From positions 1-64,000 of the forward strand of contig NZ_VUOD01000001.1 in NCBI RefSeq assembly GCF_008386465.1: a DNA stretch of 64,000 bases, given 5' to 3'. The stretch comes from Arenimonas fontis (GTDB taxonomy: Bacteria; Pseudomonadota; Gammaproteobacteria; Xanthomonadales; Xanthomonadaceae). Below, piece by piece: positions 1 through 64,000 of this stretch. Below the pieces are notes generated by a model. The model saw only the letters and a program-made list of their open reading frames with translations, ran no database searches and was not told the origin of the DNA. Position numbers and translations under genes: made by a program. Numbering within the stretch: position 1 is the first letter of the stretch; each line of letters opens with the position of its first letter.

Positions 1-159
1 ACCAACGGCTTCCTCGAAGCGCTCAACGGCCTGTTTCAGTCCGCCAAGCGCCGCGCTCGCGGCTTCACCCGCTTCACCACTATCAGAACCGTCATCTTCC
101 TGATCGCCGGCAAGCTCGACTTCGCAGTGATCAACCCTCATGCCCGGCAACCCACTTGA
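1..159 (+). CDS. ISL3-family transposase, C-terminal end (partial at window edge)
   Basis: The frame is open from the first base and ends in TGA at 157-159, giving the last 52 residues of a protein that starts outside the window. It contains NGLFQSAKRRARGF followed by a short tail, the usual end of the DDE domain of ISL3-type transposases, which re-find the same helix just after the last catalytic acidic residue. The enzyme would cut and move its own insertion sequence. The downstream 15 bases form one end of the element, so this copy looks intact at its right side. Catalytic residues lie outside the window, so activity cannot be judged. Confidence 0.75.
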   Translation, partial: TNGFLEALNGLFQSAKRRARGFTRFTTIRTVIFLIAGKLDFAVINPHARQPT

Positions 160-174
160 AATTCAACAGAGCCC
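1..174 (+). mobile_element. Right end of an ISL3-type insertion sequence
   Basis: The transposase stop at 157-159 lies inside a terminal sequence at about 151-174 whose complement begins GGGCTCTGTTGAA, the kind of end seen on ISL3 elements. The interrupted regulator reading frame on the other strand changes from conserved family sequence to three unrelated codons and a stop exactly at about 174, which places the junction there. The left end and any target duplication are outside the window. Confidence 0.65.
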
Positions 175-858
175 CTTTTTCTGAGCGTCGGACAGGCCCG
201 GGTGCGGACCGATTTCCAGTGTGACGTTCGTGTGCCAGTCGGTGTCCTCGTTGGCATCGATTTCGCTGGGGCGGGTGCTGCGAATGCCAAGAGTACGGGC
301 CAGCAGAAAGTCCTTGAAACAGGAGTCGATGAAGCACCAAGCCCGCGTATGCCAGCGAAAACCATCGAAGGCGATGGCATGCGGCGCGATCCAGCGCCAG
401 CGCGGGGCAGGGCTGGAAAGGGACTGGTACTCGACTTCAAGCGCTTGCCTGGTACGGATCGCTTCGATGACGCGGCGCAGCGTATGGGCATCGATGCCGC
501 GAACGGGGCTGGGGACTGTGTCGAAGGCCGGCAGCTGGCCGATCCAGGTTTCCTCCTGCGTGGCGATGCCGTCGCAGATCGACCGCAGCTGGGACAGGTA
601 GCTGGCCGGGTCCGGTCTCAGGAACAGGGGCTCGAAGCGGTCGCCCCGGACGTAGGTGCGGGCGCTCTTGTCGTAGCGCATGTTGTCCGGGGCCATGCCG
701 AGGTAGCGGTTCAGGTCGGCGGAGGCCTGGTTGACCGAGATCCCGAAGGTGGCCATCAAATCGCTACGGTTGACACGGCCTTCCCAAAAAAGCCGGAACT
801 CGATGAACTCGAGTCTCCGCTCGACCCCCCAGCGGAAGTCCGCGTTTCCTGCCGCCAT
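163..858 (-). pseudogene. WYL-domain transcriptional regulator (CapW/BrxR-like), 3' end removed by the insertion sequence
   Basis: An N-terminal winged helix (RRLEFIEFRLFWEGR, GISVNQASADLNRY) is followed by a WYL domain (LEVEYQSLSSPAPRWRWIAP, HAIAFDGFRWHTRAWC, KDFLLARTLGI). This is the layout of CapW/BrxR repressors that control phage-defence operons such as BREX and CBASS. The family runs to about 290 residues with a C-terminal WCX domain. Here the protein is about 231 residues and breaks after SDAQKK, where the IS end supplies Gly-Leu-Cys and the stop. ATG at 858 is preferred because GGAGG lies just upstream; a TTG at 921 would add 21 residues. The DNA-binding and ligand domains remain, but part of the WCX domain is lost, so function is doubtful. 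Confidence 0.75.
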
Positions 859-1002
859 CCCCCCCTCCGAGCCGAGCCCGCAGCGAAGCTGGATTAGACC
901 AGTTTCTGGATGGTCGGACAATTCCTATCAGGCAGGCGGCGGCTCCGACGCCGCAAGAGCCCAACTTGCGACAGGAGTGGAATAAGGGCACTCAGCGCCC
1001 CC

Positions 1003-1590
1003 TCACCGGATGCTGCCCGTTTGCGCCAGGTGGGTGAGGGCCTCGGTCCATTCCAGGGCGGCGCGGGTGGCGGTGTAGCCGGTTTCCAGCATCAGCCGGC
1101 GCGCTTCGACCAGGCGCAGGCGCTTCTGGTACTGGCCCGGCGTCAGCGAGGTCAGCTGCTTGAAGTGGCGGTGGAAGGCGGTGAGGCTCATACCGGCGGC
1201 GGCCGCCAGCCGTTCCAGCGGGATGCGTTCGCGGTAGTTCTGGCGGAGCAGAGTGATGGCCTGGCCGAGGCGGCGGGCCAGGCTGGCCGGTTCCGACAGC
1301 GCCCGCAGGGCCGGGCCGTGCGGGCCGGTGATCAGCCAGTAGTGCAGCTCGCGCATGATGCCCTCGTGCAGCAGGGGCACGGCCTCGGGCCGGTCCAGCA
1401 GGCGCACCAGGCGCTTGGCGCAATCGAGCAGGGTGGCATTGGTGTCCTCGACGAAGAGGGTGCGGAAGCCGGCCGGGCGGGGCGCCTTGGCCGCGCCCAG
1501 ATCCGCCGCCAGTTCGCCCAGGATGCCCGGCTGCAGCTCGATGGCCAGGGCCCGGTGCCCAGCCTGTCGCCACTGCCACCCACCACGGAG
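1003..1590 (-). pseudogene. AraC-family regulator remnant (N- and C-terminally damaged)
   Basis: The reading frame encodes the end of an AraC_N-type sensor domain (RALAIELQPGILGEL, CAKRLVRLLDRPEAVPLL) and most of the DNA-binding domain (RIPLERLAAAAGMSLTAFHR, TPGQYQKRLRLVEARRLML). Full members have about 300 residues. Here about 100 N-terminal residues are missing: the open frame only begins at about 1606, inside the neighbouring SDR gene, and has no ATG there. The second helix-turn-helix breaks down into ALEWTEALTHLAQ and a stop. The gene would normally be divergent from the SDR gene and regulate it; a deletion seems to have taken its 5' half and the shared promoter region. Confidence 0.6.
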
Positions 1591-1598
1591 CGACAGCC

Positions 1599-2342
1599 AT
1601 GCAACTCAGCGGAAACACCATTCTCATCACCGGCGGCGGCTCGGGCATCGGCCGCGAGCTGGCCCGGCGCTTCCACGCCCTGGGCAATACCGTCATCGTC
1701 GCCGGCCGGCGCCTGGAGGCCCTGCAGGAGACCATCGCCGGGCGTCCCGGCATGCGCGCCATGCGCCTGGACGTGGAGAGCCGGGACGCCATCACCGCCT
1801 TCGCCCGGCAGGTGGTCGCCGAGCACCCGGGGCTCAACGTGCTGGTCAACAACGCCGGCATCATGCGCTTCGAGGACATCAGCGGCCGGCGCGACCTGGC
1901 CGATGCCGAGGCCACCGTCGCCACCAACCTGCTGGCGCCGATCCGGCTGACCGATGCCCTGATCGAATCGCTGAAGGCGCAGCCGAATGCGGCCATCGTC
2001 AATGTCACCTCCGGCCTGGCCTTCGTGCCGATGGCGCGGGCCTCGACCTACAGCGCCACCAAGGCGGCGCTGCATTCCTACACGGTCTCGCTGCGGGCGC
2101 ACCTGCGCGGCCAGGTCGAGGTGATCGAGCTGGCGCCGCCGGCGGTCCGCACCGACCTCACGCCCGGCCAGGCCGATCGCGGGGACTACCAGCCGCTGCA
2201 GGAGTACATGGACGAGGTGATGGCCCTGTTCGGGCAGCAGCCGACGCCGCAGGAGATTCTGGTGCAGCGCGTACTGCCGCTGCGCTGGGCCGAGCGCGAC
2301 GGGCACTTCCGCGAAGTGGTCGAGGTACTGGCGGCGGCCTGA
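1599..2342 (+). CDS. SDR-family NAD(P)-dependent oxidoreductase (DltE-like)
   Basis: This 247-residue classical short-chain dehydrogenase has the dinucleotide motif TGGGSGIGREL near residues 11-21, NNAG near 86, and the catalytic Ser/Tyr/Lys set in VTSGLAFVP and YSATKAALHSY. The sequence is closest in style to the DltE-like group, often found next to an AraC regulator, as here. The substrate is not known and cannot be inferred from sequence. Start is the ATG after a GGAG-like sequence (ACGGAGCGACAGCC). The promoter region may have been reduced by the deletion that damaged the AraC gene, so expression is uncertain. It ends before a strong hairpin shared with the convergent OmpA gene. Confidence 0.8.
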   Translation: MQLSGNTILITGGGSGIGRELARRFHALGNTVIVAGRRLEALQETIAGRPGMRAMRLDVESRDAITAFARQVVAEHPGLNVLVNNAGIMRFEDISGRRDLADAEATVATNLLAPIRLTDALIESLKAQPNAAIVNVTSGLAFVPMARASTYSATKAALHSYTVSLRAHLRGQVEVIELAPPAVRTDLTPGQADRGDYQPLQEYMDEVMALFGQQPTPQEILVQRVLPLRWAERDGHFREVVEVLAAA

Positions 2343-2349
2343 GGAAGGA

Positions 2350-2378
2350 CGGTGCGGCCGCGGGATGCGGCCGCACCG
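2350..2378. terminator. Bidirectional stem-loop between convergent genes
   Basis: A perfect 12-bp stem (CGGTGCGGCCGC with its complement) encloses the loop GGGAT between the SDR stop and the stop of the convergent OmpA gene. It lacks a clear T-run, so it may act as a weak or factor-assisted terminator for both genes. Confidence 0.55.
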
Positions 2379-2390
2379 GGTTGTGCCGGC

Positions 2391-3599
2391 TTACAGCTTC
2401 ACCACTTCCACGCGCCGGTTGGCGGCGCGGCCGGCGTCGGTGTCGTTGGGCATGGCCGGGCGGCTCATGCCGTGGCCTTCGATCGAGAGGGCGGCGGCGT
2501 CGATGCCGTGCTCGACCAGCCAGCGCTTCACGCTTTCGGCGCGCTTCTCCGACAGGGTCTGGTTGAAGGCTTCGCCGCCGCGGTTGTCGGTGTGGCCTTC
2601 GATCAGGTAGCGGCCGCCGGCCTTGCGGATGGCCTCGGCCAGTTCCTCCAGCACCGGGATGGATTCGGGCTTGATCACGTCCTTGCCGGTGTCGAAGAGG
2701 ATGCCGCGCAGGACGACGCGGCCGTTGTTGGCCAGCTCGTCGGCGATGCCTTCGGATTCCTCGTCGGCCTGGCCGCCGCAGTTGATGGCCTGGGCGTCAT
2801 TCGTGCGCACCGCGTCCCAGCGGTAGCGGGTGGGGTCGATGAAGCCGGTGCCGTAGATGCCGGACATCTCGCCCTCCACCGTCATCACGAAGGACATGGG
2901 GCCGACGGTGTTGCCCTCGGTGTAGCTGCCGTAGAAGGACTGGCCGTCCACCACGCCGTCCACCAGGTTGGCGCCCTCGCTGCCGTAGCAGCCGTAGACG
3001 CGCTCGCCTTCCTGGGTGAGGTGCATGAAGCCGTAGGTGGTTTCCCAGGTGCCGGAGAAGTCCGCCGCGCCGCGCTCGGCGACGCGGCGGCCGTACACGG
3101 CCAGCTCGGTCAGGTTCCACCAGCGCTCCTCACCGTAGTTCTCCAGGAAGGTCACGCGCAGGTAGCGCACGTTCTTCACCGGCGGGAAGGCGAAACCCTG
3201 CGGCTTGGTGCCCTTGGCCAGCTCGACCTCGGTGACCGGCGTCCACGGCCCCTCGTGCGAGGGGCCGTGCTCCAGGCGCAGGCGGCGGGTGGAGATGCCC
3301 GGGTAGCCGTCCTCCTCGAAGGAGTTCACCGCTTCCAGGCGGTGCAGGTCGTAGGGCTCGGCCAGCTGGAAGACCAGGCTGAGCGTGGGCTCGCCGGTAC
3401 GGCTGACCTCGAACTGGCTGTGCCGGGTGGCGACGCCGTCGTTGAGCAGGTGCGAATCGTTGACGGGCTGGCCCTGGTGGTCCACCTGGCGGGTGCCGGC
3501 GTAGAGGGACAGGGCGTTGATCTCGTCGGTCGCGGGCTCGGCCGCCATCGCGGCGGCCGCCAGGCAGGCAAGGAGCAGGGCGACTAGGGTTCGGGTCAT
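2391..3599 (-). CDS. OmpA-family envelope protein with a discoidin-like N-terminal part
   Basis: A signal peptide (MTRTLVALLLACLAAAAMA) is followed by three regions in 402 residues. Residues ~25-160 resemble a discoidin/F5-8C carbohydrate-binding fold (SHLLNDGVATRHSQFEV, VRYLRVTFLENYGEERWW). Residues ~180-270 form a repeat-rich beta domain (FSGTWETTYGFMHLTQ, YGSYTEGNTVGP). The C-terminal ~110 residues are an OmpA peptidoglycan-binding domain (EGHTDNRGGEAFNQTLSEKR, GRAANRRVEVVKL). The protein probably anchors in the periplasm to the cell wall and senses or binds a ligand. The ATG at 3599 is chosen over an upstream ATG at 3632 because it begins the signal peptide and has GGAG six bases before it. 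Confidence 0.8.
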   Translation of the reverse strand: MTRTLVALLLACLAAAAMAAEPATDEINALSLYAGTRQVDHQGQPVNDSHLLNDGVATRHSQFEVSRTGEPTLSLVFQLAEPYDLHRLEAVNSFEEDGYPGISTRRLRLEHGPSHEGPWTPVTEVELAKGTKPQGFAFPPVKNVRYLRVTFLENYGEERWWNLTELAVYGRRVAERGAADFSGTWETTYGFMHLTQEGERVYGCYGSEGANLVDGVVDGQSFYGSYTEGNTVGPMSFVMTVEGEMSGIYGTGFIDPTRYRWDAVRTNDAQAINCGGQADEESEGIADELANNGRVVLRGILFDTGKDVIKPESIPVLEELAEAIRKAGGRYLIEGHTDNRGGEAFNQTLSEKRAESVKRWLVEHGIDAAALSIEGHGMSRPAMPNDTDAGRAANRRVEVVKL

Positions 3600-3726
3600 G
3601 CCGGTCTCCGGTGCGGTTGCGGTCGGCTGCATTCACGGAAACGGAGGCGTGGAGGGGCCAGGGCCCCGGTCGCGGGACGGGTGTTGGCGGACGTACAATT
3701 CCCGCGCTTCCACCACAGGCCTTCCC

Positions 3727-4218
3727 ATGCGCCGCTACCCCGAATTCACCGCCGAGGACGAACGCTGGATGCGCCAGGCCCTGGCGGTGGCCGACCGGGC
3801 CGAGCGCGAGGACAACGAGGTGCCGGTGGGGGCGGTGCTGGTCAGCGCCGAGGGCGAGCTGCTGGCCGAGGGTTCCAACCGCAACATCAACGAACACGAT
3901 CCGACCGCCCACGCCGAGATCGTGGCCCTGCGCCGCGCCGGCCAGCGCCTGCAGAATTACCGGCTCACCGGCACCACCCTCTACGTGACCCTGGAACCCT
4001 GCGCCATGTGCGCCATGGCCCTGGTGCACGCGCGGGTGGCGCGGGTGGTCTACGCCGCCCGCGACCCCAAGACCGGCGCCGCCGGCAGCGTCTTCGACCT
4101 GCTGGAGGATTCCCGCCACAACCACCGCGTCCAGGTCGACGGCGGCCTGCTGGCCGAGGAAGCCGGCCAGCGCCTCACCGACTACTTCCGCCGCAAGCGC
4201 GCCAAGCCCGCCCTTTAG
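3727..4218 (+). CDS. tadA: tRNA-specific adenosine deaminase TadA
   Basis: This 163-residue enzyme deaminates adenosine 34 to inosine in tRNA-Arg(ACG). The cytidine deaminase-like zinc site is complete: HAEI with the proton-shuttling Glu (THAEIVALR), and PCAMCAM with the two zinc cysteines. The N-terminal MRQALAVADRAERE and EVPVGAVLV match TadA closely, and length equals the family norm. The ATG at 3727 begins the conserved N-terminus; earlier in-frame starts would only add an unrelated high-GC extension. A possible -10 box, TACAAT, lies at 3694-3699, but no good -35 was found. Confidence 0.95.
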   Translation: MRRYPEFTAEDERWMRQALAVADRAEREDNEVPVGAVLVSAEGELLAEGSNRNINEHDPTAHAEIVALRRAGQRLQNYRLTGTTLYVTLEPCAMCAMALVHARVARVVYAARDPKTGAAGSVFDLLEDSRHNHRVQVDGGLLAEEAGQRLTDYFRRKRAKPAL

Positions 4219-4230
4219 GCGTAGCGGGTT

Positions 4231-4320
4231 TGTTCTGACCCTTTTTACTCTGACCCCGGGGTCAGACCCTTTACTCTGACCCCGGTGTGGCGGACCCCGG
4301 TGTGGCGTGGGGTCAGAACA
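4231..4320. repeat. Nested palindromic repeats built on TCTGACCCC
   Basis: Between the convergent tadA and DUF2721 genes, an outer 11-bp inverted repeat (TGTTCTGACCC at 4231-4241, GGGTCAGAACA at 4310-4320) encloses a perfect 18-bp palindrome (TCTGACCCCGGGGTCAGA, 4249-4266), another TCTGACCCCGG copy at 4275, and two copies of GGACCCCGGTGTGGCG-like sequence. It looks like a REP-type element or a complex bidirectional terminator. Confidence 0.6.
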
Positions 4321-4329
4321 AGGGCTGGG

Positions 4330-4791
4330 CTAGTCGGGGTGGCGTTCGAGCTCCATGTCGAGCTCGTGGTCGAAGCTGCGCACCGCCAGGCCCACCTCCC
4401 GGCCCATGCAGATGCTGGACACCAGCAGAGCCAGCACGCCCAGCACCGCCAGTGCGGTCGGCAGCAGGCTGACACGGAAGCCGAAGTAGGCGTCCACCGC
4501 CAGCGCCAGGCTGGTGCCGATGAAGCAGCCCAGACCGACATAGGCCATCTGGCAGGCACGCAACACCAGCTGCGCGCGGCGCCGGTGCCGGGCCACCTGG
4601 TCCTCGAGCGCGAGGCGGGCCTGGGCGTCGGCGCTGCGCAGCCGGGCCATGATGCTGCGCAGCCGGTCCACCACCCGCGCCAGGCGGTTGTTGGCCGATA
4701 TCAGCAGGGAGCCGGTGGCCGCCATCAACAGGGCCGGGGCCAGCATCGAGGTGAGGATGCGGTAGTGGTCGAGCGGGGCGAGCGGGTCCAT
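4330..4791 (-). CDS. DUF2721 family membrane protein
   Basis: This 153-residue protein has an N-terminal hydrophobic helix (LAPALLMAATGSLLISANNR), a charged cytoplasmic stretch rich in Arg (RLARVVDRLRSIMARL), and two closely spaced membrane helices (GCFIGTSLALAVDAYFG, ALAVLGVLALLVSSICMG). The NNRLARVVDR segment and overall length match DUF2721, a family of unknown function in proteobacteria and others. No catalytic motif is visible. It is divergent from orn, with about 44 bases between the two starts, so the two share one small promoter region. The acidic tail ends in ELDMELERHPD. Confidence 0.75.
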   Translation of the reverse strand: MDPLAPLDHYRILTSMLAPALLMAATGSLLISANNRLARVVDRLRSIMARLRSADAQARLALEDQVARHRRRAQLVLRACQMAYVGLGCFIGTSLALAVDAYFGFRVSLLPTALAVLGVLALLVSSICMGREVGLAVRSFDHELDMELERHPD

Positions 4792-4835
4792 GGCCTGAAG
4801 TATGATGCCGGCCAGTCCCGAGCCGCCAGCCTGCC

Positions 4836-5399
4836 ATGCCCGCCGACGAACGCCACCTGATCTGGATAGACCTGGAAATGACCGGCCTGGACCCGGACAG
4901 CGATTCCATCATCGAAATCGCCACCCTGGTTACCGACAGCGATCTCAAGGTGTTGGCCGAGGGCCCCGAGCTGGCCATCCGCCACCCGCTGGCGTGCCTC
5001 GAGGCCATGGACGAGTGGAACCGCAACACCCATACCCGCAGCGGCCTCTGGCAGCGGGTGCTCGACAGCAAGGTGGACATGGCCGAGGCCGAGCGGCGCA
5101 CCCTCGACTTCCTGGCGCAGTGGGTGCCGGCCGGCAAGTCGCCGATGTGCGGCAACTCGATCTGCCAGGACCGCCGCTTCCTGGCCCGGCACATGCCGAC
5201 ACTCGAGCGCTTCTTCCATTACCGCAACCTGGACGTGTCCACCCTGAAGGAACTGGCCCGACGCTGGGCGCCCGAGGTGCTGGCGGCGGTGAACAAGCAG
5301 GGCGCGCATACCGCCCTGTCGGATATCCGCGAGTCGGTGGCGGAGTTGGCCCACTACCGCGCCCACATGGGCACACTGGGCGGCAAGCGGCCGGGCTGA
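4836..5399 (+). CDS. orn: Oligoribonuclease
   Basis: A 3'-5' exoribonuclease of the DEDDh group that degrades di- to pentaribonucleotides, including pGpG from cyclic-di-GMP turnover. The first acidic pair is in [11 protein letters not shown], a second Asp in [14 protein letters not shown], and the His-Asp pair in [11 protein letters not shown]. Its 187 residues are close to the usual 181. The ATG at 4836 starts the conserved [17 protein letters not shown]. It stands alone on the plus strand and ends eight bases before the convergent mscS stop, with no obvious terminator between. Confidence 0.96.
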
Positions 5400-5406
5400 T
5401 CCTGCC

Positions 5407-6336
5407 TCAGTCGCCGTCGTAGGCGATGGTCCGCGGCTCGCTGCCTTCCGGCGGCCGGCCGTGGTGGTAGACGTGCAGGTCGCGCTGCGGGAAGGGGATG
5501 GAGACGCCGGCCTTGCCGAATTCGCGGTGGATGCCTTCGAGCAGGGCGCTGCGGGTGGGCGCGAAGTCCGGCGTGTTCACCCAGGCCCGCAGCACCAGGT
5601 TGATCGCGCTGTCGCCCAGGCTGTCCACGATCACCTCCGGCGGCGGCTCGGTCAGCACGGCCGCCTGCGCCGCCGCCATCTCCAGCAGCACCGCGCGCGC
5701 CTTGCCGATGTCGTCGCCGTAGCCGATGCCTACCGGCAGGTCGATGCGGCGCATGCCGCGGGCAGTGAAGTTCAGGATGGGCTCGGCGGTGATCAGCCCG
5801 TTGGGCAGGGTCAGCTCGTGGTTCTCGAAGGTGCGGAGCACGGTATGGAAGATCCGTACCCGCTCGACCACACCGGTGCGGCCGGCGATCTCGACCACGT
5901 CGCCGGCGCGGAACGGCCGCAGCACGATCAGCATCACCCCCGAGGCGATGTTCGCCAGCGAATCCTTCAGTGCCAGGCCGATGGCCAGGCCGGCCGCGCC
6001 GAGCACCGCCAGCAGCGAGGTGGTCGGCACGCCGAGCGCGTCCAGCACCGCCACCAGCACCACCACCAGGCCGATGGCGCGGGCCAGGTTGCGGAGGAAA
6101 TCGCGCAGGATCTGATCCATGCCTGCCCGCTGCATCACCCGGTCCAGGCCACGCACAAGCAGCTTCAGCACCCACCAGCCGACCAGGCCGATCAGCAGGG
6201 CCAGGGCGATGCGCACCATCCAGGGGCTGGCCCCCAGCATCTGGACCAGGGCGGTTTCCAGACCATCCACCCGACCCGCCAGCGGATCGGCCGGAGGAGT
6301 CGCCGAAGCAGGAGCAGGGGCAGCGGCCCGAAGCAT
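5407..6336 (-). CDS. MscS-type small mechanosensitive ion channel
   Basis: The 309-residue protein has three N-terminal hydrophobic segments (RIALALLIGLVGWWVLKLLV, AIGLVVVLVAVLDALGV and the pore helix). The pore sequence GLAIGLALKDSLANIASG matches MscS TM3, and the beta domain follows (RPFRAGDVVEIAGRTG). It opens under membrane tension to release solutes. The start is the ATG at 6336, which overlaps the ppsA stop as TGATG and so is likely translated by coupling; longer in-frame starts lie inside ppsA and are rejected. It is slightly longer than E. coli MscS (286). Confidence 0.9.
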   Translation of the reverse strand: MLRAAAPAPASATPPADPLAGRVDGLETALVQMLGASPWMVRIALALLIGLVGWWVLKLLVRGLDRVMQRAGMDQILRDFLRNLARAIGLVVVLVAVLDALGVPTTSLLAVLGAAGLAIGLALKDSLANIASGVMLIVLRPFRAGDVVEIAGRTGVVERVRIFHTVLRTFENHELTLPNGLITAEPILNFTARGMRRIDLPVGIGYGDDIGKARAVLLEMAAAQAAVLTEPPPEVIVDSLGDSAINLVLRAWVNTPDFAPTRSALLEGIHREFGKAGVSIPFPQRDLHVYHHGRPPEGSEPRTIAYDGD

Positions 6337-8708
6337 CAGGAAGCCTTCAGCCTGGCCAGCCGCAACCAGGTATCCACCACGGTGTCCGGATTCAGCGACA
6401 CCGACTCGATGCCTTGCTGCATCAGCCACTCGGCCAGGTCGGGATGGTCGGAGGGTCCCTGGCCGCAGATGCCGACGTACTTGCCCTTGGCCCGGGCGGT
6501 GGAGATGGCCATGGCCAGCAGCTTCTTCACCGCGGCGTTTCGCTCGTCGAACAGGCCGGCGACGATGCCGGAGTCGCGGTCCAAGCCCAGGGTCAGCTGG
6601 GTCAGGTCATTGGAGCCGATCGAGAAACCGTCGAAGATCTCCAGGAACTCCTCCGCCAGCAGGGCATTGGACGGCAGCTCGCACATCATGATGACCTTCA
6701 GGCCGTGCTTGCCGCGCTCCAGGCCGTTGCGGCGCAGCTCCTCGATCACCGCCCGGCCCTCGTCCAGCGTGCGGACGAAGGGGATCATGATCCAGCAGTT
6801 CTCCAGGCCCATTTCCTCGCGGACCTTGCGCACCGCCTTGCATTCAAGTGCGAAGCACTCGCGGAAATCCGGGTGGATGTAGCGGGAGGCGCCGCGGAAG
6901 CCGATCATCGGATTCTCTTCGTGCGGCTCGTAGGCGCGGCCACCGACCAGGTTGGCGTATTCGTTGGACTTGAAGTCCGACATGCGCACGATCACCGGGT
7001 GCGGGGCGAAGGCGGCGGTGAGAGTGGCGATGCCCTCGGCCAGGCGCTCGACGTAGAACTCCACCGGGCCGGGGTAGCCGGCGGTGATGCGGTCGATTTC
7101 GGCCTTGAGCCCGGCCGGCTGGCGCTCGTACTCGAGCAGGGCGCGCGGGTGCACGCCGATCTGCCTGGCGATGATGAACTCCAGCCGGGCCAGGCCGATG
7201 CCCTGGTGCGGCAGCTGGGCGAAGTCGAAGGCGCGCTCGGGATTGCCCACGTTCATCATGATCTTGAGCGGGGCAGGGGGCATGTTGCCCAGGTCGGTGG
7301 TGGTCAGGTCGAAGTCCAGCTTGCCGGCGTAGATGTAGCCGGTGTCGCCTTCGGCGCAGCTTACCGTCACTTCCTGGCCATCCTTGATCGTGGCCATGGC
7401 GTCGCCGGTGCCGACCACGGCCGGCACGCCCAGTTCGCGGGCGATGATGGCGGCGTGGCAGGTGCGGCCGCCGCGGTTGGTGACGATGGCGGCGGCGCGC
7501 TTCATGATCGGCTCCCAGTCGGGGTCGGTCATGTCGGCCACCAGCACGTCGCCGGCCTGGAAGCCGCTCATCTGCTCCAGGCTGCGCACCACCCGGGCCA
7601 CGCCGCTGCCGATCCTGTGGCCAATGGCGCGGCCTTCGCTGAGGACCTCGCCGCGGGCCTTGAGCTGGTAGCGCTCGATCCTGGTGGCGTGGGCGCGCGA
7701 CTTCACCGTCTCCGGACGGGCCTGGACGATGTAGAGCTTGCCGCTGATGCCGTCCTTGGCCCACTCGACGTCCATCGGCCGGCCGTAGTGTTTCTCGATG
7801 ATCAGCGCCTGCCGGGCCAGTTCCTCGACTTCCGCATCGCCGATACAGAAGCGGTTGCGCAGCTCGGCCGGGGTGTCCTCGTTACGCACGCGCTCGCCCG
7901 GCCGGTCGGAATAGACCATGCGGATCTGCTTGGCGCCGAGCGTGCGACGCAGCACCGCCGGCTTGCCGGCCTGCAGGGTCGGCTTGTAGACGTAGAACTC
8001 GTCCGGGTTCACCGCGCCCTGCACCACGTTCTCGCCCAGGCCCCAGCTTGCGGTGACGAAGACCACGTCGCGGAAACCGGATTCGGTGTCCAGGGTGAAC
8101 AACACGCCGGAAGCGCCGACGTCCGAACGCACCATCAACTGCACGCCGGCCGAGAGGAACACGTCTTCGTGCCTGAAGCCATGGTGGACGCGGTAGGCGA
8201 TGGCGCGGTCGTTGTAGAGGCTGGCGAAGACCTCCTTGACCTTGCGCACCACGTCCTCTTCGCCGCTGACATTGAGGAAGGTCTCCTGCTGGCCGGCGAA
8301 GCTGGCGTCCGGCAGGTCCTCGGCGGTGGCGGAGGAGCGCACGGCCACCGCCACGTTCTCGACGCCGGCGTCTGCGCAGAGCTTGCGGTAGGCCTTGCGC
8401 ACCGCCTGGTCCAGTTCTGGCTGTAGCGGCGCATCGATCACCCAGCCGCGGATTTCGGCACCGGCCTTGACCAGGGCGTCCACGTCCTCGACATCGAGCG
8501 TGGCCAGACGGTCGAAGATGCGCTGGCTCAGGTCGTTGTGGGCGACGAAACGGCGGAAGGCGTCGGCGGTGGTGGCGAAGCCGCCCGGCACCGACACGCC
8601 CAGGTGGGACAACTGGCCGATCATCTCGCCCAGCGAGGAATTCTTGCCGCCGACCTGGCCCAGGTCGGCCAGACGGAGTTCATGCAGCCAAAGGACGTCG
8701 GCGTTCAA
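6336..8708 (-). CDS. ppsA: Phosphoenolpyruvate synthase
   Basis: Converts pyruvate, ATP and water to PEP, AMP and phosphate in gluconeogenesis. The N-terminal nucleotide-binding half ([32 protein letters not shown]), the swivelling phosphohistidine domain ([15 protein letters not shown], His at about residue 418) and the C-terminal TIM barrel ([17 protein letters not shown]) are all intact. The start is taken as TTG at 8708, with GGAGAG five bases upstream, giving 790 residues against 792 in E. coli; the longer frame to 8855 would add a low-complexity tail. It is divergent from its regulator ppsR and coupled to mscS downstream. Confidence 0.95.
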
Positions 8709-8872
8709 ATCGCTCTCCGTGTCGCTTGCGGGTCGGCGGCCGGCAATCCGGCCCGCCGGCTCGGGGGGTGAGCCGCGTATGATGCGGTCCCCGGCCCCTT
8801 CCGGACAAGCTTGAATTGCCCCCGGAATCGTGCTTTCGCTCAAATAATCAACCACTTGGAGGACAGGCAGGT

Positions 8873-9694
8873 ATGCCGGACCGGCGCATGGTGTTCTACG
8901 TTTCCGACGGCACCGGCATCACTGCCGAAACCATCGGCCACAGCCTGCTCACCCAGTTCAATGGCGTCGAGTTCTCGACCCGGCGCATCGCCTTCGTGGA
9001 CAGCCACGAGCGCGTGGACCAGGTGATCGCCGAGATCAAGGCGGCCGGCGAACGCACCGGCAAACGCCCGATCGTGGTCAATACCATCGTCGAACCCGTG
9101 CTCAATGCCCGGCTGTTCGAATGCGGGGCCCTGATGCTGGACGTGTTCGAGCCCTTCATCCAGCCGCTGGAACAGGAACTGGGGGTCAAACGCAGCCATC
9201 GCATCGGCCACGCCCACGGCCTGGTGGACCCGGTGGCCTACGAGCGCCGTATCAGCGCCACCAATTACGCGCTCAGCCACGACGACGGGATCGACCTGGA
9301 CTATCACGAGGCCGACGTGATCCTGGTCGGCGTGTCGCGTTCGGGCAAGACGCCTACCTGCCTCTACCTGGCCCTGCATTACGGCGTGAAGGCGGCCAAC
9401 TATCCGCTCACGCCCGAGGACCTGGAGCGGCGCGAGCTGCCGGTGCGGCTGCGCCCCTACCGAAGCAAGCTGTTCGGACTGACCATCAGTCCGGAACGCC
9501 TGCGGCAGATCCGCACCGAGCGCCGGCCCAACTCGCGCTACGCCGACCTGGAAACCTGCCGGGCCGAAGTCGCCGCCGCCGAGGCCATCCTGCGCCACGA
9601 GGGCATCCCCACCCTCAGCACCACCCATTCCTCGATCGAGGAGATCGCCGGCAAGGTGCTCGAGCGGCTGGGCCTGGAGCGGGTCATGTTCTGA
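8873..9694 (+). CDS. ppsR: PEP synthase regulatory protein (pyruvate, water dikinase kinase/phosphotransferase)
   Basis: A DUF299 bifunctional enzyme that inactivates PEP synthase by ADP-dependent threonine phosphorylation and reactivates it by phosphorolysis. The opening [20 protein letters not shown] is diagnostic, and a P-loop-like [14 protein letters not shown] begins near residue 153. Length is 273 residues, the family norm. The ATG at 8873 follows GGAGG at a suitable distance. It is divergent from ppsA, with 164 bases between the two starts, the classic arrangement that lets both be controlled together. Confidence 0.95.
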
Positions 9695-9723
9695 GACGGG
9701 GCGGGCCGGCGCGCACCGGTGTT

Positions 9724-9745
9724 CGCCCGGGGATGCTCCCGGGCG
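9724..9745 (+). terminator. GC-rich hairpin after ppsR
   Basis: CGCCCGGG at 9724-9731 pairs with CCCGGGCG at 9738-9745 around a six-base loop. There is no T-run, so this is a tentative terminator between ppsR and the DUF1249 gene. Confidence 0.35.
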
Positions 9746-9814
9746 CCAGGGCGACAGTCCGGGGGCATCTTCCGGTCGCGTGCGCCGGGCCGGAAGCCTG
9801 CTAGCATCGGGCCC

Positions 9815-10318
9815 ATGGCAAGCACGGAAACACACCGCGTCGCAATCCCGCGCATGGGCCGGTTCACCTGGCTCATGGGCCTTTACGGGGAGAATTTCCT
9901 GCGCCTGAGCCGCCTGTTCCAGCCCCAGGCCCTGGACCAGGGCGCCTACGTCTCCCGTGGCCGCGACGGCCTGGACCTGCACGTGGACGTACTGGCCCGG
10001 CACCCGTATACGGTGGAGCTCAGGCTGAGCTATGCCATGCGCGATCTGGTCACCGGACAACCCGACCCGTCGGCCTACGTGCGCCTGTACCGCGACGCCC
10101 GTCAGGCCGAGGCCACGCACTGCTACGTCGGCCGCCACTGGCAGGACGTGCTGGGCCTGCGTCCCAGCCTGAAAGTGATGGTGGGTCACCGGCTGAGGAT
10201 GAACGGTTTCCTCAACAAGTGGCTGGACTATCTTGAGGGGCAGGGACACGGCCCCCACAGCCTGATGAATGCCGACGATCCCGCCCCGGCCGGTGAACGC
10301 AGCGCCGTCTGCGCTTGA
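9815..10318 (+). CDS. DUF1249 family protein (YqiB-like)
   Basis: This 167-residue protein has the family's conserved stretches LMGLYGENFLRLSRLF, YTVELRLSYAMRD and PDPSAYVRLYRDARQAE. The E. coli relative is YqiB, of unknown function, encoded beside nudF and cpdA. No signal peptide or membrane helix is visible, so it is probably cytoplasmic. The ATG at 9815 is the first good start before the conserved region. The stop codon lies inside the -35 region of the following tRNA promoter, so the two units are directly abutted. Confidence 0.8.
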   Translation: MASTETHRVAIPRMGRFTWLMGLYGENFLRLSRLFQPQALDQGAYVSRGRDGLDLHVDVLARHPYTVELRLSYAMRDLVTGQPDPSAYVRLYRDARQAEATHCYVGRHWQDVLGLRPSLKVMVGHRLRMNGFLNKWLDYLEGQGHGPHSLMNADDPAPAGERSAVCA

Positions 10319-10343
10319 CGCATTCCGGGCCGCTGTCTAGAAT
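10315..10343 (+). promoter_or_regulatory. Sigma-70 promoter of the tRNA-Ala/tRNA-Glu unit
   Basis: TTGACG at 10315-10320, a 17-bp spacer, and TAGAAT at 10338-10343 give a near-consensus promoter. A GC-rich discriminator (GCGCG) follows, typical of stable-RNA promoters under stringent control. The -35 box contains the stop codon of the DUF1249 gene. Confidence 0.8.
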
Positions 10344-10362
10344 GCGCGTCTCTTCCATCGGT

Positions 10363-10438
<76 letters not shown>

Positions 10439-10447
10439 ACATTTCAA

Positions 10448-10523
10448 GTCCCCATCGTCTAGAGGCCTAGGACATTACCCTTTCACGGTAGCGACCGGGG
10501 TTCGAATCCCCGTGGGGACGCCA
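10448..10523 (+). tRNA. tRNA-Glu (anticodon TTC)
   Basis: A 76-base tRNA with acceptor stem GTCCCCA/TGGGGAC, anticodon loop containing TTC, T-arm GGTTCGAATCC, and encoded CCA at 10521-10523. It decodes GAA and GAG. Besides translation, Glu-tRNA is the substrate for tetrapyrrole synthesis. Confidence 0.95.
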
Positions 10524-10560
10524 AACCAGACGTCCCGAGGTGAAGACCGAGGAGACGCAC

Positions 10561-10584
10561 GAAGGCCCGCGAAAGCGGGCCTTC
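10561..10584 (+). terminator. Hairpin after the tRNA pair
   Basis: A perfect 10-bp stem, GAAGGCCCGC with GCGGGCCTTC, closes a GAAA tetraloop 38 bases after tRNA-Glu and is followed by GGCTTTCG. The T-run is short, but position and stem strength fit a terminator that separates the tRNA unit from the pigment operon. Confidence 0.65.
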
Positions 10585-10639
10585 GGCTTTCGGGCCTGCG
10601 GATTGCTGCTGCATCGCCGGCCGCAGGGGTAGATGATTG

Positions 10640-10657
10640 CGCTCCGGAACCGGAGCG
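10640..10657 (+). promoter_or_regulatory. Palindrome upstream of the aryl polyene operon
   Basis: CGCTCCGG and CCGGAGCG form a perfect 8-bp dyad around AA, 13 bases before the first pigment gene. It could be an operator or an RNA hairpin near the ribosome-binding site (GGGGCAGGGG). No confident -35/-10 pair was found in the 86 bases after the tRNA hairpin. Confidence 0.4.
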
Positions 10658-10670
10658 ACAGGGGCAGGGG

Positions 10671-11408
10671 ATGCCTGGGCGGTTCAGTATCGAGACGTGG
10701 TCGGCCTGCGCGGCCGGCATCGAAGACCGGCAGGCCTGGCAGGCCTGGGCGCGCGCGCCATTCCTGCCGGAAGGCGAGCCGGTGCCGGCACTGGCGGAAA
10801 TGCCGGCCATGCAACGGCGCCGGCTCGGCACCCTGGGACGCCTGGCCCTGCAGGTCGCCTGGCGCTGCCAGCCGGAGGCCGAGGCAGGCCTGCCGATGGT
10901 GTTCGCCTCCCGCCACGGTGACATCCACCGCACCCAGGAGATGCTGGACGGCCTGGCCCGCGGCGAGCCGCTTTCGCCGACCCAGTTCGGCCTGTCCACC
11001 CATAACGCGATCGCCGCGCAGTACTCGATCGCCCGCGGCATGACCGGCAACTACCTGGCGGTGGCGGCCGGCGAGGCCAGCGTAGAAGCCGGCGTGGTCG
11101 AGGCCCTGGGCCTGCTGGCCGACGGCGCGCCGGCGGTGCTGCTGGTGGCCTACGACGCACCGATTCCGTCTGCCTACGAGGCCTTCCGCGACGAACCCGA
11201 ATGCAGCTGGGCCTGGGCCTGGCGCCTGGTCCCGCCAGGCGAGGGTCTGCCGACGCTGTCGCTGTCCCCGGCAGGGGACCCGGCACCGGCGCCGTCCCCG
11301 GAGGCGGCGTCGCTGCCACATGGCCTGGAGGTGCTTCGCCAGCTGCTGGCCGGCGGTGCCGCCTGGCCGTCCCGCGATCGGCGCTGGGTGTGGCGGCGCC
11401 ATGCGTGA
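10671..11408 (+). CDS. apeC: Beta-ketoacyl synthase-like chain length factor (ApeC-like)
   Basis: A 245-residue protein related to the N-terminal half of ketosynthases (PF13723 type): SIETWSACAAGIEDR at the start, VFASRHGDIHRTQEML, and PLSPTQFGLSTHNAIA. The position of the catalytic cysteine is occupied by the sequence NYLAVAAGEASVEAG, so it cannot form an acyl-enzyme. In aryl polyene (APE) systems such a protein pairs with the active KS (ApeO) as a chain-length factor. It is the first gene of the operon; the ATG follows GGGGCAGGGG, and its stop overlaps the next start by eight bases. Confidence 0.85.
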   Translation: MPGRFSIETWSACAAGIEDRQAWQAWARAPFLPEGEPVPALAEMPAMQRRRLGTLGRLALQVAWRCQPEAEAGLPMVFASRHGDIHRTQEMLDGLARGEPLSPTQFGLSTHNAIAAQYSIARGMTGNYLAVAAGEASVEAGVVEALGLLADGAPAVLLVAYDAPIPSAYEAFRDEPECSWAWAWRLVPPGEGLPTLSLSPAGDPAPAPSPEAASLPHGLEVLRQLLAGGAAWPSRDRRWVWRRHA

Positions 11409-12183
11409 GCGGCTGAACCGGCTCTGGCGGATCTGCGGCACCGGTGTCTCCTTCGCGGCCTTCGGCCTCGGGGGCCTGCTGCTGTGGCTGCTGGCCTTTC
11501 CGCTGCTGCGCCTGTTCGTCCGCGACGAGGATCGGCGCGGCCTGCTGGCGCGGCGGGTGATCCGTCGCAGCTTCGCCGGCCACGTCGGCCTGATGCGGGC
11601 ACTGGGCGTGCTCAGCTACGAACTGGTCGGCATCGAGCGGCTGCGACGGCCGGGCCTGTTGATCCTGGCCAACCATCCGACCCTGATCGATGTGGTCTTC
11701 CTCGTCTCGCTGGTGGAGGACGCCGACTGCGTGGTCCGCGCCGGCCTGGCCGAAAACCCTTTCACCCGCGGGCCGGTGCGGGCTACCGGTTACGTCCGCA
11801 ACCACCTGGGTCCGGGCCTGGTGGACGACTGCATCGCCAGCGTCCGCGCCGGGCGCCGCCTGCTGATCTTCCCTGAGGGCACCCGGACCCCGCGCGGACA
11901 GCTACTGGGCCCGCTGCAGCGGGGCGCGGCCAACATCGCCGTGCGCGGCCGGCTGGACATGACGCCGGTCCTGATCACCTGCACGCCGCGGACCTTGGGC
12001 AAGGGGGAGAAGTGGTATCGTGTGCCCCCCCGGCGCTTCCACGTCAGGATCGAGGTACTGCCGGACATTCCGGTGGCCCCGTTCCTGGCCGCCGGCAGCG
12101 AGGCGCTGGCGGCCAGGCGCCTGACCGGATACCTGGACGAGTTCTACAAGACGGAGTTGGCACGTGTCGGCGCTGGAACCTGA
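11401..12183 (+). CDS. PlsC-type 1-acyl-glycerol-3-phosphate acyltransferase-like protein of the APE operon
   Basis: 260 residues with an N-terminal membrane helix (FGLGGLLLWLLAFPLLRLF), the HX4D motif in NHPTLID (His near residue 92) and FPEGTRTP, which are the acceptor and catalytic blocks of the PlsC family. In the enterobacterial ape order this place is held by a glycerol-phosphate-type acyltransferase, thought to help attach the polyene to its lipid anchor. The start is the ATG at 11401, inside the end of the preceding gene (ATGCGTGA); the longer frame upstream is out of context. The acceptor is not known from sequence. Confidence 0.85.
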   Translation: MRERLNRLWRICGTGVSFAAFGLGGLLLWLLAFPLLRLFVRDEDRRGLLARRVIRRSFAGHVGLMRALGVLSYELVGIERLRRPGLLILANHPTLIDVVFLVSLVEDADCVVRAGLAENPFTRGPVRATGYVRNHLGPGLVDDCIASVRAGRRLLIFPEGTRTPRGQLLGPLQRGAANIAVRGRLDMTPVLITCTPRTLGKGEKWYRVPPRRFHVRIEVLPDIPVAPFLAAGSEALAARRLTGYLDEFYKTELARVGAGT

Positions 12184-12424
12184 AATCAAGGAACTGATCA
12201 TCAGCACGCTGTCGCTGGAGGACGTCGCCCCGGACGACATCGATCCGGAGGCACCACTGTTCAACGAGGGGCTGGGCCTGGATTCGATAGACGCGCTGGA
12301 GCTGGGTTTGGCCCTGCAGAAGCGCTATGGCGTGGTCCTAAGCGCAGACTCCGAGGACACCCGCCGGCATTTCGCCAGCGTGCGCGCCCTGAGCGCGTTC
12401 GTGGCGGCCAACCGCAAGGCCTGA
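12164..12424 (+). CDS. apeE: Acyl carrier protein 1 of the aryl polyene pathway (ApeE-like)
   Basis: 86 residues with the phosphopantetheine site in GLGLDSIDALELG (Ser at residue 41). It begins at GTG, 20 bases inside the acyltransferase gene, so the two are translationally coupled. APE systems use two dedicated ACPs that carry the growing polyene; this one is placed first, as in the ape gene order. Activation to the holo form is probably by the Sfp-type transferase at the end of the same run. Confidence 0.88.
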   Translation: MSALEPEIKELIISTLSLEDVAPDDIDPEAPLFNEGLGLDSIDALELGLALQKRYGVVLSADSEDTRRHFASVRALSAFVAANRKA

Positions 12425-12457
12425 GCAGACGGCCGACGCAGACGCAAGAGCAGGACG

Positions 12458-12727
12458 ATGGACAAGCAGCAGATCTTCGAGCACGTCACTTCCATTCTCG
12501 GCGAAACCTTCGGCATCGCCCCGGAGCGGGTCCGCCCCGACGCCAGGTTGGGCGAGGACCTCGACATCGACAGCATCGATGCGGTGGACCTGATCGTGCA
12601 GCTCAAGCCGCTGCTCGGCGGCAACCTCAAACCGGAGGCCTTCCGTTCCGTGCGCACCATCCAGAACGTGGTGGATGCCCTGCACACGATGATGCACGGC
12701 GGCGTGGAAACCCACGCCGGCGGATGA
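12458..12727 (+). CDS. apeF: Acyl carrier protein 2 of the aryl polyene pathway (ApeF-like)
   Basis: 89 residues with the attachment serine in EDLDIDSIDAVDLIV (Ser39). It resembles fatty-acid ACPs more than the first ACP does (IFEHVTSILGETFGI at the start). Together the two ACPs supply starter loading and elongation in the type II polyketide-like cycle. It overlaps the next gene by four bases (ATGATG context). Confidence 0.88.
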   Translation: MDKQQIFEHVTSILGETFGIAPERVRPDARLGEDLDIDSIDAVDLIVQLKPLLGGNLKPEAFRSVRTIQNVVDALHTMMHGGVETHAGG

Positions 12728-13263
12728 TGGCGCGCGCCGCAGCCGCGCTGGCGTGGCTGGCGACCCTGCTGTATCCGCTAGCCATCTGGCTGGGCCTGGC
12801 CCGCTTCGAACCGCGCAACCTGGCCCTGATCCTGCTCGTCGTCGCCCTGTTGCGGGTCTTCGCCTCGCCACAGCCGGCCTGGCTGCTGGCGGCGGGCGCG
12901 GCGGCCCTGCTTTCGCTACTGGCCTGGCTGGGCAACGCGGGCCTGCCGCTGAAGCTTTACCCGGTAGTGGTCAACACGGTGATGCTGGCGCTGTTCGGCT
13001 GGAGCCTGCGGCATCCGCCAACGGTGATCGAACGCATCGCCCGCCTGCGCCACCCGGACCTGCCCGGGCAAGCCCGGCCCTGGCTGGTGAAGGTGACCCG
13101 GGCCTGGTGCCTGTTTTTCGTCGGCAACGGTGCGGTGGCGCTGTGGACGGCGCTGGCCGGCAGCGATGCCGCCTGGGCCCTGTACAACGGCGCCATCGCC
13201 TACGTGCTGATGGGCATGATGTTCCTGGGCGAGTGGTGGCTGAGGCCGAAACATGCCCGCTGA
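12724..13263 (+). CDS. COG4648-type integral membrane protein of the APE operon (ApeG position)
   Basis: 179 residues with about five hydrophobic segments (ALAWLATLLYPLAIWLGLA, LALILLVVALLRVF, AWLLAAGAAALLSLLAWLG, CLFFVGNGAVALWTALA and IAYVLMGMMFLGEWWL). This family occurs almost only in aryl polyene and related clusters, directly before the AMP-ligase. Its role is unproven; a membrane platform or transport helper is plausible. It overlaps both neighbours. Confidence 0.8.
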   Translation: MMARAAAALAWLATLLYPLAIWLGLARFEPRNLALILLVVALLRVFASPQPAWLLAAGAAALLSLLAWLGNAGLPLKLYPVVVNTVMLALFGWSLRHPPTVIERIARLRHPDLPGQARPWLVKVTRAWCLFFVGNGAVALWTALAGSDAAWALYNGAIAYVLMGMMFLGEWWLRPKHAR

Positions 13264-14935
13264 ACCCGCCTTCCTGTCGCTGGCCGGGCTGAGCCTCGCC
13301 GGGGCGGCGCCGGACTCGCGCCCTGTCGGCAGTGACGGTACCGACCGCCGGGCCTGGCTGGCCCGCGTCGCCGGCTGGCGCGACCTCCTGGCCTCGCTGC
13401 CAGGGGGCGATGTCGCCCTGCACCTGGACGATGCCCTGGACTTCGCCGCCGCGCTGTTCGGCGCCTGGCAGGCCGGCCGCCGCCCCTGGCTGCCCGGCGA
13501 CACGCTGCCGGCGACCCTCGCCGCGCTGGCGCCGTCGGTGACGCATTACATCGGCAACTTCCCCGGCGCCTTGCCCGCACCTGCGGACGGCAGCCCGGCA
13601 AGCGGCCGCGAGCTGGATCCGCGGCAATGCCGACTGGTGCTGTTCACTTCGGGCTCCAGCGGCGAACCGGTCGCCGTCGAAAAGCGCCTGGAGCAGCTGC
13701 AGAACGAAGTCGCTGCCCTGGAGGCGCAGTTCGGTGCGCAACTGACCGGCGCCCGGGTCGAGGGCACCGTCTCGCAGCAACACATCTACGGCCTGCTGTT
13801 CCGCGTGCTCTGGCCGCTGGCCGCCGGCCGGCCCCTGCACCGCCGGCGCCGCATCCACAGCGAGGAACTGGCGGCGCTGGGCCCGGAGCCGCTGCTGCTG
13901 GTATCCAGCCCTGCCCACCTCAAGCGCCTGCCGGATAACCAGGACTGGACGTGCCTGCGCCAGGGCTTGCGCGCCGTTTTCTGTTCCGGCGGCCCGCTGC
14001 CGGCAGATGCTGCCCACGCGGTGCGGCAGCTGTGGGGGCAGGAACCGATCGAGGTCTACGGCAGTACCGAAACCGGTGGCATCGCCTGGCGTCGTGGCGG
14101 TGGGCCGCTCCTGCCCTGGCAACCCTTGCCGGGCGTGCAGGTGCGGGTCGAGGACGGGCGGTTGGCCATCCGTTCCGCGCATCTGGCCGAAGACGCCTGG
14201 TACCGCAGCCAGGACCGCGCCCGGCCGGGCCCGGAGGGCAGCTTCGAACTGCTGGGCCGGGCCGACCGTATCCTCAAGATCGAGGAAAGGCGCATCTCCC
14301 TGGACGCGATCGAGCGCCGCCTGGCCGCCTCGCCGCTGCTCTCCGAACTGAAGGTGCTGCCCCTGCCAGGACCGCGCACCGTGCTGGGCGTGGCGGCCGT
14401 GCCCAGCGAGGTCGGCCGGCAACTGCTTGAAACCGAGGGCAGGGGCGCGCTCTCCAAGGCCCTGCGCGCCTGGCTGGAGGGCCATGCGGACCCGGTTGCG
14501 TTGCCGCGCCGTTGGCGCTTCCTGGATGCCCTGCCCACCGACGCCCAGGGCAAGGCCGGCCAACACCGCCTGCTGGAGCTGTTCCGCCCGCGCATGCCGG
14601 AGCCGCACTGGCTGCGGCGGACGCCGACGGAAGCCGAGTTGGAGCTGCAGGCCGATGCGGGACTGGCAGGGTTCCAGGGCCATTTCCCGCAGCAGCCCAT
14701 CCTGCCGGGCGTGGTGATGCTGGACTGGGCCCTGCGCCTGGGCCGGGAAGCCTTCGGTCTGGAAGGCTCGCCGCAGGGCATGGAGGCGATCAAGTTCCAG
14801 CAACTGGTACGGCCGGGCCAGCGCCTGCGCCTGCAACTGTCGCGGCTGCCGGACGCACTGGCCTTCCGCTTCGAATCGGAGCGGGGCGTGCATGCGAGCG
14901 GGCGGCTTTCCCTGCCTGGGGCCAACGATGGCTGA
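13253..14935 (+). CDS. AMP-dependent aryl-acyl ligase fused to a FabA-like dehydratase (ApeH-ApeI fusion)
   Basis: The first ~450 residues are an ANL-family adenylating enzyme: LFTSGSSGEPVAVEK (phosphate loop), VYGSTETGGIAWR, YRSQDRARPG, LGRADRILKIEERRI, and the catalytic lysine in PTDAQGKAGQHR. Residues ~455-560 are a hotdog dehydratase with FQGHFPQQPILPGVVMLDWA (catalytic His near 477). In APE pathways ApeH loads the aromatic starter on the ACP and ApeI dehydrates 3-hydroxyacyl-ACP; in many operons these are two genes. Here they are one 560-residue chain. The gene overlaps the preceding gene by 11 bases. Confidence 0.88.
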   Translation: MPAEPAFLSLAGLSLAGAAPDSRPVGSDGTDRRAWLARVAGWRDLLASLPGGDVALHLDDALDFAAALFGAWQAGRRPWLPGDTLPATLAALAPSVTHYIGNFPGALPAPADGSPASGRELDPRQCRLVLFTSGSSGEPVAVEKRLEQLQNEVAALEAQFGAQLTGARVEGTVSQQHIYGLLFRVLWPLAAGRPLHRRRRIHSEELAALGPEPLLLVSSPAHLKRLPDNQDWTCLRQGLRAVFCSGGPLPADAAHAVRQLWGQEPIEVYGSTETGGIAWRRGGGPLLPWQPLPGVQVRVEDGRLAIRSAHLAEDAWYRSQDRARPGPEGSFELLGRADRILKIEERRISLDAIERRLAASPLLSELKVLPLPGPRTVLGVAAVPSEVGRQLLETEGRGALSKALRAWLEGHADPVALPRRWRFLDALPTDAQGKAGQHRLLELFRPRMPEPHWLRRTPTEAELELQADAGLAGFQGHFPQQPILPGVVMLDWALRLGREAFGLEGSPQGMEAIKFQQLVRPGQRLRLQLSRLPDALAFRFESERGVHASGRLSLPGANDG

Positions 14936-15683
14936 GGCCGCCTATTCGCCGGCAGTGCTGATCCCGGTCTTCGACCATGCCGACGCCATCGGTAGCGTGG
15001 TTGCCGCGTTGCGCCCGCATGGCCTGCCCATCCTGCTGGTGGACGACGGCTCCGGCGAGTGCTGCGCCGCCGTCCTGCGCGAGCTTGCCGACAGCGGTGA
15101 CGGCCAGGTCGGCCTGCTGCGCCTGGAGCACAATCAGGGTAAGGGCGGGGCCGTGATGGCCGGCTTCCGGGAACTGGCCCGGCGCGGCCACAGCCACGCC
15201 CTGCAGCTGGACGCCGACGGCCAGCACGACTGCGCCGACCTGCCGCGTTTCATCGAGGAAGGCCGGCGCTTCCCGCAGGCAGTGATCAATGGGCGTCCGG
15301 TCTACGACCGCTCCGTGCCGCGCTCCCGCCTCTACGGGCGCTACCTGACCCACGTCTGGGTCTGGATCAACACGCTGTCGCTGGACATCGCCGATTCAAT
15401 GTGCGGCTTCCGCCTTTATCCGCTGGCGCCGACCCTGGCCCTGATGGAGCGGGTACAGCTGGGCCGGCGCATGGATTTCGACACCGAAGTGATCGTGCGC
15501 CTGCACTGGCAGGGCGTAGCGGTCCGCAACCTGGAGACCCGGGTCACCTATCCGGCCGACGGCGTTTCGCATTTCGACCTGTTGCGCGACAACCTGCGCA
15601 TCTCGGCCATGCATGCGCGCCTGTTCTTCGGGATGCTGGCGCGCCTGCCCTTGCTGCTCGCCCGGCGCCGGAGGCGGGCATGA
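14928..15683 (+). CDS. Family 2 glycosyltransferase of the APE operon
   Basis: 251 residues with a GT2 fold: VLIPVFDHADAIGSVV at the start, ILLVDDGSGE, LEHNQGKGGAVMAGF, and LQLDADGQHD as the DXD-type metal site. It resembles dolichol-phosphate-mannose-synthase-like enzymes and the glycosyltransferase half of ApeJ. It probably adds a sugar to the lipid anchor of the polyene. The ATG at 14928 overlaps the preceding stop (ATGGCTGA); a longer in-frame start at 14892 is rejected. The LPxL-like partner follows as a separate gene with a 4-base overlap. Confidence 0.85.
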   Translation: MAEAAYSPAVLIPVFDHADAIGSVVAALRPHGLPILLVDDGSGECCAAVLRELADSGDGQVGLLRLEHNQGKGGAVMAGFRELARRGHSHALQLDADGQHDCADLPRFIEEGRRFPQAVINGRPVYDRSVPRSRLYGRYLTHVWVWINTLSLDIADSMCGFRLYPLAPTLALMERVQLGRRMDFDTEVIVRLHWQGVAVRNLETRVTYPADGVSHFDLLRDNLRISAMHARLFFGMLARLPLLLARRRRRA

Positions 15684-16627
15684 GCGGCCGCCTGCACTGG
15701 GCCGGGCTGGGCGAACACACGTTCGTCGCCGGCACCTGGCTGCTTTACGGCGTGTACCGCCTGCTGGGCCGCTGGCCGTTCCGCTGTTGCCTCTACCCGG
15801 TGGTGCTGGCCTACTGGTTGGCGGTGCCACTGGCCCGCCGCGCCTCGCGCGAGTACCTGCAGCGGCTGCAGGCCAGCACCGGCGCCCTCGGCCGGGCACC
15901 GACGCGGATGGATTCGCTGCGGCATTTCCTGCTGTTCGCCGAGACCCTGCTGGACAAGATGCTGGCGGTCGGCGGCCGCTACCCGCGCGAGCGCGTGCGC
16001 TTCGGCGGCGATGGCGAGCAGAGCCTGAAGGCGGCGATCGAGGCGGGGCGGGGCGGTATAATCGCCACCGCCCACGTCGGCTGCCTCGAACTGATGCAGA
16101 TGGCGGCGGACTGGCGCGAGGGCCTGCGGGTCACCGCCTTGGTCCACACCGCGCATGCGCAGAGGTTCAACCGCATCCTGTCGCGCCTCAATCCCGGTCT
16201 GGGCTTGAGGCTGGTGCAGGTCACGGCCTTCGACGCGGGCATGGCCAGCGAGCTGGCGCGGCGGGTGGCGGAAGGGGAGTTCCTGGCCATCGCCGCCGAC
16301 CGGGTTCCGGTACGGGGCGATCGCACGGCGCGGGCCGGCTTCCTTGGCCAGCCGGCCGATTTTCCGGCCGGGCCCTGGCTGGTCGCCACGGTGCTGGGCT
16401 GCCCGGTCTGGGGCCTGGCCTGTCTGCACGAAGGGGATGGCTACCACGCCCGGGTCGAACTGCTGGCCGAGCGCGTCCGCCTGCCACGGGACGACCGGCA
16501 GCAGGCTCTGGATGCCTGTGCCGCACGCTTCGCCGATTGGCTGGGAGAGTGTCTGAAACGCTCACCGCTGGACTGGTTCAACTTCTTTCCGTTCTGGGAC
16601 TCCGCCGCGCATGGCCGCAACCGCTGA
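15680..16627 (+). CDS. LpxL/HtrB-like lipid A-type acyltransferase of the APE operon
   Basis: 315 residues. The N-terminus is hydrophobic (LYPVVLAYWLAVPLARR) and the family landmarks DSLRHFLLFAETLLDKML, GGIIATAHVGCLELMQMA (the HX4E motif at His-Val-Gly-Cys-Leu-Glu), AADRVPVRGDR and DWFNFFPFWD are present. In enterobacterial clusters this domain is the acyltransferase half of the ApeJ fusion. It is expected to transfer an acyl chain, possibly the polyene itself, to a glycolipid. Start at 15680 (ATGA overlap). Confidence 0.85.
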   Translation: MSGRLHWAGLGEHTFVAGTWLLYGVYRLLGRWPFRCCLYPVVLAYWLAVPLARRASREYLQRLQASTGALGRAPTRMDSLRHFLLFAETLLDKMLAVGGRYPRERVRFGGDGEQSLKAAIEAGRGGIIATAHVGCLELMQMAADWREGLRVTALVHTAHAQRFNRILSRLNPGLGLRLVQVTAFDAGMASELARRVAEGEFLAIAADRVPVRGDRTARAGFLGQPADFPAGPWLVATVLGCPVWGLACLHEGDGYHARVELLAERVRLPRDDRQQALDACAARFADWLGECLKRSPLDWFNFFPFWDSAAHGRNR

Positions 16628-18161
16628 TATCCGTCGCCTGACCCTGGATGGTCGGCCGCTCCGCATCGAGGACGTGGTGGACGTGGCGCTGCGCCGGGCC
16701 CGCACCTCGCTGTCCACAGATCCGGCGTTCCGGGCCCGCATCCAGCGCGGCGCCGACCTGGTGGACCGCCTGATCGCCGAGGACGGCGTGGTCTACGGCG
16801 TCAGCACCGGCTACGGCGACTCCTGCACCGTCGCCATCCCGCCCTCGCTGGTACCCGAGCTGCCGCGGCACCTTTACACCTACCACGGCGTCGGCCTGGG
16901 CCGCTGGCTGACGCCGGAGGAAACCCGCGCCGTCCTCTTCGCCCGCCTGCAGTCCCTGGTCCAGGGCATGTCCGGCGTCAGCATCGCCCTGCTCGAACAG
17001 CTGCAGGCCCTGCTCGAACACGACATCCTGCCGCTGATCCCGGCCGAGGGTTCGGTCGGCGCCAGCGGTGATCTCACGCCGCTGTCCTATGTCGCCGCCG
17101 CGCTCTGCGGCGAGCGCCAGGTCTGGCACGACGGGCGCCTGATGCCCGCCGCCGAGGCCCTGGCCATGCACGGACTGCGGCCGCTGCGCCTACGCCCCAA
17201 GGAAGGCCTGGCCATCATGAACGGCACCGCGGTGATGACCGGCCTGGCCTGCCTAGCCCTGCGCCGGGCCGACTATCTGGGCCGCCTGGCTACCCGCCTG
17301 ACCGCCTGGAACGTCGCCGCCAGCGCTGGCAACGCCCACCACTTCGACCAGACGCTGTTCGCGGCCAAACCACATCCCGGCCAGCAGCGCGTGGCCGCGC
17401 GTCTGCGCCGGGACCTGGCCTCGGACCGGCCGCCGCGCAACGAGCAACGCCTGCAGGACCGCTATTCGCTGCGCTGCGCCCCGCACGTGATCGGCGTGCT
17501 CGAGGATGCGCTACCGATGCTGCGGAGCATGCTGGAGAACGAGCTCAACAGCGCCAACGACAATCCGCTGATAGACGCCGAGCAGGAAATGGTCCTGCAT
17601 GGAGGCCATTTCTACGGCGGCCACATCGCTTTTGCCATGGACAGCCTGAAGAACCTGGTGGCCAATCTAGCCGACCTGCTGGACCGGCAGCTGGCGGTAC
17701 TGGTGGATAGCCGCTACAACCATGGCCTGCCCGCCAACCTGTCCGGCGCGGAGGGAGTGCGCGCGCCGCTCAACCATGGCTTGAAGGCACTGCAAATCTC
17801 GGTGTCGGCCTGGACCGCCGAGGCGCTGAAACTGACCATGCCTGCCTCGGTGTTCTCGCGCTCGACCGAATGCCACAACCAGGACAAGGTCAGCATGGGC
17901 ACGATCGCCGCCCGCGACGCGCTGCGTGTGCTCGAGCTGTCCGAACAGGTGGCGGCGGCCATGCTGATCGCCTCGCGCCAGGCCTTGGCCCTGCGCCGGC
18001 GCACTGGCAGCGAGCCGCAGCTGGCGCCGGAGGCGACGGCGATGCAGGCCGACCTGGAAGCGCGCATACCGCTTCTGGTCGAGGACCGTGCCCTGGACGG
18101 CGAGCTGCGGGCCCTGCTGGCCGCCATCCGCGCCGAGGAGTGGCCGCTTTATGAAGCTTGA
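16611..18161 (+). CDS. Aromatic amino acid ammonia-lyase family protein (HAL/PAL/TAL type) in the APE operon
   Basis: 516 residues with the self-cyclising MIO triad in VGASGDLTPLSYVA (Ala151-Ser152-Gly153), the catalytic tyrosine in VVYGVSTGYGD (Tyr62), NGTAVMTGL, QDRYSLRC and HNQDKVSMG. These enzymes deaminate His, Phe or Tyr. The selectivity loop reads RHLYTYHGVGLG, which is neither the Ser-His of histidine ammonia-lyases nor the His-Leu of tyrosine ammonia-lyases. Similar genes occur in Xanthomonas pigment clusters. It may supply or tune the aromatic starter, but the substrate is not established. It overlaps both neighbours (17 and 11 bases). Confidence 0.82.
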   Translation: MAATADIRRLTLDGRPLRIEDVVDVALRRARTSLSTDPAFRARIQRGADLVDRLIAEDGVVYGVSTGYGDSCTVAIPPSLVPELPRHLYTYHGVGLGRWLTPEETRAVLFARLQSLVQGMSGVSIALLEQLQALLEHDILPLIPAEGSVGASGDLTPLSYVAAALCGERQVWHDGRLMPAAEALAMHGLRPLRLRPKEGLAIMNGTAVMTGLACLALRRADYLGRLATRLTAWNVAASAGNAHHFDQTLFAAKPHPGQQRVAARLRRDLASDRPPRNEQRLQDRYSLRCAPHVIGVLEDALPMLRSMLENELNSANDNPLIDAEQEMVLHGGHFYGGHIAFAMDSLKNLVANLADLLDRQLAVLVDSRYNHGLPANLSGAEGVRAPLNHGLKALQISVSAWTAEALKLTMPASVFSRSTECHNQDKVSMGTIAARDALRVLELSEQVAAAMLIASRQALALRRRTGSEPQLAPEATAMQADLEARIPLLVEDRALDGELRALLAAIRAEEWPLYEA

Positions 18162-18567
18162 GCTGTACGCCGAAATCGAACTGAGCCCTGCCTTCCACGA
18201 CCTGGATCCGATGGACGTGGTCTGGCACGGCAACTATGTCCGCTACTTCGAACATGCCCGCTGCGCGCTGCTGCAATCGTTCGGCTACGACTATCCGCAG
18301 ATGCGCGATTCCGGCTACGCATGGCCGGTCGTGGACATGCGCTGCAAATATGTGCGGCCGGCCCGCTACGGTCAGCGCCTGAAGGTCCGGGCAACGCTGG
18401 TCGAGTGGGAGAACCGGTTGAAGATCGACTACCTGATCCGCGACGCCGACACCGGCGAAGTGCTGACCCGCGCCCACACCATCCAGGTGGCGGTGGATCT
18501 GCGCACCGGCGAGATGTGCCTGGTCTCGCCGCAGGTGCTGGCGCGCAAGCTGGGGCGGGAAGCCTGA
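18151..18567 (+). CDS. 4HBT-type acyl thioesterase (ApeK-like)
   Basis: 138 residues with the hotdog thioesterase motif DLDPMDVVWHGNYVRYFEHA, in which Asp19 is the likely catalytic residue. The protein is a 4-hydroxybenzoyl-CoA thioesterase-like enzyme. In APE operons it holds the ApeK place and is thought to release or proofread acyl-ACP intermediates. Start at 18151 inside the lyase gene end; it ends in TGATG with the next gene. Confidence 0.85.
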   Translation: MKLELYAEIELSPAFHDLDPMDVVWHGNYVRYFEHARCALLQSFGYDYPQMRDSGYAWPVVDMRCKYVRPARYGQRLKVRATLVEWENRLKIDYLIRDADTGEVLTRAHTIQVAVDLRTGEMCLVSPQVLARKLGREA

Positions 18568-19154
18568 TGGTCACCGGTCTGCTTGCGCTGCTGTTGGCCC
18601 TGGCGCCGATGCCGGCGACCGCGATGGAGTTGCCGCCGCTGGAAAGCCCGGCGGTACTGCGCGGCGACTTCGTCCAGGAAAAGCGCATCGCCGGCTTCCA
18701 GGCGCCGCTGCGCTCGCAGGGCCGCTTCCTGTTGCTGCGTGGCCGCGGCCTGCTCTGGGAGACGCGGGAGCCGTTTCCCTCCACGCTGGTGGTGACGACC
18801 GCTCAGATGTATGAGATCGGCCCGGACGGAGCCCGGCGGCCGCTGCCTGGCACCGGCGAGGACCGGGCGGGGCAGGTGACCGGCATGCTGTTGGCCCTGC
18901 TCGGCGGCGACCTGAAGTCGCTGCAGGATCGGTTCCGGACCGAACAACTGCCGGCGGGCGAGCACGCCTGGCGCCTGCGCCTGTCGCCGCGGGATCCTGT
19001 CCTGGGCACGGCCTTCGGCCTGCTGGAGCTGGCCGGCGATCGCCATGTCCGCGAGGTGCGTATCGAGCGCGCGGACGAGACGACGCTGATCCGTTTCACC
19101 GGGCTGGAGACCGCCGCCGCCCCGGCCGCGGAGGAGGCCGCCCGTCTTGAGTGA
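18567..19154 (+). CDS. LolA-like outer-membrane lipoprotein carrier of the APE operon (ApeL position)
   Basis: 195 residues. A signal peptide (MVTGLLALLLALAPMPATA) is followed by the LolA-like start LRGDFVQEKRIAGFQAPLRS and LLWETREPFPSTLVVT. LolA carries hydrophobic cargo across the periplasm; here the partner cargo is probably the polyene lipid. The ATG at 18567 overlaps the preceding stop by one base. The stop overlaps the TTG start of the exporter by eight bases. Confidence 0.85.
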   Translation: MVTGLLALLLALAPMPATAMELPPLESPAVLRGDFVQEKRIAGFQAPLRSQGRFLLLRGRGLLWETREPFPSTLVVTTAQMYEIGPDGARRPLPGTGEDRAGQVTGMLLALLGGDLKSLQDRFRTEQLPAGEHAWRLRLSPRDPVLGTAFGLLELAGDRHVREVRIERADETTLIRFTGLETAAAPAAEEAARLE

Positions 19155-21486
19155 TCGAAAGTGGACCAGGCTGTGGCCGGGCGCTGCCCTGGCCTGGCTG
19201 CTGCTGGTGGCGATGCTCGGCTGGCAGCAGGTCGGTTTCTGGCGCGAGGGCAGGCTGGACAGCGATGTCTTCGCCCTGCTGCCCGGCAGCGCCGACCCGG
19301 CGCTGCAGGCAGCCACCGATGCCCTGGCCGAGGCCGCCAGCCAGCAAGTCGTGGTGCTGCTGCGCGGCGGCGACTGGGCGGCCACCCGCGCCGCCGCCCA
19401 AGCCTTCCTGACGCACCTGCGGGAAGACGGGCTGCTGCAACCTGAAAGCACCGATGCGGCGAAGGCGATCGCCGCGCTGGGCGTCATGGCGCCCTACCGG
19501 CGTGGCCTGATCACCGAGGCTCAACTGCGGCGCCTGCAGGCGACCTCGCCGGACACGCTTGCGGACGAGGCCCTGCGGCGCCTGTACGCGCCAGGTGCTT
19601 CCTCCGGCCTGCTGCCCTGGGCCGAAGACCCCCTGGACCTGTGGGGCGAGGCCTGGCAGGCGAGGGCGGGCGATATCCGCCGACGCGATGGACTGCTGAG
19701 CGTACCCGACAGCGCCGGCGACTGGGTCCTGCTGCGTCTGCGCTACAGCCGCCCCAGCTTCAACCTGGATGGGGAGCCGCATCTGCAGCGGCGCCTGCAG
19801 GCCGCGCTGGACGCGGCGACGGCCGCCTCGGGGATGCCGGTGCGGATGCTGCGCGCCGGCGTGCCCCTGCATGCCGAGGCGGCGGCGGTGCGCGCCCACC
19901 AGGAGATCAGCCTCATCGGCCTGGGTTCGATGGCGGCGGTGCTGCTGCTGGTCTGGTTGAGCTTCCGCAGCCTGCGGCCATTGTTCATGGTGGCACTGTC
20001 GCTGCTGGTCGGCGTGTTGTGCGGCCTGGCCGCCACCCGGCTCGTGTTCGGCCAGGTACATCTGCTGACCCTGGTCTTCGGCGCCACCCTGATCGGCGTC
20101 GCCGAGGACTACGGCATTCACTACTTCGCCTCGCGCCAGGGCCAGCCGGGAGTACCGCCACGCACCCTGCTGCGGCAGCTTGCGCCGGCGCTGCTGCTGG
20201 CGCTGGCGACCAGCCTGCTGGCCTACCTGGCACTGGGCATCGCGCCCATGCCCGGACTGAGGCAGATGGCGCTGTTTTCCGTGGCCGGCCTGACCGGCGC
20301 CTTTGCCACCGTGCTGCTGTGGTTCCCCTGGCTGGATGCGGGCCGTCCGCGCCAGAGCCCCTTCGCCCGCGCCATTGCCGAGAGTCTGCACCGCTGGCCG
20401 CGCTGGCCGGCCGGCCGACGCGGCTGGATGCTGCTGGCGCTGCTGCTCCTGCCCGCGGCGGGCGGCTGGCTGCAGCTGCGCAGCGAGGATGGCCTGCGGG
20501 CACTGCAGGCCTCGCCGCCGGACCTGCTGGCCGACGAACGGGAGATCAGCCAGCGCCTGGGCCTGCCCAGCCCGGCCCAGTTCTACCTGCTGCGCGCCGC
20601 GGATCCGCAGACGCTGTTGCAACTGGAGGAAGCGCTGGCCGGGCGGCTGCAGGCAGGCGTGGACGAGGGCCATCTGCGCGGCTGGCGGGCGGTGTCGCAG
20701 CTGGTACCGTCGATCGCCCGGCAGCAGCGGAACGAACGGATCGTCCGCGAACTCGAGACCGCGCTTTTCGAGCGGATCCGGCAGCGGATCGGCCAGGCGC
20801 CGGGGGCGCCGGCACCGCAAGGCTTCTGGCTGCTGCCCGAGGTCGCCCTGGCCGCCGCCCCGGGCGAAGCGCTGCGGTCACAATGGCTGGGCCGGCACGA
20901 TGGCGCCTGGGTCAGCCTGGTGCTGCTCGAAGGCTTGGGTCAGGAGGGCCTGGCCCGCGCCGCCGCCGCCGCCGATGGACTGGAAGGCGTGCGCTGGGTG
21001 GACCGAAGCGCCGATTTTTCCGCCGTGCTGAGCCGCTATCGGGTACTGATGCAGTGGCTGCTGCTGGTCGGTTATGCGGCGGTGGCCCTGTCGCTTTGGC
21101 TGCGCTTCCGCCGCAAGGCCTGGCGGGTGCTGGCGCCGACGGTGCTGGCAGCGGCGATCAGCCTGGGCCTGTTGGGCTGGTTCGGCGTGCCGCTGCAACT
21201 GTTCGGCGTGCTCGCACAACTGCTGCTGCTGGGCGTGGGGGTGGACTACGGCATCTTCCTGGTCGAGCACGAAGACGATCCGCCGGCCTGGCTGGCTGTC
21301 TGCCTGGGAGCCGCCAGCACCTGGCTTGCCTTCGGCCTGCTGGCGCTTTCCGCCACGCCGGCGCTGCACGGCTTCGGACTGACGCTGCTGCTGGGCATCG
21401 GCCTGGTCTGGCTGCTCAGCCCGTGCTTCCGGCCGGCCGGCCTTCGAACCGATACTGCACCGACTCTCAAGGGGATGCCTTCATGA
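19147..21486 (+). CDS. MMPL/RND-family exporter of the APE operon (ApeM position)
   Basis: 779 residues, with two copies of a hydrophobic block of about six helices separated by large periplasmic loops. Each block carries the family motif with the proton-relay Asp: LIGVAEDYGIHYFAS in the first and LGVGVDYGIFLVEHED in the second. A single N-terminal helix (LAWLLLVAMLGWQQVGFW) precedes the first loop. It is probably a lipid exporter that hands the polyene to the LolA-like carrier. The start is TTG at 19147; the alternative GTG at 19151 is out of frame. Confidence 0.88.
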   Translation: MSDRKWTRLWPGAALAWLLLVAMLGWQQVGFWREGRLDSDVFALLPGSADPALQAATDALAEAASQQVVVLLRGGDWAATRAAAQAFLTHLREDGLLQPESTDAAKAIAALGVMAPYRRGLITEAQLRRLQATSPDTLADEALRRLYAPGASSGLLPWAEDPLDLWGEAWQARAGDIRRRDGLLSVPDSAGDWVLLRLRYSRPSFNLDGEPHLQRRLQAALDAATAASGMPVRMLRAGVPLHAEAAAVRAHQEISLIGLGSMAAVLLLVWLSFRSLRPLFMVALSLLVGVLCGLAATRLVFGQVHLLTLVFGATLIGVAEDYGIHYFASRQGQPGVPPRTLLRQLAPALLLALATSLLAYLALGIAPMPGLRQMALFSVAGLTGAFATVLLWFPWLDAGRPRQSPFARAIAESLHRWPRWPAGRRGWMLLALLLLPAAGGWLQLRSEDGLRALQASPPDLLADEREISQRLGLPSPAQFYLLRAADPQTLLQLEEALAGRLQAGVDEGHLRGWRAVSQLVPSIARQQRNERIVRELETALFERIRQRIGQAPGAPAPQGFWLLPEVALAAAPGEALRSQWLGRHDGAWVSLVLLEGLGQEGLARAAAAADGLEGVRWVDRSADFSAVLSRYRVLMQWLLLVGYAAVALSLWLRFRRKAWRVLAPTVLAAAISLGLLGWFGVPLQLFGVLAQLLLLGVGVDYGIFLVEHEDDPPAWLAVCLGAASTWLAFGLLALSATPALHGFGLTLLLGIGLVWLLSPCFRPAGLRTDTAPTLKGMPS

Positions 21487-22721
21487 GCCTGCGCCGCGAA
21501 AAGACCGACCTGCTGATCATAGGCGCGGGACCGGCCGGCTCGGTGGCCGCAGGCTTGCTGCGACGGCAGGGCAATGAGGTGCTGATGCTGGAAAAGCAAC
21601 AGTTCCCGCGCTTCTCCATTGGCGAGAGCCTGTTACCGCAAAGCATGGAGTACCTGGAGGCCGCAGGCATGCTGCGGGCCGTGGTCGAGGCCGGCTTCCA
21701 GTACAAGAACGGCGCTGCCTTCGCCCGCGCCGGCCGCCACACCATCTTCGATTTTCGCGACAAGTTCAGCTCGGGCTGGGGCACCACCTACCAGGTGCAG
21801 CGCGCCACTTTCGACGAGATCCTCGCCCGCGAGGCCGAGCGCATGGGCGCGACACTGCGCTTCCGGCATGAGGTGCTGGCGCTTGACCTGGAAGGCGAGC
21901 GCGCCCTGGTCCGCGTCCGCGACCCGGAGGGCGGGGAATACGAGGTGGAAGCCGGCTTCGTGCTCGACGCCAGCGGTTTCGCCCGCGTACTGCCGCGCCT
22001 GCTCGACCTGGAAACGCCCTCGGGCTTCCCGGTGCGTGGCGCCATCTTCACCCACGTCCGCGACAACATCCCGGCCGACGGCGGTTTCGACCGCAACAAG
22101 ATCCTGATCTCGGTGCATCCCGACCGCCAGGATGTCTGGTACTGGACGATCCCGTTCTCCAACGGCACCTGCTCGCTGGGCGTGGTGGCCGAGGCCGCCT
22201 ACCTGGAAAGCCAGGCGGCCGGGGACGACAACACCCGCCTGAAGGCCATGGTGGCGCAGGAGCCCGGCCTGGCCCGGCTGCTGGACAAGGCCGAGTGGAC
22301 CATGCCGGCGCGCCGCCTGGTTGGCTATTCGGCCAACGTGAAGTCGCTCTGGGGCCGCCACTACGCGCTGCTGGGCAATGCCGGCGAGTTTCTCGACCCG
22401 GTGTTCTCCTCGGGGGTAACCATCGCCTTCAAGTCGGCGGCCCTGGCCGCCGACTGCCTGCGCCGCCGCTTCGCCGGCGAGAACGTGAACTGGGACACCG
22501 AATACGAGCGGCCGCTGCGCCTGGGCGTGAGCACCTTCCGCCGCTTCGTGGACTCCTGGTACGCCGGCGGCTTCCAGAACATCATCTTCCATCCGCGGCA
22601 GAACCCGGACATCCGGCGCATGATCTGCGCCATCCTGGCCGGCTACGCCTGGGACACCAACAACCCCTACGTCGCCGAGGGGCGCCGGCTGGCGGTGCTG
22701 GAGGAGCTGTGTTCCGCCTGA
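21483..22721 (+). CDS. FAD-dependent halogenase-like monooxygenase in the APE operon
   Basis: 412 residues. The FAD motif is LLIIGAGPAGSVAAGLL; the halogenase signature WxWxIP is present as WYWTIP (residues 219-224). NAGEFLDPVFSSGVTIAFKS matches the second flavin-binding stretch of phenolic-type halogenases (CndH/PltA group), and Lys75 (FQYKNGAAF) lies where the active lysine is found. Xanthomonadins are brominated aryl polyenes, so halogenation of the aryl head is a fitting role. A non-halogenating FAD reductase of similar fold is the alternative. It overlaps both neighbours. Confidence 0.75.
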   Translation: MSLRREKTDLLIIGAGPAGSVAAGLLRRQGNEVLMLEKQQFPRFSIGESLLPQSMEYLEAAGMLRAVVEAGFQYKNGAAFARAGRHTIFDFRDKFSSGWGTTYQVQRATFDEILAREAERMGATLRFRHEVLALDLEGERALVRVRDPEGGEYEVEAGFVLDASGFARVLPRLLDLETPSGFPVRGAIFTHVRDNIPADGGFDRNKILISVHPDRQDVWYWTIPFSNGTCSLGVVAEAAYLESQAAGDDNTRLKAMVAQEPGLARLLDKAEWTMPARRLVGYSANVKSLWGRHYALLGNAGEFLDPVFSSGVTIAFKSAALAADCLRRRFAGENVNWDTEYERPLRLGVSTFRRFVDSWYAGGFQNIIFHPRQNPDIRRMICAILAGYAWDTNNPYVAEGRRLAVLEELCSA

Positions 22722-23263
22722 GGCCATCATCTGATCTGGCAAGACTGGCGGCGCTGGCGATACTGCTGGCCCTGTCGGCCTGCGCCGGCGCCCGCGGCAG
22801 GCCCGCGCCGCTGCCGCCACCGTTGCGGCTGGCGCCGGCGCTGCTGCCGGCACCGCTGGCGGCGGACCAGCGCCTGAGCTTCCGCCACGCCGGCGGTGAG
22901 GATGTGCTGGACGCGCGCCTGGAAGCCGATGCGCAGCGCCTGCAACTGGCCTTGCACCGCTTCGGCCAAGTGCTGCTGGTGCTGCGCTGGGACGGGCAGG
23001 CGCTGGAACAGTCGCGAGCGCCGCAGGCGCCGCTGACGCTGTCGCCGGAGCGGGTGCTGGATGATGTGCAACTGGTCTACTGGCCGGCCGAGGCGATCCG
23101 CGCGGCAATGCCCACCGGCTGGACCCTGGAGGAGGGAAGAGATGGCCGGCGCTTGCGCCATGGCCGCAGCACCCTGGTCGAGATCGTGCATCTGGACGAC
23201 AAGCGCGTCCGCCTGCGCCGGCCGGGCTACGAGCTGATCATCGAGACGCGGGAGCTGCCATGA
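22709..23263 (+). CDS. DUF3261 lipoprotein of the APE operon (ApeN position)
   Basis: 184 residues starting at a GTG 13 bases inside the halogenase gene. The N-terminus is a lipoprotein signal with lipobox LSAC (LAALAILLALSACAG). The rest is a beta-rich periplasmic domain (RFGQVLLVLRWDGQALEQS, RPGYELIIETRELP). DUF3261 proteins are nearly restricted to APE-type clusters and are expected at the outer membrane, as partners of the LolA/MMPL export proteins. The longer frame on this strand, starting at 22295, lies within the halogenase gene and is a shadow. Confidence 0.8.
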   Translation: MFRLRPSSDLARLAALAILLALSACAGARGRPAPLPPPLRLAPALLPAPLAADQRLSFRHAGGEDVLDARLEADAQRLQLALHRFGQVLLVLRWDGQALEQSRAPQAPLTLSPERVLDDVQLVYWPAEAIRAAMPTGWTLEEGRDGRRLRHGRSTLVEIVHLDDKRVRLRRPGYELIIETRELP

Positions 23264-24441
23264 GCGCGGTTTTCCTGCGAGAGCTGGGCCTGGCCTGCGC
23301 GCTCGGCCGCCATGTGGACGAAGTCGCCGCCGGTCTCTTCGCCGCCGACCGGCCGCGCGGCCTTGAAATCAGCGAGGCCTGCAGCCCGGGCCGGCCCATG
23401 CCATTGGGCTGGGTGCCGGGCGGGCTGGATCCGCTGGCCGACTGGCCGCTGCCTCTTCGCGGCCGCAACAACGCGCTGCTGGCCCTGGCGGCGGCTTCGC
23501 TGCAGGACGCCGTCGCCGCCGAGGCGGAACGCTTCGGTGCCATGCGCCTCGGCGTGGTGCTGGGCACCAGCACCTCCGGCGTTGGCGAAAGCGAGCAGGC
23601 CAACATCCATCGCATCGCCACCGGCCGTTGGCCGGAGGACTTCCACTACCGGCAGCAGGAAATGGGCACGCCGGCACGCTTCCTGGCCGAGCTGCTGGGC
23701 CTGCGTGGGCCGGCCCATGTCATTTCCACGGCCTGCTCCTCCAGCGCCAAGGCCCTGGCCTCGGCCGCGCGCTTGCTGCAGGCGGGCTTCTGCGACGCGG
23801 TCGTCGCCGGCGGCGCCGATTCGCTCTGCCGTTTCACCGTCGCCGGCTTCGATTCCCTGGGCGCGGTGTCCGACCGCCGCTGCAATCCCTTTTCGCGGCA
23901 TCGCGCAGGCATCAACATCGGCGAGGGCGCGGCCCTGTTCCTGCTGACGCGGCAGGAGGGGCCGGTGCGCCTGGCAGGCTGGGGCGAGAGCGCCGACGCC
24001 CACCACATGTCCGCTCCCGATCCCGCCGGCGCCGGCCCCGAGGCCTGCATCCGCGAGGCGCTGGCGCGGGCAGGACGGCGCCCGCAGGAGATCGACTACG
24101 TCAACCTGCACGGCACCGCGACCCTGCAGAACGACGCGATGGAAGCGGGCGTGCATCACCGCATCTTCGGCCAGGACTGTCCCGCCAGCTCGACCAAACC
24201 GATGACCGGCCACACCCTCGGCGCCGCCGGCGCCATCGAGGCGGCCGTCGCCTGGCTGTGCCTGGCCCGCAATCCGCAGCGCCGGCTGCCGCCGCACTGG
24301 TGGGACGGCGAGGCCGATCCGGCGCTGGCGACGGTGCGGCTGGCGCGCCCCGGCGAGACGGTGTCGCGACTGCGCCGCGTGCTCAGCCAGTCCTTCGCCT
24401 TCGGCGGCAGCAACATCGCCCTTGTGCTGGAAGCGGAATGA
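23260..24441 (+). CDS. apeO: Beta-ketoacyl-ACP synthase (elongating KS, ApeO-like)
   Basis: 393 residues with the full thiolase-fold triad: Cys159 in STACSSSAKAL, His284 in NLHGTATLQND and His318 in KPMTGHTLGAAG. In the ape order it is the KS that pairs with the cysteine-less chain-length factor encoded first in this operon. It carries out decarboxylative condensation of malonyl-ACP with the growing aryl polyene. The gene starts in the ATGAG overlap with the lipoprotein gene. Confidence 0.88.
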   Translation: MSAVFLRELGLACALGRHVDEVAAGLFAADRPRGLEISEACSPGRPMPLGWVPGGLDPLADWPLPLRGRNNALLALAAASLQDAVAAEAERFGAMRLGVVLGTSTSGVGESEQANIHRIATGRWPEDFHYRQQEMGTPARFLAELLGLRGPAHVISTACSSSAKALASAARLLQAGFCDAVVAGGADSLCRFTVAGFDSLGAVSDRRCNPFSRHRAGINIGEGAALFLLTRQEGPVRLAGWGESADAHHMSAPDPAGAGPEACIREALARAGRRPQEIDYVNLHGTATLQNDAMEAGVHHRIFGQDCPASSTKPMTGHTLGAAGAIEAAVAWLCLARNPQRRLPPHWWDGEADPALATVRLARPGETVSRLRRVLSQSFAFGGSNIALVLEAE

Positions 24442-24902
24442 ACGACGTAGTAGCCTCCCTGCCGATCGAACGTCTGGTGCCGCACCGCGAGCCGATGCTG
24501 TGGCTGCAACGGGTGCTGTATTGCGACGAGAACCAGGTGCTGGCCGAGGCGGTGGTCGGGGAGGACCATCTTCTGCTGGACGGCGGCATGGTCCCGGCCT
24601 TCGCCGGCATCGAGTACATGGCCCAGGCCATCGCCGCCTGGGCCGGCGCCCGCGCACTGTCGCGCGGCGAGGCGGTAAAGCCGGGGTTTCTGCTCGGTAC
24701 CCGCCGCTACCGCGCCAGCTGCCCCGGTTTCCATCCGGGCCAATGCCTGCAGATAGAGGGCCGCCGCGAGCTGTTCGGCGAGAACGGCCTGGGCATGTTC
24801 GCCTGCCGCATCCTCGAAGCCGGCGAGGTCCTGGCCACGGCCAACGTCTCGGTCTTCGAGCCACCCGATCCCGACGCCTTCCTGGGGAACTCCGCTTCAT
24901 GA
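24438..24902 (+). CDS. apeP: 3-hydroxyacyl-ACP dehydratase, hotdog fold (ApeP-like)
   Basis: 154 residues. The catalytic pair is probably His16 in VPHREPMLW and Glu59 in FAGIEYMAQAIAAWA, matching the ApeP/COG4706 dehydratase family. In APE synthesis ApeP works with ApeI to introduce the double bond in each cycle. Start at 24438 overlaps the KS gene by four bases (ATGA). Confidence 0.87.
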   Translation: MNDVVASLPIERLVPHREPMLWLQRVLYCDENQVLAEAVVGEDHLLLDGGMVPAFAGIEYMAQAIAAWAGARALSRGEAVKPGFLLGTRRYRASCPGFHPGQCLQIEGRRELFGENGLGMFACRILEAGEVLATANVSVFEPPDPDAFLGNSAS

Positions 24903-25627
24903 GCAATCGCTGCATTCTCGTCACCGGCGCCAGCGGTGACATCGGACGGGCCATCGCCCTGCGCCTGGCCCGCGACGGATTCGACATCGCCGTACACTGC
25001 CGCAGCCGGCGCGAACAGGCCGAAGCCGCGGCCGCGGAGATCCGGGCCCTGGGCCGCGAAGCCCGGGTGCTGGCCTTCGACATCGCCGACCGCGCCGCCT
25101 GCGCTGCCACCATCAGCGCCGATACCGAGGCCAACGGCGCCTACCATGGCGTCGTCCTCAACGCCGGCATCGCCCGCGACGCCGCTTTCCCGGCCATGAG
25201 CGCCGAGGAATGGGACAGCGTGATCCGCACCGACCTGGACGGCTTCTACAACGTGCTGCAGCCGGCGGTCATGCCGATGGTGCGCCGGCGCCAGCCCGGC
25301 CGCATCGTCACCATCGCCTCGGTGTCCGGGCTTGCCGGCAATCGGGGCCAGACCAACTACAGTGCCGCCAAGGCCGGCCTGATCGGCGCCACCAAGGCCC
25401 TGGCCCTGGAACTGGCCAAGCGCCAAATCACGGTCAACTGCGTCGCCCCCGGCCTGATCGAGACCGGCATGCTGCCGGAACACGTGATCGCGGAGGCGCT
25501 GCCGATGATTCCCTTGCGCCGGCTCGGCCGCCCCGAGGACGTGGCGGCGGTGGTGTCCTTCCTGATCTCCGACGAGGCCGGCTATCTCACCCGGCAGGTG
25601 ATCTCGGTCAACGGGGGCATGCTGTGA
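24899..25627 (+). CDS. apeQ: 3-oxoacyl-ACP reductase, FabG type (ApeQ-like)
   Basis: 242 residues of the classical SDR fold: VTGASGDIGRAIA, NAGIARDAAF, the catalytic Ser in IASVSGLAG and Tyr154/Lys158 in NYSAAKAGL, and the FabG end RLGRPEDVAAVVSFL, ISVNGGML. It reduces the beta-keto group after each condensation. Translation is coupled by ATGA overlaps on both sides. Confidence 0.9.
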   Translation: MSNRCILVTGASGDIGRAIALRLARDGFDIAVHCRSRREQAEAAAAEIRALGREARVLAFDIADRAACAATISADTEANGAYHGVVLNAGIARDAAFPAMSAEEWDSVIRTDLDGFYNVLQPAVMPMVRRRQPGRIVTIASVSGLAGNRGQTNYSAAKAGLIGATKALALELAKRQITVNCVAPGLIETGMLPEHVIAEALPMIPLRRLGRPEDVAAVVSFLISDEAGYLTRQVISVNGGML

Positions 25628-26856
25628 GCCGGCGGGTGGTGGTCACCGGCCGCGGGGTGATCAGTCCCCTCGGTCACGACTGGCCGAGCGTGCGGGCCTG
25701 GCTGAAATCCGGCCGCAACGCGGTCCGCCGCTTCGACGAGTGGGGCGAGTTCCGCGGACTGAATACCCGTCTGGGCGTTCCCTGCGCGGATTTCGAGCTG
25801 CCGGCGCACTACACCCGCAAGGCCACCCGCGCCATGGGGCGCGTCGCCTTGCTGGCGACCCTGGCCAGCGAGCGCGCCCTGGCCGACGCCGGCCTGCTGG
25901 GCGACCCGATCCTGGGCAGCGGCAAGGTCGGCATCTCCTACGGCTCCTCGGCCGGCACGCCGGCCTCAATGAGCGATTTCGGCCGTACCCTGGCCGAGAA
26001 GAACACCCAGTACATCAACGCCACCACCTACATCAGGATGATGGCGCACACGGCGCCGGTGAACATGGGCGTGTTCTTCGGCATCACCGGCCGCATCGTC
26101 ACCACCTGCAGCGCCTGCACCTCCGGCAGCCAGGGCATCGGCTATGCCTACGAAGCGATCCGCAGCGGCCGGCAACTGGCAATGCTGGCGGGCGGCTCGG
26201 AGGAACTCGACGTCACCTCGGCGACGGTGTTCGATACCCTGTTCGCCACCAGCACCCGCAACGACGAGCCGGACGCCACGCCGCGACCTTTCGATGCCGG
26301 TCGCGACGGCCTGGTGGTGGGCGAGGGCGCCTGCACCCTGGTGCTGGAGGAGCTGGAACACGCCCTGGCGCGCGGTGCCCGCATCCACGGCGAGATCGTC
26401 GGCTACGGCACCAACAGCGACGGCCGGCACGTGACCCAGCCCAATGCCGACACCATGGCGGTGGCCATGCGCCTGGCACTGGAGGATGCCGACCTGCCGC
26501 CGGAGGCGATCGGCTACGTCAGCGCCCACGGCACCGCCACCGACCATGGCGACGTCGCCGAAAGCGCCGCCACCGCCGCCGTGCTGGGCAACCGGATCCC
26601 GATCAGCGCGCTGAAGAGCTATACCGGCCACACCCTGGGCGCCTGCGGTTCGCTGGAAGCCTGGGTGGCCCTGGAGATGATGCGCGAGGGCTGGATGCAT
26701 CCTACCCTCAACCTGCGCGAACCGGACCCGCGCTGCGCCGAGCTGGACTACATCGCCGGCGAGGGCAGGGCGATGGACATCGAATACGCCATGAGCAACA
26801 ACTTCGCCTTCGGCGGTATCAACACTTCGCTGATCCTCCGCCGCTGGCCGCAATGA
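25624..26856 (+). CDS. apeR: Beta-ketoacyl-ACP synthase (initiating KS, ApeR-like)
   Basis: 410 residues, GTG start. FabF-like: VVTGRGVISPLG at the start, Cys165 in CSACTSGSQGIG, His302 in SAHGTATDHGD, His336 in SYTGHTLGACG. In APE systems ApeR is a second, separate KS thought to act on the starter or early condensations. It closes the canonical apeC-apeR order. The stop overlaps an ATG at 26853, but the next gene probably starts at 26880. Confidence 0.88.
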   Translation: MSRRVVVTGRGVISPLGHDWPSVRAWLKSGRNAVRRFDEWGEFRGLNTRLGVPCADFELPAHYTRKATRAMGRVALLATLASERALADAGLLGDPILGSGKVGISYGSSAGTPASMSDFGRTLAEKNTQYINATTYIRMMAHTAPVNMGVFFGITGRIVTTCSACTSGSQGIGYAYEAIRSGRQLAMLAGGSEELDVTSATVFDTLFATSTRNDEPDATPRPFDAGRDGLVVGEGACTLVLEELEHALARGARIHGEIVGYGTNSDGRHVTQPNADTMAVAMRLALEDADLPPEAIGYVSAHGTATDHGDVAESAATAAVLGNRIPISALKSYTGHTLGACGSLEAWVALEMMREGWMHPTLNLREPDPRCAELDYIAGEGRAMDIEYAMSNNFAFGGINTSLILRRWPQ

Positions 26857-26879
26857 CGAACCCGGCAATGGAGACAAGC

Positions 26880-27290
26880 ATGAAGCGATTCCTCGTCCCG
26901 ACCTTCCTCGTCCTGGCCCTGGCCGCGACGCCTGCCGCGGCGCGGGTAGACAGGCTGGAGCCGCCGCAGCAGATAACGGTCGTCGGCCCAGGCGGCAGCA
27001 CGCCCCGCCTGGAAGACGTTCGGGAAGCGGTCATTACCGCGGGCATTCCGCGCGGCTGGCACCTGGTCGAGGACCAGCCGGGGCGGGCAGTACTGCGCAA
27101 CGTCATCCGCGGCAAGCACACCGTGGTGGTGGCGGTGGTCTATGACCAGTCCAGCTTCCGCATCGAGTACGTCTCCAGCGAGAACCTCAACTACCGCGAG
27201 AAGCGCGGCAAGGCCTACATCCACCCGAAGTACTTCCAGTGGACCAACAACCTGGCCCAGGACATCCGCCTGGCCGTGGCCTCGCCCTGA
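26880..27290 (+). CDS. Small secreted protein of unknown function at the end of the APE operon
   Basis: 136 residues. A signal peptide (MKRFLVPTFLVLALAATPA) precedes a compact domain with LEDVREAVITAGIPRGWHLV, TVVVAVVYDQSSFRIEYVSS and YFQWTNNLAQDIRLAVA. I do not recognise a family. It has no lipobox or other membrane helix, so it should be periplasmic. The ATG at 26880 has GGAG six bases upstream and starts the signal peptide; starts at 26853 and 26868 are possible. Its place between the last KS and the phosphopantetheinyl transferase suggests a part in polyene handling in the envelope. Confidence 0.65.
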   Translation: MKRFLVPTFLVLALAATPAAARVDRLEPPQQITVVGPGGSTPRLEDVREAVITAGIPRGWHLVEDQPGRAVLRNVIRGKHTVVVAVVYDQSSFRIEYVSSENLNYREKRGKAYIHPKYFQWTNNLAQDIRLAVASP

Positions 27291-27305
27291 ATCCCGGCCG
27301 CGGAG

Positions 27306-27977
27306 ATGCTGCGCTGCCTGCTGCGCGTCGCTGAGGCCATCCCGCCGTCGGGAACGGCGGCGGATTGGTTGAGCGAGGCCGAGCGGGCGCGGCTGGCGGC
27401 GATGCGGGCGCCACGCCGGCGCGACCAGTACCTGGCCGGGCATTGGCTGGCCCGCTCGCTGGCGGCAAGGGGATTCGGTGGCCATGCAGGTGACTGGCAC
27501 TGGCAGCACCCGGAAGGGGAGCCGCCACGGCTCACCCGCAGCGGTTGGCGCGAACCGCTGCGGGTATCGATCAGCCACAGCGGCGAGCGCATCGCCGTCG
27601 CGGTGGCGAACGGGCCGGTCGGCCTGGATCTCGAATACCCGCAACGGCCGCGCGACCTCGACGGTCTGGCCGCCTTCGTCTTCACCCGCGGGGAGCGCGA
27701 GCGCCTGGCCGCGCAGCCGGCGCCGGAGAGGGCCCGCGCCTTCTACCGCTACTGGGCCCTCAAGGAGGCGGAAGGGAAGCGGTGCGGCAAGGGGCTGCTG
27801 CCGGGAAGGGCGCGTCGCCTCCAGTGTGAACCGGCAGCGGCGGAGCAGGCGGAAGCGCTGACTTGGCAACTGCCCGACGGCGGCATGCTGGCCATCGCCG
27901 CCTGGCCGGGCATCGTCGCCGTCATCGGCGAGCAGGACTGGGGCGCGCCGACAGGCTGGCGCCTGGTGGAAGTCTAG
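27306..27977 (+). CDS. 4'-phosphopantetheinyl transferase, Sfp/AcpT type
   Basis: 223 residues with the Sfp motifs VGLDLEYPQR (metal-binding acidic pair) and YRYWALKEAEGKRCGKG (the WxxKEA motif). It transfers phosphopantetheine from CoA to carrier-protein serines, here most likely the two ACPs of the operon. It starts 15 bases after the small secreted gene, and its stop overlaps the convergent cueR stop by four bases, marking the end of the pigment operon. Confidence 0.9.
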   Translation: MLRCLLRVAEAIPPSGTAADWLSEAERARLAAMRAPRRRDQYLAGHWLARSLAARGFGGHAGDWHWQHPEGEPPRLTRSGWREPLRVSISHSGERIAVAVANGPVGLDLEYPQRPRDLDGLAAFVFTRGERERLAAQPAPERARAFYRYWALKEAEGKRCGKGLLPGRARRLQCEPAAAEQAEALTWQLPDGGMLAIAAWPGIVAVIGEQDWGAPTGWRLVEV

Positions 27978-28423
27978 ACAGGGCTGCCGGCCAGGTCGTC
28001 GAGGATCGGGCAGTCGGGCCGGTCATCGCCCTGGCAGCCACGTGCCAGGTGCTGCAGGGTGCGCTGCATGGCCTGCATCTGCCGGATCCGCTCGCCCAGT
28101 TCCGCGACGTGTTCCAGCGCCAGGCGCTTGACCTCGGCGCTGCTGCGCTGCGGGTCGCTCCACAGCCCCAGCAGGGTCTCGATCCGCTTCATCGAAAAGC
28201 CCAGGTCGCGGGCCCGGCGGATGAAGCGCAGGCGGTGCACGTCGGCTGCGCTGTAGAGCCGGTAGTTGGCGAAGCTGCGCGCGGCCGGCGGGATCAGGCC
28301 GATGCCCTCGTAGTGGCGGATCATCTTGGCCGACACCCCGCTCAGGGCCGAGGCCTCGCCGATGTTGTGCAGGCCCTGCCGGCGGGCGTCCGCCAGTTCC
28401 GGTCGCGGTGTCCTGATCGCCAT
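27974..28423 (-). CDS. cueR: CueR-type copper-responsive MerR regulator
   Basis: 149 residues. The N-terminal MerR helix-turn-helix (NIGEASALSGVSAKMIRHYE, IGLIPPAARS, NYRLYSAADVHRLRFI) is followed by a dimerisation helix. The metal loop CQGDDRPDC has the two cysteines separated by seven residues as in CueR, which binds Cu(I). It lies just downstream of copA on the same strand (14-base gap). A CueR-type box is found at the copA promoter, so this protein probably activates copA. Confidence 0.9.
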   Translation of the reverse strand: MAIRTPRPELADARRQGLHNIGEASALSGVSAKMIRHYEGIGLIPPAARSFANYRLYSAADVHRLRFIRRARDLGFSMKRIETLLGLWSDPQRSSAEVKRLALEHVAELGERIRQMQAMQRTLQHLARGCQGDDRPDCPILDDLAGSPV

Positions 28424-28437
28424 GCTCGTCCCTCATG

Positions 28438-30696
28438 TCAGTGCCGGGCCCGCGGCTGCCAGCGACGCAGCAGCAGGGTGTTGGCCACCACGCTGACGCT
28501 GGACAGGGCCATGGCGGCGCCGGCCATCACCGGGTTCAGCAGGCCAGCCGCCGCCAGCGGGATGCCGACCACGTTGTAGATGAAAGCCCAGAACAGGTTC
28601 TGGTGGATCTTGCGGCTGGTACGGCGCGAGATGTCGATCGCATCGGCGACCAGGCGCGGATCGTTGCGCATCAGGGTGACGCCGGCCGCGTGCATGGCCA
28701 CGTCGGTGCCGCCGCCCATGGCGAAACCGACGTCGGCGGCGGCCAGGGCCGGGGCATCGTTGACGCCGTCGCCGACCATGCCGACCCGGCCATCGGCCGC
28801 CAGGGCCCGGATATGCTCGGCCTTGTCATCCGGCAGTACCTCGGCGCGAACGTCCTCCGCGGCGATGCCGACCGCCGCCGCGACAGCGCGGGCGGCGCCG
28901 GCGTTGTCGCCCGAAAGCATTACCGGGCGGATGCCTTGGGCACGCAGGTTGGCCACCGCCTCCCCGGCTTCCGGCCTGGGCGGGTCGCCGAAGGCCAGCA
29001 GGCCGTGCAGGCGCAGGCCGTCGCCGCCATCCACGGCCAGCCAGGACACCGAGCGGCCCCGGCCGGCCTCCTGCTCGCCCCTTGTCGCCAGCGAGCCCAG
29101 CGACACACCGAGCTCACGCATCAGGCGCCCGCTGCCCAGTACCAGCCGCCGGCCGTCCAGCCGGCCCTCGACGCCACGGCCCCGCAGCGCCGAGACGGCC
29201 CTGGCCGCCGACGGTAGCGGGCCTTCTTCGCGGACGGCCTCGAGCACTGCCTTCGCCAAGGGGTGCTCACTGCCCTGCTGCAGGGCAGCGGCCAGGTGCA
29301 GCATCTCCCGTTCATCCTTGCCCTCGGCAGCGGCCACCGCCAGCAGCCGCGGCCTGCCCGTGGTCAGGGTCCCGGTCTTGTCGAAGGCCACGATGCGCAG
29401 GTGGCGGGTGGTTTCCAGAGCCTCGACATCCTTGATCAGGATGCCGGCACGGGCCGCCACGCCGGTGCCGGCCATGATCGCGGTCGGCGTGGCCAAGCCA
29501 AGGGCGCAGGGGCAGGCAATCACCAGCACCGCCACGGCATCGAGCGTAGCCCGGGTCCAGTCGCCGGTGGCCAAACCCCAGCCGAGCAGGGTCGCCAGGG
29601 CGATGAGCACCACCACCGGCACGAACACCGCGCTCACCCGGTCCACGATGCGCTGGATCGGCGCCTTCTTCGCCTGCGCGTCCTCGACCAGGCGGATGAT
29701 GCGCGCCAGGGCCGATTCGGCGCCGACCGTGGTGGCGCGCACCAGCAAGCGTCCCTCGGCGTTGACGGCGCCGCCGGTGACGCGTTCGCCGGGTTCCTTG
29801 GGCACCGGCAGTGATTCACCGCTGATCAGCGACTCGTCGTTGTGGCTGCGGCCCTCGATGATCTCGCCGTCGACCGGTACCCGTTCGCCGGGCAGGACCA
29901 CGACCAGATCGCCAGGCTGGACCCGGTCCACTGGCACCTCGACCTCTTCGCCGCCGTTGCGGCGCAGCCTTGCGATGGCGGGACGCAGGGCCTGCAGGGC
30001 CCGGATCGCCTCAGTGGTCTGGTGCTTGGCCCTGGCCTCGAGCCACTTGCCCATCAGGATGAGCGTGATGATCACCGCCGATGCCTCGAAATACAGCGGC
30101 GGCTCACCCTGGTGGGAGCGACTGAACAGCAGGTGGTAGAGGCTCAGGCCGTAGCCCGCACTGGTACCCAGCGCGACCAGCAGGTCCATGTTGCCGGTGC
30201 CCGCCCTGAGCGCGCGCCAGCCGGCGCGGTAGAAGCGGGCCCCCAGCCAGAACTGCACCGGCGTGGCCAAGGCCAGCTGCCACATGCCCGGCAGCGCCCA
30301 GTGGGCGTCGAAGGCCATGCCGATCATCGGCAGGGCCAAGGGCAGGGACAGCAGGGCAGCGATGATCAGGTGCCGGCGTTCGCGCGCGGCGGTGCGGACG
30401 GGCGCCGGTGCTGCACCGGGGCCGCCTGCGGGGCCTTCTGCGGCATCGGCGGGAACCGCGGCCGCCACCTCGTAGCCGGCCTTCCGGACCGCCTCGGCCA
30501 GGGCTGCGGCGGAGGCACTGCCGTCGGTTTCGACCGTCGCCGTTTCGGCGGCCAGGTTCACGCTCGCCGAAAGCACGCCCGGCACGGCGGTCAGGGCCCG
30601 CTCGACCCGGCCGGCGCAGGACGCGCAGGTCATGCCGGTTATGCCGAAACGGAAGGGCTGGGCGAGGGCGGCGGGCGGAGAGGACGGTGTGTGCAT
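28438..30696 (-). CDS. copA: Cu(I)-translocating P1B-type ATPase
   Basis: 752 residues. One N-terminal heavy-metal domain (GMTCASCAG, Cys24/Cys27), then membrane helices, the actuator motif [13 protein letters not shown], the transmembrane copper site [11 protein letters not shown] (Cys395/Cys397), phosphorylation site [10 protein letters not shown] (Asp439), and [20 protein letters not shown]. It exports Cu(I) from the cytoplasm. The ATG at 30696 has GGAG seven bases upstream; earlier in-frame starts (30720, 30789) lie in the promoter region. E. coli CopA has two metal domains; one is common elsewhere. Confidence 0.93.
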
Positions 30697-30733
30697 GAGA
30701 AGACTCCGGATGCGGTGCATGTCACCGCCACCG

Positions 30734-30764
30734 AGGATTCGGCTTCCCACGATGTCAAGGTCAA
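30734..30764 (-). promoter_or_regulatory. CueR-type promoter of copA with a 19-bp spacer
   Basis: On the minus strand TTGACC (30764-30759) and AATCCT (30739-30734) are separated by 19 bases, the long spacing typical of MerR-family promoters. The spacer holds an imperfect dyad ACCTTGAC...GTGGGAAGC, like CueR boxes. It lies about 40 bases before the copA start. Confidence 0.6.
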
Positions 30765-30816
30765 GCGAGGGGCGCCGGCCGGCCTGCAACGGCCCGTTGC
30801 AGGCCGGGTTTCCCGC

Positions 30817-31320
30817 TCAGTTCCCCCATCCCGCGCCGTGCCGGGCCCACTCGCTGGCGCTGCCGTCCTCGCCGATCAGCTCGACGCTGTAGGGCTGGAC
30901 GTAGCCGTCGGGCCGCTCCATGCCCGGCGAACCGGCCGGCATGCCCGGCACCGTCAGCCCACGCGCGGCGGGCCGCTCGGCCAGCAGGCGGCGCACATCC
31001 TCGGCGGGCACGTGGCCCTCGATGAAATAGCCCTCGACCTCGGCGGTGTGACAGGAGCCCTTGCCGGCCGGCACACCGACCCGCTGCTTCACCGGCCCCA
31101 AGTCGGCCGCCTCGATCACGCTGATCTCGAAACCGTGTTCGCGCATGTGCTCGATCCACAGGCTGCAGCAGCCGCACCAGGGAGTCTTGTGCACGGTGAC
31201 CAGCGGCCGATCCAGCGGATGCTCGACCGGGCTGCGGTCCTGGCCGGCGGCCAGGCCGGGCAGGGCCAGCACGACGAGTGATACGACCTTAAGAATGTTC
31301 GACAAAACCATGTTTTTCAT
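30817..31320 (-). CDS. DUF411 family periplasmic metal-binding protein
   Basis: 167 residues with a signal peptide (LKVVSLVVLALPGLAAG) and the DUF411 core: VTVHKTPWCGCCSLWIEHM with a CxCC metal site, GKGSCHTAEVEGYFIEGHVP, and a GLTVPGMPAGSPGME Met-rich loop. The family is found with copper-resistance genes and is believed to bind copper in the periplasm. It lies ten bases after the multicopper oxidase and ends 120 bases before copA, which has its own promoter. Confidence 0.85.
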   Translation of the reverse strand: MKNMVLSNILKVVSLVVLALPGLAAGQDRSPVEHPLDRPLVTVHKTPWCGCCSLWIEHMREHGFEISVIEAADLGPVKQRVGVPAGKGSCHTAEVEGYFIEGHVPAEDVRRLLAERPAARGLTVPGMPAGSPGMERPDGYVQPYSVELIGEDGSASEWARHGAGWGN

Positions 31321-31330
31321 TTGATTTTCC

Positions 31331-32629
31331 TCATGAACCAGAACGACGGACCGGGGTGCCGAAACCCGGATCCGAACTGACCCGCCTGGCCACGGTACCC
31401 GGCGGATTGGGGTACCAGCCCGGATCGCGGAAGTCGCCCGGCGCGATGTCGTCGCGGACCTTCACCACGGTGAACATGCCGCCCATCTCGATGTTTCCGA
31501 ACGGGCCCTTGCCAGCCATCATCGCCAGGGTGTTCTCCGGGCCCTTCATGTGGCCGCTGTCGGTGTGTTCCTGGTGCTCGGACATACCGTGCTGGCCCAT
31601 GGCCATGTAGCCCGGCAGCATCTTCCGGATCCTTTCCTCGACCCCGCGCTGGTCCACGCCCAGGGTATTGGGGATGTCGTGGCCCATCGGGCCCATGGTG
31701 TGGTGCGACATGTGGCAGTGGAAGGCCCAGTCGCCCGGCACCGCCACGAACTCGATGTCGCGCATCTGGCCGACACCCACGATCTCGGTGACCTCGCGCC
31801 GCCACTGCGCCTTCGGCCAGCGGCCGCCGTCGCCACCGGTCACCTCGAATTGGACGCCGTGCAGATGGATGGGGTGGTTCCACATGCTCAGGTTGCCGAC
31901 CCGGATGCGCACGCGTTCGCCGCTGCGGGCCACGATCGGCTCGATGGCGGGAAAAACCTTGGAATTGAAGGTCCACAGGTCGAAGTCCTGCATCACCGCC
32001 GGGTCGGGCCGGCGCGTACCTGGGTGCAAGGCGAAGTTGTGCAGCAGCAGTGCGTAGTCACGGTCCACATGGTCGCCACCGCGCGGATGGATGACGAACA
32101 GGCCCATCATGCCCATGGCCATCTGCACCATCTCGTCGGCGTGCGGGTGGTACATGTGGCTGCCGTGCTGGCGCAGCGTGAACTCATAGGCGTAGGTCTC
32201 GCCGGGCTGGATCTTCGGCTGTGACAGGCCGCCGACGCCGTCCATGCCGCTGGGCAGGATCAGGCCGTGCCAATGGATGGTGGTCGGCTCCCGCAGGTGG
32301 TTGCTGACGTAGATGCGTACCCGGTCGCCCTCGGTCGCCTCGATGGTGGGACCGGGCGTACTGCCGTTGTAGCCCCAGCAGATCGCCTTCGAGCCGGGGG
32401 CGAACTCATGCTCGATTTCCTCGGCGACCAGATGGAACTCCTTGACGCCCCCGTTCATGCGGTGGGGCAGGGACCAGCCGTTGAGCGTGCGCACGCGCCC
32501 GGCCGGCGTGCGCCGCACCGGCGGCGCCTCCTCTGGCTTGGCTGGCGCTGCCTGGGCCCCGGCCACGGCCGGCGTGACGGCCAGGCTGGCGCCGGCGGCA
32601 AGCAGCAGATCGCGTCGGGTCAGGCTCAT
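31331..32629 (-). CDS. Tat-exported multicopper oxidase (copper resistance)
   Basis: 432 residues. A Tat signal (TRRDLLLAAGASLAV) is followed by cupredoxin domains with copper ligands in TIHWHGLILP, SHMYHPHADEM, WNHPIHLHGVQF and WAFHCHMSHHTMGPMG, which supply the type 1, 2 and 3 sites. The region after the last site is Met/His-rich (GYMAMGQHGMSEHQEH). It probably oxidises Cu(I) in the periplasm, as CueO/CopA proteins do. At 432 residues it is shorter than three-domain CopA (~600). It overlaps the outer-membrane factor gene by four bases. Confidence 0.88.
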   Translation of the reverse strand: MSLTRRDLLLAAGASLAVTPAVAGAQAAPAKPEEAPPVRRTPAGRVRTLNGWSLPHRMNGGVKEFHLVAEEIEHEFAPGSKAICWGYNGSTPGPTIEATEGDRVRIYVSNHLREPTTIHWHGLILPSGMDGVGGLSQPKIQPGETYAYEFTLRQHGSHMYHPHADEMVQMAMGMMGLFVIHPRGGDHVDRDYALLLHNFALHPGTRRPDPAVMQDFDLWTFNSKVFPAIEPIVARSGERVRIRVGNLSMWNHPIHLHGVQFEVTGGDGGRWPKAQWRREVTEIVGVGQMRDIEFVAVPGDWAFHCHMSHHTMGPMGHDIPNTLGVDQRGVEERIRKMLPGYMAMGQHGMSEHQEHTDSGHMKGPENTLAMMAGKGPFGNIEMGGMFTVVKVRDDIAPGDFRDPGWYPNPPGTVARRVSSDPGFGTPVRRSGS

Positions 32630-34209
32630 GGCTGATCTCCCTGGTGGTGGTGATGATTGTGCTGGTCTTTGTCCTCAGCCTCACCGGCGGCCTTGACGGC
32701 CGCCGATCCCTGGTGGTGGTGATGCTTGTGCTGGTCTTCGTCCTGCTCCGGCCCGGCTTCTTCCGTGCCGGCTTCGGCGGCTGTTTCGGGCATTCCGTGG
32801 CCCTGGTGTCCGCCCGTCTGCGGACCGAGGATCTGCTCCAGCGTCGGCGCCGTTTCGCCCGGCGCATCGGCGCTTGGCAGCCTCTGGCCGACGACGCGGC
32901 TGAGCTCGACCCGCGCCAGCCAGTAGTCGCGCAGGGCCTCGATATAACCCTGGTAGGCGTCGTACTCGGCCAGCTTGGCCTGCACGAGTTCGAACACGCC
33001 GATCAGCATGAAGTTCTGCCGTTCCTGCTGGCGAGCGACGATGTCCTCACGCTGCGGCACCAGCGCATCACGGTGCAGGGCCACCACATCGCGCAGCTCG
33101 GCCACGGCCTGGGCCCGGGCACGCACCCCCTCGACCACCGCCAGCTCGGCCATGGCCAACCTGGCCCGGGCCTCGTCCAGCAGGGCCTGGGCGCGAGCGC
33201 GTTCGGCCTGCCCCTGGTTGAACAGCGGCAGTTCGACCGCCAGTCCCGGCCCTTGCTTGCGGCTGCCGTCCGGTTCCCGTTCGCGCGAGAACTCGAACTC
33301 GGCGCCCCGCAGCCACCACAGTCCGCGGGTGATACCAGCCGCTTTCAGCCGGGTGTCGGCGCGCAGGCGCGCGGCCTGGAGCTGCAGGTTGTCGCGGCGG
33401 GCCAGGCGCACCAGCGCGTCCACGTCGTCTTCCGCGCTCACCGGCAGGCGCAAGCCCTCGGCGGCAGCCCACCGGGCATCGGCGCCATTCAGGCCGAGCA
33501 GGGTATTGAGGGCCAGCCGCTCGCGCACCGCCTCGGCCCGGGCCCGGGCGGCGGCAATACGTGCCTCGCTGGCGAAGGCCTGCTCCTGGCGTAGTTGCAG
33601 TTGGCTGATGTTGCCCGCGGCGTGAAAACGCCCGGCCAGCTCGGCGGACGCCTGCGCGCCTTCGGAGACCGCCTCGCGCATGCCGGCCACCTGTTCGGCG
33701 GCGGCAGCGCGATACCAGGCCGCCTCGATATCGAGCGCCAGGTCCAGCACGGCCTGGGCCAGGCGCAGGCGGGCACGTTCGTACTCGCCCTCGGCCAGGC
33801 GCACCTTCAAGGGCGCGGCGATGAGCTCGCCCAGCGGCAGCGACAGGCCGGCCAGGCGCACGGTACCGTCTCCGGGACTCAGCCGCTCGCGGCCGATCGA
33901 GAATGCCGGGTTGTCGACCTGGACCGCTTCCAGCACTTCAGCGCGCTCCAGACCGAGTTCGGCATAGGTGAGCTGCAACTGGGGGCTGCGCAGCAAGGCG
34001 ATCTGGACGGCACGCTCTAGCGTGAGCGGTTCGGCCAGCCAGGCAGGCACCGGGTCGGCCGCATCCGGAACGGGCAGGGCGGGACCGCCGCGCGCGTGCA
34101 GCAGCGGCCGGATCTCGTCATCCGGCGGTCGGGGCGGCAGCGAGGCGCAGCCGGCCAGGATGGTCAGCAGGGCCAGCGCCAGGCTGGCGCGGGCAGGGGA
34201 CAGGGACAT
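32626..34209 (-). CDS. CusC/CzcC-type outer-membrane factor lipoprotein with a histidine-rich tail
   Basis: 527 residues. A lipobox LAGC (LALALLTILAGCASLP) marks a lipoprotein. The body has the long alpha-helical repeats of TolC-like OEP proteins (SPQLQLTYAELGLERAEVLE, QAKLAEYDAYQGYIEALRDY). The last ~60 residues are acidic and carry two HKHHHHQG/HNHHHHQG clusters, likely metal ligands. The start at 34209 begins the lipoprotein signal with GGAG upstream. A matching RND pump and membrane-fusion protein are not present nearby, so it may work in another complex. Confidence 0.85.
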   Translation of the reverse strand: MSLSPARASLALALLTILAGCASLPPRPPDDEIRPLLHARGGPALPVPDAADPVPAWLAEPLTLERAVQIALLRSPQLQLTYAELGLERAEVLEAVQVDNPAFSIGRERLSPGDGTVRLAGLSLPLGELIAAPLKVRLAEGEYERARLRLAQAVLDLALDIEAAWYRAAAAEQVAGMREAVSEGAQASAELAGRFHAAGNISQLQLRQEQAFASEARIAAARARAEAVRERLALNTLLGLNGADARWAAAEGLRLPVSAEDDVDALVRLARRDNLQLQAARLRADTRLKAAGITRGLWWLRGAEFEFSREREPDGSRKQGPGLAVELPLFNQGQAERARAQALLDEARARLAMAELAVVEGVRARAQAVAELRDVVALHRDALVPQREDIVARQQERQNFMLIGVFELVQAKLAEYDAYQGYIEALRDYWLARVELSRVVGQRLPSADAPGETAPTLEQILGPQTGGHQGHGMPETAAEAGTEEAGPEQDEDQHKHHHHQGSAAVKAAGEAEDKDQHNHHHHQGDQP

Positions 34210-34295
34210 GATTGGACTCCATCGCGAACGCCCACGAGGGGCACGAACCGGTCGGCGGACCGGAACCACTGCGCGGCCTAGCCGCGCGGGCGGAC

Positions 34296-34715
34296 TCAGG
34301 CGATGGGTGGCCGCAGGGGCGTGGCGGCGATACCGGCCGGCGGGCTGGGCGAGGGATCGGGCGAGGGTGCGGCGGCCGGCACCGGCGGGACCAGCTTCGG
34401 CGGCAGCCGCTCGACGGCGGCCAGGTGGCCCAGGCAGGGGCAGTCGCAGCCAGGATGCTCGGGACTGCCGCAGCAATCGTCGCCGGCCGGCGGCTGGCTG
34501 GCCGGCTCCGGTTCTCCGTGGCAGGGCGGTAGCCCGGCGCCGGCGTCCGCAGTCACGCCGGCCATCGTGTCGGCCGTCGCAGCCTGATCGGTGGCAGCCT
34601 GATGGGTCGCAGCATGATCCACCGCTGCATGGCTCGCCATCGCCGCACCCGGAATCCCCCCGGCCACCAGGGCCAGGGAGAGCAGGGCGCGCAGCAGCAG
34701 TGACAGCCAGGGCAT
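34296..34715 (-). CDS. copL: CopL-family metal-binding regulatory protein
   Basis: 139 residues. An N-terminal hydrophobic signal (LLLRALLSLALVAGGIPGAA) is followed by a His-rich part (SHAAVDHAATHQAATDQ) and a Cys-rich part (GLPPCHGEPEP, DDCCGSPEHPGCDCPCLGH), ending in a Pro-rich tail. This matches CopL, the first gene of Xanthomonas/Stenotrophomonas copLAB operons, which is needed for copper-dependent expression. It heads the minus-strand copper operon here. Confidence 0.8.
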   Translation of the reverse strand: MPWLSLLLRALLSLALVAGGIPGAAMASHAAVDHAATHQAATDQAATADTMAGVTADAGAGLPPCHGEPEPASQPPAGDDCCGSPEHPGCDCPCLGHLAAVERLPPKLVPPVPAAAPSPDPSPSPPAGIAATPLRPPIA

Positions 34716-34855
34716 GGGCGGAGTTTACTCCTTTCGGTCGGCGAGCCGCTCGAGACTGACGCGGGAGCCACCCCCTTGAGCGCGGGCCTGGTTTGGGTCG
34801 GACCGTCAGCACCGAACAAGTCGGGAATGATGGTCGTTCCGACGTTTCGTTTCAT
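34553..34855 (-). CDS. Possible leader ORF overlapping copL
   Basis: An ATG at 34855 with GGAG six bases upstream opens a ~100-codon frame (MKRNVGTTIIPDLFGADG at the start) that enters copL out of frame. Only its first ~45 codons lie before copL. The ribosome site is in the 3' arm of a strong hairpin (34860-34888). It has no recognisable family. It may be a regulatory leader peptide for the copper operon, or chance. Confidence 0.3.
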   Translation of the reverse strand: MKRNVGTTIIPDLFGADGPTQTRPALKGVAPASVSSGSPTERSKLRPCPGCHCCCAPCSPWPWWPGGFRVRRWRAMQRWIMLRPIRLPPIRLRRPTRWPA

Positions 34856-34859
34856 GGTT

Positions 34860-34888
34860 GTCTCCGTGGACAAGAGGCGCACGGAGAC
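34860..34888 (-). promoter_or_regulatory. RNA hairpin that would mask a ribosome-binding site upstream of copL
   Basis: On the minus strand GTCTCCGTG and CACGGAGAC form a perfect 9-bp stem with an 11-base loop. The 3' arm contains the GGAG that precedes the ATG at 34855. A second small hairpin (GGGAG/CTCCC at 34896-34909) lies just upstream. Confidence 0.5.
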
Positions 34889-35078
34889 CCCCGACGGGAG
34901 GACTCTCCCGCGCGGGTGGATGGACGGCGTGCATGACGCCGCCGCGTTGATGAGCCAGCATTCCAGCTGGGCGGACCCCTGCCGGGGTGGACTACAGGGG
35001 CAGGTTACCCCAGGACCGGCGCTCGGTGGCCCGGGAACCCTATCCCGCACAGGGGGGCGTTTCCCGGCCAGATACGAA

Positions 35079-35105
35079 AAACCCCCGGCGCCAGGCCGGG
35101 GGTTT
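35079..35105 (-). terminator. Rho-independent terminator
   Basis: A perfect 11-bp stem, AAACCCCCGGC with GCCGGGGGTTT, is followed on the minus strand by a T-run (TTTTTCG). It would end transcripts of the minus-strand frame that stops at 35135, shielding the copper operon. The 419 bases between copL and that stop otherwise hold the hairpins and leader frame described above. Confidence 0.75.
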
Positions 35106-35134
35106 GGAGGGTGTGGCGGCCTGAGGGCCGACAA

Positions 35135-35572
35135 TCAACTCAGCTTGATGCGGTTCTGCGGCGGGCTGGACTCACCGAAAGCATTTTCCGCGGCGCGGCG
35201 CAGGGCGCACACTGCCCATCTCACAGGGGCGAAATAGGCGTGGGCGCCCTGCTTCATGATGTCGATACTGACCATACGGATGCCTTCGTCGGTTGGCACC
35301 CGGGCAAATACCGGGTCGGCCGCCAGCGCATCGCGCAGGCGCGGGCTGTCCGGAGCCAGGCCTTGGCCTTCCGGCAGCGCCGAGGCGCTCCAGCGCAGGC
35401 GGTCGAGGTAGTCGGTGACCACGACCACTTCGGTCGCGGCGGCATCGTCCACCAGCAGGGTCGGAACCCGCGCCTGCGGGTTCAGCTTCAGGTATTCGGG
35501 CGAGCAGTGGAGGACCGGGGCGGACATGGCATTCGGGCCGGGTCGGGGGGTGGCGATCTTGCGGATTGCCAT
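35135..35572 (-). pseudogene. Short protein with a glutathione S-transferase-like N-terminal segment (probable remnant)
   Basis: 145 codons. The segment YLKLNPQARVPTLLVDD plus VVVTDYLDRL matches the middle of a GST N-terminal thioredoxin domain, but the first strand and the active-site residue that normally precede it are missing. The rest (SIDIMKQGAHAYFAPVRWAV) does not match a GST helical domain. It may be a truncated GST or an unrelated short gene. ATG at 35572 or 35527. A terminator directly follows its stop, hinting that it was once expressed. Confidence 0.4.
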
Positions 35573-35713
35573 CGGGGGAAGGTCAATCACGCCGGTGCGC
35601 CGACGCGACCTGCCGATGCATCCGGTCGGCGAATTGCCCCGACGACGCCCCGCAACTGCCAGAATCGCGCCCAAGACTCGCGCCACCAGCAGATCAATGG
35701 GAGGAGCGTGGAC

Positions 35714-36280
35714 ATGAACGGACGACTGGACGGAACCGGCACGCGAGGTGACGGCATCCTGCGCCTGCTGCTGTGGGGCGGGGCAGTGGCCCTGATGCTG
35801 CTGCCGGCGATCGCCATGCAGTTCACCGAGGAGGTGGACTGGGACGCGCTGGATTTCCTGGTGGCGGGCGTGATGCTGGCCACCGTGTGCGGCCTGGTGG
35901 ATCTGGCCCTGCGCCGCTCCGGCGGCATGAGCCGCGACCAGCGCCTGGCCTACCGCGCCGGCGCGGCCCTGGCCGCCCTGACCGGCTTCCTGGAAACTTG
36001 GGCCAATCTGGCGGTCGGTTTCCTGGGCGAGCCGGAGAACCCGGCCAACCTCATCTATTTCGGCATCGTCGGCATCGCCGTGATCGGCGCCTTGCTGTCG
36101 CGGCTGCGCCCGCATGGGCTGGCCGTGGCCATGACGGTGATCGCGCTGGCGCAGCTGGGCGGCAGCTTCTACGCACTCGCCACCGGCCACCTGCTGGAGA
36201 CGGCGATCAGCCTGGTGTTCTCGGGGATGTGGATCGGGGCGGCCTGGTCGTTCCGGCTGGCGGAACGGCGGGCTCCCTGA
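35714..36280 (+). CDS. Small four-helix membrane protein of unknown function
   Basis: 188 residues with about five hydrophobic segments (LLLWGGAVALMLLPAIAMQF, FLVAGVMLATVCGLVDLAL, FGIVGIAVIGALLSRL, GLAVAMTVIALAQLGGSFY, ISLVFSGMWIGAAWSF). Similar short proteins are common in proteobacteria and have no known function. The ATG at 35714 follows GGAGGAGCG. It stands alone. Confidence 0.65.
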   Translation: MNGRLDGTGTRGDGILRLLLWGGAVALMLLPAIAMQFTEEVDWDALDFLVAGVMLATVCGLVDLALRRSGGMSRDQRLAYRAGAALAALTGFLETWANLAVGFLGEPENPANLIYFGIVGIAVIGALLSRLRPHGLAVAMTVIALAQLGGSFYALATGHLLETAISLVFSGMWIGAAWSFRLAERRAP

Positions 36281-36813
36281 GCCCGAGCCTGACGACCTTG
36301 TCGCCTCGGGCAGCGGCGGGGCTCGTTTTCCGCCAGCGCCGATGCAGAGTTTCGCGGAACATCAGCCCTCGCAGGCGCTCGGGCGTGATCCGATCGCCAT
36401 CGGGGGAGATGAGTCAGCGGCCACGCAATCGCCAGCCTGACCAGTCGGCCGAAAGGTCCACATGTCCGAGAACCTATTCTTCGTATAGTCGGCGGGCGCA
36501 TCCATTCATCGGCTTGCCTGGCGTAAGGCACGGTGGCTGTTGAGATTTCATGCTTGCGCCGAATCGGCGGGCTGGAGCCGGGGGAGGTCGGGAAGGTCCA
36601 ACGCCTGATCAGGTAGCCTATCCCGGCACAAATTTCGCATAATGTATATTATGTAAATAACCAGGCAAGGCTCCTGGGCGTGCCCACCGGGCCTGGCGCC
36701 ATGATCGCCCCCTTGCTTGTCGATTCCACCCCCTTCCGTTCGTCGTATTTGGCAAGAATGGCCCGGGGCCATTCCGGCAAGCCACTGCATTCCCAAGCCC
36801 AAGGAGAACGACG
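36281..36813. other. 533-base intergenic region with an AT-rich dyad
   Basis: No credible gene. A loose 7-bp stem (GCCCGAG/CTCGGGC, 36281-36311) may end the preceding gene. An unusually AT-rich patch at about 36630-36660 holds the inverted repeat CATAAT-GTAT-ATTATG (36638-36653), a candidate promoter or operator for the YCII/sigma-factor pair. The rest shows nothing I can name. Confidence 0.5.
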
Positions 36814-37242
36814 ATGCGTGTGATGGTGATGGTCAAGGCGACTGAAGACAGTGAGGCCGGCGTGATGCCCAGCTCCGAACTGGCGGAAGCCATGGGCCGG
36901 TTCAACGAGGAGCTGGTCAACGCCGGCGTGATGCTGGCCGGCGACGGCCTCAAGCCGTCCTCCCAGGGCAAGCGCGTCGCCTTCGACGGCCCGCGCCGGA
37001 CGGTCACCGACGGCCCCTTCGCGGAGACCCGCGAGCTGGTCGCCGGCTACTGGATCTGGGAGGTCAAGGACATGGCCGAGGCCGTCGAATGGGTCAAGCG
37101 CTGCCCCAATCCCATGCCCGGTCCCAGCGAGATCGAGATCCGGCCTCTCTACGAGCTGTCCGACTTCGACGAGGTGATGACGCCCGAGGCGACGGAATTG
37201 CACGAACGCACCCGTCGCCGCCTGGCCGGCGAGCACAACTGA
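36814..37242 (+). CDS. YCII-related (DGPF domain) protein
   Basis: 142 residues of the YCII-related alpha/beta-barrel fold. The DGPF motif is in RRTVTDGPFAETRELVAG, and the start MRVMVMVKATEDSE and GYWIWEVKDMAEAVEWVK are typical. Such DGPF proteins are nearly always encoded beside ECF42 sigma factors, as here, with the sigma gene starting 18 bases after the stop. Their biochemical role is not settled. The ATG follows AAGGAGAACG. Confidence 0.88.
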   Translation: MRVMVMVKATEDSEAGVMPSSELAEAMGRFNEELVNAGVMLAGDGLKPSSQGKRVAFDGPRRTVTDGPFAETRELVAGYWIWEVKDMAEAVEWVKRCPNPMPGPSEIEIRPLYELSDFDEVMTPEATELHERTRRRLAGEHN

Positions 37243-37259
37243 CGGAGCCGGCGACGACG

Positions 37260-38552
37260 GTGGATGCCGTCGCCACCCGGGAATCGATCGCGGCGGTGTT
37301 CCGCATCGAACGGACCAGGCTGCTGGCCAGCCTGGTCCGGATGCTGGGCGACATCGACCGGGCCGAGGAACTGGTCCAGGACGCTTTCGTGGCGGCCCTG
37401 GCCGACTGGCCACGTGGCGGCATTCCCGACAAGCCCGGCGCCTGGCTGATGGCCACCGCCAAGCGACGCGCCATCGACGCCTTTCGGCGCGACCGCGTGC
37501 AGGCGGAAAAACACGCTGGACTGGTCCATGACGCCATGCTGCAGCCACCACCCGGCCTGGAAGCCCTGGAAGCTGCCATGGACGACGATATCGGGGATCA
37601 GCGCCTCGGCCTGATTTTCGCCGCCTGCCATCCGCTGTTGCCGGTGGATGCACGGATCGCCCTCACCCTGCGCCTGCTCGGCGGCCTGACCACCGACGAC
37701 ATCGCCCGCGCCTTCCTGAGCAGGGAGGCCACCATCGCCCAGCGAATCGTCCGCGCCAAACGCAGCCTGGCCAAGGCCGGCCTGCCGTTCGAAGTTCCGC
37801 GCGGGCGCGAGCGCGACGAACGCCTGGCCTCGGTGCTGGAAGTGGTCTACCTGATCTTCAACGAAGGTTACGCCGCCACCGCCGGCGAAGATCCGATCCG
37901 GCCGGCGCTCTGCGAGGAGGCCCTGCGCCTGGGCCGCAGCCTGGCCGGCCTGGCGCCGGAGGAACCGGAAGTCCTGGGGCTGCTTGCGTTGATGGAATTG
38001 CAGGCCTCGCGCCTGCAGGCCCGCGTCGGCACCGATGGCCAGTTGCTCACGCTGCCGCAGCAGGATCGCCGCCGCTGGGACCGCCTTCTGATCCGCCGCG
38101 GCCTGGACGCACTGGCCCGCGCCGAAGCCCTGGGCGGCGCCGAAGGGCCCTATGTCCTGCAGGCCGCCCTCGCCGCCTGCCACGCCCGCGCCAGCCACTA
38201 CGAGGCCACCGACTGGCCTCGCATCGCCGCGCTCTACGACCGCCTGCGAATCGTGGTGCCCTCGCCCGTCGTCGAACTCAACCGCGCCATCGCCCACAGC
38301 ATGGCCTTCGGGGCGGAAACCGGCCTGGGGATGCTGGCGCTGCTGACAAAGGTGCCGGCCCTGCAAGGCTACGCGCCGCTGCCGGCCGCCCGCGCCGACT
38401 GCCTGTACCGCCTGGGCCGCCTGGCCGAGGCCCGGGCCGCCTTCGAGCAGGCCGCCGCCCTCACCCGCAATAGCGCCGAACGGGCCTTCCTGCTACGCCG
38501 GGCCCTGGCCTGCGCACCGTCGCCGCTGGACGAAGGGCGATCTTCTGACTAA
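37260..38552 (+). CDS. ECF RNA polymerase sigma factor, ECF42 type with C-terminal TPR-like domain
   Basis: 430 residues. Sigma region 2 (RTRLLASLVRMLGDIDRAEE, QDAFVAALADWP) and region 4 (RLLGGLTTDDIARAFL, EATIAQRIVRAKR) are followed by a long helical C-terminal extension (NEGYAATAGEDPIRPALCEE, VELNRAIAHSMAFG), the mark of ECF42 factors, where it is needed for activity. No anti-sigma gene is visible. GTG at 37260 is the chosen start; a CTG at 37239 overlapping the DGPF gene stop is possible. Confidence 0.85.
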   Translation: MDAVATRESIAAVFRIERTRLLASLVRMLGDIDRAEELVQDAFVAALADWPRGGIPDKPGAWLMATAKRRAIDAFRRDRVQAEKHAGLVHDAMLQPPPGLEALEAAMDDDIGDQRLGLIFAACHPLLPVDARIALTLRLLGGLTTDDIARAFLSREATIAQRIVRAKRSLAKAGLPFEVPRGRERDERLASVLEVVYLIFNEGYAATAGEDPIRPALCEEALRLGRSLAGLAPEEPEVLGLLALMELQASRLQARVGTDGQLLTLPQQDRRRWDRLLIRRGLDALARAEALGGAEGPYVLQAALAACHARASHYEATDWPRIAALYDRLRIVVPSPVVELNRAIAHSMAFGAETGLGMLALLTKVPALQGYAPLPAARADCLYRLGRLAEARAAFEQAAALTRNSAERAFLLRRALACAPSPLDEGRSSD

Positions 38553-38587
38553 AGTCAGGCATCTTCCAGATATCTGACCGGGGTCAG
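38545..38587 (+). promoter_or_regulatory. Two tandem palindromic operators before the MarR-GNAT gene
   Basis: CTGACTAAAGTCAG (38545-38558) and CTGACCGGGGTCAG (38574-38587) share CTGAC-N4-GTCAG with centres 29 bases apart. The first contains the sigma-gene stop; the second ends three bases before the MarR-GNAT start. Autoregulation by the MarR domain is likely. Confidence 0.6.
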
Positions 38588-38590
38588 GCA

Positions 38591-39478
38591 ATGGACGAGA
38601 ACCAGGTCGCCCAGGTCCGCCGCTTCAACCGCGCCGTCACCCAGCGCATCGGCGTGCTCAACGACGACTACCTCGGCCGCGGCCGGCCCTTGGCGCAGCT
38701 GCGCCTGATCTTCGAGATCGGCAAGGACGGCCGCAGCCTGCGCGAACTGCGCGAGGGCCTGGGCCTGGATTCGGGCTACCTGAGCCGGCTGCTGCGCGCC
38801 CTCGAGTCCGAAGGCCTGGTGGAAACCGCCCGGGCCGAGGGCGACGCCCGCGTCCGCATCGCCCGCCTGACTGCCAAGGGCAAACGCGAGTACGCCGTGC
38901 TGGACCGCAAGTCGCACGACTTCGCCGCCTCCCTGCTGGCGCCGCTGAGCGAGTCGCGGCGCCTGCGTCTGGTTCAGGCGATGACCGAGGTCGAAAACCT
39001 GCTGCGCGCCTCGGCCGTGCGCATCGAAACCGCCGATCCGGACGAGCCGCAAGCCAGGCAGTGCCTGGACACCTACTACGCCGAGCTTTCCCGGCGCTTC
39101 GAAACCGGCTTCGATCCCAGTCGCGGCGCCGTCACTACCAGCGACGACATGCGCCCGCCCAGGGGACTGTTGCTGCTGGCCCGGCTGGATGGCCGTGCCG
39201 TCGGCTGCGGGGTTGTCCGCAAGCTCTCGCACGGCATTGCCGAGATCAAGCGCATGTGGGTGGCGCCGGAACTGCGCGGCCTGGGCATCGCCCAGCACCT
39301 GCTCGACCGGCTCGAAGCCGAAGCCCGAGCCATGGGCTGCCGGCGCCTGCGCCTGGACACCAACGGCCGCCTGACCGAAGCCATGGCCCTGTACCTGCGC
39401 AACGGCTACCGCGAGATCCCGCGCTACAACGACAACCCCTACGCCGAGCACTGGTTCGAGAAGCGGCTCAGGTCCTGA
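38591..39478 (+). CDS. MarR-GNAT fusion: regulator with N-acetyltransferase domain
   Basis: 295 residues. Residues 1-140 are a MarR winged helix (PLAQLRLIFEIGKDGRSLRE, LGLDSGYLSRLLRALESEGL, GDARVRIARLTAKGK). Residues ~150-295 are a GNAT acetyltransferase with the acetyl-CoA loop in MWVAPELRGLGIAQHLLDRL and LYLRNGYREI near the end. Such fusions are widespread; substrate is unknown. It probably binds the twin palindromes at its own start. Its 3' end overlaps the convergent moeB gene by 11 bases. Confidence 0.88.
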   Translation: MDENQVAQVRRFNRAVTQRIGVLNDDYLGRGRPLAQLRLIFEIGKDGRSLRELREGLGLDSGYLSRLLRALESEGLVETARAEGDARVRIARLTAKGKREYAVLDRKSHDFAASLLAPLSESRRLRLVQAMTEVENLLRASAVRIETADPDEPQARQCLDTYYAELSRRFETGFDPSRGAVTTSDDMRPPRGLLLLARLDGRAVGCGVVRKLSHGIAEIKRMWVAPELRGLGIAQHLLDRLEAEARAMGCRRLRLDTNGRLTEAMALYLRNGYREIPRYNDNPYAEHWFEKRLRS

Positions 39479-40604
39479 ACCCGCATAGCTCGGCCAAGGC
39501 CTGGTAGCCGGCGAAGGGCCTTCCGGGCGCGCAGGCCGGGCATTCCGGATCGGCCGGCAACCGCGTTTCCCGGAAGCGCATGCCCAGGGCGTCGAAATGC
39601 AGCAGCCGCCCGGTCAGCGGCTCGCCGATGCCCAGGATCAGCTTAATCGCTTCGGTGGCCTGCAACAGGCCGATCACGCCCGGCAGCACGCCCAGTACAC
39701 CGGCCTCGGCGCAGTTCGGCGCGTCCTCCGACGCCGGCGGTTCCGGGAACAGGCAGCGGTAACAAGGCGCCCTGCCCCGCTGCCGGCCGGCGTCGAACAC
39801 GCTGATCTGGCCCTCGAAGCGATGCACCGCGCCGTAGACCAAGGGCTTGGCGTGCTTCACGCAGGCGTCGGAAAGCAGGTAGCGCACCGGGAAGTTGTCG
39901 GCGCCGTCCAGCACCAGGTCCACGCCGGCCACCAGTTCGTCTACGGTCCCGGCAGTGACCCGCACCCGCCGCGGCTCGATCCTCACCCGCGGATTGAGCG
40001 CCGACAGCGAGGCGGCCGCCGACTCCACCTTGGGCAGGCCTATGCGCTGCTCGCTGTGCAGGATCTGTCGCTGCAGGTTGCTGCGCTCCACCACGTCATC
40101 GTCTGCGATCAGCAGCCGGCCGATGCCGGCGGCGGCCAGATAGCAGGCGGCAGGCGAGCCCAGGCCACCGGCGCCGACCACCAGCACGCTGGCCCGGGCC
40201 AGCTTGCGCTGGCCTTCCAGGCCGACCTGCGGCAGGCGCAGGTGGCGCGAATAGCGTTCCAGGAAGTCGGCATCCTCGTCGGCGCCGCTGACGGTCGGCA
40301 GTCCTTCGGCGCACCAGCGCTGGTAACCGCCCTCCACCGAGCACAGGCGCCGGTAGCCCTTGGCCCTCAGCGCCTCGGCGGCCAGGCGGGAGCGTCGGCC
40401 GCTGCCGCAGATCAACAGCAGTTCGGCCTCGCGATCGGGCGTCAGTCGCTCCGGGTCGGCCTCGAGCGCGGCACGTGGCAGCGGCAAGGCGCCTTCGGGG
40501 AGGCCCAACGCGTGCTCGCCGGGCTCGCGCACGTCCACCAGGCGGCTGCCCGCGGCCATGCGCCTTCGCGCCTCGGCCGGGCTGATGTCTTCGATTCCGT
40601 TCAT
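39468..40604 (-). CDS. moeB: Molybdopterin-synthase adenylyltransferase with N-terminal rhodanese domain
   Basis: 378 residues. Residues 1-105 are a rhodanese domain with an active cysteine in LLICGSGRRSRLAAEAL. The rest is a ThiF/MoeB E1-like domain (VLVVGAGGLGSPAACYLAAA, DDDVVERSNLQRQILH, DGADNFPVRYLLSD) with zinc cysteines in APCYRCLFP and PECPACAPG. It adenylates the C-terminus of MoaD for sulfur transfer; the rhodanese part may deliver sulfur. It is the last gene of the bamB-der-mobA-moeA-moeB run. Confidence 0.9.
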   Translation of the reverse strand: MNGIEDISPAEARRRMAAGSRLVDVREPGEHALGLPEGALPLPRAALEADPERLTPDREAELLLICGSGRRSRLAAEALRAKGYRRLCSVEGGYQRWCAEGLPTVSGADEDADFLERYSRHLRLPQVGLEGQRKLARASVLVVGAGGLGSPAACYLAAAGIGRLLIADDDVVERSNLQRQILHSEQRIGLPKVESAAASLSALNPRVRIEPRRVRVTAGTVDELVAGVDLVLDGADNFPVRYLLSDACVKHAKPLVYGAVHRFEGQISVFDAGRQRGRAPCYRCLFPEPPASEDAPNCAEAGVLGVLPGVIGLLQATEAIKLILGIGEPLTGRLLHFDALGMRFRETRLPADPECPACAPGRPFAGYQALAELCGFRT

Positions 40605-40613
40605 GCCGGCAGT

Positions 40614-41840
40614 CTAGCCCCGGCCCGGGGCGCAAGGCAGGCAAGGCACCGATGCGCCTTCGGGAAATTCTCCCTCGCCTTCGGGCAGGTCGATCAGCAC
40701 GTCGGCATGGGCGGCGGCCGCCAGCCGGTGTGAACCGGTCACCGGATCGGGCTCGACCAGCAACCGGCCGCGCCCGTCCGTACGCAGGCGCCCGCGCAGG
40801 AACTCGCGACGGCCGTGCCGTTTGCTCACCGGCGCCGCCAGAAGCGCCGTCCAGGCGGGCCGCGGTTCCGCCCTGCCCTGCAAGGCGTCGAGCAGCGGCC
40901 GGCCGAGGGTGATGAAGGTGGCCAGCACCGACACCGGGTTGCCCGGCAGGCCCAGCACCAAGGCACGGTTCCAGCCCCCCAGCAGCACCGGCATGCCCGG
41001 CTTCATGCGCACCTTCCAGAAATGCATCCGGCCATGTTCGAGCAGCAAGGCCGGCAGATGGTCCTTTTCGCCGGCGGACACGCCGCCGCAGGTAACCACC
41101 AGGTCGAAAGCAGCCGCAGCATCTGCAAGGGCGGCCGCCAGCACGGCCGGCTCGTCGGGCAGGCTCGGCCAGGCCACCGGTTCCAGCCCTTCGGCCTGCA
41201 GCAGGGCCTGCAACAGCGGCCGGTTGCTGTCGTGCAACTCGCCAGGCGCCAGGGCCTGACCGGGTGGGCGCAGTTCGTCGCCGGTGGTGAAGATGGCCAC
41301 GGTCGGGCGGCGCGCCACCTCCAGTTCCGCTTCGCCCAGCGCCGCCGCCAGGCCGATCCGCGCAGGCGTCAGCACCTGGCCGGCGCTGAGCACGCGCTGC
41401 CCGGGCCGCAGGTCTTCGCCGGCACGACGGATGTTGGCCCCCGGTGACGGTCCGGCATCGGTCAGCACGCGGCCGTCCTGTTCGCGGGCGTTTTCCTTGA
41501 TCAATACCGCTTCCGTGCCCATGGGGACCGGCGCACCGGTGGTGATGCGGACGCATTGGCCCGGCTGCAGGCGCAGTCCACGGTCGGCACCGGCGAACTG
41601 CTCGCCCACCAGTGCCCAGCCCTGCGCCGGCACCGGCAGGCCGCAAACGGCGAAACCATCCATGGCGGCGTTGTCGAACGCCGGCAGGGACGAGCCCGCG
41701 ACAAGGTCGGCCGCCATCACGCGGCCGAAGGCGCGTTGCAGCGGCACGCGTTCTGCGGCCAGCCGCCGTTCTTCCGCCACGCGGAGGAGAATGGCCAAGG
41801 CCTGGGCGAAATCGATGGGGGCCGGGAACGGTGGCTTCAT
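40614..41840 (-). CDS. moeA: Molybdopterin molybdenumtransferase
   Basis: 408 residues. Inserts molybdate into adenylylated molybdopterin. The family landmarks are FDNAAMDGFAV, KENAREQDGR, IFTTGDELRPPGQAL, VVTCGGVSAGEKDHL and LPGNPVSVLATF. The ATG at 41840 begins the conserved N-terminus and overlaps the mobA stop by four bases; upstream in-frame codons lie in mobA and are rejected. A nine-base gap separates it from moeB. Confidence 0.94.
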   Translation of the reverse strand: MKPPFPAPIDFAQALAILLRVAEERRLAAERVPLQRAFGRVMAADLVAGSSLPAFDNAAMDGFAVCGLPVPAQGWALVGEQFAGADRGLRLQPGQCVRITTGAPVPMGTEAVLIKENAREQDGRVLTDAGPSPGANIRRAGEDLRPGQRVLSAGQVLTPARIGLAAALGEAELEVARRPTVAIFTTGDELRPPGQALAPGELHDSNRPLLQALLQAEGLEPVAWPSLPDEPAVLAAALADAAAAFDLVVTCGGVSAGEKDHLPALLLEHGRMHFWKVRMKPGMPVLLGGWNRALVLGLPGNPVSVLATFITLGRPLLDALQGRAEPRPAWTALLAAPVSKRHGRREFLRGRLRTDGRGRLLVEPDPVTGSHRLAAAAHADVLIDLPEGEGEFPEGASVPCLPCAPGRG

Positions 41841-42406
41841 GTCGGATCGAAGTCCGCAGGCGTGTTGGCGTTGCCCACCCCGGCAGGGGAGATATCCAGC
41901 TCTGCCGGCGACAGCACCGCCAGGGCACGATGCACGGCGTGTTCGCCGCGGTCCAGAGCTGACGCAGCGGCCGCACGCAAGGCCGAGGTGCGCCACAGCC
42001 CGATCAGGGGCTGCAGACCACTGCGATCGCGCAACCAGGCACCATCGCTGGTGCAGGCAGCGCGCAGGCGCGGCAGCAGGTCCGCCGGCAGGTCCAGCGC
42101 GTCCACCGGCAGCGCCAACAGCCGATCGCTGCGGCTGGCGGTGGCCAGGGCCTCGAGCCCGGCCAGCGGGCCGCCAAAGCCCGGGCGCAAGTCCGATACG
42201 CAGCGGAATCCGAAGGCCTGCCAGCGCGGATCGTCCGAACGCACGCTGGCCAGGCGTTCGCTGAAAGCCCCGACGGGGAGCATTGCAAGCAGATGTTCCA
42301 GCTGGCTGCGCCCCTGGCGCGCCAGCCAGGCCTTGTCACGGCCGCCGACCCGGCGACCCTGGCCGCCGGCCAGCACCCCCAGGGCCAGCCCGCCGGACAC
42401 GTTCAC
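41837..42406 (-). CDS. mobA: Molybdenum cofactor guanylyltransferase
   Basis: 189 residues. Converts Mo-molybdopterin to the guanine dinucleotide form. The nucleotide-binding signature [17 protein letters not shown] is at the N-terminus, followed by [17 protein letters not shown] and [15 protein letters not shown]. It is a little shorter than E. coli MobA (194). It overlaps der by four bases on the upstream side, so molybdenum-cofactor genes are translationally coupled to der. Confidence 0.92.
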
Positions 42407-43800
42407 CTGCGCTTGACGTGACGCAGCAACCGGCGCCTGCGCCGGACCTGCCGTTCGCTGAGCTCGTTGCGGCGGCCCTCGTAGGGGTTTTCGCCTTCCT
42501 TGAAGACGAAGCGCACCGGCGTGCCGACCAGCTTGAAGCGCTTGCGGAAGAAGTTCTCGAGATAGCGCCGGTAGCTGTCCGGCAGGGTGCGCAAGCGGCT
42601 GCCGTGCACCACGAAAGTCGGCGGATTGCTGCCGCCCGGGTGGCAGAAGCGCAACTTCGGGGCGTGCCCGCGCACGTTCGGCGGCGGAAAGGCCTGCACC
42701 GCGATCTCCAATGCCCGCGTCACCTCGGCAGTGCCGAACTCGCGGGTCGCCGAGGCATGGGCGCGATGGATGGCCCGGAACAGCTCGCGCAGGCCCGTGC
42801 CGTGTTTGGCCGAAATGGTCACCCGTTCAGCCCATTCGCAGAACTGCAGCTTGCGCTCGAGCATGGTTTGGACCTGCTCGCGCTCGTAGGATGTGCGGCC
42901 GTCCCATTTGTTTACCGCCAGTACCAGGGCGCGTCCGGCCTCCAGCACATGGCCCAGCACGGTGGCATCCTGCTCGGTGATGCCCTCGCTGGCATCCAGC
43001 AACACCACCGCCACCTGGCAGCTCTCGATGGCCTGCAGGGTCTTGAAGGCGCTGAACTTCTCCACCGCCTCCTCGACCCGGGCCCGGCGGCGCAGGCCGG
43101 CGGTGTCTATCAGCCGGTACTTGCGCCCATCGCGCTCCAGATCCACGGCGATCGAGTCACGGGTGGTGCCGGGAACCTCGGAGGCGATCATGCGCTCCTC
43201 GCCCAGCAGCCTGTTCACCAGGGTGGACTTGCCGACGTTGGGACGGCCGATGAACGCCACCCGCACCCTGTCCGGCTCGTCGGCAAGTACCTCGGCGTCG
43301 CCGTCCTCGGGCAGGCGGATCAGGACGGCGGCCAGCAGCTCGTCGATGCCGCGGCGATGCGCCGCCGCAACCGGCAAGGACGGTTCGACGCCGAAACCGG
43401 CGAACTCCGCCAACGCAGCCCCGGGCTCGATGCCGTCCACCTTGTTCACCACCAGCAGAAAGGGGCGACCGCTGCGGCGCAGCCAGGCCAGGATGGCTTC
43501 GTCCACGGCCGAGGGACCCTCCCGGCCATCCGTCACGAACAGGACCAGATCGGCCTCCTCGGCCGCCGCCCTCGCCTGCCGGGCGGTGGCGCCGGCCAGG
43601 CCCTCTTCCTCGCCGGACAGGCCGCCGGTATCGCAGAGCACGAATGGCCGGCTTTCGTCCAGCCGGCAAATACCGTAATGGCGGTCGCGCGTCACGCCCG
43701 GCTCGTCGTGCACCAGCGCATCGCGACTGCGCGTGAGCACATTGAACAATGTGGACTTGCCGACGTTGGGACGGCCGACGAGGGCAACCAATGGCAGCAC
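42403..43800 (-). CDS. der: Ribosome biogenesis GTPase Der (EngA)
   Basis: 465 residues with two tandem G domains, each with G1 to G4: [16 protein letters not shown] with NKVD, and [16 protein letters not shown] with NKWD. The C-terminal KH-like domain ends in a basic tail ([17 protein letters not shown]). It acts in 50S subunit assembly. It is preceded by bamB with a hairpin between. Confidence 0.96.
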
Positions 43801-43825
43801 GATGGCCTCTCCGGCGGAATGCTTG

Positions 43826-43848
43826 CGGCCGGGCGCCAGGCCCGGCCG
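43826..43848 (-). terminator. Hairpin between bamB and der
   Basis: CGGCCGGGC (43826-43834) pairs with GCCCGGCCG (43840-43848) in the 59-base gap. No T-run. It may lower read-through into der. Confidence 0.4.
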
Positions 43849-43859
43849 GGTTCGGCGCC

Positions 43860-45083
43860 TCAGCGCAAACGGTAGGCCGACAGCTTGCCTTCGCCGCTTA
43901 TGGCGAACAACAGGCCGGTGGTGGTGGAGACTTGCGGCGTACCGCGGATCGGTGCCCGGTCCAGGCGTTCGCGGGCGACGACGCGGCCGTCCTCCGGGCT
44001 GATCCAGTGCAGATAGCCTTCGACATCACCGAACACCACATAGTCGCCATGCACCGCCGGGCTGCTCAGCCAACGGCGCGCCAGCACATCGTGTCTCCAC
44101 AAGGCGCTGCCGCTGCTGCGATCCAGGGCCCAGATGGTGCCGTCGGGATCGGCCAGCATCAGGCGGTCGGCCAGCAGGGCCAAGCCGCCGTAGGTGCCGG
44201 TATCGCGGGACCACAGCGGCTGGCCCGTGGCCATCACGATGGCCATGGTCTGGCCGCCGACACTGGTGGCGTAAAGCTCGCTGTATCCCAGCGCCAGCTC
44301 GCCGTCCACGTCGGCCATCCGATCCAGGTCGCTGCGGCCCTCGGGTGCCGCCACGCGCTGGATCCAGGCTACGCTGCCGTCGCCCAGCCGCAGCGCCACC
44401 ACGTTGCCGTCCTCATAACCGAGGTAGACCCGCTGACCATCGCTAACCGGCGCCGCGTTGCCCCGGGTGGACAAGGCCGGGATGCCACGGTCGTAGACCC
44501 AGCGGCGAGCGCCGTCGGCGCTGTCCAGGCCGAACGTGCGGCCATCGTTGCTGCGCACGACCACCCGGTCGCCAGCCACCAGCGGCGCCGAGATGACCTC
44601 GGACGTGACCTTGGCGCGCCAGCGTTCGGCGCCGGTGCCTGCATCCAGGGCCACGACTTCGCCGTTGCGGCCGCCGACCACCACCAAGCCGCCGCCCACG
44701 CCCGGGCCGCCGGTGATGCCGCCGTCGGCGATGCGCTTGCGCCAGAACTTCCAGGCGCTGCCATCGCTTCTGCGCTCCGCAGCCAGGGTGCGCCATACCG
44801 GCTTGCCGGTATTGGCGTCCACAGCCATCACCTCGCCTTCGTCGTCGAACACGAAGACCTTGTCGCCCTCGATCGCCACCTGCTGGCGCAAGCCCATGCG
44901 CTGCTGCTCGTCACCGAGGTTGATGGACCAGACCTGTTCGACCGTGGCCGATGCCTGGATTTCGGTCAGCTCGGCCGGTCCGCGCGCCTTCTCGGCATCG
45001 CTGGCGATCCAGCCCCTGATGGTGCTGCAGCCGCCCGCGAAAACGGTCAGCGCCAGGGCGAGTACAAGGGTACGGATGCGCAT
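43860..45083 (-). CDS. bamB: Outer-membrane protein assembly factor BamB
   Basis: 407 residues. A lipoprotein signal ends in FAGGC (Cys19). The mature part is an eight-bladed beta propeller of PQQ-like repeats ([53 protein letters not shown]). BamB helps BamA insert outer-membrane barrels. The ATG at 45083 begins the signal; the longer frame overlaps the gene upstream. Confidence 0.94.
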
Positions 45084-45087
45084 GCGT

Positions 45088-45741
45088 TCAGGTCTCCGGC
45101 TGGCCGGACGGCTGCCCGCCGGCATCGGCTAGTTTCATTTCCAGCAACGGCCGGATCGCCGCCGCCTCGTCGAGATTGGCCAGGGCCCGGGCATAGGCTT
45201 CGCGTGCCTGTTCCCGACGGCCGAGGGCACGTTCGGCATCGCCGCGCAACTCGGCGGCCGCGGCGACGTAGCGGCCACCGGCCTCGAGACCGGCCAGGCG
45301 ATCGATCGCCTCTTCGTGCCTTCCCAGTGTCAACAGCACCCGGGCTGCCCGCAGCTGCACCAGGTCGGCCAGCTCCGCCTCCAGACCCTCGCGCGATACG
45401 GAGTCCAGCTCGGCCAGTGCCTGCTCGCCCTGCCCCTCTGCCAGCTTGTGCTCGGCCAGGGCCAGGGCGACGAGGGCCGGATAGGGGCCGCCGCCGTGGT
45501 TCTGCCGCAACGAACTCGCGAAGGCCTCCGCCTTGTCGATTTCCCCAGCGTCCAGCGCCTTGCCGAAGGCGAGGAACTCGCCACCCGCCAGGGCTTGCCG
45601 GTTCGCCTGCTGTCCTTGCCACCACTGCCAGCCCCACAGGGCCGCCAGCCCCAGGGCAACGCCCATCAGCAGCGAGGATCCGTTGTTCTTCAACCAGGTG
45701 CGAACGCGTTCGCCCTGTTCATGTTCGTCTAGCTGGCTCAT
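45088..45741 (-). CDS. YfgM-like tetratricopeptide protein (ancillary SecYEG subunit)
   Basis: 217 residues. An N-terminal cytoplasmic stretch (MSQLDEHEQGERVRTWLKNN) leads to one membrane helix (LLMGVALGLAALWGWQWW), then periplasmic TPR-like helices (ALALAEHKLAEGQGEQALAE, AERALGRREQAREAYARAL). This matches YfgM, which lies before bamB in E. coli and links the Sec translocon to periplasmic chaperones. Confidence 0.87.
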   Translation of the reverse strand: MSQLDEHEQGERVRTWLKNNGSSLLMGVALGLAALWGWQWWQGQQANRQALAGGEFLAFGKALDAGEIDKAEAFASSLRQNHGGGPYPALVALALAEHKLAEGQGEQALAELDSVSREGLEAELADLVQLRAARVLLTLGRHEEAIDRLAGLEAGGRYVAAAAELRGDAERALGRREQAREAYARALANLDEAAAIRPLLEMKLADAGGQPSGQPET

Positions 45742-45800
45742 GCATCACTCTTGCGGCCCGGCACCGGGCGCGGGGAAGGGGTCGGGACAACGGCCGCGCC

Positions 45801-46658
45801 TCAACGCCGCGACCCGCTGACTTCGCCGTCGGAGGATACCGCAAAGCGAGCCACGTTCGCCGAACGGAACGGTTCCAGATCCAGCTCGCGACCGGCCACC
45901 CGGACTTCCACGGCATCGGCGTTGCCGACCGTCACGTTGGCCACCCGGCCGATGTCGTAACTCCGCTCTTCGCCCGCCGGGATCAATGCCCGTTCCATCC
46001 GTTCCCCTTTGGCGTCAAGCACCTCGATCCAGCTTTCGCCGTGGAAGCGCAGCACCAGGGTGTCAGCTGCCGGCGCCGGGGCCGGCATCGGTGCGATCGA
46101 GGCCATCACCGGATCGGGGCCGACATCGTTCGCGCCCGCGGCGGTCGTGCCGGCGTCCCTGGCGGGCAGGGGCAGCGATTGGCTGCCGCCGCTGGCCAGG
46201 GTCTCTGGACGCTCCAGCACCACCTCCGGCTCGAGGGTCAGGGGCGCCGGCGGTTCGACCGACTGGAAGTGCCTGACCACCAGCACGACCGGCACGACCA
46301 GGACGGCGGTCATGACCAGATAAACGGCGCTGCGGATGCCCCTGTCCAGGGAATGACGCAGGCGCGACTGCGAGGCCATGCTCACCAGCTCCGGCGGACG
46401 GGCCCGATGGATCACCGGCTCGGCCAGCGATTCCGGCAGGCCGAGCAGGCGCAGGTAACTGCCCAGGTAGCTGCGCACGTAGACCGGGGCGCCGAGCCTA
46501 TCCCAGTCCTCTCGCTCCATGGCCTCGACGATGGCCAGCGGCAGGCGCAGTTGCTGGCCGACCTGCTCCGGACTCAAGCCCTGCTGCTCACGGCTCCGGC
46601 GCAGCTGCAGGCCAATCGGATCATCGAAAAGCGGCTGTTGTGTAGCTTCCTGGTTCAT
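45801..46658 (-). CDS. rodZ: RodZ-like helix-turn-helix membrane protein
   Basis: 285 residues. The N-terminal cytoplasmic HTH (LQLRRSREQQGLSPEQVGQQ, LGAPVYVRSYLGSYLRLLGL) is followed by a membrane helix (AVYLVMTAVLVVPVVLVVRH), a Pro-rich linker, and a periplasmic DUF4115 domain (LRFHGESWIEVLDAKGERME). RodZ links MreB to the cell-wall machinery and cell shape. It overlaps pilW by four bases. Confidence 0.88.
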   Translation of the reverse strand: MNQEATQQPLFDDPIGLQLRRSREQQGLSPEQVGQQLRLPLAIVEAMEREDWDRLGAPVYVRSYLGSYLRLLGLPESLAEPVIHRARPPELVSMASQSRLRHSLDRGIRSAVYLVMTAVLVVPVVLVVRHFQSVEPPAPLTLEPEVVLERPETLASGGSQSLPLPARDAGTTAAGANDVGPDPVMASIAPMPAPAPAADTLVLRFHGESWIEVLDAKGERMERALIPAGEERSYDIGRVANVTVGNADAVEVRVAGRELDLEPFRSANVARFAVSSDGEVSGSRR

Positions 46659-47431
46659 TGCTGGCGCGCCCCCTCCGGCGCGGTCGGCGTGAAGTCTGGG
46701 AACTGCTGGCGCAGGCGCTGGCGGTAACGGTCGGCGCTGGCACGATCACCCGCGGCTTCCTCGATGCGGGCGGCCAGGTCCAACAACTCCGGGGTGCTGG
46801 CCCCGGCCGCCTCCCTGCGCTGCAGGAAGGCGCGGGCGCTCAGGTAGTCGCCGTTGGCATACTCGACCTCCGCCGCCAACAGCAGCAGAGCGGCATCCTC
46901 GGGGGCCAGGTCCAGGCCCTTGCGCAGGTGCGTTTCGGCGACCGTCGGCCGGCCGGCCAGCCAGGCACATCGGCCGGCGTTGTAATAAGCCTGGTGCTTG
47001 TTTCCGTAGAACGGGTCGGCGAACGCCGCGGCGAACTGGGTTTCGGCCTGGTCATGACGCCCTTGCTGGCAAAGCCACACGGCGTAGGCGTTGCGCACGT
47101 GGCCTGAGCCTGGCGCCAGGCGCGCTGCGCGGGCGTAGCTTTCGCCGGCCCGGGCCGGCTGGTTGATACGCTCCTGGATCATGCCCATCACGACGTGCAG
47201 ATCGGCGGAATCCGGATCGGTCTGGAGCCCGCGACGCGCCCTGTCCAGGGCGTATTCGAGCTTGCCCGACTGCAGGTAGCTCTGCGCCAGGCGCAGGTTG
47301 GCGTTGCCCTGGCGGCTCATTTCGGCGCCGCGCCCTCCGGTCGCCGGCGTCGCTCCACCGGTACCGGCGCAAGCGGCCAGCAGGGCTGCAAGCAGTACGG
47401 CAAGAAACGCACGACCGGCGTCAGGCGGCAT
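46655..47431 (-). CDS. pilW: Type IV pilus biogenesis/stability protein PilW (PilF)
   Basis: 258 residues. A lipoprotein signal ([15 protein letters not shown], lipobox LAAC, Cys21) is followed by TPR repeats ([60 protein letters not shown]). The lipoprotein assists PilQ secretin assembly in the outer membrane. It starts inside the rlmN gene end (11-base overlap). Confidence 0.88.
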
Positions 47432-48617
47432 CAGAGACTCCCTGTTGTTCCAGCTTGCGGCGAAATTCGGCCTGGCGGCGCGTGCGGTCCATGACCTGGC
47501 CCTTGAGCTGGCCGCAGGCGGCATCAATGTCGTCGCCCCGGGTCCGGCGTACGGTGGTAAGCACGCCGGCGTCGAGCAGGATCTTCTGGAAGGCGCGGAT
47601 TTCGGCCTCGCCGCTACGCTCGAAACGGGTACCCGGGAACGGGTTGAACGGGATCAGGTTGACCTTGGCGGCATCGGCATACTGCATGTGGTTGGCGAAG
47701 GACTTCATCAGCCGCGCCAGCTCCCGGGCCGTCGCCGGCGAGTCATTCACGCCTTTCATCAAGGTGTATTCGAAAGTGACGGACTCGCCCTTTTTCTTGC
47801 GCCGCAGGTAGCGCACGCAAGCGTCCATCAGCTCGGCGATCGGATACTTCCTGTTGAGCGGAATGAGTTCGGTGCGCAGCTCGTCGTTGGGCGCGTGCAG
47901 CGACACCGCCAGCGCCACGTCGCTTTCCTCGGCGAGCCGGTCGATCATCGGCACCAGGCCGGAGGTCGAAAGGGTGACGCGCTTGTTGGCCAGGCCGAAG
48001 CCGAGGTCGTCGCGCATCAGGCTCATGGCGCGGACGACGTTGTCGAAGTTCAACAGCGGCTCGCCCATGCCCATCATCACCACGTTGGTGAGCTTGCGGT
48101 CGAGATGGGTCTTGTTGCCCAGGTGCCGCGACGCCACCCAGACCTGGCCAATGATCTCGGCGGTGCTCAGGTTGCGGTTGAAGCCCTGGGTGGCAGTGGA
48201 GCAGAACTGGCAGTTCAGGCCGCAGCCGACCTGACTGGACACGCACAGCGTGCCGCGGCCCTTGTCGGGGATGAACACCGCCTCGACGGCGTTGCCGGCG
48301 TCCATGCCCAGCAGCCACTTGTGGGTGCCGTCGGCACTGGGCTTGTCGAACAGGACCTTGGGCGGGCGGATCTCGGCGTGCTGCTCGAGCCTGGCGCGCA
48401 GCGCCTTGCCAACGTCGGTCATCTGCGCGAAGTCGGTGACGTGCTGGTGGTAGATCCACTTCATCACCTGGTGGGCGCGGAAGCGCTTCTCGCCAAGAGT
48501 GTCGGCGAAGAAGCGCTCCATGCCGGCGCGATCGAGGTCGAGCAGGTTCACCCGGGCCTGGCCGGCGGGCGCCTGCTCGACCTGCGGCGGGATGGACTTG
48601 TCGGATGACCCGATCAC
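47421..48617 (-). CDS. rlmN: Dual-specificity 23S rRNA/tRNA methyltransferase RlmN
   Basis: 398 residues. A radical-SAM enzyme that methylates A2503 of 23S rRNA and A37 of some tRNAs. The cluster motif CxxxCxxC is in [18 protein letters not shown], the SAM site in [13 protein letters not shown], and the second catalytic cysteine in [12 protein letters not shown]. The start is GTG at 48617. Confidence 0.95.
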
Positions 48618-48631
48618 GGCGGCTCCGGCCC

Positions 48632-49057
48632 TCAGCGCGGGCAGAGTTCGGTGGTGCTGAAGAAGTAGGCGATCTCGATCGCGGCGTTCTCCAGGCTGTC
48701 GGAACCGTGCACGGCGTTGGCATCGATGGTTTCGGCGAAGTCGGCGCGGATGGTGCCCGGCGCGGCTTCTTTCGGGTTGGTGGCGCCCATCAGCTCGCGG
48801 TTCCTGGCCACCGCGTTCTCGCCCTCGAGCACCTGGATCATCACCGGGCCGGAACTCATGAACTCGACCAGCGCGTTGAAGAACGGCCGCTCGCGGTGGA
48901 TGGCATAGAAGCCCTCGGCTTCCTTGCGGCTGAGGTGCTTCATCTTGGCGGCGATGATCTTCAGGCCGGCTTTTTCGAAGCGGCTGTAAATCTCGCCGAT
49001 GACGTTCCTGGCGACCGCGTCGGGCTTGATGATGGAAAGGGTGCGCTCCAGCGCCAT
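48632..49057 (-). CDS. ndk: Nucleoside diphosphate kinase
   Basis: 141 residues. Equilibrates nucleoside di- and triphosphates through a phosphohistidine ([12 protein letters not shown]). [18 protein letters not shown] is the usual N-terminus and GGAG lies six bases before the ATG at 49057; a start at 49069 is a weaker alternative. It precedes rlmN, the conserved order in gammaproteobacteria. Confidence 0.96.
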
Positions 49058-49246
49058 GTGCTGCTCCATTGTGAGGATGTTGGGGGTTCCGGACGATGCT
49101 GGGATTCCGGGGCCAGTCAATCTAGCACAAAACCCCGACCCGACACGGGTTTAGCGCAAGTCCTTGGACATTTCCGGCAGGATCCGCCGACGCCTGCCGG
49201 GCGTCGCGCCCGCCCCGGCTCCCCCGCACACGTTTGAGCCAGGCAT

Positions 49247-49274
49247 TTGACCCTGGCGCCAGGCCGGGCATAAT
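49247..49274 (+). promoter_or_regulatory. Putative promoter of the TetR/beta-oxidation unit
   Basis: TTGACC (49247-49252), 16 bases, CATAAT (49269-49274), ending 35 bases before the TetR start. The spacer holds CTGGCGCCAGG, a perfect palindrome that may be an operator. Confidence 0.5.
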
Positions 49275-49309
49275 CGCCAACACCCGTTTCAATCGAACGC
49301 TGGCAGGCC

Positions 49310-49933
49310 ATGTCCACCACCCATTTCAACACCAAGGAACGCATCCTCGGCGCCGCCGAGGAGCTGTTCGCCCAGCACGGTTTCGCCGGCACATCGCTCC
49401 GTCAGGTGACCAGCCGGGCCGACGTCAACATCGCCGCGGTCAACTACCACTTCGGCAGCAAGGAAAACCTGGTCAACGAGGTCTTCCGGCGCCGGATGGA
49501 CGAAATGAGCGAACGCCGCCTGGCCCTGCTGCGCAAGGCCAGGGAGGAGAAACCCGGCGACCTCGAGGCCATCCTGGCCGCCTTCATCGAACCGCCCCTG
49601 GCCCTGACCCTGGACCGACACGGCGGCTCTGCCTTCGTCCGGGTACTGGCCCGGGCCTATGCCGAGAAAAACGATGGCCTGCGCAAGTTCCTGTCCGATA
49701 ACTACGGCCACGTCCTGCGCGAGTTTGCCAAGGCCATCCATCAGGCCCTGCCGGGCCTGGGCAAGGAGGACCTGTACTGGCGCCTGGACTTCACCGCCGG
49801 CGCCCTCACCTACGCCATGTCCGACTTCGGCCTGATCAAACGCCCCTCCGGCGTGCCGGAAAAGGTCCACTGCGAGAAGGCCGCCCAGGCCCTGATCCGC
49901 TTCGCCGCCGCCGGCCTGCGTGCCCCGGCCTGA
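49310..49933 (+). CDS. TetR-family regulator, PsrA-like
   Basis: 207 residues. The N-terminal HTH (ERILGAAEELFAQHGFAGTS, VNIAAVNYHFGSKENLVNEV) is followed by a ligand-binding domain of the PsrA type (LRKFLSDNYGHVLREF). PsrA regulators sense long-chain acyl-CoA and repress beta-oxidation genes. It lies 50 bases before the FadN-like gene, consistent with local control. Confidence 0.82.
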   Translation: MSTTHFNTKERILGAAEELFAQHGFAGTSLRQVTSRADVNIAAVNYHFGSKENLVNEVFRRRMDEMSERRLALLRKAREEKPGDLEAILAAFIEPPLALTLDRHGGSAFVRVLARAYAEKNDGLRKFLSDNYGHVLREFAKAIHQALPGLGKEDLYWRLDFTAGALTYAMSDFGLIKRPSGVPEKVHCEKAAQALIRFAAAGLRAPA

Positions 49934-49983
49934 GCCGCGGCCTCCCGGCCGAATCCGTTCAACGTTTCCCCACGGAGTACCCC

Positions 49984-52353
49984 ATGTCGCAACTTCTCAT
50001 CCGCAAGGTCGCCGTGCTCGGCGCCGGCGTGATGGGCGCGCAGATCGCCGCCCATCTGGTCAACGCCGGCGTGGACACCGTCCTGTTCGACCTGCCCGCC
50101 AAGGAGGGCCCGGCCAATGGCGTGGTGGACAAGGCCATCGCCAACCTCGGCAAGCTCTCCCCGGCGCCGCTGGCCAGCAAGTCCCTGGCCGCCGCCATCA
50201 CCCCGGCCAACTACGACCAGCACCTGGAGCTGCTGCGCGGCTGCGACCTGGTGATCGAGGCCATCGCCGAGCGCATGGACTGGAAGAAGGCGCTGTACGG
50301 GAAGATCGCCCCCTACCTGGCCCCGCACGCCATCCTGGCCTCCAACACTTCAGGTTTGTCGATCAATGGCTTGGCGGATGTTCTTCCTGAAGAACTTCAC
50401 TCCCGGTTCTGCGGCGTGCACTTTTTCAACCCGCCGCGCTACATGCACTTGGCAGAGTTGATCCCCTGCCGCAAGACTGATCGACAAGTTCTTGAAGGAC
50501 TTGAGACTTTCCTGGTCACCACGCTGGGCAAGGGGGTGGTCTACGCCAAGGACACGCCGAACTTCATCGGCAACCGCATCGGCGTTTTCTCCATCCTCTC
50601 CACCCTGCACCACACCGCCGAGTCCGGCCTGGGCTTCGACGAGGTGGATGCCCTGACCGGCCCGCTGCTGGGCCGCCCGAAGTCGGCCACCTACCGCACC
50701 TCGGACGTGGTCGGCCTGGACACCATGGCGCACGTGGTCAAGACCATGGCCGACACCCTGCCGGACGACCCCTGGCACGCCTATTTCAAGACCCCGGCGT
50801 GGATGCAGGCCCTGATCGACAAGGGTGCCCTGGGCCAGAAGGCCGGCGCCGGCATCTACGTGAAGAAGGGCAAGGACATCCTGGTGCTCGACCTGGGCAA
50901 GCAGGACTACCGCCCCGCCTCCGGCCAGGCCGACCCGGGCGTGGTCGAGATCCTCAAGCTCAAGGACCCGGTGGAGAAGTTCGCCAGGCTACGCGCCGGC
51001 GAGCACCCGCAGGCCCGCTTCCTCTGGGCCCTGTTCCGCGACCTGTTCCACTACAGCGCCTACCACCTGGACTCGATCGCCGACACCGCCCGCGACGTGG
51101 ACCTGGCCATCCGCTGGGGCTACGGCTGGAGCCTGGGTCCGTTCGAGACCTGGCAGGCGGCCGGCTGGAAGCAGCTGGCCGAGTGGATCGCCGAGGACAT
51201 CGTCGCCGGCAAGGCCATGGCGCAGGTGCCGCTGCCGGACTGGGTGTTCGACGGCCGCGACGGCGTGCATGCCGCCCAGGGCAGCTTCAGCCCGACCCGC
51301 GGCGAGTTGCTGCCGCGCTCCAACCTGGCCGTCTACAACCGCCAGCGTTTTCCCGATCCGGTATTGGGCGAGCGTGCCAACCCCGGCGAGACCGTCTTCG
51401 AGGACGACTCGGTACGCATGTGGCATGACGGCGACGGCATCGCCGTGCTGGGCTTCAAGACCAAGATGAACACCGTCTCCGACGGCGTCCTGGCCGGCAT
51501 ACAGAAGGCGGTGGACATCGCCGAGCGCGACTTCCGCGGCCTGGTGCTGTGGCAGGCGAAGGAGCCCTTCTCCGCCGGTGCCGACCTCAGCGGCGCCCTG
51601 GCCTCGCTGCAGGCCGGCAAGCTGGCCGAGTTCGAGGCCATGGTGAAAACCTTCCAGGCCACCAGCCAGCGCATCAAGTACGCCCTGGTGCCGGTGGTGG
51701 CGGCCGTGCGCGGCATGGCCCTGGGCGGCGGCTGCGAGTTCCAGATGCACTCGGCCCGCGCCGTGCTGGCCCTGGAGAGCTACATCGGCCTGGTCGAGGC
51801 CGGTGTGGGATTGCTGCCGGCCGGCGGCGGCCTGAAGGAGATCGCCGTGCGCGCCTCGGCGGCGGCCGGCCCAGGCGGCGACGTCTTCGCCGTGCTCAAG
51901 CCCTGGTTCGAGGCGGTGGCCATGGCCAAGGTCTCCGGCTCGGCCCTGGAAGCCAAGGAGCTGAAGCTGGCCCGCGAAAGCGACGTGGTGGTGTTCAACG
52001 CCTACGAGCTGCTGCACGTGGCCAAGGCCCAGGCCCGCGCCCTGGCCGAATCGGGTTACCGCCCGCCCCTGCCCGCCCGCCGCGCGCAGGTGGCCGGCGA
52101 TGTCGGCATCGCCACCTTCCGGATGATGCTGGAGAACATGCTCGAGGGCCGCTTCATCTCCGAGCACGACTACGAGATCGGCAAGCGCATCGCCACCGTC
52201 CTCTGCGGCGGCGAGGTGGACCGCGGTTCCCTGGTGGACGAGGACTGGCTGCTGGCGCTGGAGCGTGAGCACTTCATCGCCCTGGCGCAGATGCCCAAGA
52301 CCCAGGAACGCATCATGCACACCCTCAAGACCGGCAAGCCGCTGAGGAACTAA
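49984..52353 (+). CDS. 3-hydroxyacyl-CoA dehydrogenase/enoyl-CoA hydratase (FadN-type)
   Basis: 789 residues. The N-terminal dehydrogenase (VAVLGAGVMGAQIAAHLV, SNTSGLSINGLADVLPEEL, GVHFFNPPRYMHLAELIP) precedes the C-terminal crotonase domain (PFSAGADLSGALASLQAG, VRGMALGGGCEFQMHSAR), the FadN order rather than that of FadB. It carries out the middle two steps of fatty-acid beta-oxidation. The codons between about 50345 and 50515 differ sharply from the rest (TTG, CTT, GTT, ACT in place of CTG, GTC, ACC). A thiolase gene follows after four bases. Confidence 0.93.
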   Translation: MSQLLIRKVAVLGAGVMGAQIAAHLVNAGVDTVLFDLPAKEGPANGVVDKAIANLGKLSPAPLASKSLAAAITPANYDQHLELLRGCDLVIEAIAERMDWKKALYGKIAPYLAPHAILASNTSGLSINGLADVLPEELHSRFCGVHFFNPPRYMHLAELIPCRKTDRQVLEGLETFLVTTLGKGVVYAKDTPNFIGNRIGVFSILSTLHHTAESGLGFDEVDALTGPLLGRPKSATYRTSDVVGLDTMAHVVKTMADTLPDDPWHAYFKTPAWMQALIDKGALGQKAGAGIYVKKGKDILVLDLGKQDYRPASGQADPGVVEILKLKDPVEKFARLRAGEHPQARFLWALFRDLFHYSAYHLDSIADTARDVDLAIRWGYGWSLGPFETWQAAGWKQLAEWIAEDIVAGKAMAQVPLPDWVFDGRDGVHAAQGSFSPTRGELLPRSNLAVYNRQRFPDPVLGERANPGETVFEDDSVRMWHDGDGIAVLGFKTKMNTVSDGVLAGIQKAVDIAERDFRGLVLWQAKEPFSAGADLSGALASLQAGKLAEFEAMVKTFQATSQRIKYALVPVVAAVRGMALGGGCEFQMHSARAVLALESYIGLVEAGVGLLPAGGGLKEIAVRASAAAGPGGDVFAVLKPWFEAVAMAKVSGSALEAKELKLARESDVVVFNAYELLHVAKAQARALAESGYRPPLPARRAQVAGDVGIATFRMMLENMLEGRFISEHDYEIGKRIATVLCGGEVDRGSLVDEDWLLALEREHFIALAQMPKTQERIMHTLKTGKPLRN

Positions 52354-52357
52354 GACA

Positions 52358-53554
52358 ATGAGCAAGCAGATCCAGGACGCCTACATCGTCGCCGCCACCC
52401 GCACCCCGGTCGGCAAGGCCCCGCGCGGCGTCTTTCGCAACACCCGCCCCGACGAGATGCTGGCGCATGTGCTCAAGGCCGTGGTCGCCCAGACCCCGGG
52501 CATAGACGTCAAGCGCATCGAGGACGCCATCATCGGCTGCGCCATGCCCGAGGGCGAGCAAGGCATGAACGTGGCGCGCATCGGCGTGCTGCTGGCCGGC
52601 CTGCCCAACACGGTGGCGGCGCAGACCATCAACCGCTTCTGTTCCTCCGGCCTGCAGGCGGTGGCGCTGGCGGCCGACCAGATCCGCCTCGGCCAGGCCG
52701 ACCTGGTCCTGGCCGGCGGCACCGAATCCATGTCCATGGTGCCGATGATGGGCAACAAGGTGGCGCTCAGCCCCAGGGTCTTCCAGGACGACAACGTCGC
52801 CATCGCCTATGGCATGGGCATCACCGCCGAGAAGGTGGCCGAGGAATGGAAGGTCAGCCGCGAGGACCAGGACGCCTTTGCCCTCGCCTCGCACCAGAAG
52901 GCCCTGGCCGCCCAGGCTGCCGGCGAGTTCAAGCAGGAGATCACGCCCTACCGGGTGATTTCGCACCAGCCCGACCTTGCCGGCAATACCGTGCGCCTGC
53001 GCGAGCTGCTGGTTGAACAGGACGAGGGCCCGCGCGCCGACACCAGCGCCGAAGGCCTGGCGAAGCTGCGGCCGGTGTTCCGCGCCGGCGGCACGGTAAC
53101 CGCCGGCAACAGCTCGCAGATGAGCGATGGCGCCGCCGCCGTGCTGCTGGCTTCCGAGCAAGCGATCAAGGACTACGGCCTGACCCCGCTGGCCCGTTTC
53201 GTCAGCTTCTCGGTCGCCGGTGTGCGACCGGAAGTGATGGGCATCGGCCCGATCGCCGCGATCCCGAAGGCACTCAGGCAGGCCGGCCTGAGCGCGGAGC
53301 AGCTGGACTGGATCGAGCTCAACGAGGCCTTCGCCGCCCAGGCCCTGGCGGTGATCCGCGACTGCGGCCTGGATCCGGCCAAGGTGAACCCGCTGGGCGG
53401 TGCCATCGCCCTGGGTCACCCGCTGGGCGCCACCGGCGCCATTCGCACGGCGACCATCGTGCACGGCCTGCGCCGGCGCAAGCAGAAGTACGGCATGGTC
53501 ACCATGTGCATCGGCACCGGCATGGGCGCCGCCGGCATCTTCGAAGCGCTCTGA
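52358..53554 (+). CDS. Acetyl-CoA acyltransferase (thiolase)
   Basis: 398 residues. Cleaves 3-ketoacyl-CoA to acetyl-CoA and a shortened acyl-CoA. The nucleophilic cysteine is in [18 protein letters not shown], His in [16 protein letters not shown], and the second cysteine in [19 protein letters not shown]. It forms the FadA partner of the upstream multifunctional enzyme. Confidence 0.94.
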
Positions 53555-53572
53555 GCTTCCGCCGCTCCTCCC

Positions 53573-53603
53573 GAACCCCCGGGCGACCGGGGGTTCTCTT
53601 GTT
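53573..53603 (+). terminator. Rho-independent terminator of the beta-oxidation unit
   Basis: A perfect 10-bp stem, GAACCCCCGG with CCGGGGGTTC, closes a GCGA tetraloop and is followed by TCTTGTT, 19 bases after the thiolase stop. Confidence 0.8.
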
Positions 53604-53681
53604 GACACGGATTTGCCCGGACAAGGCTGATCAGGAAGCAAAGAACGCCCGATCCGCGCCCATCCTCGTAAATCCGCGTCA
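53604..53681. repeat. Degenerate 10-bp direct repeats with an inverted partner
   Basis: ATCCGCGCCC, ATCCTCGTAA and ATCCGCGTCA lie in tandem at 53652-53681. GACACGGATTT at 53604-53614 is the near-complement of the AAATCCGCGTC at 53671-53681. It resembles dispersed intergenic repeats built on ATCCGCGT. Confidence 0.45.
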
Positions 53682-53687
53682 GGAAAA

Positions 53688-54032
53688 TCAGGCCAAACGG
53701 GTGCCGTTGGGGACCGGGCGCTCGAGGGCGGTGAGGACCACGCCGGCCTCGGTGGGGAAGCCGGTGAGCAGGAACTCGGAGCGGAACGGCCCGATCTGCT
53801 TGGGCGGGAAGTTGATCACGCCGACCACTTGCCGTCCCAGCAGATCCTCGACCGAGTAGAGTGTCGCGACCTGGGCGCTGGTTTTCTTCACCCCGTGCGG
53901 GCCGAAGTCCACCCACAGTTTCCAGGCCGGCTTGCGCGCTTCCGGGAAGGGTTCGACCTTCAGCACCGTCCCGGCACACAGCCAGACCTTCTCGAACTCG
54001 GACCAGCTCAGTTCCGGCATCGCCGCGCTCAT
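53688..54032 (-). CDS. csaA: CsaA-type tRNA-binding protein
   Basis: 114 residues of the OB-fold tRNA-binding domain. [39 protein letters not shown] and [10 protein letters not shown] match CsaA, a tRNA-binding protein with reported chaperone-like activity related to protein export. It is last in the lapA-csaA run and overlaps the oxidoreductase gene by four bases. Confidence 0.9.
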
Positions 54033-55324
54033 CCCGGCCTCCTCTCCATCCAGTCTTTCCAGGCATCGCGGCCCTGCAGCCACCAGTAAGCCAACTGCGC
54101 GGCGAGCAGGCCGAACGGCCGGTGCACCGACGACAGGCCGAACCCGGACAGCTCCCGCCAGCGACCATCGCCCTCGGCGATTGCCGCCGCCAGCAGTTCG
54201 CCGGCAAAGGTGGTCGGCGCCACACCATGACCGCCGAAGGCCTGGGCAAGCCACAGTCCGGGCTCGACTTCGCCGATCTGGGGCATCTCGTGCCTGGCAT
54301 AGCTCATCAGGCCCGACCAGGCATGTTCGATGCGCACGCCTTCCAGCTGCGGAAACACCCGCGTCATGTCCTTGCGCAGCAACCGCTCCACCGCTTTCGC
54401 GGACCGGTCCCTTACCGAAATCCGGCCGCCCCAGAGCAGCCGTCCATCCGGCGTCGGCCGGTAGTAATCGAAGGCGAAACGGGTGTCGTACAGCGCCGCC
54501 CGGGTTCGCAGGATCGTGGCCATGCTGGCGCCCAGCGGCTCGGTCACCATCACGTAGGTGGCAATCGGCAGCACGGCTGCGTCCACCTGCCGGTGCAATC
54601 CGGCCAGGTAGCCCCCGCAGGCCAGCACCACCCGGCGGGCGCGGACGATTCCGGAGGGCGTCCGCACGCGCCACCCTGCTCCGTCCTTCTCGAGGCGCAC
54701 CGCCGGCGTGTCTTCGTAGACCTGCACCCCCTGGGCGATCGCCGCGGCGGTCAGGCCCCTGGCATAGGCCAGCGGATTGAAATGCAGGGCCTCGGATTCG
54801 AACAGCGCTTCCGAGTAACGGGGGCTGAGCACCTGTTGGGCGACCTGTTCGCGAGACAGCCACTGCCAGTGCACGCCGAAATGGTCGGCCAGCAGGCGCT
54901 GGCGCCGGCGCAGTACCTCCGGGTCGCGGAACCAGTTCAGCCAGAGCACGCCGGCGTCTACGGCCTGGCAGCGAATCCCGTAACGGTCAATGCGTCTGCG
55001 GATCAGCCGCACGGCCTCCAGCGTACCTAGGTACAGGCGTCTGGCCCGCTCGGGACCCAGATCGGCCAGCAGCGCGCTTTCGCCGCGGGAGAAGCCGCCG
55101 AAGACGAAACCGCCGTTGCGTCCCGAGGCGCCGAAGCCGACCCGGCGGGCCTCCAGCAGCACTACGTCCCGATGGCCCCGTTCCGCCAGGCCGAGGGCGG
55201 TATTCAAGCCTGCGTAGCCGCCGCCGACGACCACGGTATCGGCCTCGACGTCGGCAGCGAGAGCGGGACAGGCGGGCGCCGCTGGCGCGGCGTCCCGGTA
55301 GTAACCGGAACCTGAGTCCACCAT
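54029..55324 (-). CDS. FAD-dependent oxidoreductase (PuuB/DAO family)
   Basis: 431 residues. [20 protein letters not shown] is the FAD motif and [18 protein letters not shown] the conserved second motif of the DAO family. [20 protein letters not shown] near the end is typical of gamma-glutamylputrescine oxidoreductase-like proteins. It oxidises an amine or amino acid; the exact substrate is unknown. It is three bases downstream of the epimerase gene and coupled to csaA. Confidence 0.82.
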
Positions 55325-55327
55325 GGC

Positions 55328-57235
55328 TCAACCGGCTCGCGCGACGCCACCAGGCTCCGGAACACCGGGTCCGTTCCGGCCATCGGCGCGCTGTTCGTCC
55401 TGTTCGCCGCCGGGCACATACTCGGGTACGGCCTCGCAAAGCAATGCGAACAGTTCGTCCTCGCCGGCTGAACCGGCCAGTAGCTGATCCAGCCTGTCCA
55501 GCAAATCACGGATCCGTTCCAGATCGGCTTGTCGCGGCAGCGCGCGCAGGATGCGCGGGTGTCGGGTGCGCTGATAACGTTCAGACGGATCGAAGAGGAT
55601 TTCGTGGAGTTTTTCTCCGGGCCGCAAGCCGGTGTAGGTGACCGCGATGTCTATACCCGGTCGCTTGCCGCTGAGCCGGATCATCTGCTCGGCCAGCTCC
55701 CGGATTGCGACCGGACGGCCCATGTCCAGGGCGTACACCGCGCTGGACAGCTCGTCCAGGCTGACCGAGTGCAGGATCAGCTGACAGGCCTCCGGAATCG
55801 TCATGAAATAGCGGGTCACTTCCGGGTGGGTGACCGTGACCGGCCCTCCGGCGGCTATCTGGCGCCGGAACGCCGGGACCACACTTCCCGCCGAATCGAG
55901 CACATTGCCGAACCTGACCACCGCCAGCTTGACGCCATCGTCTGCGAACACCGCCTGGCTGGCCAATTCAGCGAAACGCTTGCTGGCTCCGAGCACGTTG
56001 ACCGGGCAGATCGCCTTGTCGGTGGAGATGAGCACGAAGCTGCCCACGCCCGTTTCCCGCGCCACCCTGGCGACGGTAGCGGTGGCCACCACGTTGTTGC
56101 GCAGGGCTTCGCGGACCTGGCCCTCCAGCAAGGGCACCTGCTTGCAGGCGGCGGCATGGAAAACGAAGTCCACACCGCCCTGGAAGGCCAGGCGGCAGGC
56201 AGCTGGGTCGCCGCAGTCGGCCAGAAACGGCCGGATTTCCGTCTGCGGATGGTCGCGCCCAAGCTCTTCCGCGATCTCCACGAGAGGCAGTTCGGCACGC
56301 TCGAACAACACCACCGTTGCGGCGCCGGCCGCCACGCATTGCCTGGCAAGCTCCGAACCGATGGAGCCGCCGGCGCCGGTGACCACCACCCGCTTGCCGG
56401 CGATGCAGGTGGACACGGGCTCGAACTCCACCGGTTTGCGTCCCAGCAGGTCCTCGATCCGGACCTCGCTCAGCTCCAGCCGTCGTGCCTTGCCCTCCAG
56501 CATGTCGGCCAATCGAGGCACGGTGCGGAATGGCAGCCCCGTTTCGTCGCAGAGGGCCACCACCCGCTGCATCTCGACAGCGGTGGCCGAAGGCATGGCG
56601 ATGACCAGCAGCTGCGGAGCGGTTTCCTGGGCGATGTACGGCAGGTCGTCGAGCGTACCGAGCACCGGAACGCCCTGCAGCTTCGCGCCCTTCAGGCCGG
56701 CCTGGTCATCGAGCAGGCCGACCGGCTGGTAACGACCGTCGGCGCGCAACTCGCGCAGCAGGTTTTCCGCCGTCCGGCCGGCACCCAGTACCAGCACCCG
56801 GGTACCGCTGCCGTGCTTGGCGTGTTGGTAGTCCTTCCAGAGCCGGTACAGGAAGCGCGGCGCCCCCAGCATCACCACCAGCGCCACCGGGTACGGGAAC
56901 AACACCCGCCGCGGCACCTCGGGCAAGCGTCCGAGCAGAAACAGCACCGCGACGATCAGCACCACGCCGATCAGCGCTCCCCGCACCAGGTTGGCCAGAT
57001 CCGGCAGGCTGGCGAAGCGCCACAGGCCCTGGTACAGGCCGACCATCTGCAGGGTGACACCCTGGACCAGCATGGCGATCAGCAGTTCCAGCAGCAGCGA
57101 CGACGCCGGCGGTGCGCCGGCGACGCTGGCCAGCCAACGCAAACCGGACCAGACGAAGGCGATCATCAGCAAGTCGTGCACGACGATCAGCAACCGCGGC
57201 ACCAGCAGCGCTGCCGAGCCTTGAGCGAACTTCAT
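55328..57235 (-). CDS. Polysaccharide biosynthesis UDP-sugar epimerase/dehydratase (CapD/WbpM/PglF-like)
   Basis: 635 residues. Four N-terminal membrane helices and a CoA-binding-like Rossmann domain (TRVLVLGAGRTAENLLREL) precede the extended SDR domain (VVTGAGGSIGSELARQ, LISTDKAICPVNVLGASKR, VRFGNVLDSAGSVVPAFRRQ). The SDR has a Met-type TDK catalytic core as in UDP-GlcNAc 4,6-dehydratases. It makes modified sugars for O-antigen or other surface glycans. It overlaps the glycosyltransferase gene by four bases. Confidence 0.9.
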   Translation of the reverse strand: MKFAQGSAALLVPRLLIVVHDLLMIAFVWSGLRWLASVAGAPPASSLLLELLIAMLVQGVTLQMVGLYQGLWRFASLPDLANLVRGALIGVVLIVAVLFLLGRLPEVPRRVLFPYPVALVVMLGAPRFLYRLWKDYQHAKHGSGTRVLVLGAGRTAENLLRELRADGRYQPVGLLDDQAGLKGAKLQGVPVLGTLDDLPYIAQETAPQLLVIAMPSATAVEMQRVVALCDETGLPFRTVPRLADMLEGKARRLELSEVRIEDLLGRKPVEFEPVSTCIAGKRVVVTGAGGSIGSELARQCVAAGAATVVLFERAELPLVEIAEELGRDHPQTEIRPFLADCGDPAACRLAFQGGVDFVFHAAACKQVPLLEGQVREALRNNVVATATVARVARETGVGSFVLISTDKAICPVNVLGASKRFAELASQAVFADDGVKLAVVRFGNVLDSAGSVVPAFRRQIAAGGPVTVTHPEVTRYFMTIPEACQLILHSVSLDELSSAVYALDMGRPVAIRELAEQMIRLSGKRPGIDIAVTYTGLRPGEKLHEILFDPSERYQRTRHPRILRALPRQADLERIRDLLDRLDQLLAGSAGEDELFALLCEAVPEYVPGGEQDEQRADGRNGPGVPEPGGVARAG

Positions 57236-58236
57236 TGCTGCAACTCCCGGAGGTGGGGCGACATCGGCCATCGCCGACGCAAGGACAGGTAAAGGACCAG
57301 GACCAGCACGGCGCCGACGACGGCGCCGGCGAGCGAAACCTCCCGCTGCTGGCGCGCCAGCGCCACACCGGCGCCCGCCAGCGCGGCAGTGACGACGGCA
57401 TAAGCCAGGCAAACCGTACCGTGCCCCACCCCGCCGGCGATGGCCCGCTGATAAAGATGTTCCCGATGGGCCAGCCAGACCTTCTCCCCGCGCCGCAGCC
57501 GGCCCGCCAAGGTCAGAGTGGCGTCCGTCACGAAGGCCAGGGCGGGAAGCAGGGCCAGCCAGGGCGGTAATCCGCCACTGCCGGCAATCAATACCCCGGC
57601 TGCGACGGCAAATCCCAGGCTGTGGCTACCCACATCGCCCAGGAACACCTGCGCCCTCGGCAGGTTCGCCGGCAAGAACCCCAGACAGGCCATCGCCAGC
57701 ACCAGACCCAGCCAGGCGGCTGCGCCATCGGTCATGCCAGCCAGGGCCAGCCCGAACAGCGCCGCCTGACTTGCGGCCAAGCCATTGCTGCCATCCATGA
57801 AGTTCCAGATGTTGACCAAGGCCATGACCAGCAGCCAGGCCATCAGGACGCCCACCACGGTGTCCGGCCATGGCGACGCCAGCGGCGCTACCCAGGCCAG
57901 CGGCAGGGCGCCGAGAGCCTGACCCAGTGCCTTGGCCGCCGCCGGCAAAGGCTTCAGGTCGTCGAGCAGGCCGGTGCCGGCGACCAGCGCCAAGCCCAGG
58001 GCGAAGGCCGTCGCTCTCTCACCCAGTGCCGGCGTAGCCGCTGCCAGCAGCGCCACCACGATGCCGATGCCGCCGCCGCGGGCAGTCGCTTCGGCATGCA
58101 GGCGACGGGCATCGGGCCGGTCCACGATGCCGTACCGCAGGGCCCAGCCTCGCCATACCCAGGCCAACAGGGCGGCGGTGGCCATAGCGACGCCAAGCCA
58201 GGCCGGCCACAGCGGCGGGAAGCCGGCGGTACTCAC
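57232..58236 (-). CDS. Undecaprenyl-phosphate glycosyltransferase, MraY/WecA-like
   Basis: 334 residues, about ten membrane helices. VDRPDARRLHAEATARGGGI, LLDDLKPLP, NIWNFMDGSNGLAA and VFLGDVGSHSLGF are the conserved cytosolic loops of the PNPT family. It starts glycan assembly by adding a sugar-1-phosphate to undecaprenyl phosphate. The start is taken as GTG at 58236, which overlaps the lapB stop (GTGA). Confidence 0.88.
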   Translation of the reverse strand: MSTAGFPPLWPAWLGVAMATAALLAWVWRGWALRYGIVDRPDARRLHAEATARGGGIGIVVALLAAATPALGERATAFALGLALVAGTGLLDDLKPLPAAAKALGQALGALPLAWVAPLASPWPDTVVGVLMAWLLVMALVNIWNFMDGSNGLAASQAALFGLALAGMTDGAAAWLGLVLAMACLGFLPANLPRAQVFLGDVGSHSLGFAVAAGVLIAGSGGLPPWLALLPALAFVTDATLTLAGRLRRGEKVWLAHREHLYQRAIAGGVGHGTVCLAYAVVTAALAGAGVALARQQREVSLAGAVVGAVLVLVLYLSLRRRWPMSPHLRELQQ

Positions 58237-59405
58237 TCCGTCACCGCTCCGTGCACTGGCTTCACGCTGCCCCAGGACTTGCAACCGGGACACTGCCAAT
58301 GATGGGCTCGGGTGCCGAAGCCGCAGCGTTGGCAGCGGTAACCCGGTGTGCGCACCAGCAGCTGCTCGGTAATGTGACGCAAGGTGCGCAGGGTGGCCGC
58401 CGGGTCATTGTCCGGGTCCTTGAGACTGAGCTCGATGTAGGCCGCCTCGCCCCGCACCGACGGCCGCTGGCGTAGCTGTCCGGCCAGAAATTCCAGGGCT
58501 GCCCGGGTTCCCTCGTCGCGCTGCAGGATACGCGCCAGCTCCAGCACCGGGGAAATGCCCGGGTACTGCTCGATCATCTCCATCAGGAAGCCGCGGGCAC
58601 GGGCCATCTCGCCGCGACGCTCGTAGCAACCGAGCAGCGGCTCCAGGATCTCCGGCAGGAATTCGATGTCGTGACGGGCGACCCTCTCGTAAGCCCGGAT
58701 CGCCGCGGCGTCATTGCCCAGGGACTGTTCCAGCATGCCCTCGACCAGGCCGGCACGGACACAGTGACTGTCGGCTGCATAGGCTTCGAAGATGTGCTCG
58801 CGGGCCTGTTCCGGCTGGCCGCCCAGACGGGCCTTCTCCGCCAGCTCGCAATGGAACTGGGCCACCAGCCTGCCCATCGGCTCTCCGCTCACCGATTCGT
58901 ACTGACGCGCATGTTCGATGGCCTTGGCCCAGTCCCTTTCGGCCTGGTAGATCGAGATCAGGTGCTTGAGCGCCTGCGGCGCCTGCACGCCCACTCTCAC
59001 CAGGTCGGTGAACAGGGTTTCGGCGCGGTCCAGCAGGCCGGCCCGCATGTAGTCCTCGCCCAGCGCCAGCACTGCCCGGGTCTTCTGCTCGTCGCTCAGG
59101 CCGGGGCGTGCCACCAGGCTCTGGTGCAGGCGGATGGCGCGGTCCACTTCGCCACGGCGGCGGAACAGGTGGCCGAGGGCGAACTGCGTCTCCACCGTAT
59201 CCTTGTCCACCGCAGCGATCTGCAGGAAAACCTCGATGGCCTTGTCCTGTTGCTCGTTGAGCAGGTAGTTCAGGCCACGGAAGTAGGTGTTGGACAGGCG
59301 CGAAACCCGCGCGCCGCCCTTGCGCTCGCCACCACGGCGGCCGGCCAGCCAGCCGCTGGCTGCCGCCACCGGCAGCAACAGCAACAACCAGGCGTATTCA
59401 GTCAT
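58233..59405 (-). CDS. lapB: Lipopolysaccharide assembly protein LapB (YciM)
   Basis: 390 residues. An N-terminal anchor (EYAWLLLLLPVAAASGWLAG), TPR repeats (NYLLNEQQDKAIEVFLQIAA, GHLFRRRGEVDRAIRLHQSL) and a C-terminal rubredoxin-like zinc site (YRCQRCGFGTRAHHWQCPGC). With FtsH it controls LpxC and so LPS amount. It overlaps lapA by eight bases. Confidence 0.94.
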   Translation of the reverse strand: MTEYAWLLLLLPVAAASGWLAGRRGGERKGGARVSRLSNTYFRGLNYLLNEQQDKAIEVFLQIAAVDKDTVETQFALGHLFRRRGEVDRAIRLHQSLVARPGLSDEQKTRAVLALGEDYMRAGLLDRAETLFTDLVRVGVQAPQALKHLISIYQAERDWAKAIEHARQYESVSGEPMGRLVAQFHCELAEKARLGGQPEQAREHIFEAYAADSHCVRAGLVEGMLEQSLGNDAAAIRAYERVARHDIEFLPEILEPLLGCYERRGEMARARGFLMEMIEQYPGISPVLELARILQRDEGTRAALEFLAGQLRQRPSVRGEAAYIELSLKDPDNDPAATLRTLRHITEQLLVRTPGYRCQRCGFGTRAHHWQCPGCKSWGSVKPVHGAVTE

Positions 59406-59661
59406 GGCCTTCCGGGTCGCCGGCCTTGGCCGGAACGGCCGGCTCGCCGGTGCGGCGGCGGCGCGGCCAGACCACTCCGGCCAGCAACACCAAGCCCGCC
59501 AGGACGGCGCCGACGAGCAGGGCGAACAACAGGGCCGCGCCGAGATAGGTGTCCACCGCGGCGAAGCCCAGATCCACCTGCACCGGATCACGGTTGAGGG
59601 CGCTGAACAGCACCCCCAGCAGGACGAACAACAGGGCCAGCAAGGCTTTGATCAGGCGCAT
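59398..59661 (-). CDS. lapA: LapA-domain membrane protein
   Basis: 87 residues with two membrane helices (LIKALLALLFVLLGVLFSAL, ALLFALLVGAVLAGLVLLAG) around VQVDLGFAAVDTYLG, the LapA domain. It works with LapB in LPS assembly. The ATG at 59661 is preferred to one at 59691. Confidence 0.88.
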   Translation of the reverse strand: MRLIKALLALLFVLLGVLFSALNRDPVQVDLGFAAVDTYLGAALLFALLVGAVLAGLVLLAGVVWPRRRRTGEPAVPAKAGDPEGHD

Positions 59662-59716
59662 CCGCTCAGGATCCTGTATCGGGTCCCGCAAAGCTTAGCC
59701 CAGCGGGCGCGGAAGC

Positions 59717-60037
59717 TCAGCCCTCGCCGGGGGCAGCCTCGGCCGGGTCGGCGGCGTTGCCGGCATTGACGCGGTCGCGCAGCTCCTTGCCGGGCTTGAA
59801 GTGGGGAACGTACTTGCCGGGCAAGGCCACGGATTCTCCCGTCTTGGGATTGCGGCCCATGCGCGGCGGACGGAAGTGCAGGGAGAAACTGCCGAAGCCC
59901 CGGATCTCGATGCGCTCTCCATGGGTCAGGGCGCCGCTCATCATCTCGAGCAGGGTCTTGACCGCCAGGTCCACGTCATCGGCCTTGAGGTGGGCCTGGC
60001 GACGCGCCAGCACTTCGATCAGCTCGGACTTGGTCAT
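59717..60037 (-). CDS. ihfB: Integration host factor subunit beta
   Basis: 106 residues. The HU/IHF fold with [20 protein letters not shown] and [20 protein letters not shown]. It bends DNA with the alpha subunit. The last ~10 residues ([11 protein letters not shown]) extend beyond E. coli IHF-beta (94). It lies between rpsA and lapA. Confidence 0.95.
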
Positions 60038-60068
60038 CTCCGGACTACCCCTCGTATCGCGGGAAAGC

Positions 60069-60094
60069 CGCGGCCCGGGCGAACCCGGGCCGCG
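60069..60094 (-). terminator. GC-rich hairpin between rpsA and ihfB
   Basis: CGCGGCCCGGG and CCCGGGCCGCG form a perfect 11-bp stem around CGAA in the 69-base gap, followed on the minus strand by GCTTTCC. Tentative attenuator or terminator. Confidence 0.5.
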
Positions 60095-60106
60095 TCGCGG
60101 TGGCGG

Positions 60107-61789
60107 TCACTCGCCCTTGTTCAGCTGCTCTCGCAGCAGGGCGCCCAGCTTGGTGGTGCCGGCGGAAGCGTCGTAGGACTTGTTGACCTCGGCCAGGGTC
60201 TCGGCCAGCTCTTCCTCGTCCTTGGCCCGGATCGAGAGCTGCAGCATGCGGCCCTTGCGGTCCATGCCCATGAACTTGGCCTCGACCTTGTCGCCGACCT
60301 TCAGGTGCTGGCTGGCATCCTCGACCCGCTCCTTGGCGATGTCGCTGGCGCGGATATAGCCCTCGACGCCGCCCTCGAGCTCGATGGTGGCGCCGCGGCT
60401 GTCCACGCCCTTGACCACGCCGGTGACGATGCTGCCCTTCTGGGTGCCGGCCATGTACTGGCCGACCGGGTCCTGCTCGAGCTGCTTGATGCCCAGGGAA
60501 ATGCGCTCGCGCTCCGGATCCACCGCCAACACCACCGCCTCGACGGTGTCGCCCTTCTTGAAGTTGCGGACCACGTCCTCGCCGGTGGTGTTCCAGCTGA
60601 TGTCGGACAGGTGCACCAGACCGTCTATACCGCCGTCCAGGCCGATGAAGATGCCGAAGTCGGTGATCGACTTGATCTGGCCGGACACCTTGTCGCCCTT
60701 CTTGTGCAGGGCCGAGAAGGCTTCCCACGGGTTCGGGGTGCACTGCTTGATGCCCAGCGAGATGCGGCGGCGCTCGCCATCCACGTCCAGCACCATCACC
60801 TCGACCTCGTCGCCGACCTGCACGACCTTGGACGGATTGACGTTCTTGTTGGTCCAGTCCATCTCGGACACGTGCACCAGGCCCTCGACGCCCGGCTCGA
60901 TCTCGACGAAGGCGCCGTAGTCGGTGACGTTGGAAACCTTGCCGAACAGACGGGTGCCGGTCGGGTAACGACGGGCGATGTTCTCCCAGGGATCGTCTCC
61001 CAGCTGCTTCAGGCCCAGCGAGACGCGGTTGCGCTCGCGGTCGAACTTCAGCACGCGCACGTCCAGCTCGTCGCCGACGTTGACCACCTCGGACGGATGC
61101 CGCACGCGCTTCCAGGCCATGTCGGTGATGTGCAGCAGGCCGTCGATGCCGCCCAAGTCGACGAAGGCGCCGTAATCGGTGAGGTTCTTGACCACGCCCT
61201 TGACGATCGCGCCTTCCTGCAGGCGCTCGAGCAGCTGCTCGCGCTCGGCACTGTTCTCGCTCTCGACCACGGCGCGGCGGGAGACGACCACGTTGTTGCG
61301 CTTGCGGTCAAGCTTGATGATCTTGAACTCGAGTTCCTTGCCCTCGAGATAACCCGGGTCGCGCACCGGGCGCACGTCCACCAGGGAACCGGGCAGGAAG
61401 GCGCGCACGTCGCGGATGTCCACGGTGAAGCCGCCCTTGACCTTGCCGGAGATGCGGCCGGTCACGATCTCGCCGGCCTCCATCGAGGCCTCCAGCTCGT
61501 CCCAGACCATGGCGCGCTTGGCCTTCTCGCGCGACAGCACGGTCTCGCCGAAGCCGTTCTCCAGGTACTCGAGGGCCACCTTCACGGTGTCGCCGGGGGC
61601 CACTTCGATCTCGCCGGCCTCGTTACGGAACTGTTCGATCGGGATGATGCCCTCGGACTTGAGGCCGGCATTGATGACGACCACGTCCGCGCGCACCTCG
61701 ACCACGGTGCCGGTGACGATGGCGCCCGGCTTGAGCTTGGCGAGCTCGGTCTGGCTCTGCTCGAACAGTTCAGCGAAAGATTCAGTCAT
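60107..61789 (-). CDS. rpsA: 30S ribosomal protein S1
   Basis: 560 residues with six S1 OB-fold repeats ([18 protein letters not shown] near 22, [19 protein letters not shown] near 205, [18 protein letters not shown] near 293, [15 protein letters not shown] near 380, [17 protein letters not shown] near 466). It binds mRNA in translation initiation. The ATG at 61789 begins [12 protein letters not shown]; the extended frame upstream is not conserved. The 156-base leader before it has no gene; no promoter is called there. Confidence 0.97.
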
Positions 61790-61945
61790 TGTCAGGTTAC
61801 TCGGGTTGGACACACGGGCTGCGGCTCCGCCGCGACCCACCTGTTGGCGCTTGCGCGCATTGGTTGGAAACAACGAGCCCGCGCCGTCCTGGCACGGGGG
61901 CTGGCCTGCCTGGGGAATCGCCGCCGCCGGCGGCATGCTGCGGTT

Positions 61946-62635
61946 CTAGCGGCGAGGCTGCCGGAGCTGTTCCGGAAGCACCGCCAGGACACGCTCGACC
62001 ACCTCGTGGATGGGCGTGCCGGTGGAGTCCACGACGACCGCGTCCTGCGCGGGCTTCAGGGGCGCCACCGAACGGCTCGCATCGCGCTCGTCCCGAGCGG
62101 CGATTTCGTTCAGCAGGCCGGCAAGGGTAACCGAAACCCCTTTTTCCTTCAACTGTTTATGGCGCCTTTTGGCTCTCTCTTCGGCGCTGGCGGTCAGGAA
62201 CACCTTCCAGCGGGCGTCCGGAAATATCACCGTACCCATGTCGCGACCGTCCGCGACCAGGCCGGGCGCGCGCCGGAAACCGTGCTGCAGCGCCACCAGG
62301 GCGGCCCGAACCTGGGGATGGGCGGCGATCGCCGAGGCAGCGGCGCCGGCGGTCTCGGTACGGATCAGGCGGGTGGCGTCCTTGCCGTTGACGATCACCC
62401 GGGGCTCGCCTTCCCCCGCGGTTTCGAAGCGGATGTCGGTGCGGGCGGCGCAGTTCGCCACCGCCTCGGCGTCGCTGAGGTCCAGGCCCTCCCAGGCGGC
62501 GGCCAGGCCGACCGCCCGGTACAGGGCGCCGGAATCCAGGTAGTGCCAGCCCAGGCGATCGGCCACGGCCCGACTGATGGTGCCCTTGCCGGAGCCGGAG
62601 GGACCATCGATGGTCAGCACGGGGATCGTCTGCAT
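61946..62635 (-). CDS. cmk: Cytidylate kinase
   Basis: 229 residues. Phosphorylates CMP and dCMP. The P-loop is in [18 protein letters not shown], with [31 protein letters not shown] and [16 protein letters not shown] start at 62644 (adding MAA) is equally possible. It begins just after the aroA stop. Confidence 0.95.
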
Positions 62636-62645
62636 GGCGGCCATT

Positions 62646-63959
62646 CTAGCCTGCGGGCCGCAGGCCGAAACCGGCGGCGGCGGCGAGCCCGGCGAAATCC
62701 GGGAAGGAGGTGGCGACGTTGGCGCAGTCGCGGATGCGCACCTCGCCGTCCGCCAGCTGGGCGGCCACGGCCAGGCTCATGGCCACGCGGTGGTCGCCCA
62801 GGCTGTCGACGTCACCGCCATGCAGGCGGCCGCCCTCGATGACGGCGCCGTCGGGCCGTTCCTCGACCCGGGCGCCCAGGGCGCGCAGGGCACTGGCCAT
62901 GGCAGCAATGCGGTCGGATTCCTTGACCCGCAGTTCGGCGGCACCGCGCACCACCGTGCGCCCCCGCGCGAGGGCGGCGGCGGCGAACAGGGCCGGGAAC
63001 TCGTCGATCATGTCCGGCACCAGCGCCTCGTCCAGCTCGATGCCGTGCAGCGGTGCGTGGCGCACCCGCAGGTCGGCCACCGGCTCCCCTCCCTGCCGGC
63101 CCTCGGCTTCCACGCGGATGTCGGCACCCATGGCGCGAAGCGCGGCCAGCAGGCCGGTGCGGCGGGGGTTCATGCCGACGCCGCGCAGCAGCAGCTCGCT
63201 GCCCGGCACCAGGCTGGCGGCCACCAGGAAGAAGGCCGCGGAGGAGAAATCGGCCGGCACCCGCACCTCGGTGGCGCGCAGGCGGTGGCCGCCCTCCAGC
63301 GCCGCCTCGCCGGTACGAAAGCGCACCGGCCAACCGAAGGCCGCCAGCATGCGTTCGGTGTAGTCGCGGCTGGGCCGGGGCTCGCGGACCCGGGTTTCGC
63401 CACGGCCGTACAGGCCGGCCAGCAGCACCGCCGACTTCACCTGCGCACTAGCTATTTCATTATTGAAATCAATTGATTGAAGATCATTCTTGCCGCGAAT
63501 TGTAAGTGGCGGAAAACCGCCTTCCCCGGCCTCGATGCGGGCGCCCATGCGTGCCAGCGGCTCGATCACGCGCCGCATCGGCCGGCGCGACAACGACGCG
63601 TCGCCGACCAGGGTACTGTCGAAGGACTGCCCGGCCAGCAACCCCGCCAGCAATCGCATGGCGGTACCGGAGTTGCCGCAGTCCAGGGGTTCCTGCGGGG
63701 CCCGCAGGCCGTGCAGCCCGACCCCGCGCACGATCCGTTCGCCGGGGGACGGCGCCCCGATGTCCACCCCCATGCGCCGGAAGATCGCTACCGTCGCCAG
63801 GGTGTCCTCGCCCTCCAGGAAACCCTCGATGCGGCTGCAACCGTCGGCCAGGGCCGCCAGCATGATCGCCCGATGCGAGACCGACTTGTCGCCGGGCACC
63901 CTGATCTCGCCGCGGAGCGCTCCGCCGGGCCCGGCCAGCCAGTCCTGCCGTCCCGCCAT
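62646..63959 (-). CDS. aroA: 3-phosphoshikimate 1-carboxyvinyltransferase (EPSP synthase)
   Basis: 437 residues. [20 protein letters not shown] is the N-terminal substrate motif, [36 protein letters not shown], and [19 protein letters not shown] follow. The enzyme condenses shikimate-3-phosphate and PEP. A short stretch near 63450-63520 ([19 protein letters not shown]) is coded with AT-rich codons unlike the rest of the gene. Confidence 0.96.
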
Positions 63960-63962
63960 GGT

Positions 63963-64000
63963 TCAGCCGTGCCGTCGGGCGAAGTCGGCCATGAAGTCCG
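63963..64000 (-). CDS. serC: Probable phosphoserine aminotransferase SerC, last residues (partial)
   Basis: The minus-strand frame entering from the window edge reads DFMADFARRHG and ends in TGA at 63963-63965. This fits the C-terminus of SerC, and serC precedes aroA in many gammaproteobacteria. Only 11-12 residues are visible, so identification rests mainly on gene order. Confidence 0.5.
   Translation of the reverse strand, partial: DFMADFARRHG

Follow-up and report, generated by a model that had tools for sequence, protein, structure and literature searches.

The 64,000-nt window, positions 1 to 64,000 of contig NZ_VUOD01000001.1 of Arenimonas fontis, contains a run of 20 genes, all on the + strand, between positions 10671 and 27977. 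Fifteen of the 19 junctions between them overlap, the other four having gaps of 8, 15, 23 and 33 bases. A Pfam family could be assigned to 18 of the genes; those coding for an ApeG-like protein (starting at 12724) and for a small protein (starting at 26880) showed no Pfam match. Gene order and families bear out the original prediction of a complete aryl polyene (APE) operon of 20 same-strand, mostly overlapping genes, of the kind that makes yellow pigments in bacteria. The apeC-to-apeR order matches that given for E. coli in Table 1 of PMC8253772 with two changes: according to that table ApeH and ApeI are encoded by two genes and ApeJ by one, while here ApeH-ApeI is a single gene and ApeJ is divided into two.

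The first gene, apeC (10671–11408), codes for the chain-length-factor-like half of a ketosynthase pair (PF13723, 5e-65; solved relatives 6qsp_B and 7f28_A). It is followed by genes for the ApeD acyltransferase (11401–12183; PF01553), the two acyl carrier proteins ApeE (12164–12424; PF00550, NF006617 over cut-off) and ApeF (12458–12727; PF00550, NF003757 over cut-off), each with a DSI motif, and a membrane protein (12724–13263) considered ApeG-like by gene order only. The ApeH-ApeI fusion (13253–14935; PF00501, PF22818; 6qsr_A, 3esi) joins an acyl-ACP synthetase-like ligase to an ApeI dehydratase domain (residues 460–530). Downstream lie the glycosyltransferase part (14928–15683; PF00535) and the LpxL-like acyltransferase part (15680–16627; PF03279) of ApeJ, the ApeK thioesterase (18151–18567; PF13279), the LolA-like carrier ApeL (18567–19154; PF03548), the RND/MMPL-type exporter ApeM (19147–21486; PF12349, HpnN-like TIGR03480 below cut-off) and the DUF3261 LolB-like lipoprotein ApeN (22709–23263; PF11659). 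The ApeO ketosynthase (23260–24441; NF006618, 467.8 against a cut-off of 407), the ApeP dehydratase subunit (24438–24902; PF22817; 6qsr_B), the ApeQ ketoreductase (24899–25627; TIGR01831 over cut-off), the ApeR ketosynthase (25636–26856; NF006587, 680.9 against a cut-off of 470; 4ewg, 7f27) and a phosphopantetheinyl transferase (PPTase; 27306–27977; PF01648) complete the set. Three genes are interleaved exactly where the original prediction had placed them: one for a lyase of the MIO type (16611–18161; PF00221, 8.5e-160), one for a halogenase-like protein (21483–22721) and one for a small secreted protein (26880–27290). The operon thus has what defines an APE system, namely ApeO with a chain-length-factor-like ApeC, two carrier proteins, a ligase, a ketoreductase and the ApeI and ApeP dehydratases, plus genes for attachment to lipid and for export to the outer membrane (ApeD, J, L, M and N). 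A promoter scan returned one site (0.8 expected), located before the tRNA pair, and a terminator scan four (6.1 expected); neither gave a start or stop signal above chance.

The claim that all active-site residues are visible holds, at the motif positions expected for these families, for the ketosynthases ApeO and ApeR (Cys-His-His), for ApeQ (Ser-Tyr-Lys), for the two carrier proteins (Asp-Ser) and for the ApeI domain (His and Asp). It failed for ApeC, which has no Cys at the ketosynthase active-site place, and for ApeP, which has no His at the FabZ-type position (Leu is found there in 63%) and shows a Glu in 54 of 54 aligned sequences. The small protein has a signal-peptide-like start, and relatives of it lie at the operon end in nine of 80 loci. 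Its AlphaFold model, built from 10 sequences, had a mean pLDDT of 84.3; the best Foldseek match was to a chain of the BAM complex (E 8.4e-4, TM 0.41, rmsd 16.6), a similarity insufficient for assigning a function.

The active site of the lyase reads HNQD, with Gln in all 85 aligned sequences of its clade (L154, where the gene is cut by a contig end, was omitted). Histidine-type control sequences had Glu in seven out of seven cases, including the second lyase of the source genome, on contig 29. This Glu, part of an ED motif, we take to be the active-site residue of histidine ammonia-lyases; lacking it, the operon lyase falls outside that group. It was also discarded as the genome's histidine-degradation enzyme, the contig 29 lyase being the one with the Glu motif. 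The Ala-Ser-Gly of the MIO group is present in 84 of the 85 sequences, the window lyase included, L109 having DSG. The substrate-selectivity pair is Tyr-His in 78 sequences and Phe-His in seven. His-Leu, presumably the pair of canonical tyrosine ammonia-lyases (TALs), including those adjoining genes for photoactive yellow protein, was seen in L150 and L153, in contrast to the Tyr/Phe-His of the operon clade. By its residues the operon lyase is therefore not a canonical TAL, although its predicted function is TAL-like. None of the NCBIfam lyase models scored over cut-off, the best score being that of a histidine-lyase model, which like the selectivity pair speaks against a tyrosine lyase; the FlxA model reached 322 of 700 bits.

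Two relatives of the lyase, 71–74% identical, adjoin genes for 4-coumarate:CoA ligase and photoactive yellow protein, both over cut-off at L074 and both somewhat under it at L118. A tree (omitting L076 and L085) placed these relatives inside the operon clade. The photoactive yellow protein pathway requires p-coumarate. The replacement of Glu by Gln, plus the presence of two clade members in operons that need p-coumarate, suggest the lyase to be probably a tyrosine ammonia-lyase that supplies p-coumaroyl as the starter, in the manner of the alterochromide and flexirubin pathways.

Inspection of 149 genomes of the family showed the ketosynthase of this operon in 23 and only a weaker one in 97, with none listed as having both. 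The weaker one is probably of the xanthomonadin type; identity to the presumed xanthomonadin-type clusters of family genomes was only 42–49%. The lyase was present in all 23 genomes with this ketosynthase, on the same contig in 22. Its presence in 67 of 67 named complete loci is no evidence of linkage, as these were fetched by means of the lyase; the 23 of 23 among the family genomes does not depend on such selection.

The original prediction considered a gene for starter synthesis to be absent from the window. This was correct for chorismatase (XanB2), so the operon lacks the chorismatase that accompanies xanthomonadin clusters, but one chorismatase gene lies alone on contig 28 of the genome. 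As a statement about starter synthesis in general it is probably wrong, because the lyase is itself the likely starter gene. No second APE cluster was found in the 38 kb examined around the contig 28 chorismatase, nor was UbiC/PF01947 found in the source genome as a source of 4-hydroxybenzoate. The starter might instead be 3- or 4-hydroxybenzoate made by the contig 28 chorismatase, as in xanthomonadin and the E. coli APE, with the lyase in a side role. Chorismatase is indeed present in 18 of 24 lyase-bearing genomes, the source genome included, and in some loci (L057, L060, L064, L066, L085 and G044) it adjoins the operon; further, 4-hydroxybenzoate is the predicted substrate of E. coli ApeH in the portion of PMC8253772 consulted. 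However, the lyase accompanies the operon in 23 of 23 genomes, and four 100%-complete Stenotrophomonas-like genomes have the operon while no chorismatase, UbiC or PF01947 was found in them. These four still need 4-hydroxybenzoate for ubiquinone, so some source must have been missed. We regard a hydroxybenzoate starter as unlikely. A preference of the lyase for phenylalanine, giving a cinnamoyl starter, or an aminomutase activity, would agree with the non-canonical Tyr/Phe-His pair and with the tyrosine aminomutases among the solved structures closest in sequence; with relatives of the lyase sitting in p-coumarate-using operons, this seems quite improbable.

Regarding ring decoration, the halogenase-like gene matched PF04820 with 86.9 bits (cut-off 21). 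Lys75 and WxWxIP, which we take to be the catalytic Lys and the signature of flavin-dependent halogenases, were present in 54 of 54 aligned sequences, which places the protein in that family and supports the original assignment. It is 59–76% identical to the halogenases of 17 further genomes that carry this type of operon, and only 29–36% to matches in 73 other family genomes, some of which adjoin a chorismatase (e.g. in G129, G012 and G006). The 67 complete relatives comprise 51 with the halogenase, 13 with a methyltransferase of the flexirubin type (FlxJ-like; 437.5 bits, cut-off 560) and three with neither; in none do the two genes occur together. A 1985 report describes, by its title, halogenated aryl polyenes of Xanthomonas (now Stenotrophomonas) maltophilia, and the S. 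maltophilia locus L045 carries the halogenase gene. From its sequence, the enzyme probably halogenates the pigment ring. The protein could instead be a hydroxylase-like relative of halogenases, given that the entry of its closest solved relative, 3nix, names just a flavoprotein/dehydrogenase and that many non-halogenase flavoprotein models match weakly; the motifs kept in every aligned sequence, the PF04820 score and the S. maltophilia pigments leave us giving that option little credence.

It is thus fairly probable that the operon directs synthesis of an aryl polyene pigment that starts from tyrosine, is bound to the outer membrane and is probably halogenated. The lyase would convert L-tyrosine into p-coumarate, which ApeH would load onto ApeE; ApeO/ApeC, ApeQ and ApeI:ApeP would add malonyl units to it to build a conjugated polyene, and the halogenase would act on the phenol ring. 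Transfer of the product to a lipid anchor may fall to ApeK, ApeD and both parts of ApeJ, and its transport to the outer membrane to ApeM, ApeL and ApeN, while the PPTase would activate the carrier proteins. Such a role for the lyase offers an answer to where the starter comes from, the point left open by the original prediction. It suggests a rule for predicting APE products from their genes, in which a member of this lyase clade indicates a tyrosine-derived starter and a halogenase or methyltransferase the ring decoration, and would give a gene-level account of the S. maltophilia polyenes named in the 1985 title. A broader proposal, for and against which we would place about equal weight, is that this lyase, scored best as a histidine ammonia-lyase by general models, marks a widespread, separate, tyrosine-primed APE lineage like flexirubin (Lysobacteraceae, Burkholderiales, myxobacteria and some Pseudomonas), which in Lysobacteraceae replaces the chorismate-primed xanthomonadin-type cluster and whose ring gene switched repeatedly between halogenase and FlxJ-type methyltransferase, both never being kept.

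A literature search for aryl polyenes together with tyrosine ammonia-lyase returned nothing on the subject, judged by title. That APE clusters can include an ammonia-lyase has been published before: the available text of PMC8719888 lists it as characteristic of APE Vf of A. fischeri ES114 (BGC0000837), a likeness by gene description only. The apeA-apeR cluster of E. coli CFT073 shares the C-to-R order and functions but, as tabulated in PMC8253772, has ApeA and the methyltransferase ApeB, and no lyase, halogenase or PPTase. The Xanthomonas xanthomonadin and Lysobacter 'yellow' clusters share the type II aryl polyene machinery, with a halogenase in Xanthomonas, but the text seen of PMC3691225 describes a chorismatase-fed 3-hydroxybenzoate starter; 'lyase' does not occur in that text and occurs once, in a reference, in that of PMC3949708. 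'Xanthomonadin-like additions', as the insertions had been called, is hence only partly right, and weak: the halogenase is 29–36% identical to the other family matches and the ammonia-lyase does not appear in those papers. The additions are closer to the alterochromide and flexirubin pathways. Flexirubin has a tyrosine-lyase-type starter gene in common with the operon, whose relatives include FlxJ-like ring genes, although no dialkylresorcinol gene is present among the 20. For alterochromide of Pseudoalteromonas, the portion of PMC5577590 seen describes the tyrosine lyase AltA, rescue by coumarate and the halogenase AltN; its polyene is handed to an NRPS lipopeptide, unlike here, but the route from tyrosine to a coumarate starter, the type II polyene extension and a separate halogenase gene are shared.

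Codon-based gene calling placed 20 genes on the + strand within 10671-27977, overlapping at 15 of their 19 junctions, and a Pfam family could be assigned to 18 of them. This bore out the original prediction of a complete aryl polyene (APE) operon on one strand, running from apeC to apeR. The order is that tabulated for the E. coli ape genes (PMC8253772, Table 1). Unlike the E. coli cluster, however, the window has the ligase and dehydratase fused in one gene, the glycosyltransferase and acyltransferase as two separate genes, and four additions: an aromatic amino acid lyase (16611..18161, +), a flavin halogenase (21483..22721, +), a small protein whose start resembles a signal peptide, and a phosphopantetheinyl transferase. 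Pfam/NCBIfam profile searches assigned no operon gene to a methyltransferase family; an ApeB counterpart was therefore not seen among the 20.

Solved relatives were found for ApeC (6qsp_B, 7f28_A), ApeP (6qsr_B), the ApeI domain (6qsr_A) and ApeR (4ewg, followed by 7f27); 6qsp and 6qsr are presumably the Xenorhabdus APE structures. The earlier statement that all KS, KR, DH and ACP active-site residues are visible held only in part, since ApeC lacks the active-site Cys, and ApeP, while keeping its Glu, lacks the conserved His at the usual place. This ApeP pattern would fit a paired ApeI:ApeP enzyme.

The lyase (at least 68% identity) was detected in 24 of the 149 family genomes, and the operon-type ketosynthase (at least 52%) in 23. 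All 23 ketosynthase genomes had the lyase, on the same contig in 22; the exception was the fragmented G110. In the 24th lyase genome, G114, the contig that carries the gene is only 7 kb long. The lyase also served to retrieve named loci, those of the best 80 among 559 confirmed relatives: 67 contained ApeC, ApeO and ApeR, eight were short or cut, and five showed another setting. At L080:8623-12500 (Xanthomonas bonasiae), a clade lyase (72%) has an ACP (45%) and part of a ligase (48%) as neighbours, the remainder of the APE operon being missing around it.

All 85 aligned rows of the operon lyase clade have Gln (HNQD) where seven other family lyases, including the second one of A. fontis, have Glu (ED). 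The selectivity pair is Tyr-His (78 rows) or Phe-His (seven), compared with Ser/Thr-His in the Glu-type lyases and His-Leu in two canonical lyases adjoining photoactive yellow protein (L150, L153), which also have Gln. The Gln motif ruled out a histidine lyase and the Tyr/Phe-His pair a canonical tyrosine lyase. The enzyme nevertheless probably works like a tyrosine ammonia-lyase. Of the 85 rows, 84 retain the complete MIO triad; the exception, L109, with DSG replacing ASG, may be inactive or misread.

A gene for starter synthesis had been reported absent from the window. There is indeed no chorismatase within the 64-kb window; one stands alone on contig 28 of the A. fontis genome, in which UbiC was not found, but the lyase is the better candidate for starter synthesis. 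That a chorismatase supplies the starter instead would agree with its presence in 18 of the 24 lyase genomes and its position adjoining the operon in L057, L060, L064, L066, L085 and G044. However, four genomes rated 100% complete (G071, G098, G124 and G145, of one genus, g30, probably Stenotrophomonas), all with the operon, yielded no PF21168 chorismatase in profile and protein searches, and neither UbiC nor PF01947. Chorismatase was also missing from G088 and G114, both 85% complete. Ubiquinone synthesis in those four genomes requires 4-hydroxybenzoate, so some source must have been missed, possibly a novel enzyme or a route from p-coumarate.

The chromophore of photoactive yellow protein is p-coumarate, produced by tyrosine ammonia-lyase. 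Two of the five loci with another setting, L074 (a Methylibium MAG) and L118 (a Methyloversatilis MAG), bear on this. At L074:535-5845 the lyase (74%) is followed by a photoactive yellow protein scoring 183.5 bits against a cut-off of 143.05 and a 4-coumarate:CoA ligase scoring 362.7 against 334.7. At L118:9935-14582 the lyase (71%) is followed by a ligase of this type (328.6, just below the cut-off) and a photoactive-yellow-protein-like gene (84.5, far below the cut-off). Sensor-like proteins come after these genes in both loci, and L074 has two photoactive-yellow-protein-type genes, one above and one below the cut-off. In a quick tree both lyases were nested within the operon lyases, that of L074 with two Paucibacter lyases of APE loci (SH-aLRT 97) and that of L118 on a long branch. 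Other photoactive yellow protein loci carried a different lyase clade (L150, 37%; L153, 35%; L154, 40%) or no lyase within about 16 kb (L151, L152, L155), a pattern that weighs against easy generalisation.

The halogenase Lys75 and WxWxIP are present in all 54 aligned sequences. Among the 67 complete loci, 51 contained the gene, in every case in a slot flanked by the exporter and ketosynthase genes, and a methyltransferase of the flexirubin-pathway FlxJ type in 13 (five in that same slot, seven between ligase and glycosyltransferase, one elsewhere); three loci had neither and none had both (Fisher p 2e-11, kinship ignored). At least 10 changes among these three states were counted on the lyase tree, window included. 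Another methyltransferase, MT2, adjoins the halogenase in L067, L116 and L117, so the exclusion is limited to the FlxJ type. Among the 149 genomes, 18 of the 23 operons had a halogenase match, those of G057, G088, G110, G124 and G145 being the other five; of the three examined among these, G057 and G088 had the FlxJ-type methyltransferase in the slot and G124 neither gene. The match at G073:C1:688291-689515 spans two overlapping frames, as if frameshifted.

Upstream of the operon, a tRNA-Ala/tRNA-Glu pair (10363-10523) occupies the identical place in the Arenimonas locus L040, is reversed in all three Pseudoxanthomonas loci tried, and was not found in L045, L057 or L073. The window has upstream genes in common with L040 and several Pseudoxanthomonas loci, and the operon has the G+C of the surrounding DNA. 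The locus looks old and vertically inherited. The closest named relative among the matches listed is an Arenimonas MAG (lyase 79%), and operon ketosynthase and lyase occur in five of six same-genus genomes (A. fontis counted), G103 lacking both. After ApeR, L045 encodes a conserved small secreted-looking protein (20393-20833; matches in 46 of the 80 loci) with no Pfam or NCBIfam match, at whose place the window carries a different small protein. Downstream, on the opposite strand (27974-30633), two genes were recognized by eye, one for a MerR-like regulator, the other resembling that of a P-type metal ATPase.

The additions had been called xanthomonadin-like, a description that fits only in part. 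In 97 other family genomes only a weaker ketosynthase (42–49%) was found, and 73 genomes had a weaker halogenase (29–36%); both lie near a chorismatase in G129, G012 and G006, and their gene content suggests that such loci are xanthomonadin clusters. No family genome had both ketosynthase kinds among the matches listed (0/149; E 1e-50, at most 12 candidates per genome). PMC3691225 describes xanthomonadin synthesis as chorismatase-fed, and the halogenase as present in Xanthomonas and not in Lysobacter enzymogenes. Halogenated aryl polyenes were reported earlier from X. maltophilia, according to the title of that report, and the S. maltophilia locus L045 is an operon of the window type, halogenase included. 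The ammonia lyase was already known as an APE gene, being listed as characteristic in PMC8719888. The starter logic proposed here is shared by alterochromide, for which PMC5577590 gives evidence from mutants and coumarate feeding. The operon is thus a well-formed representative of an already known kind, and its starter question has a likely answer.
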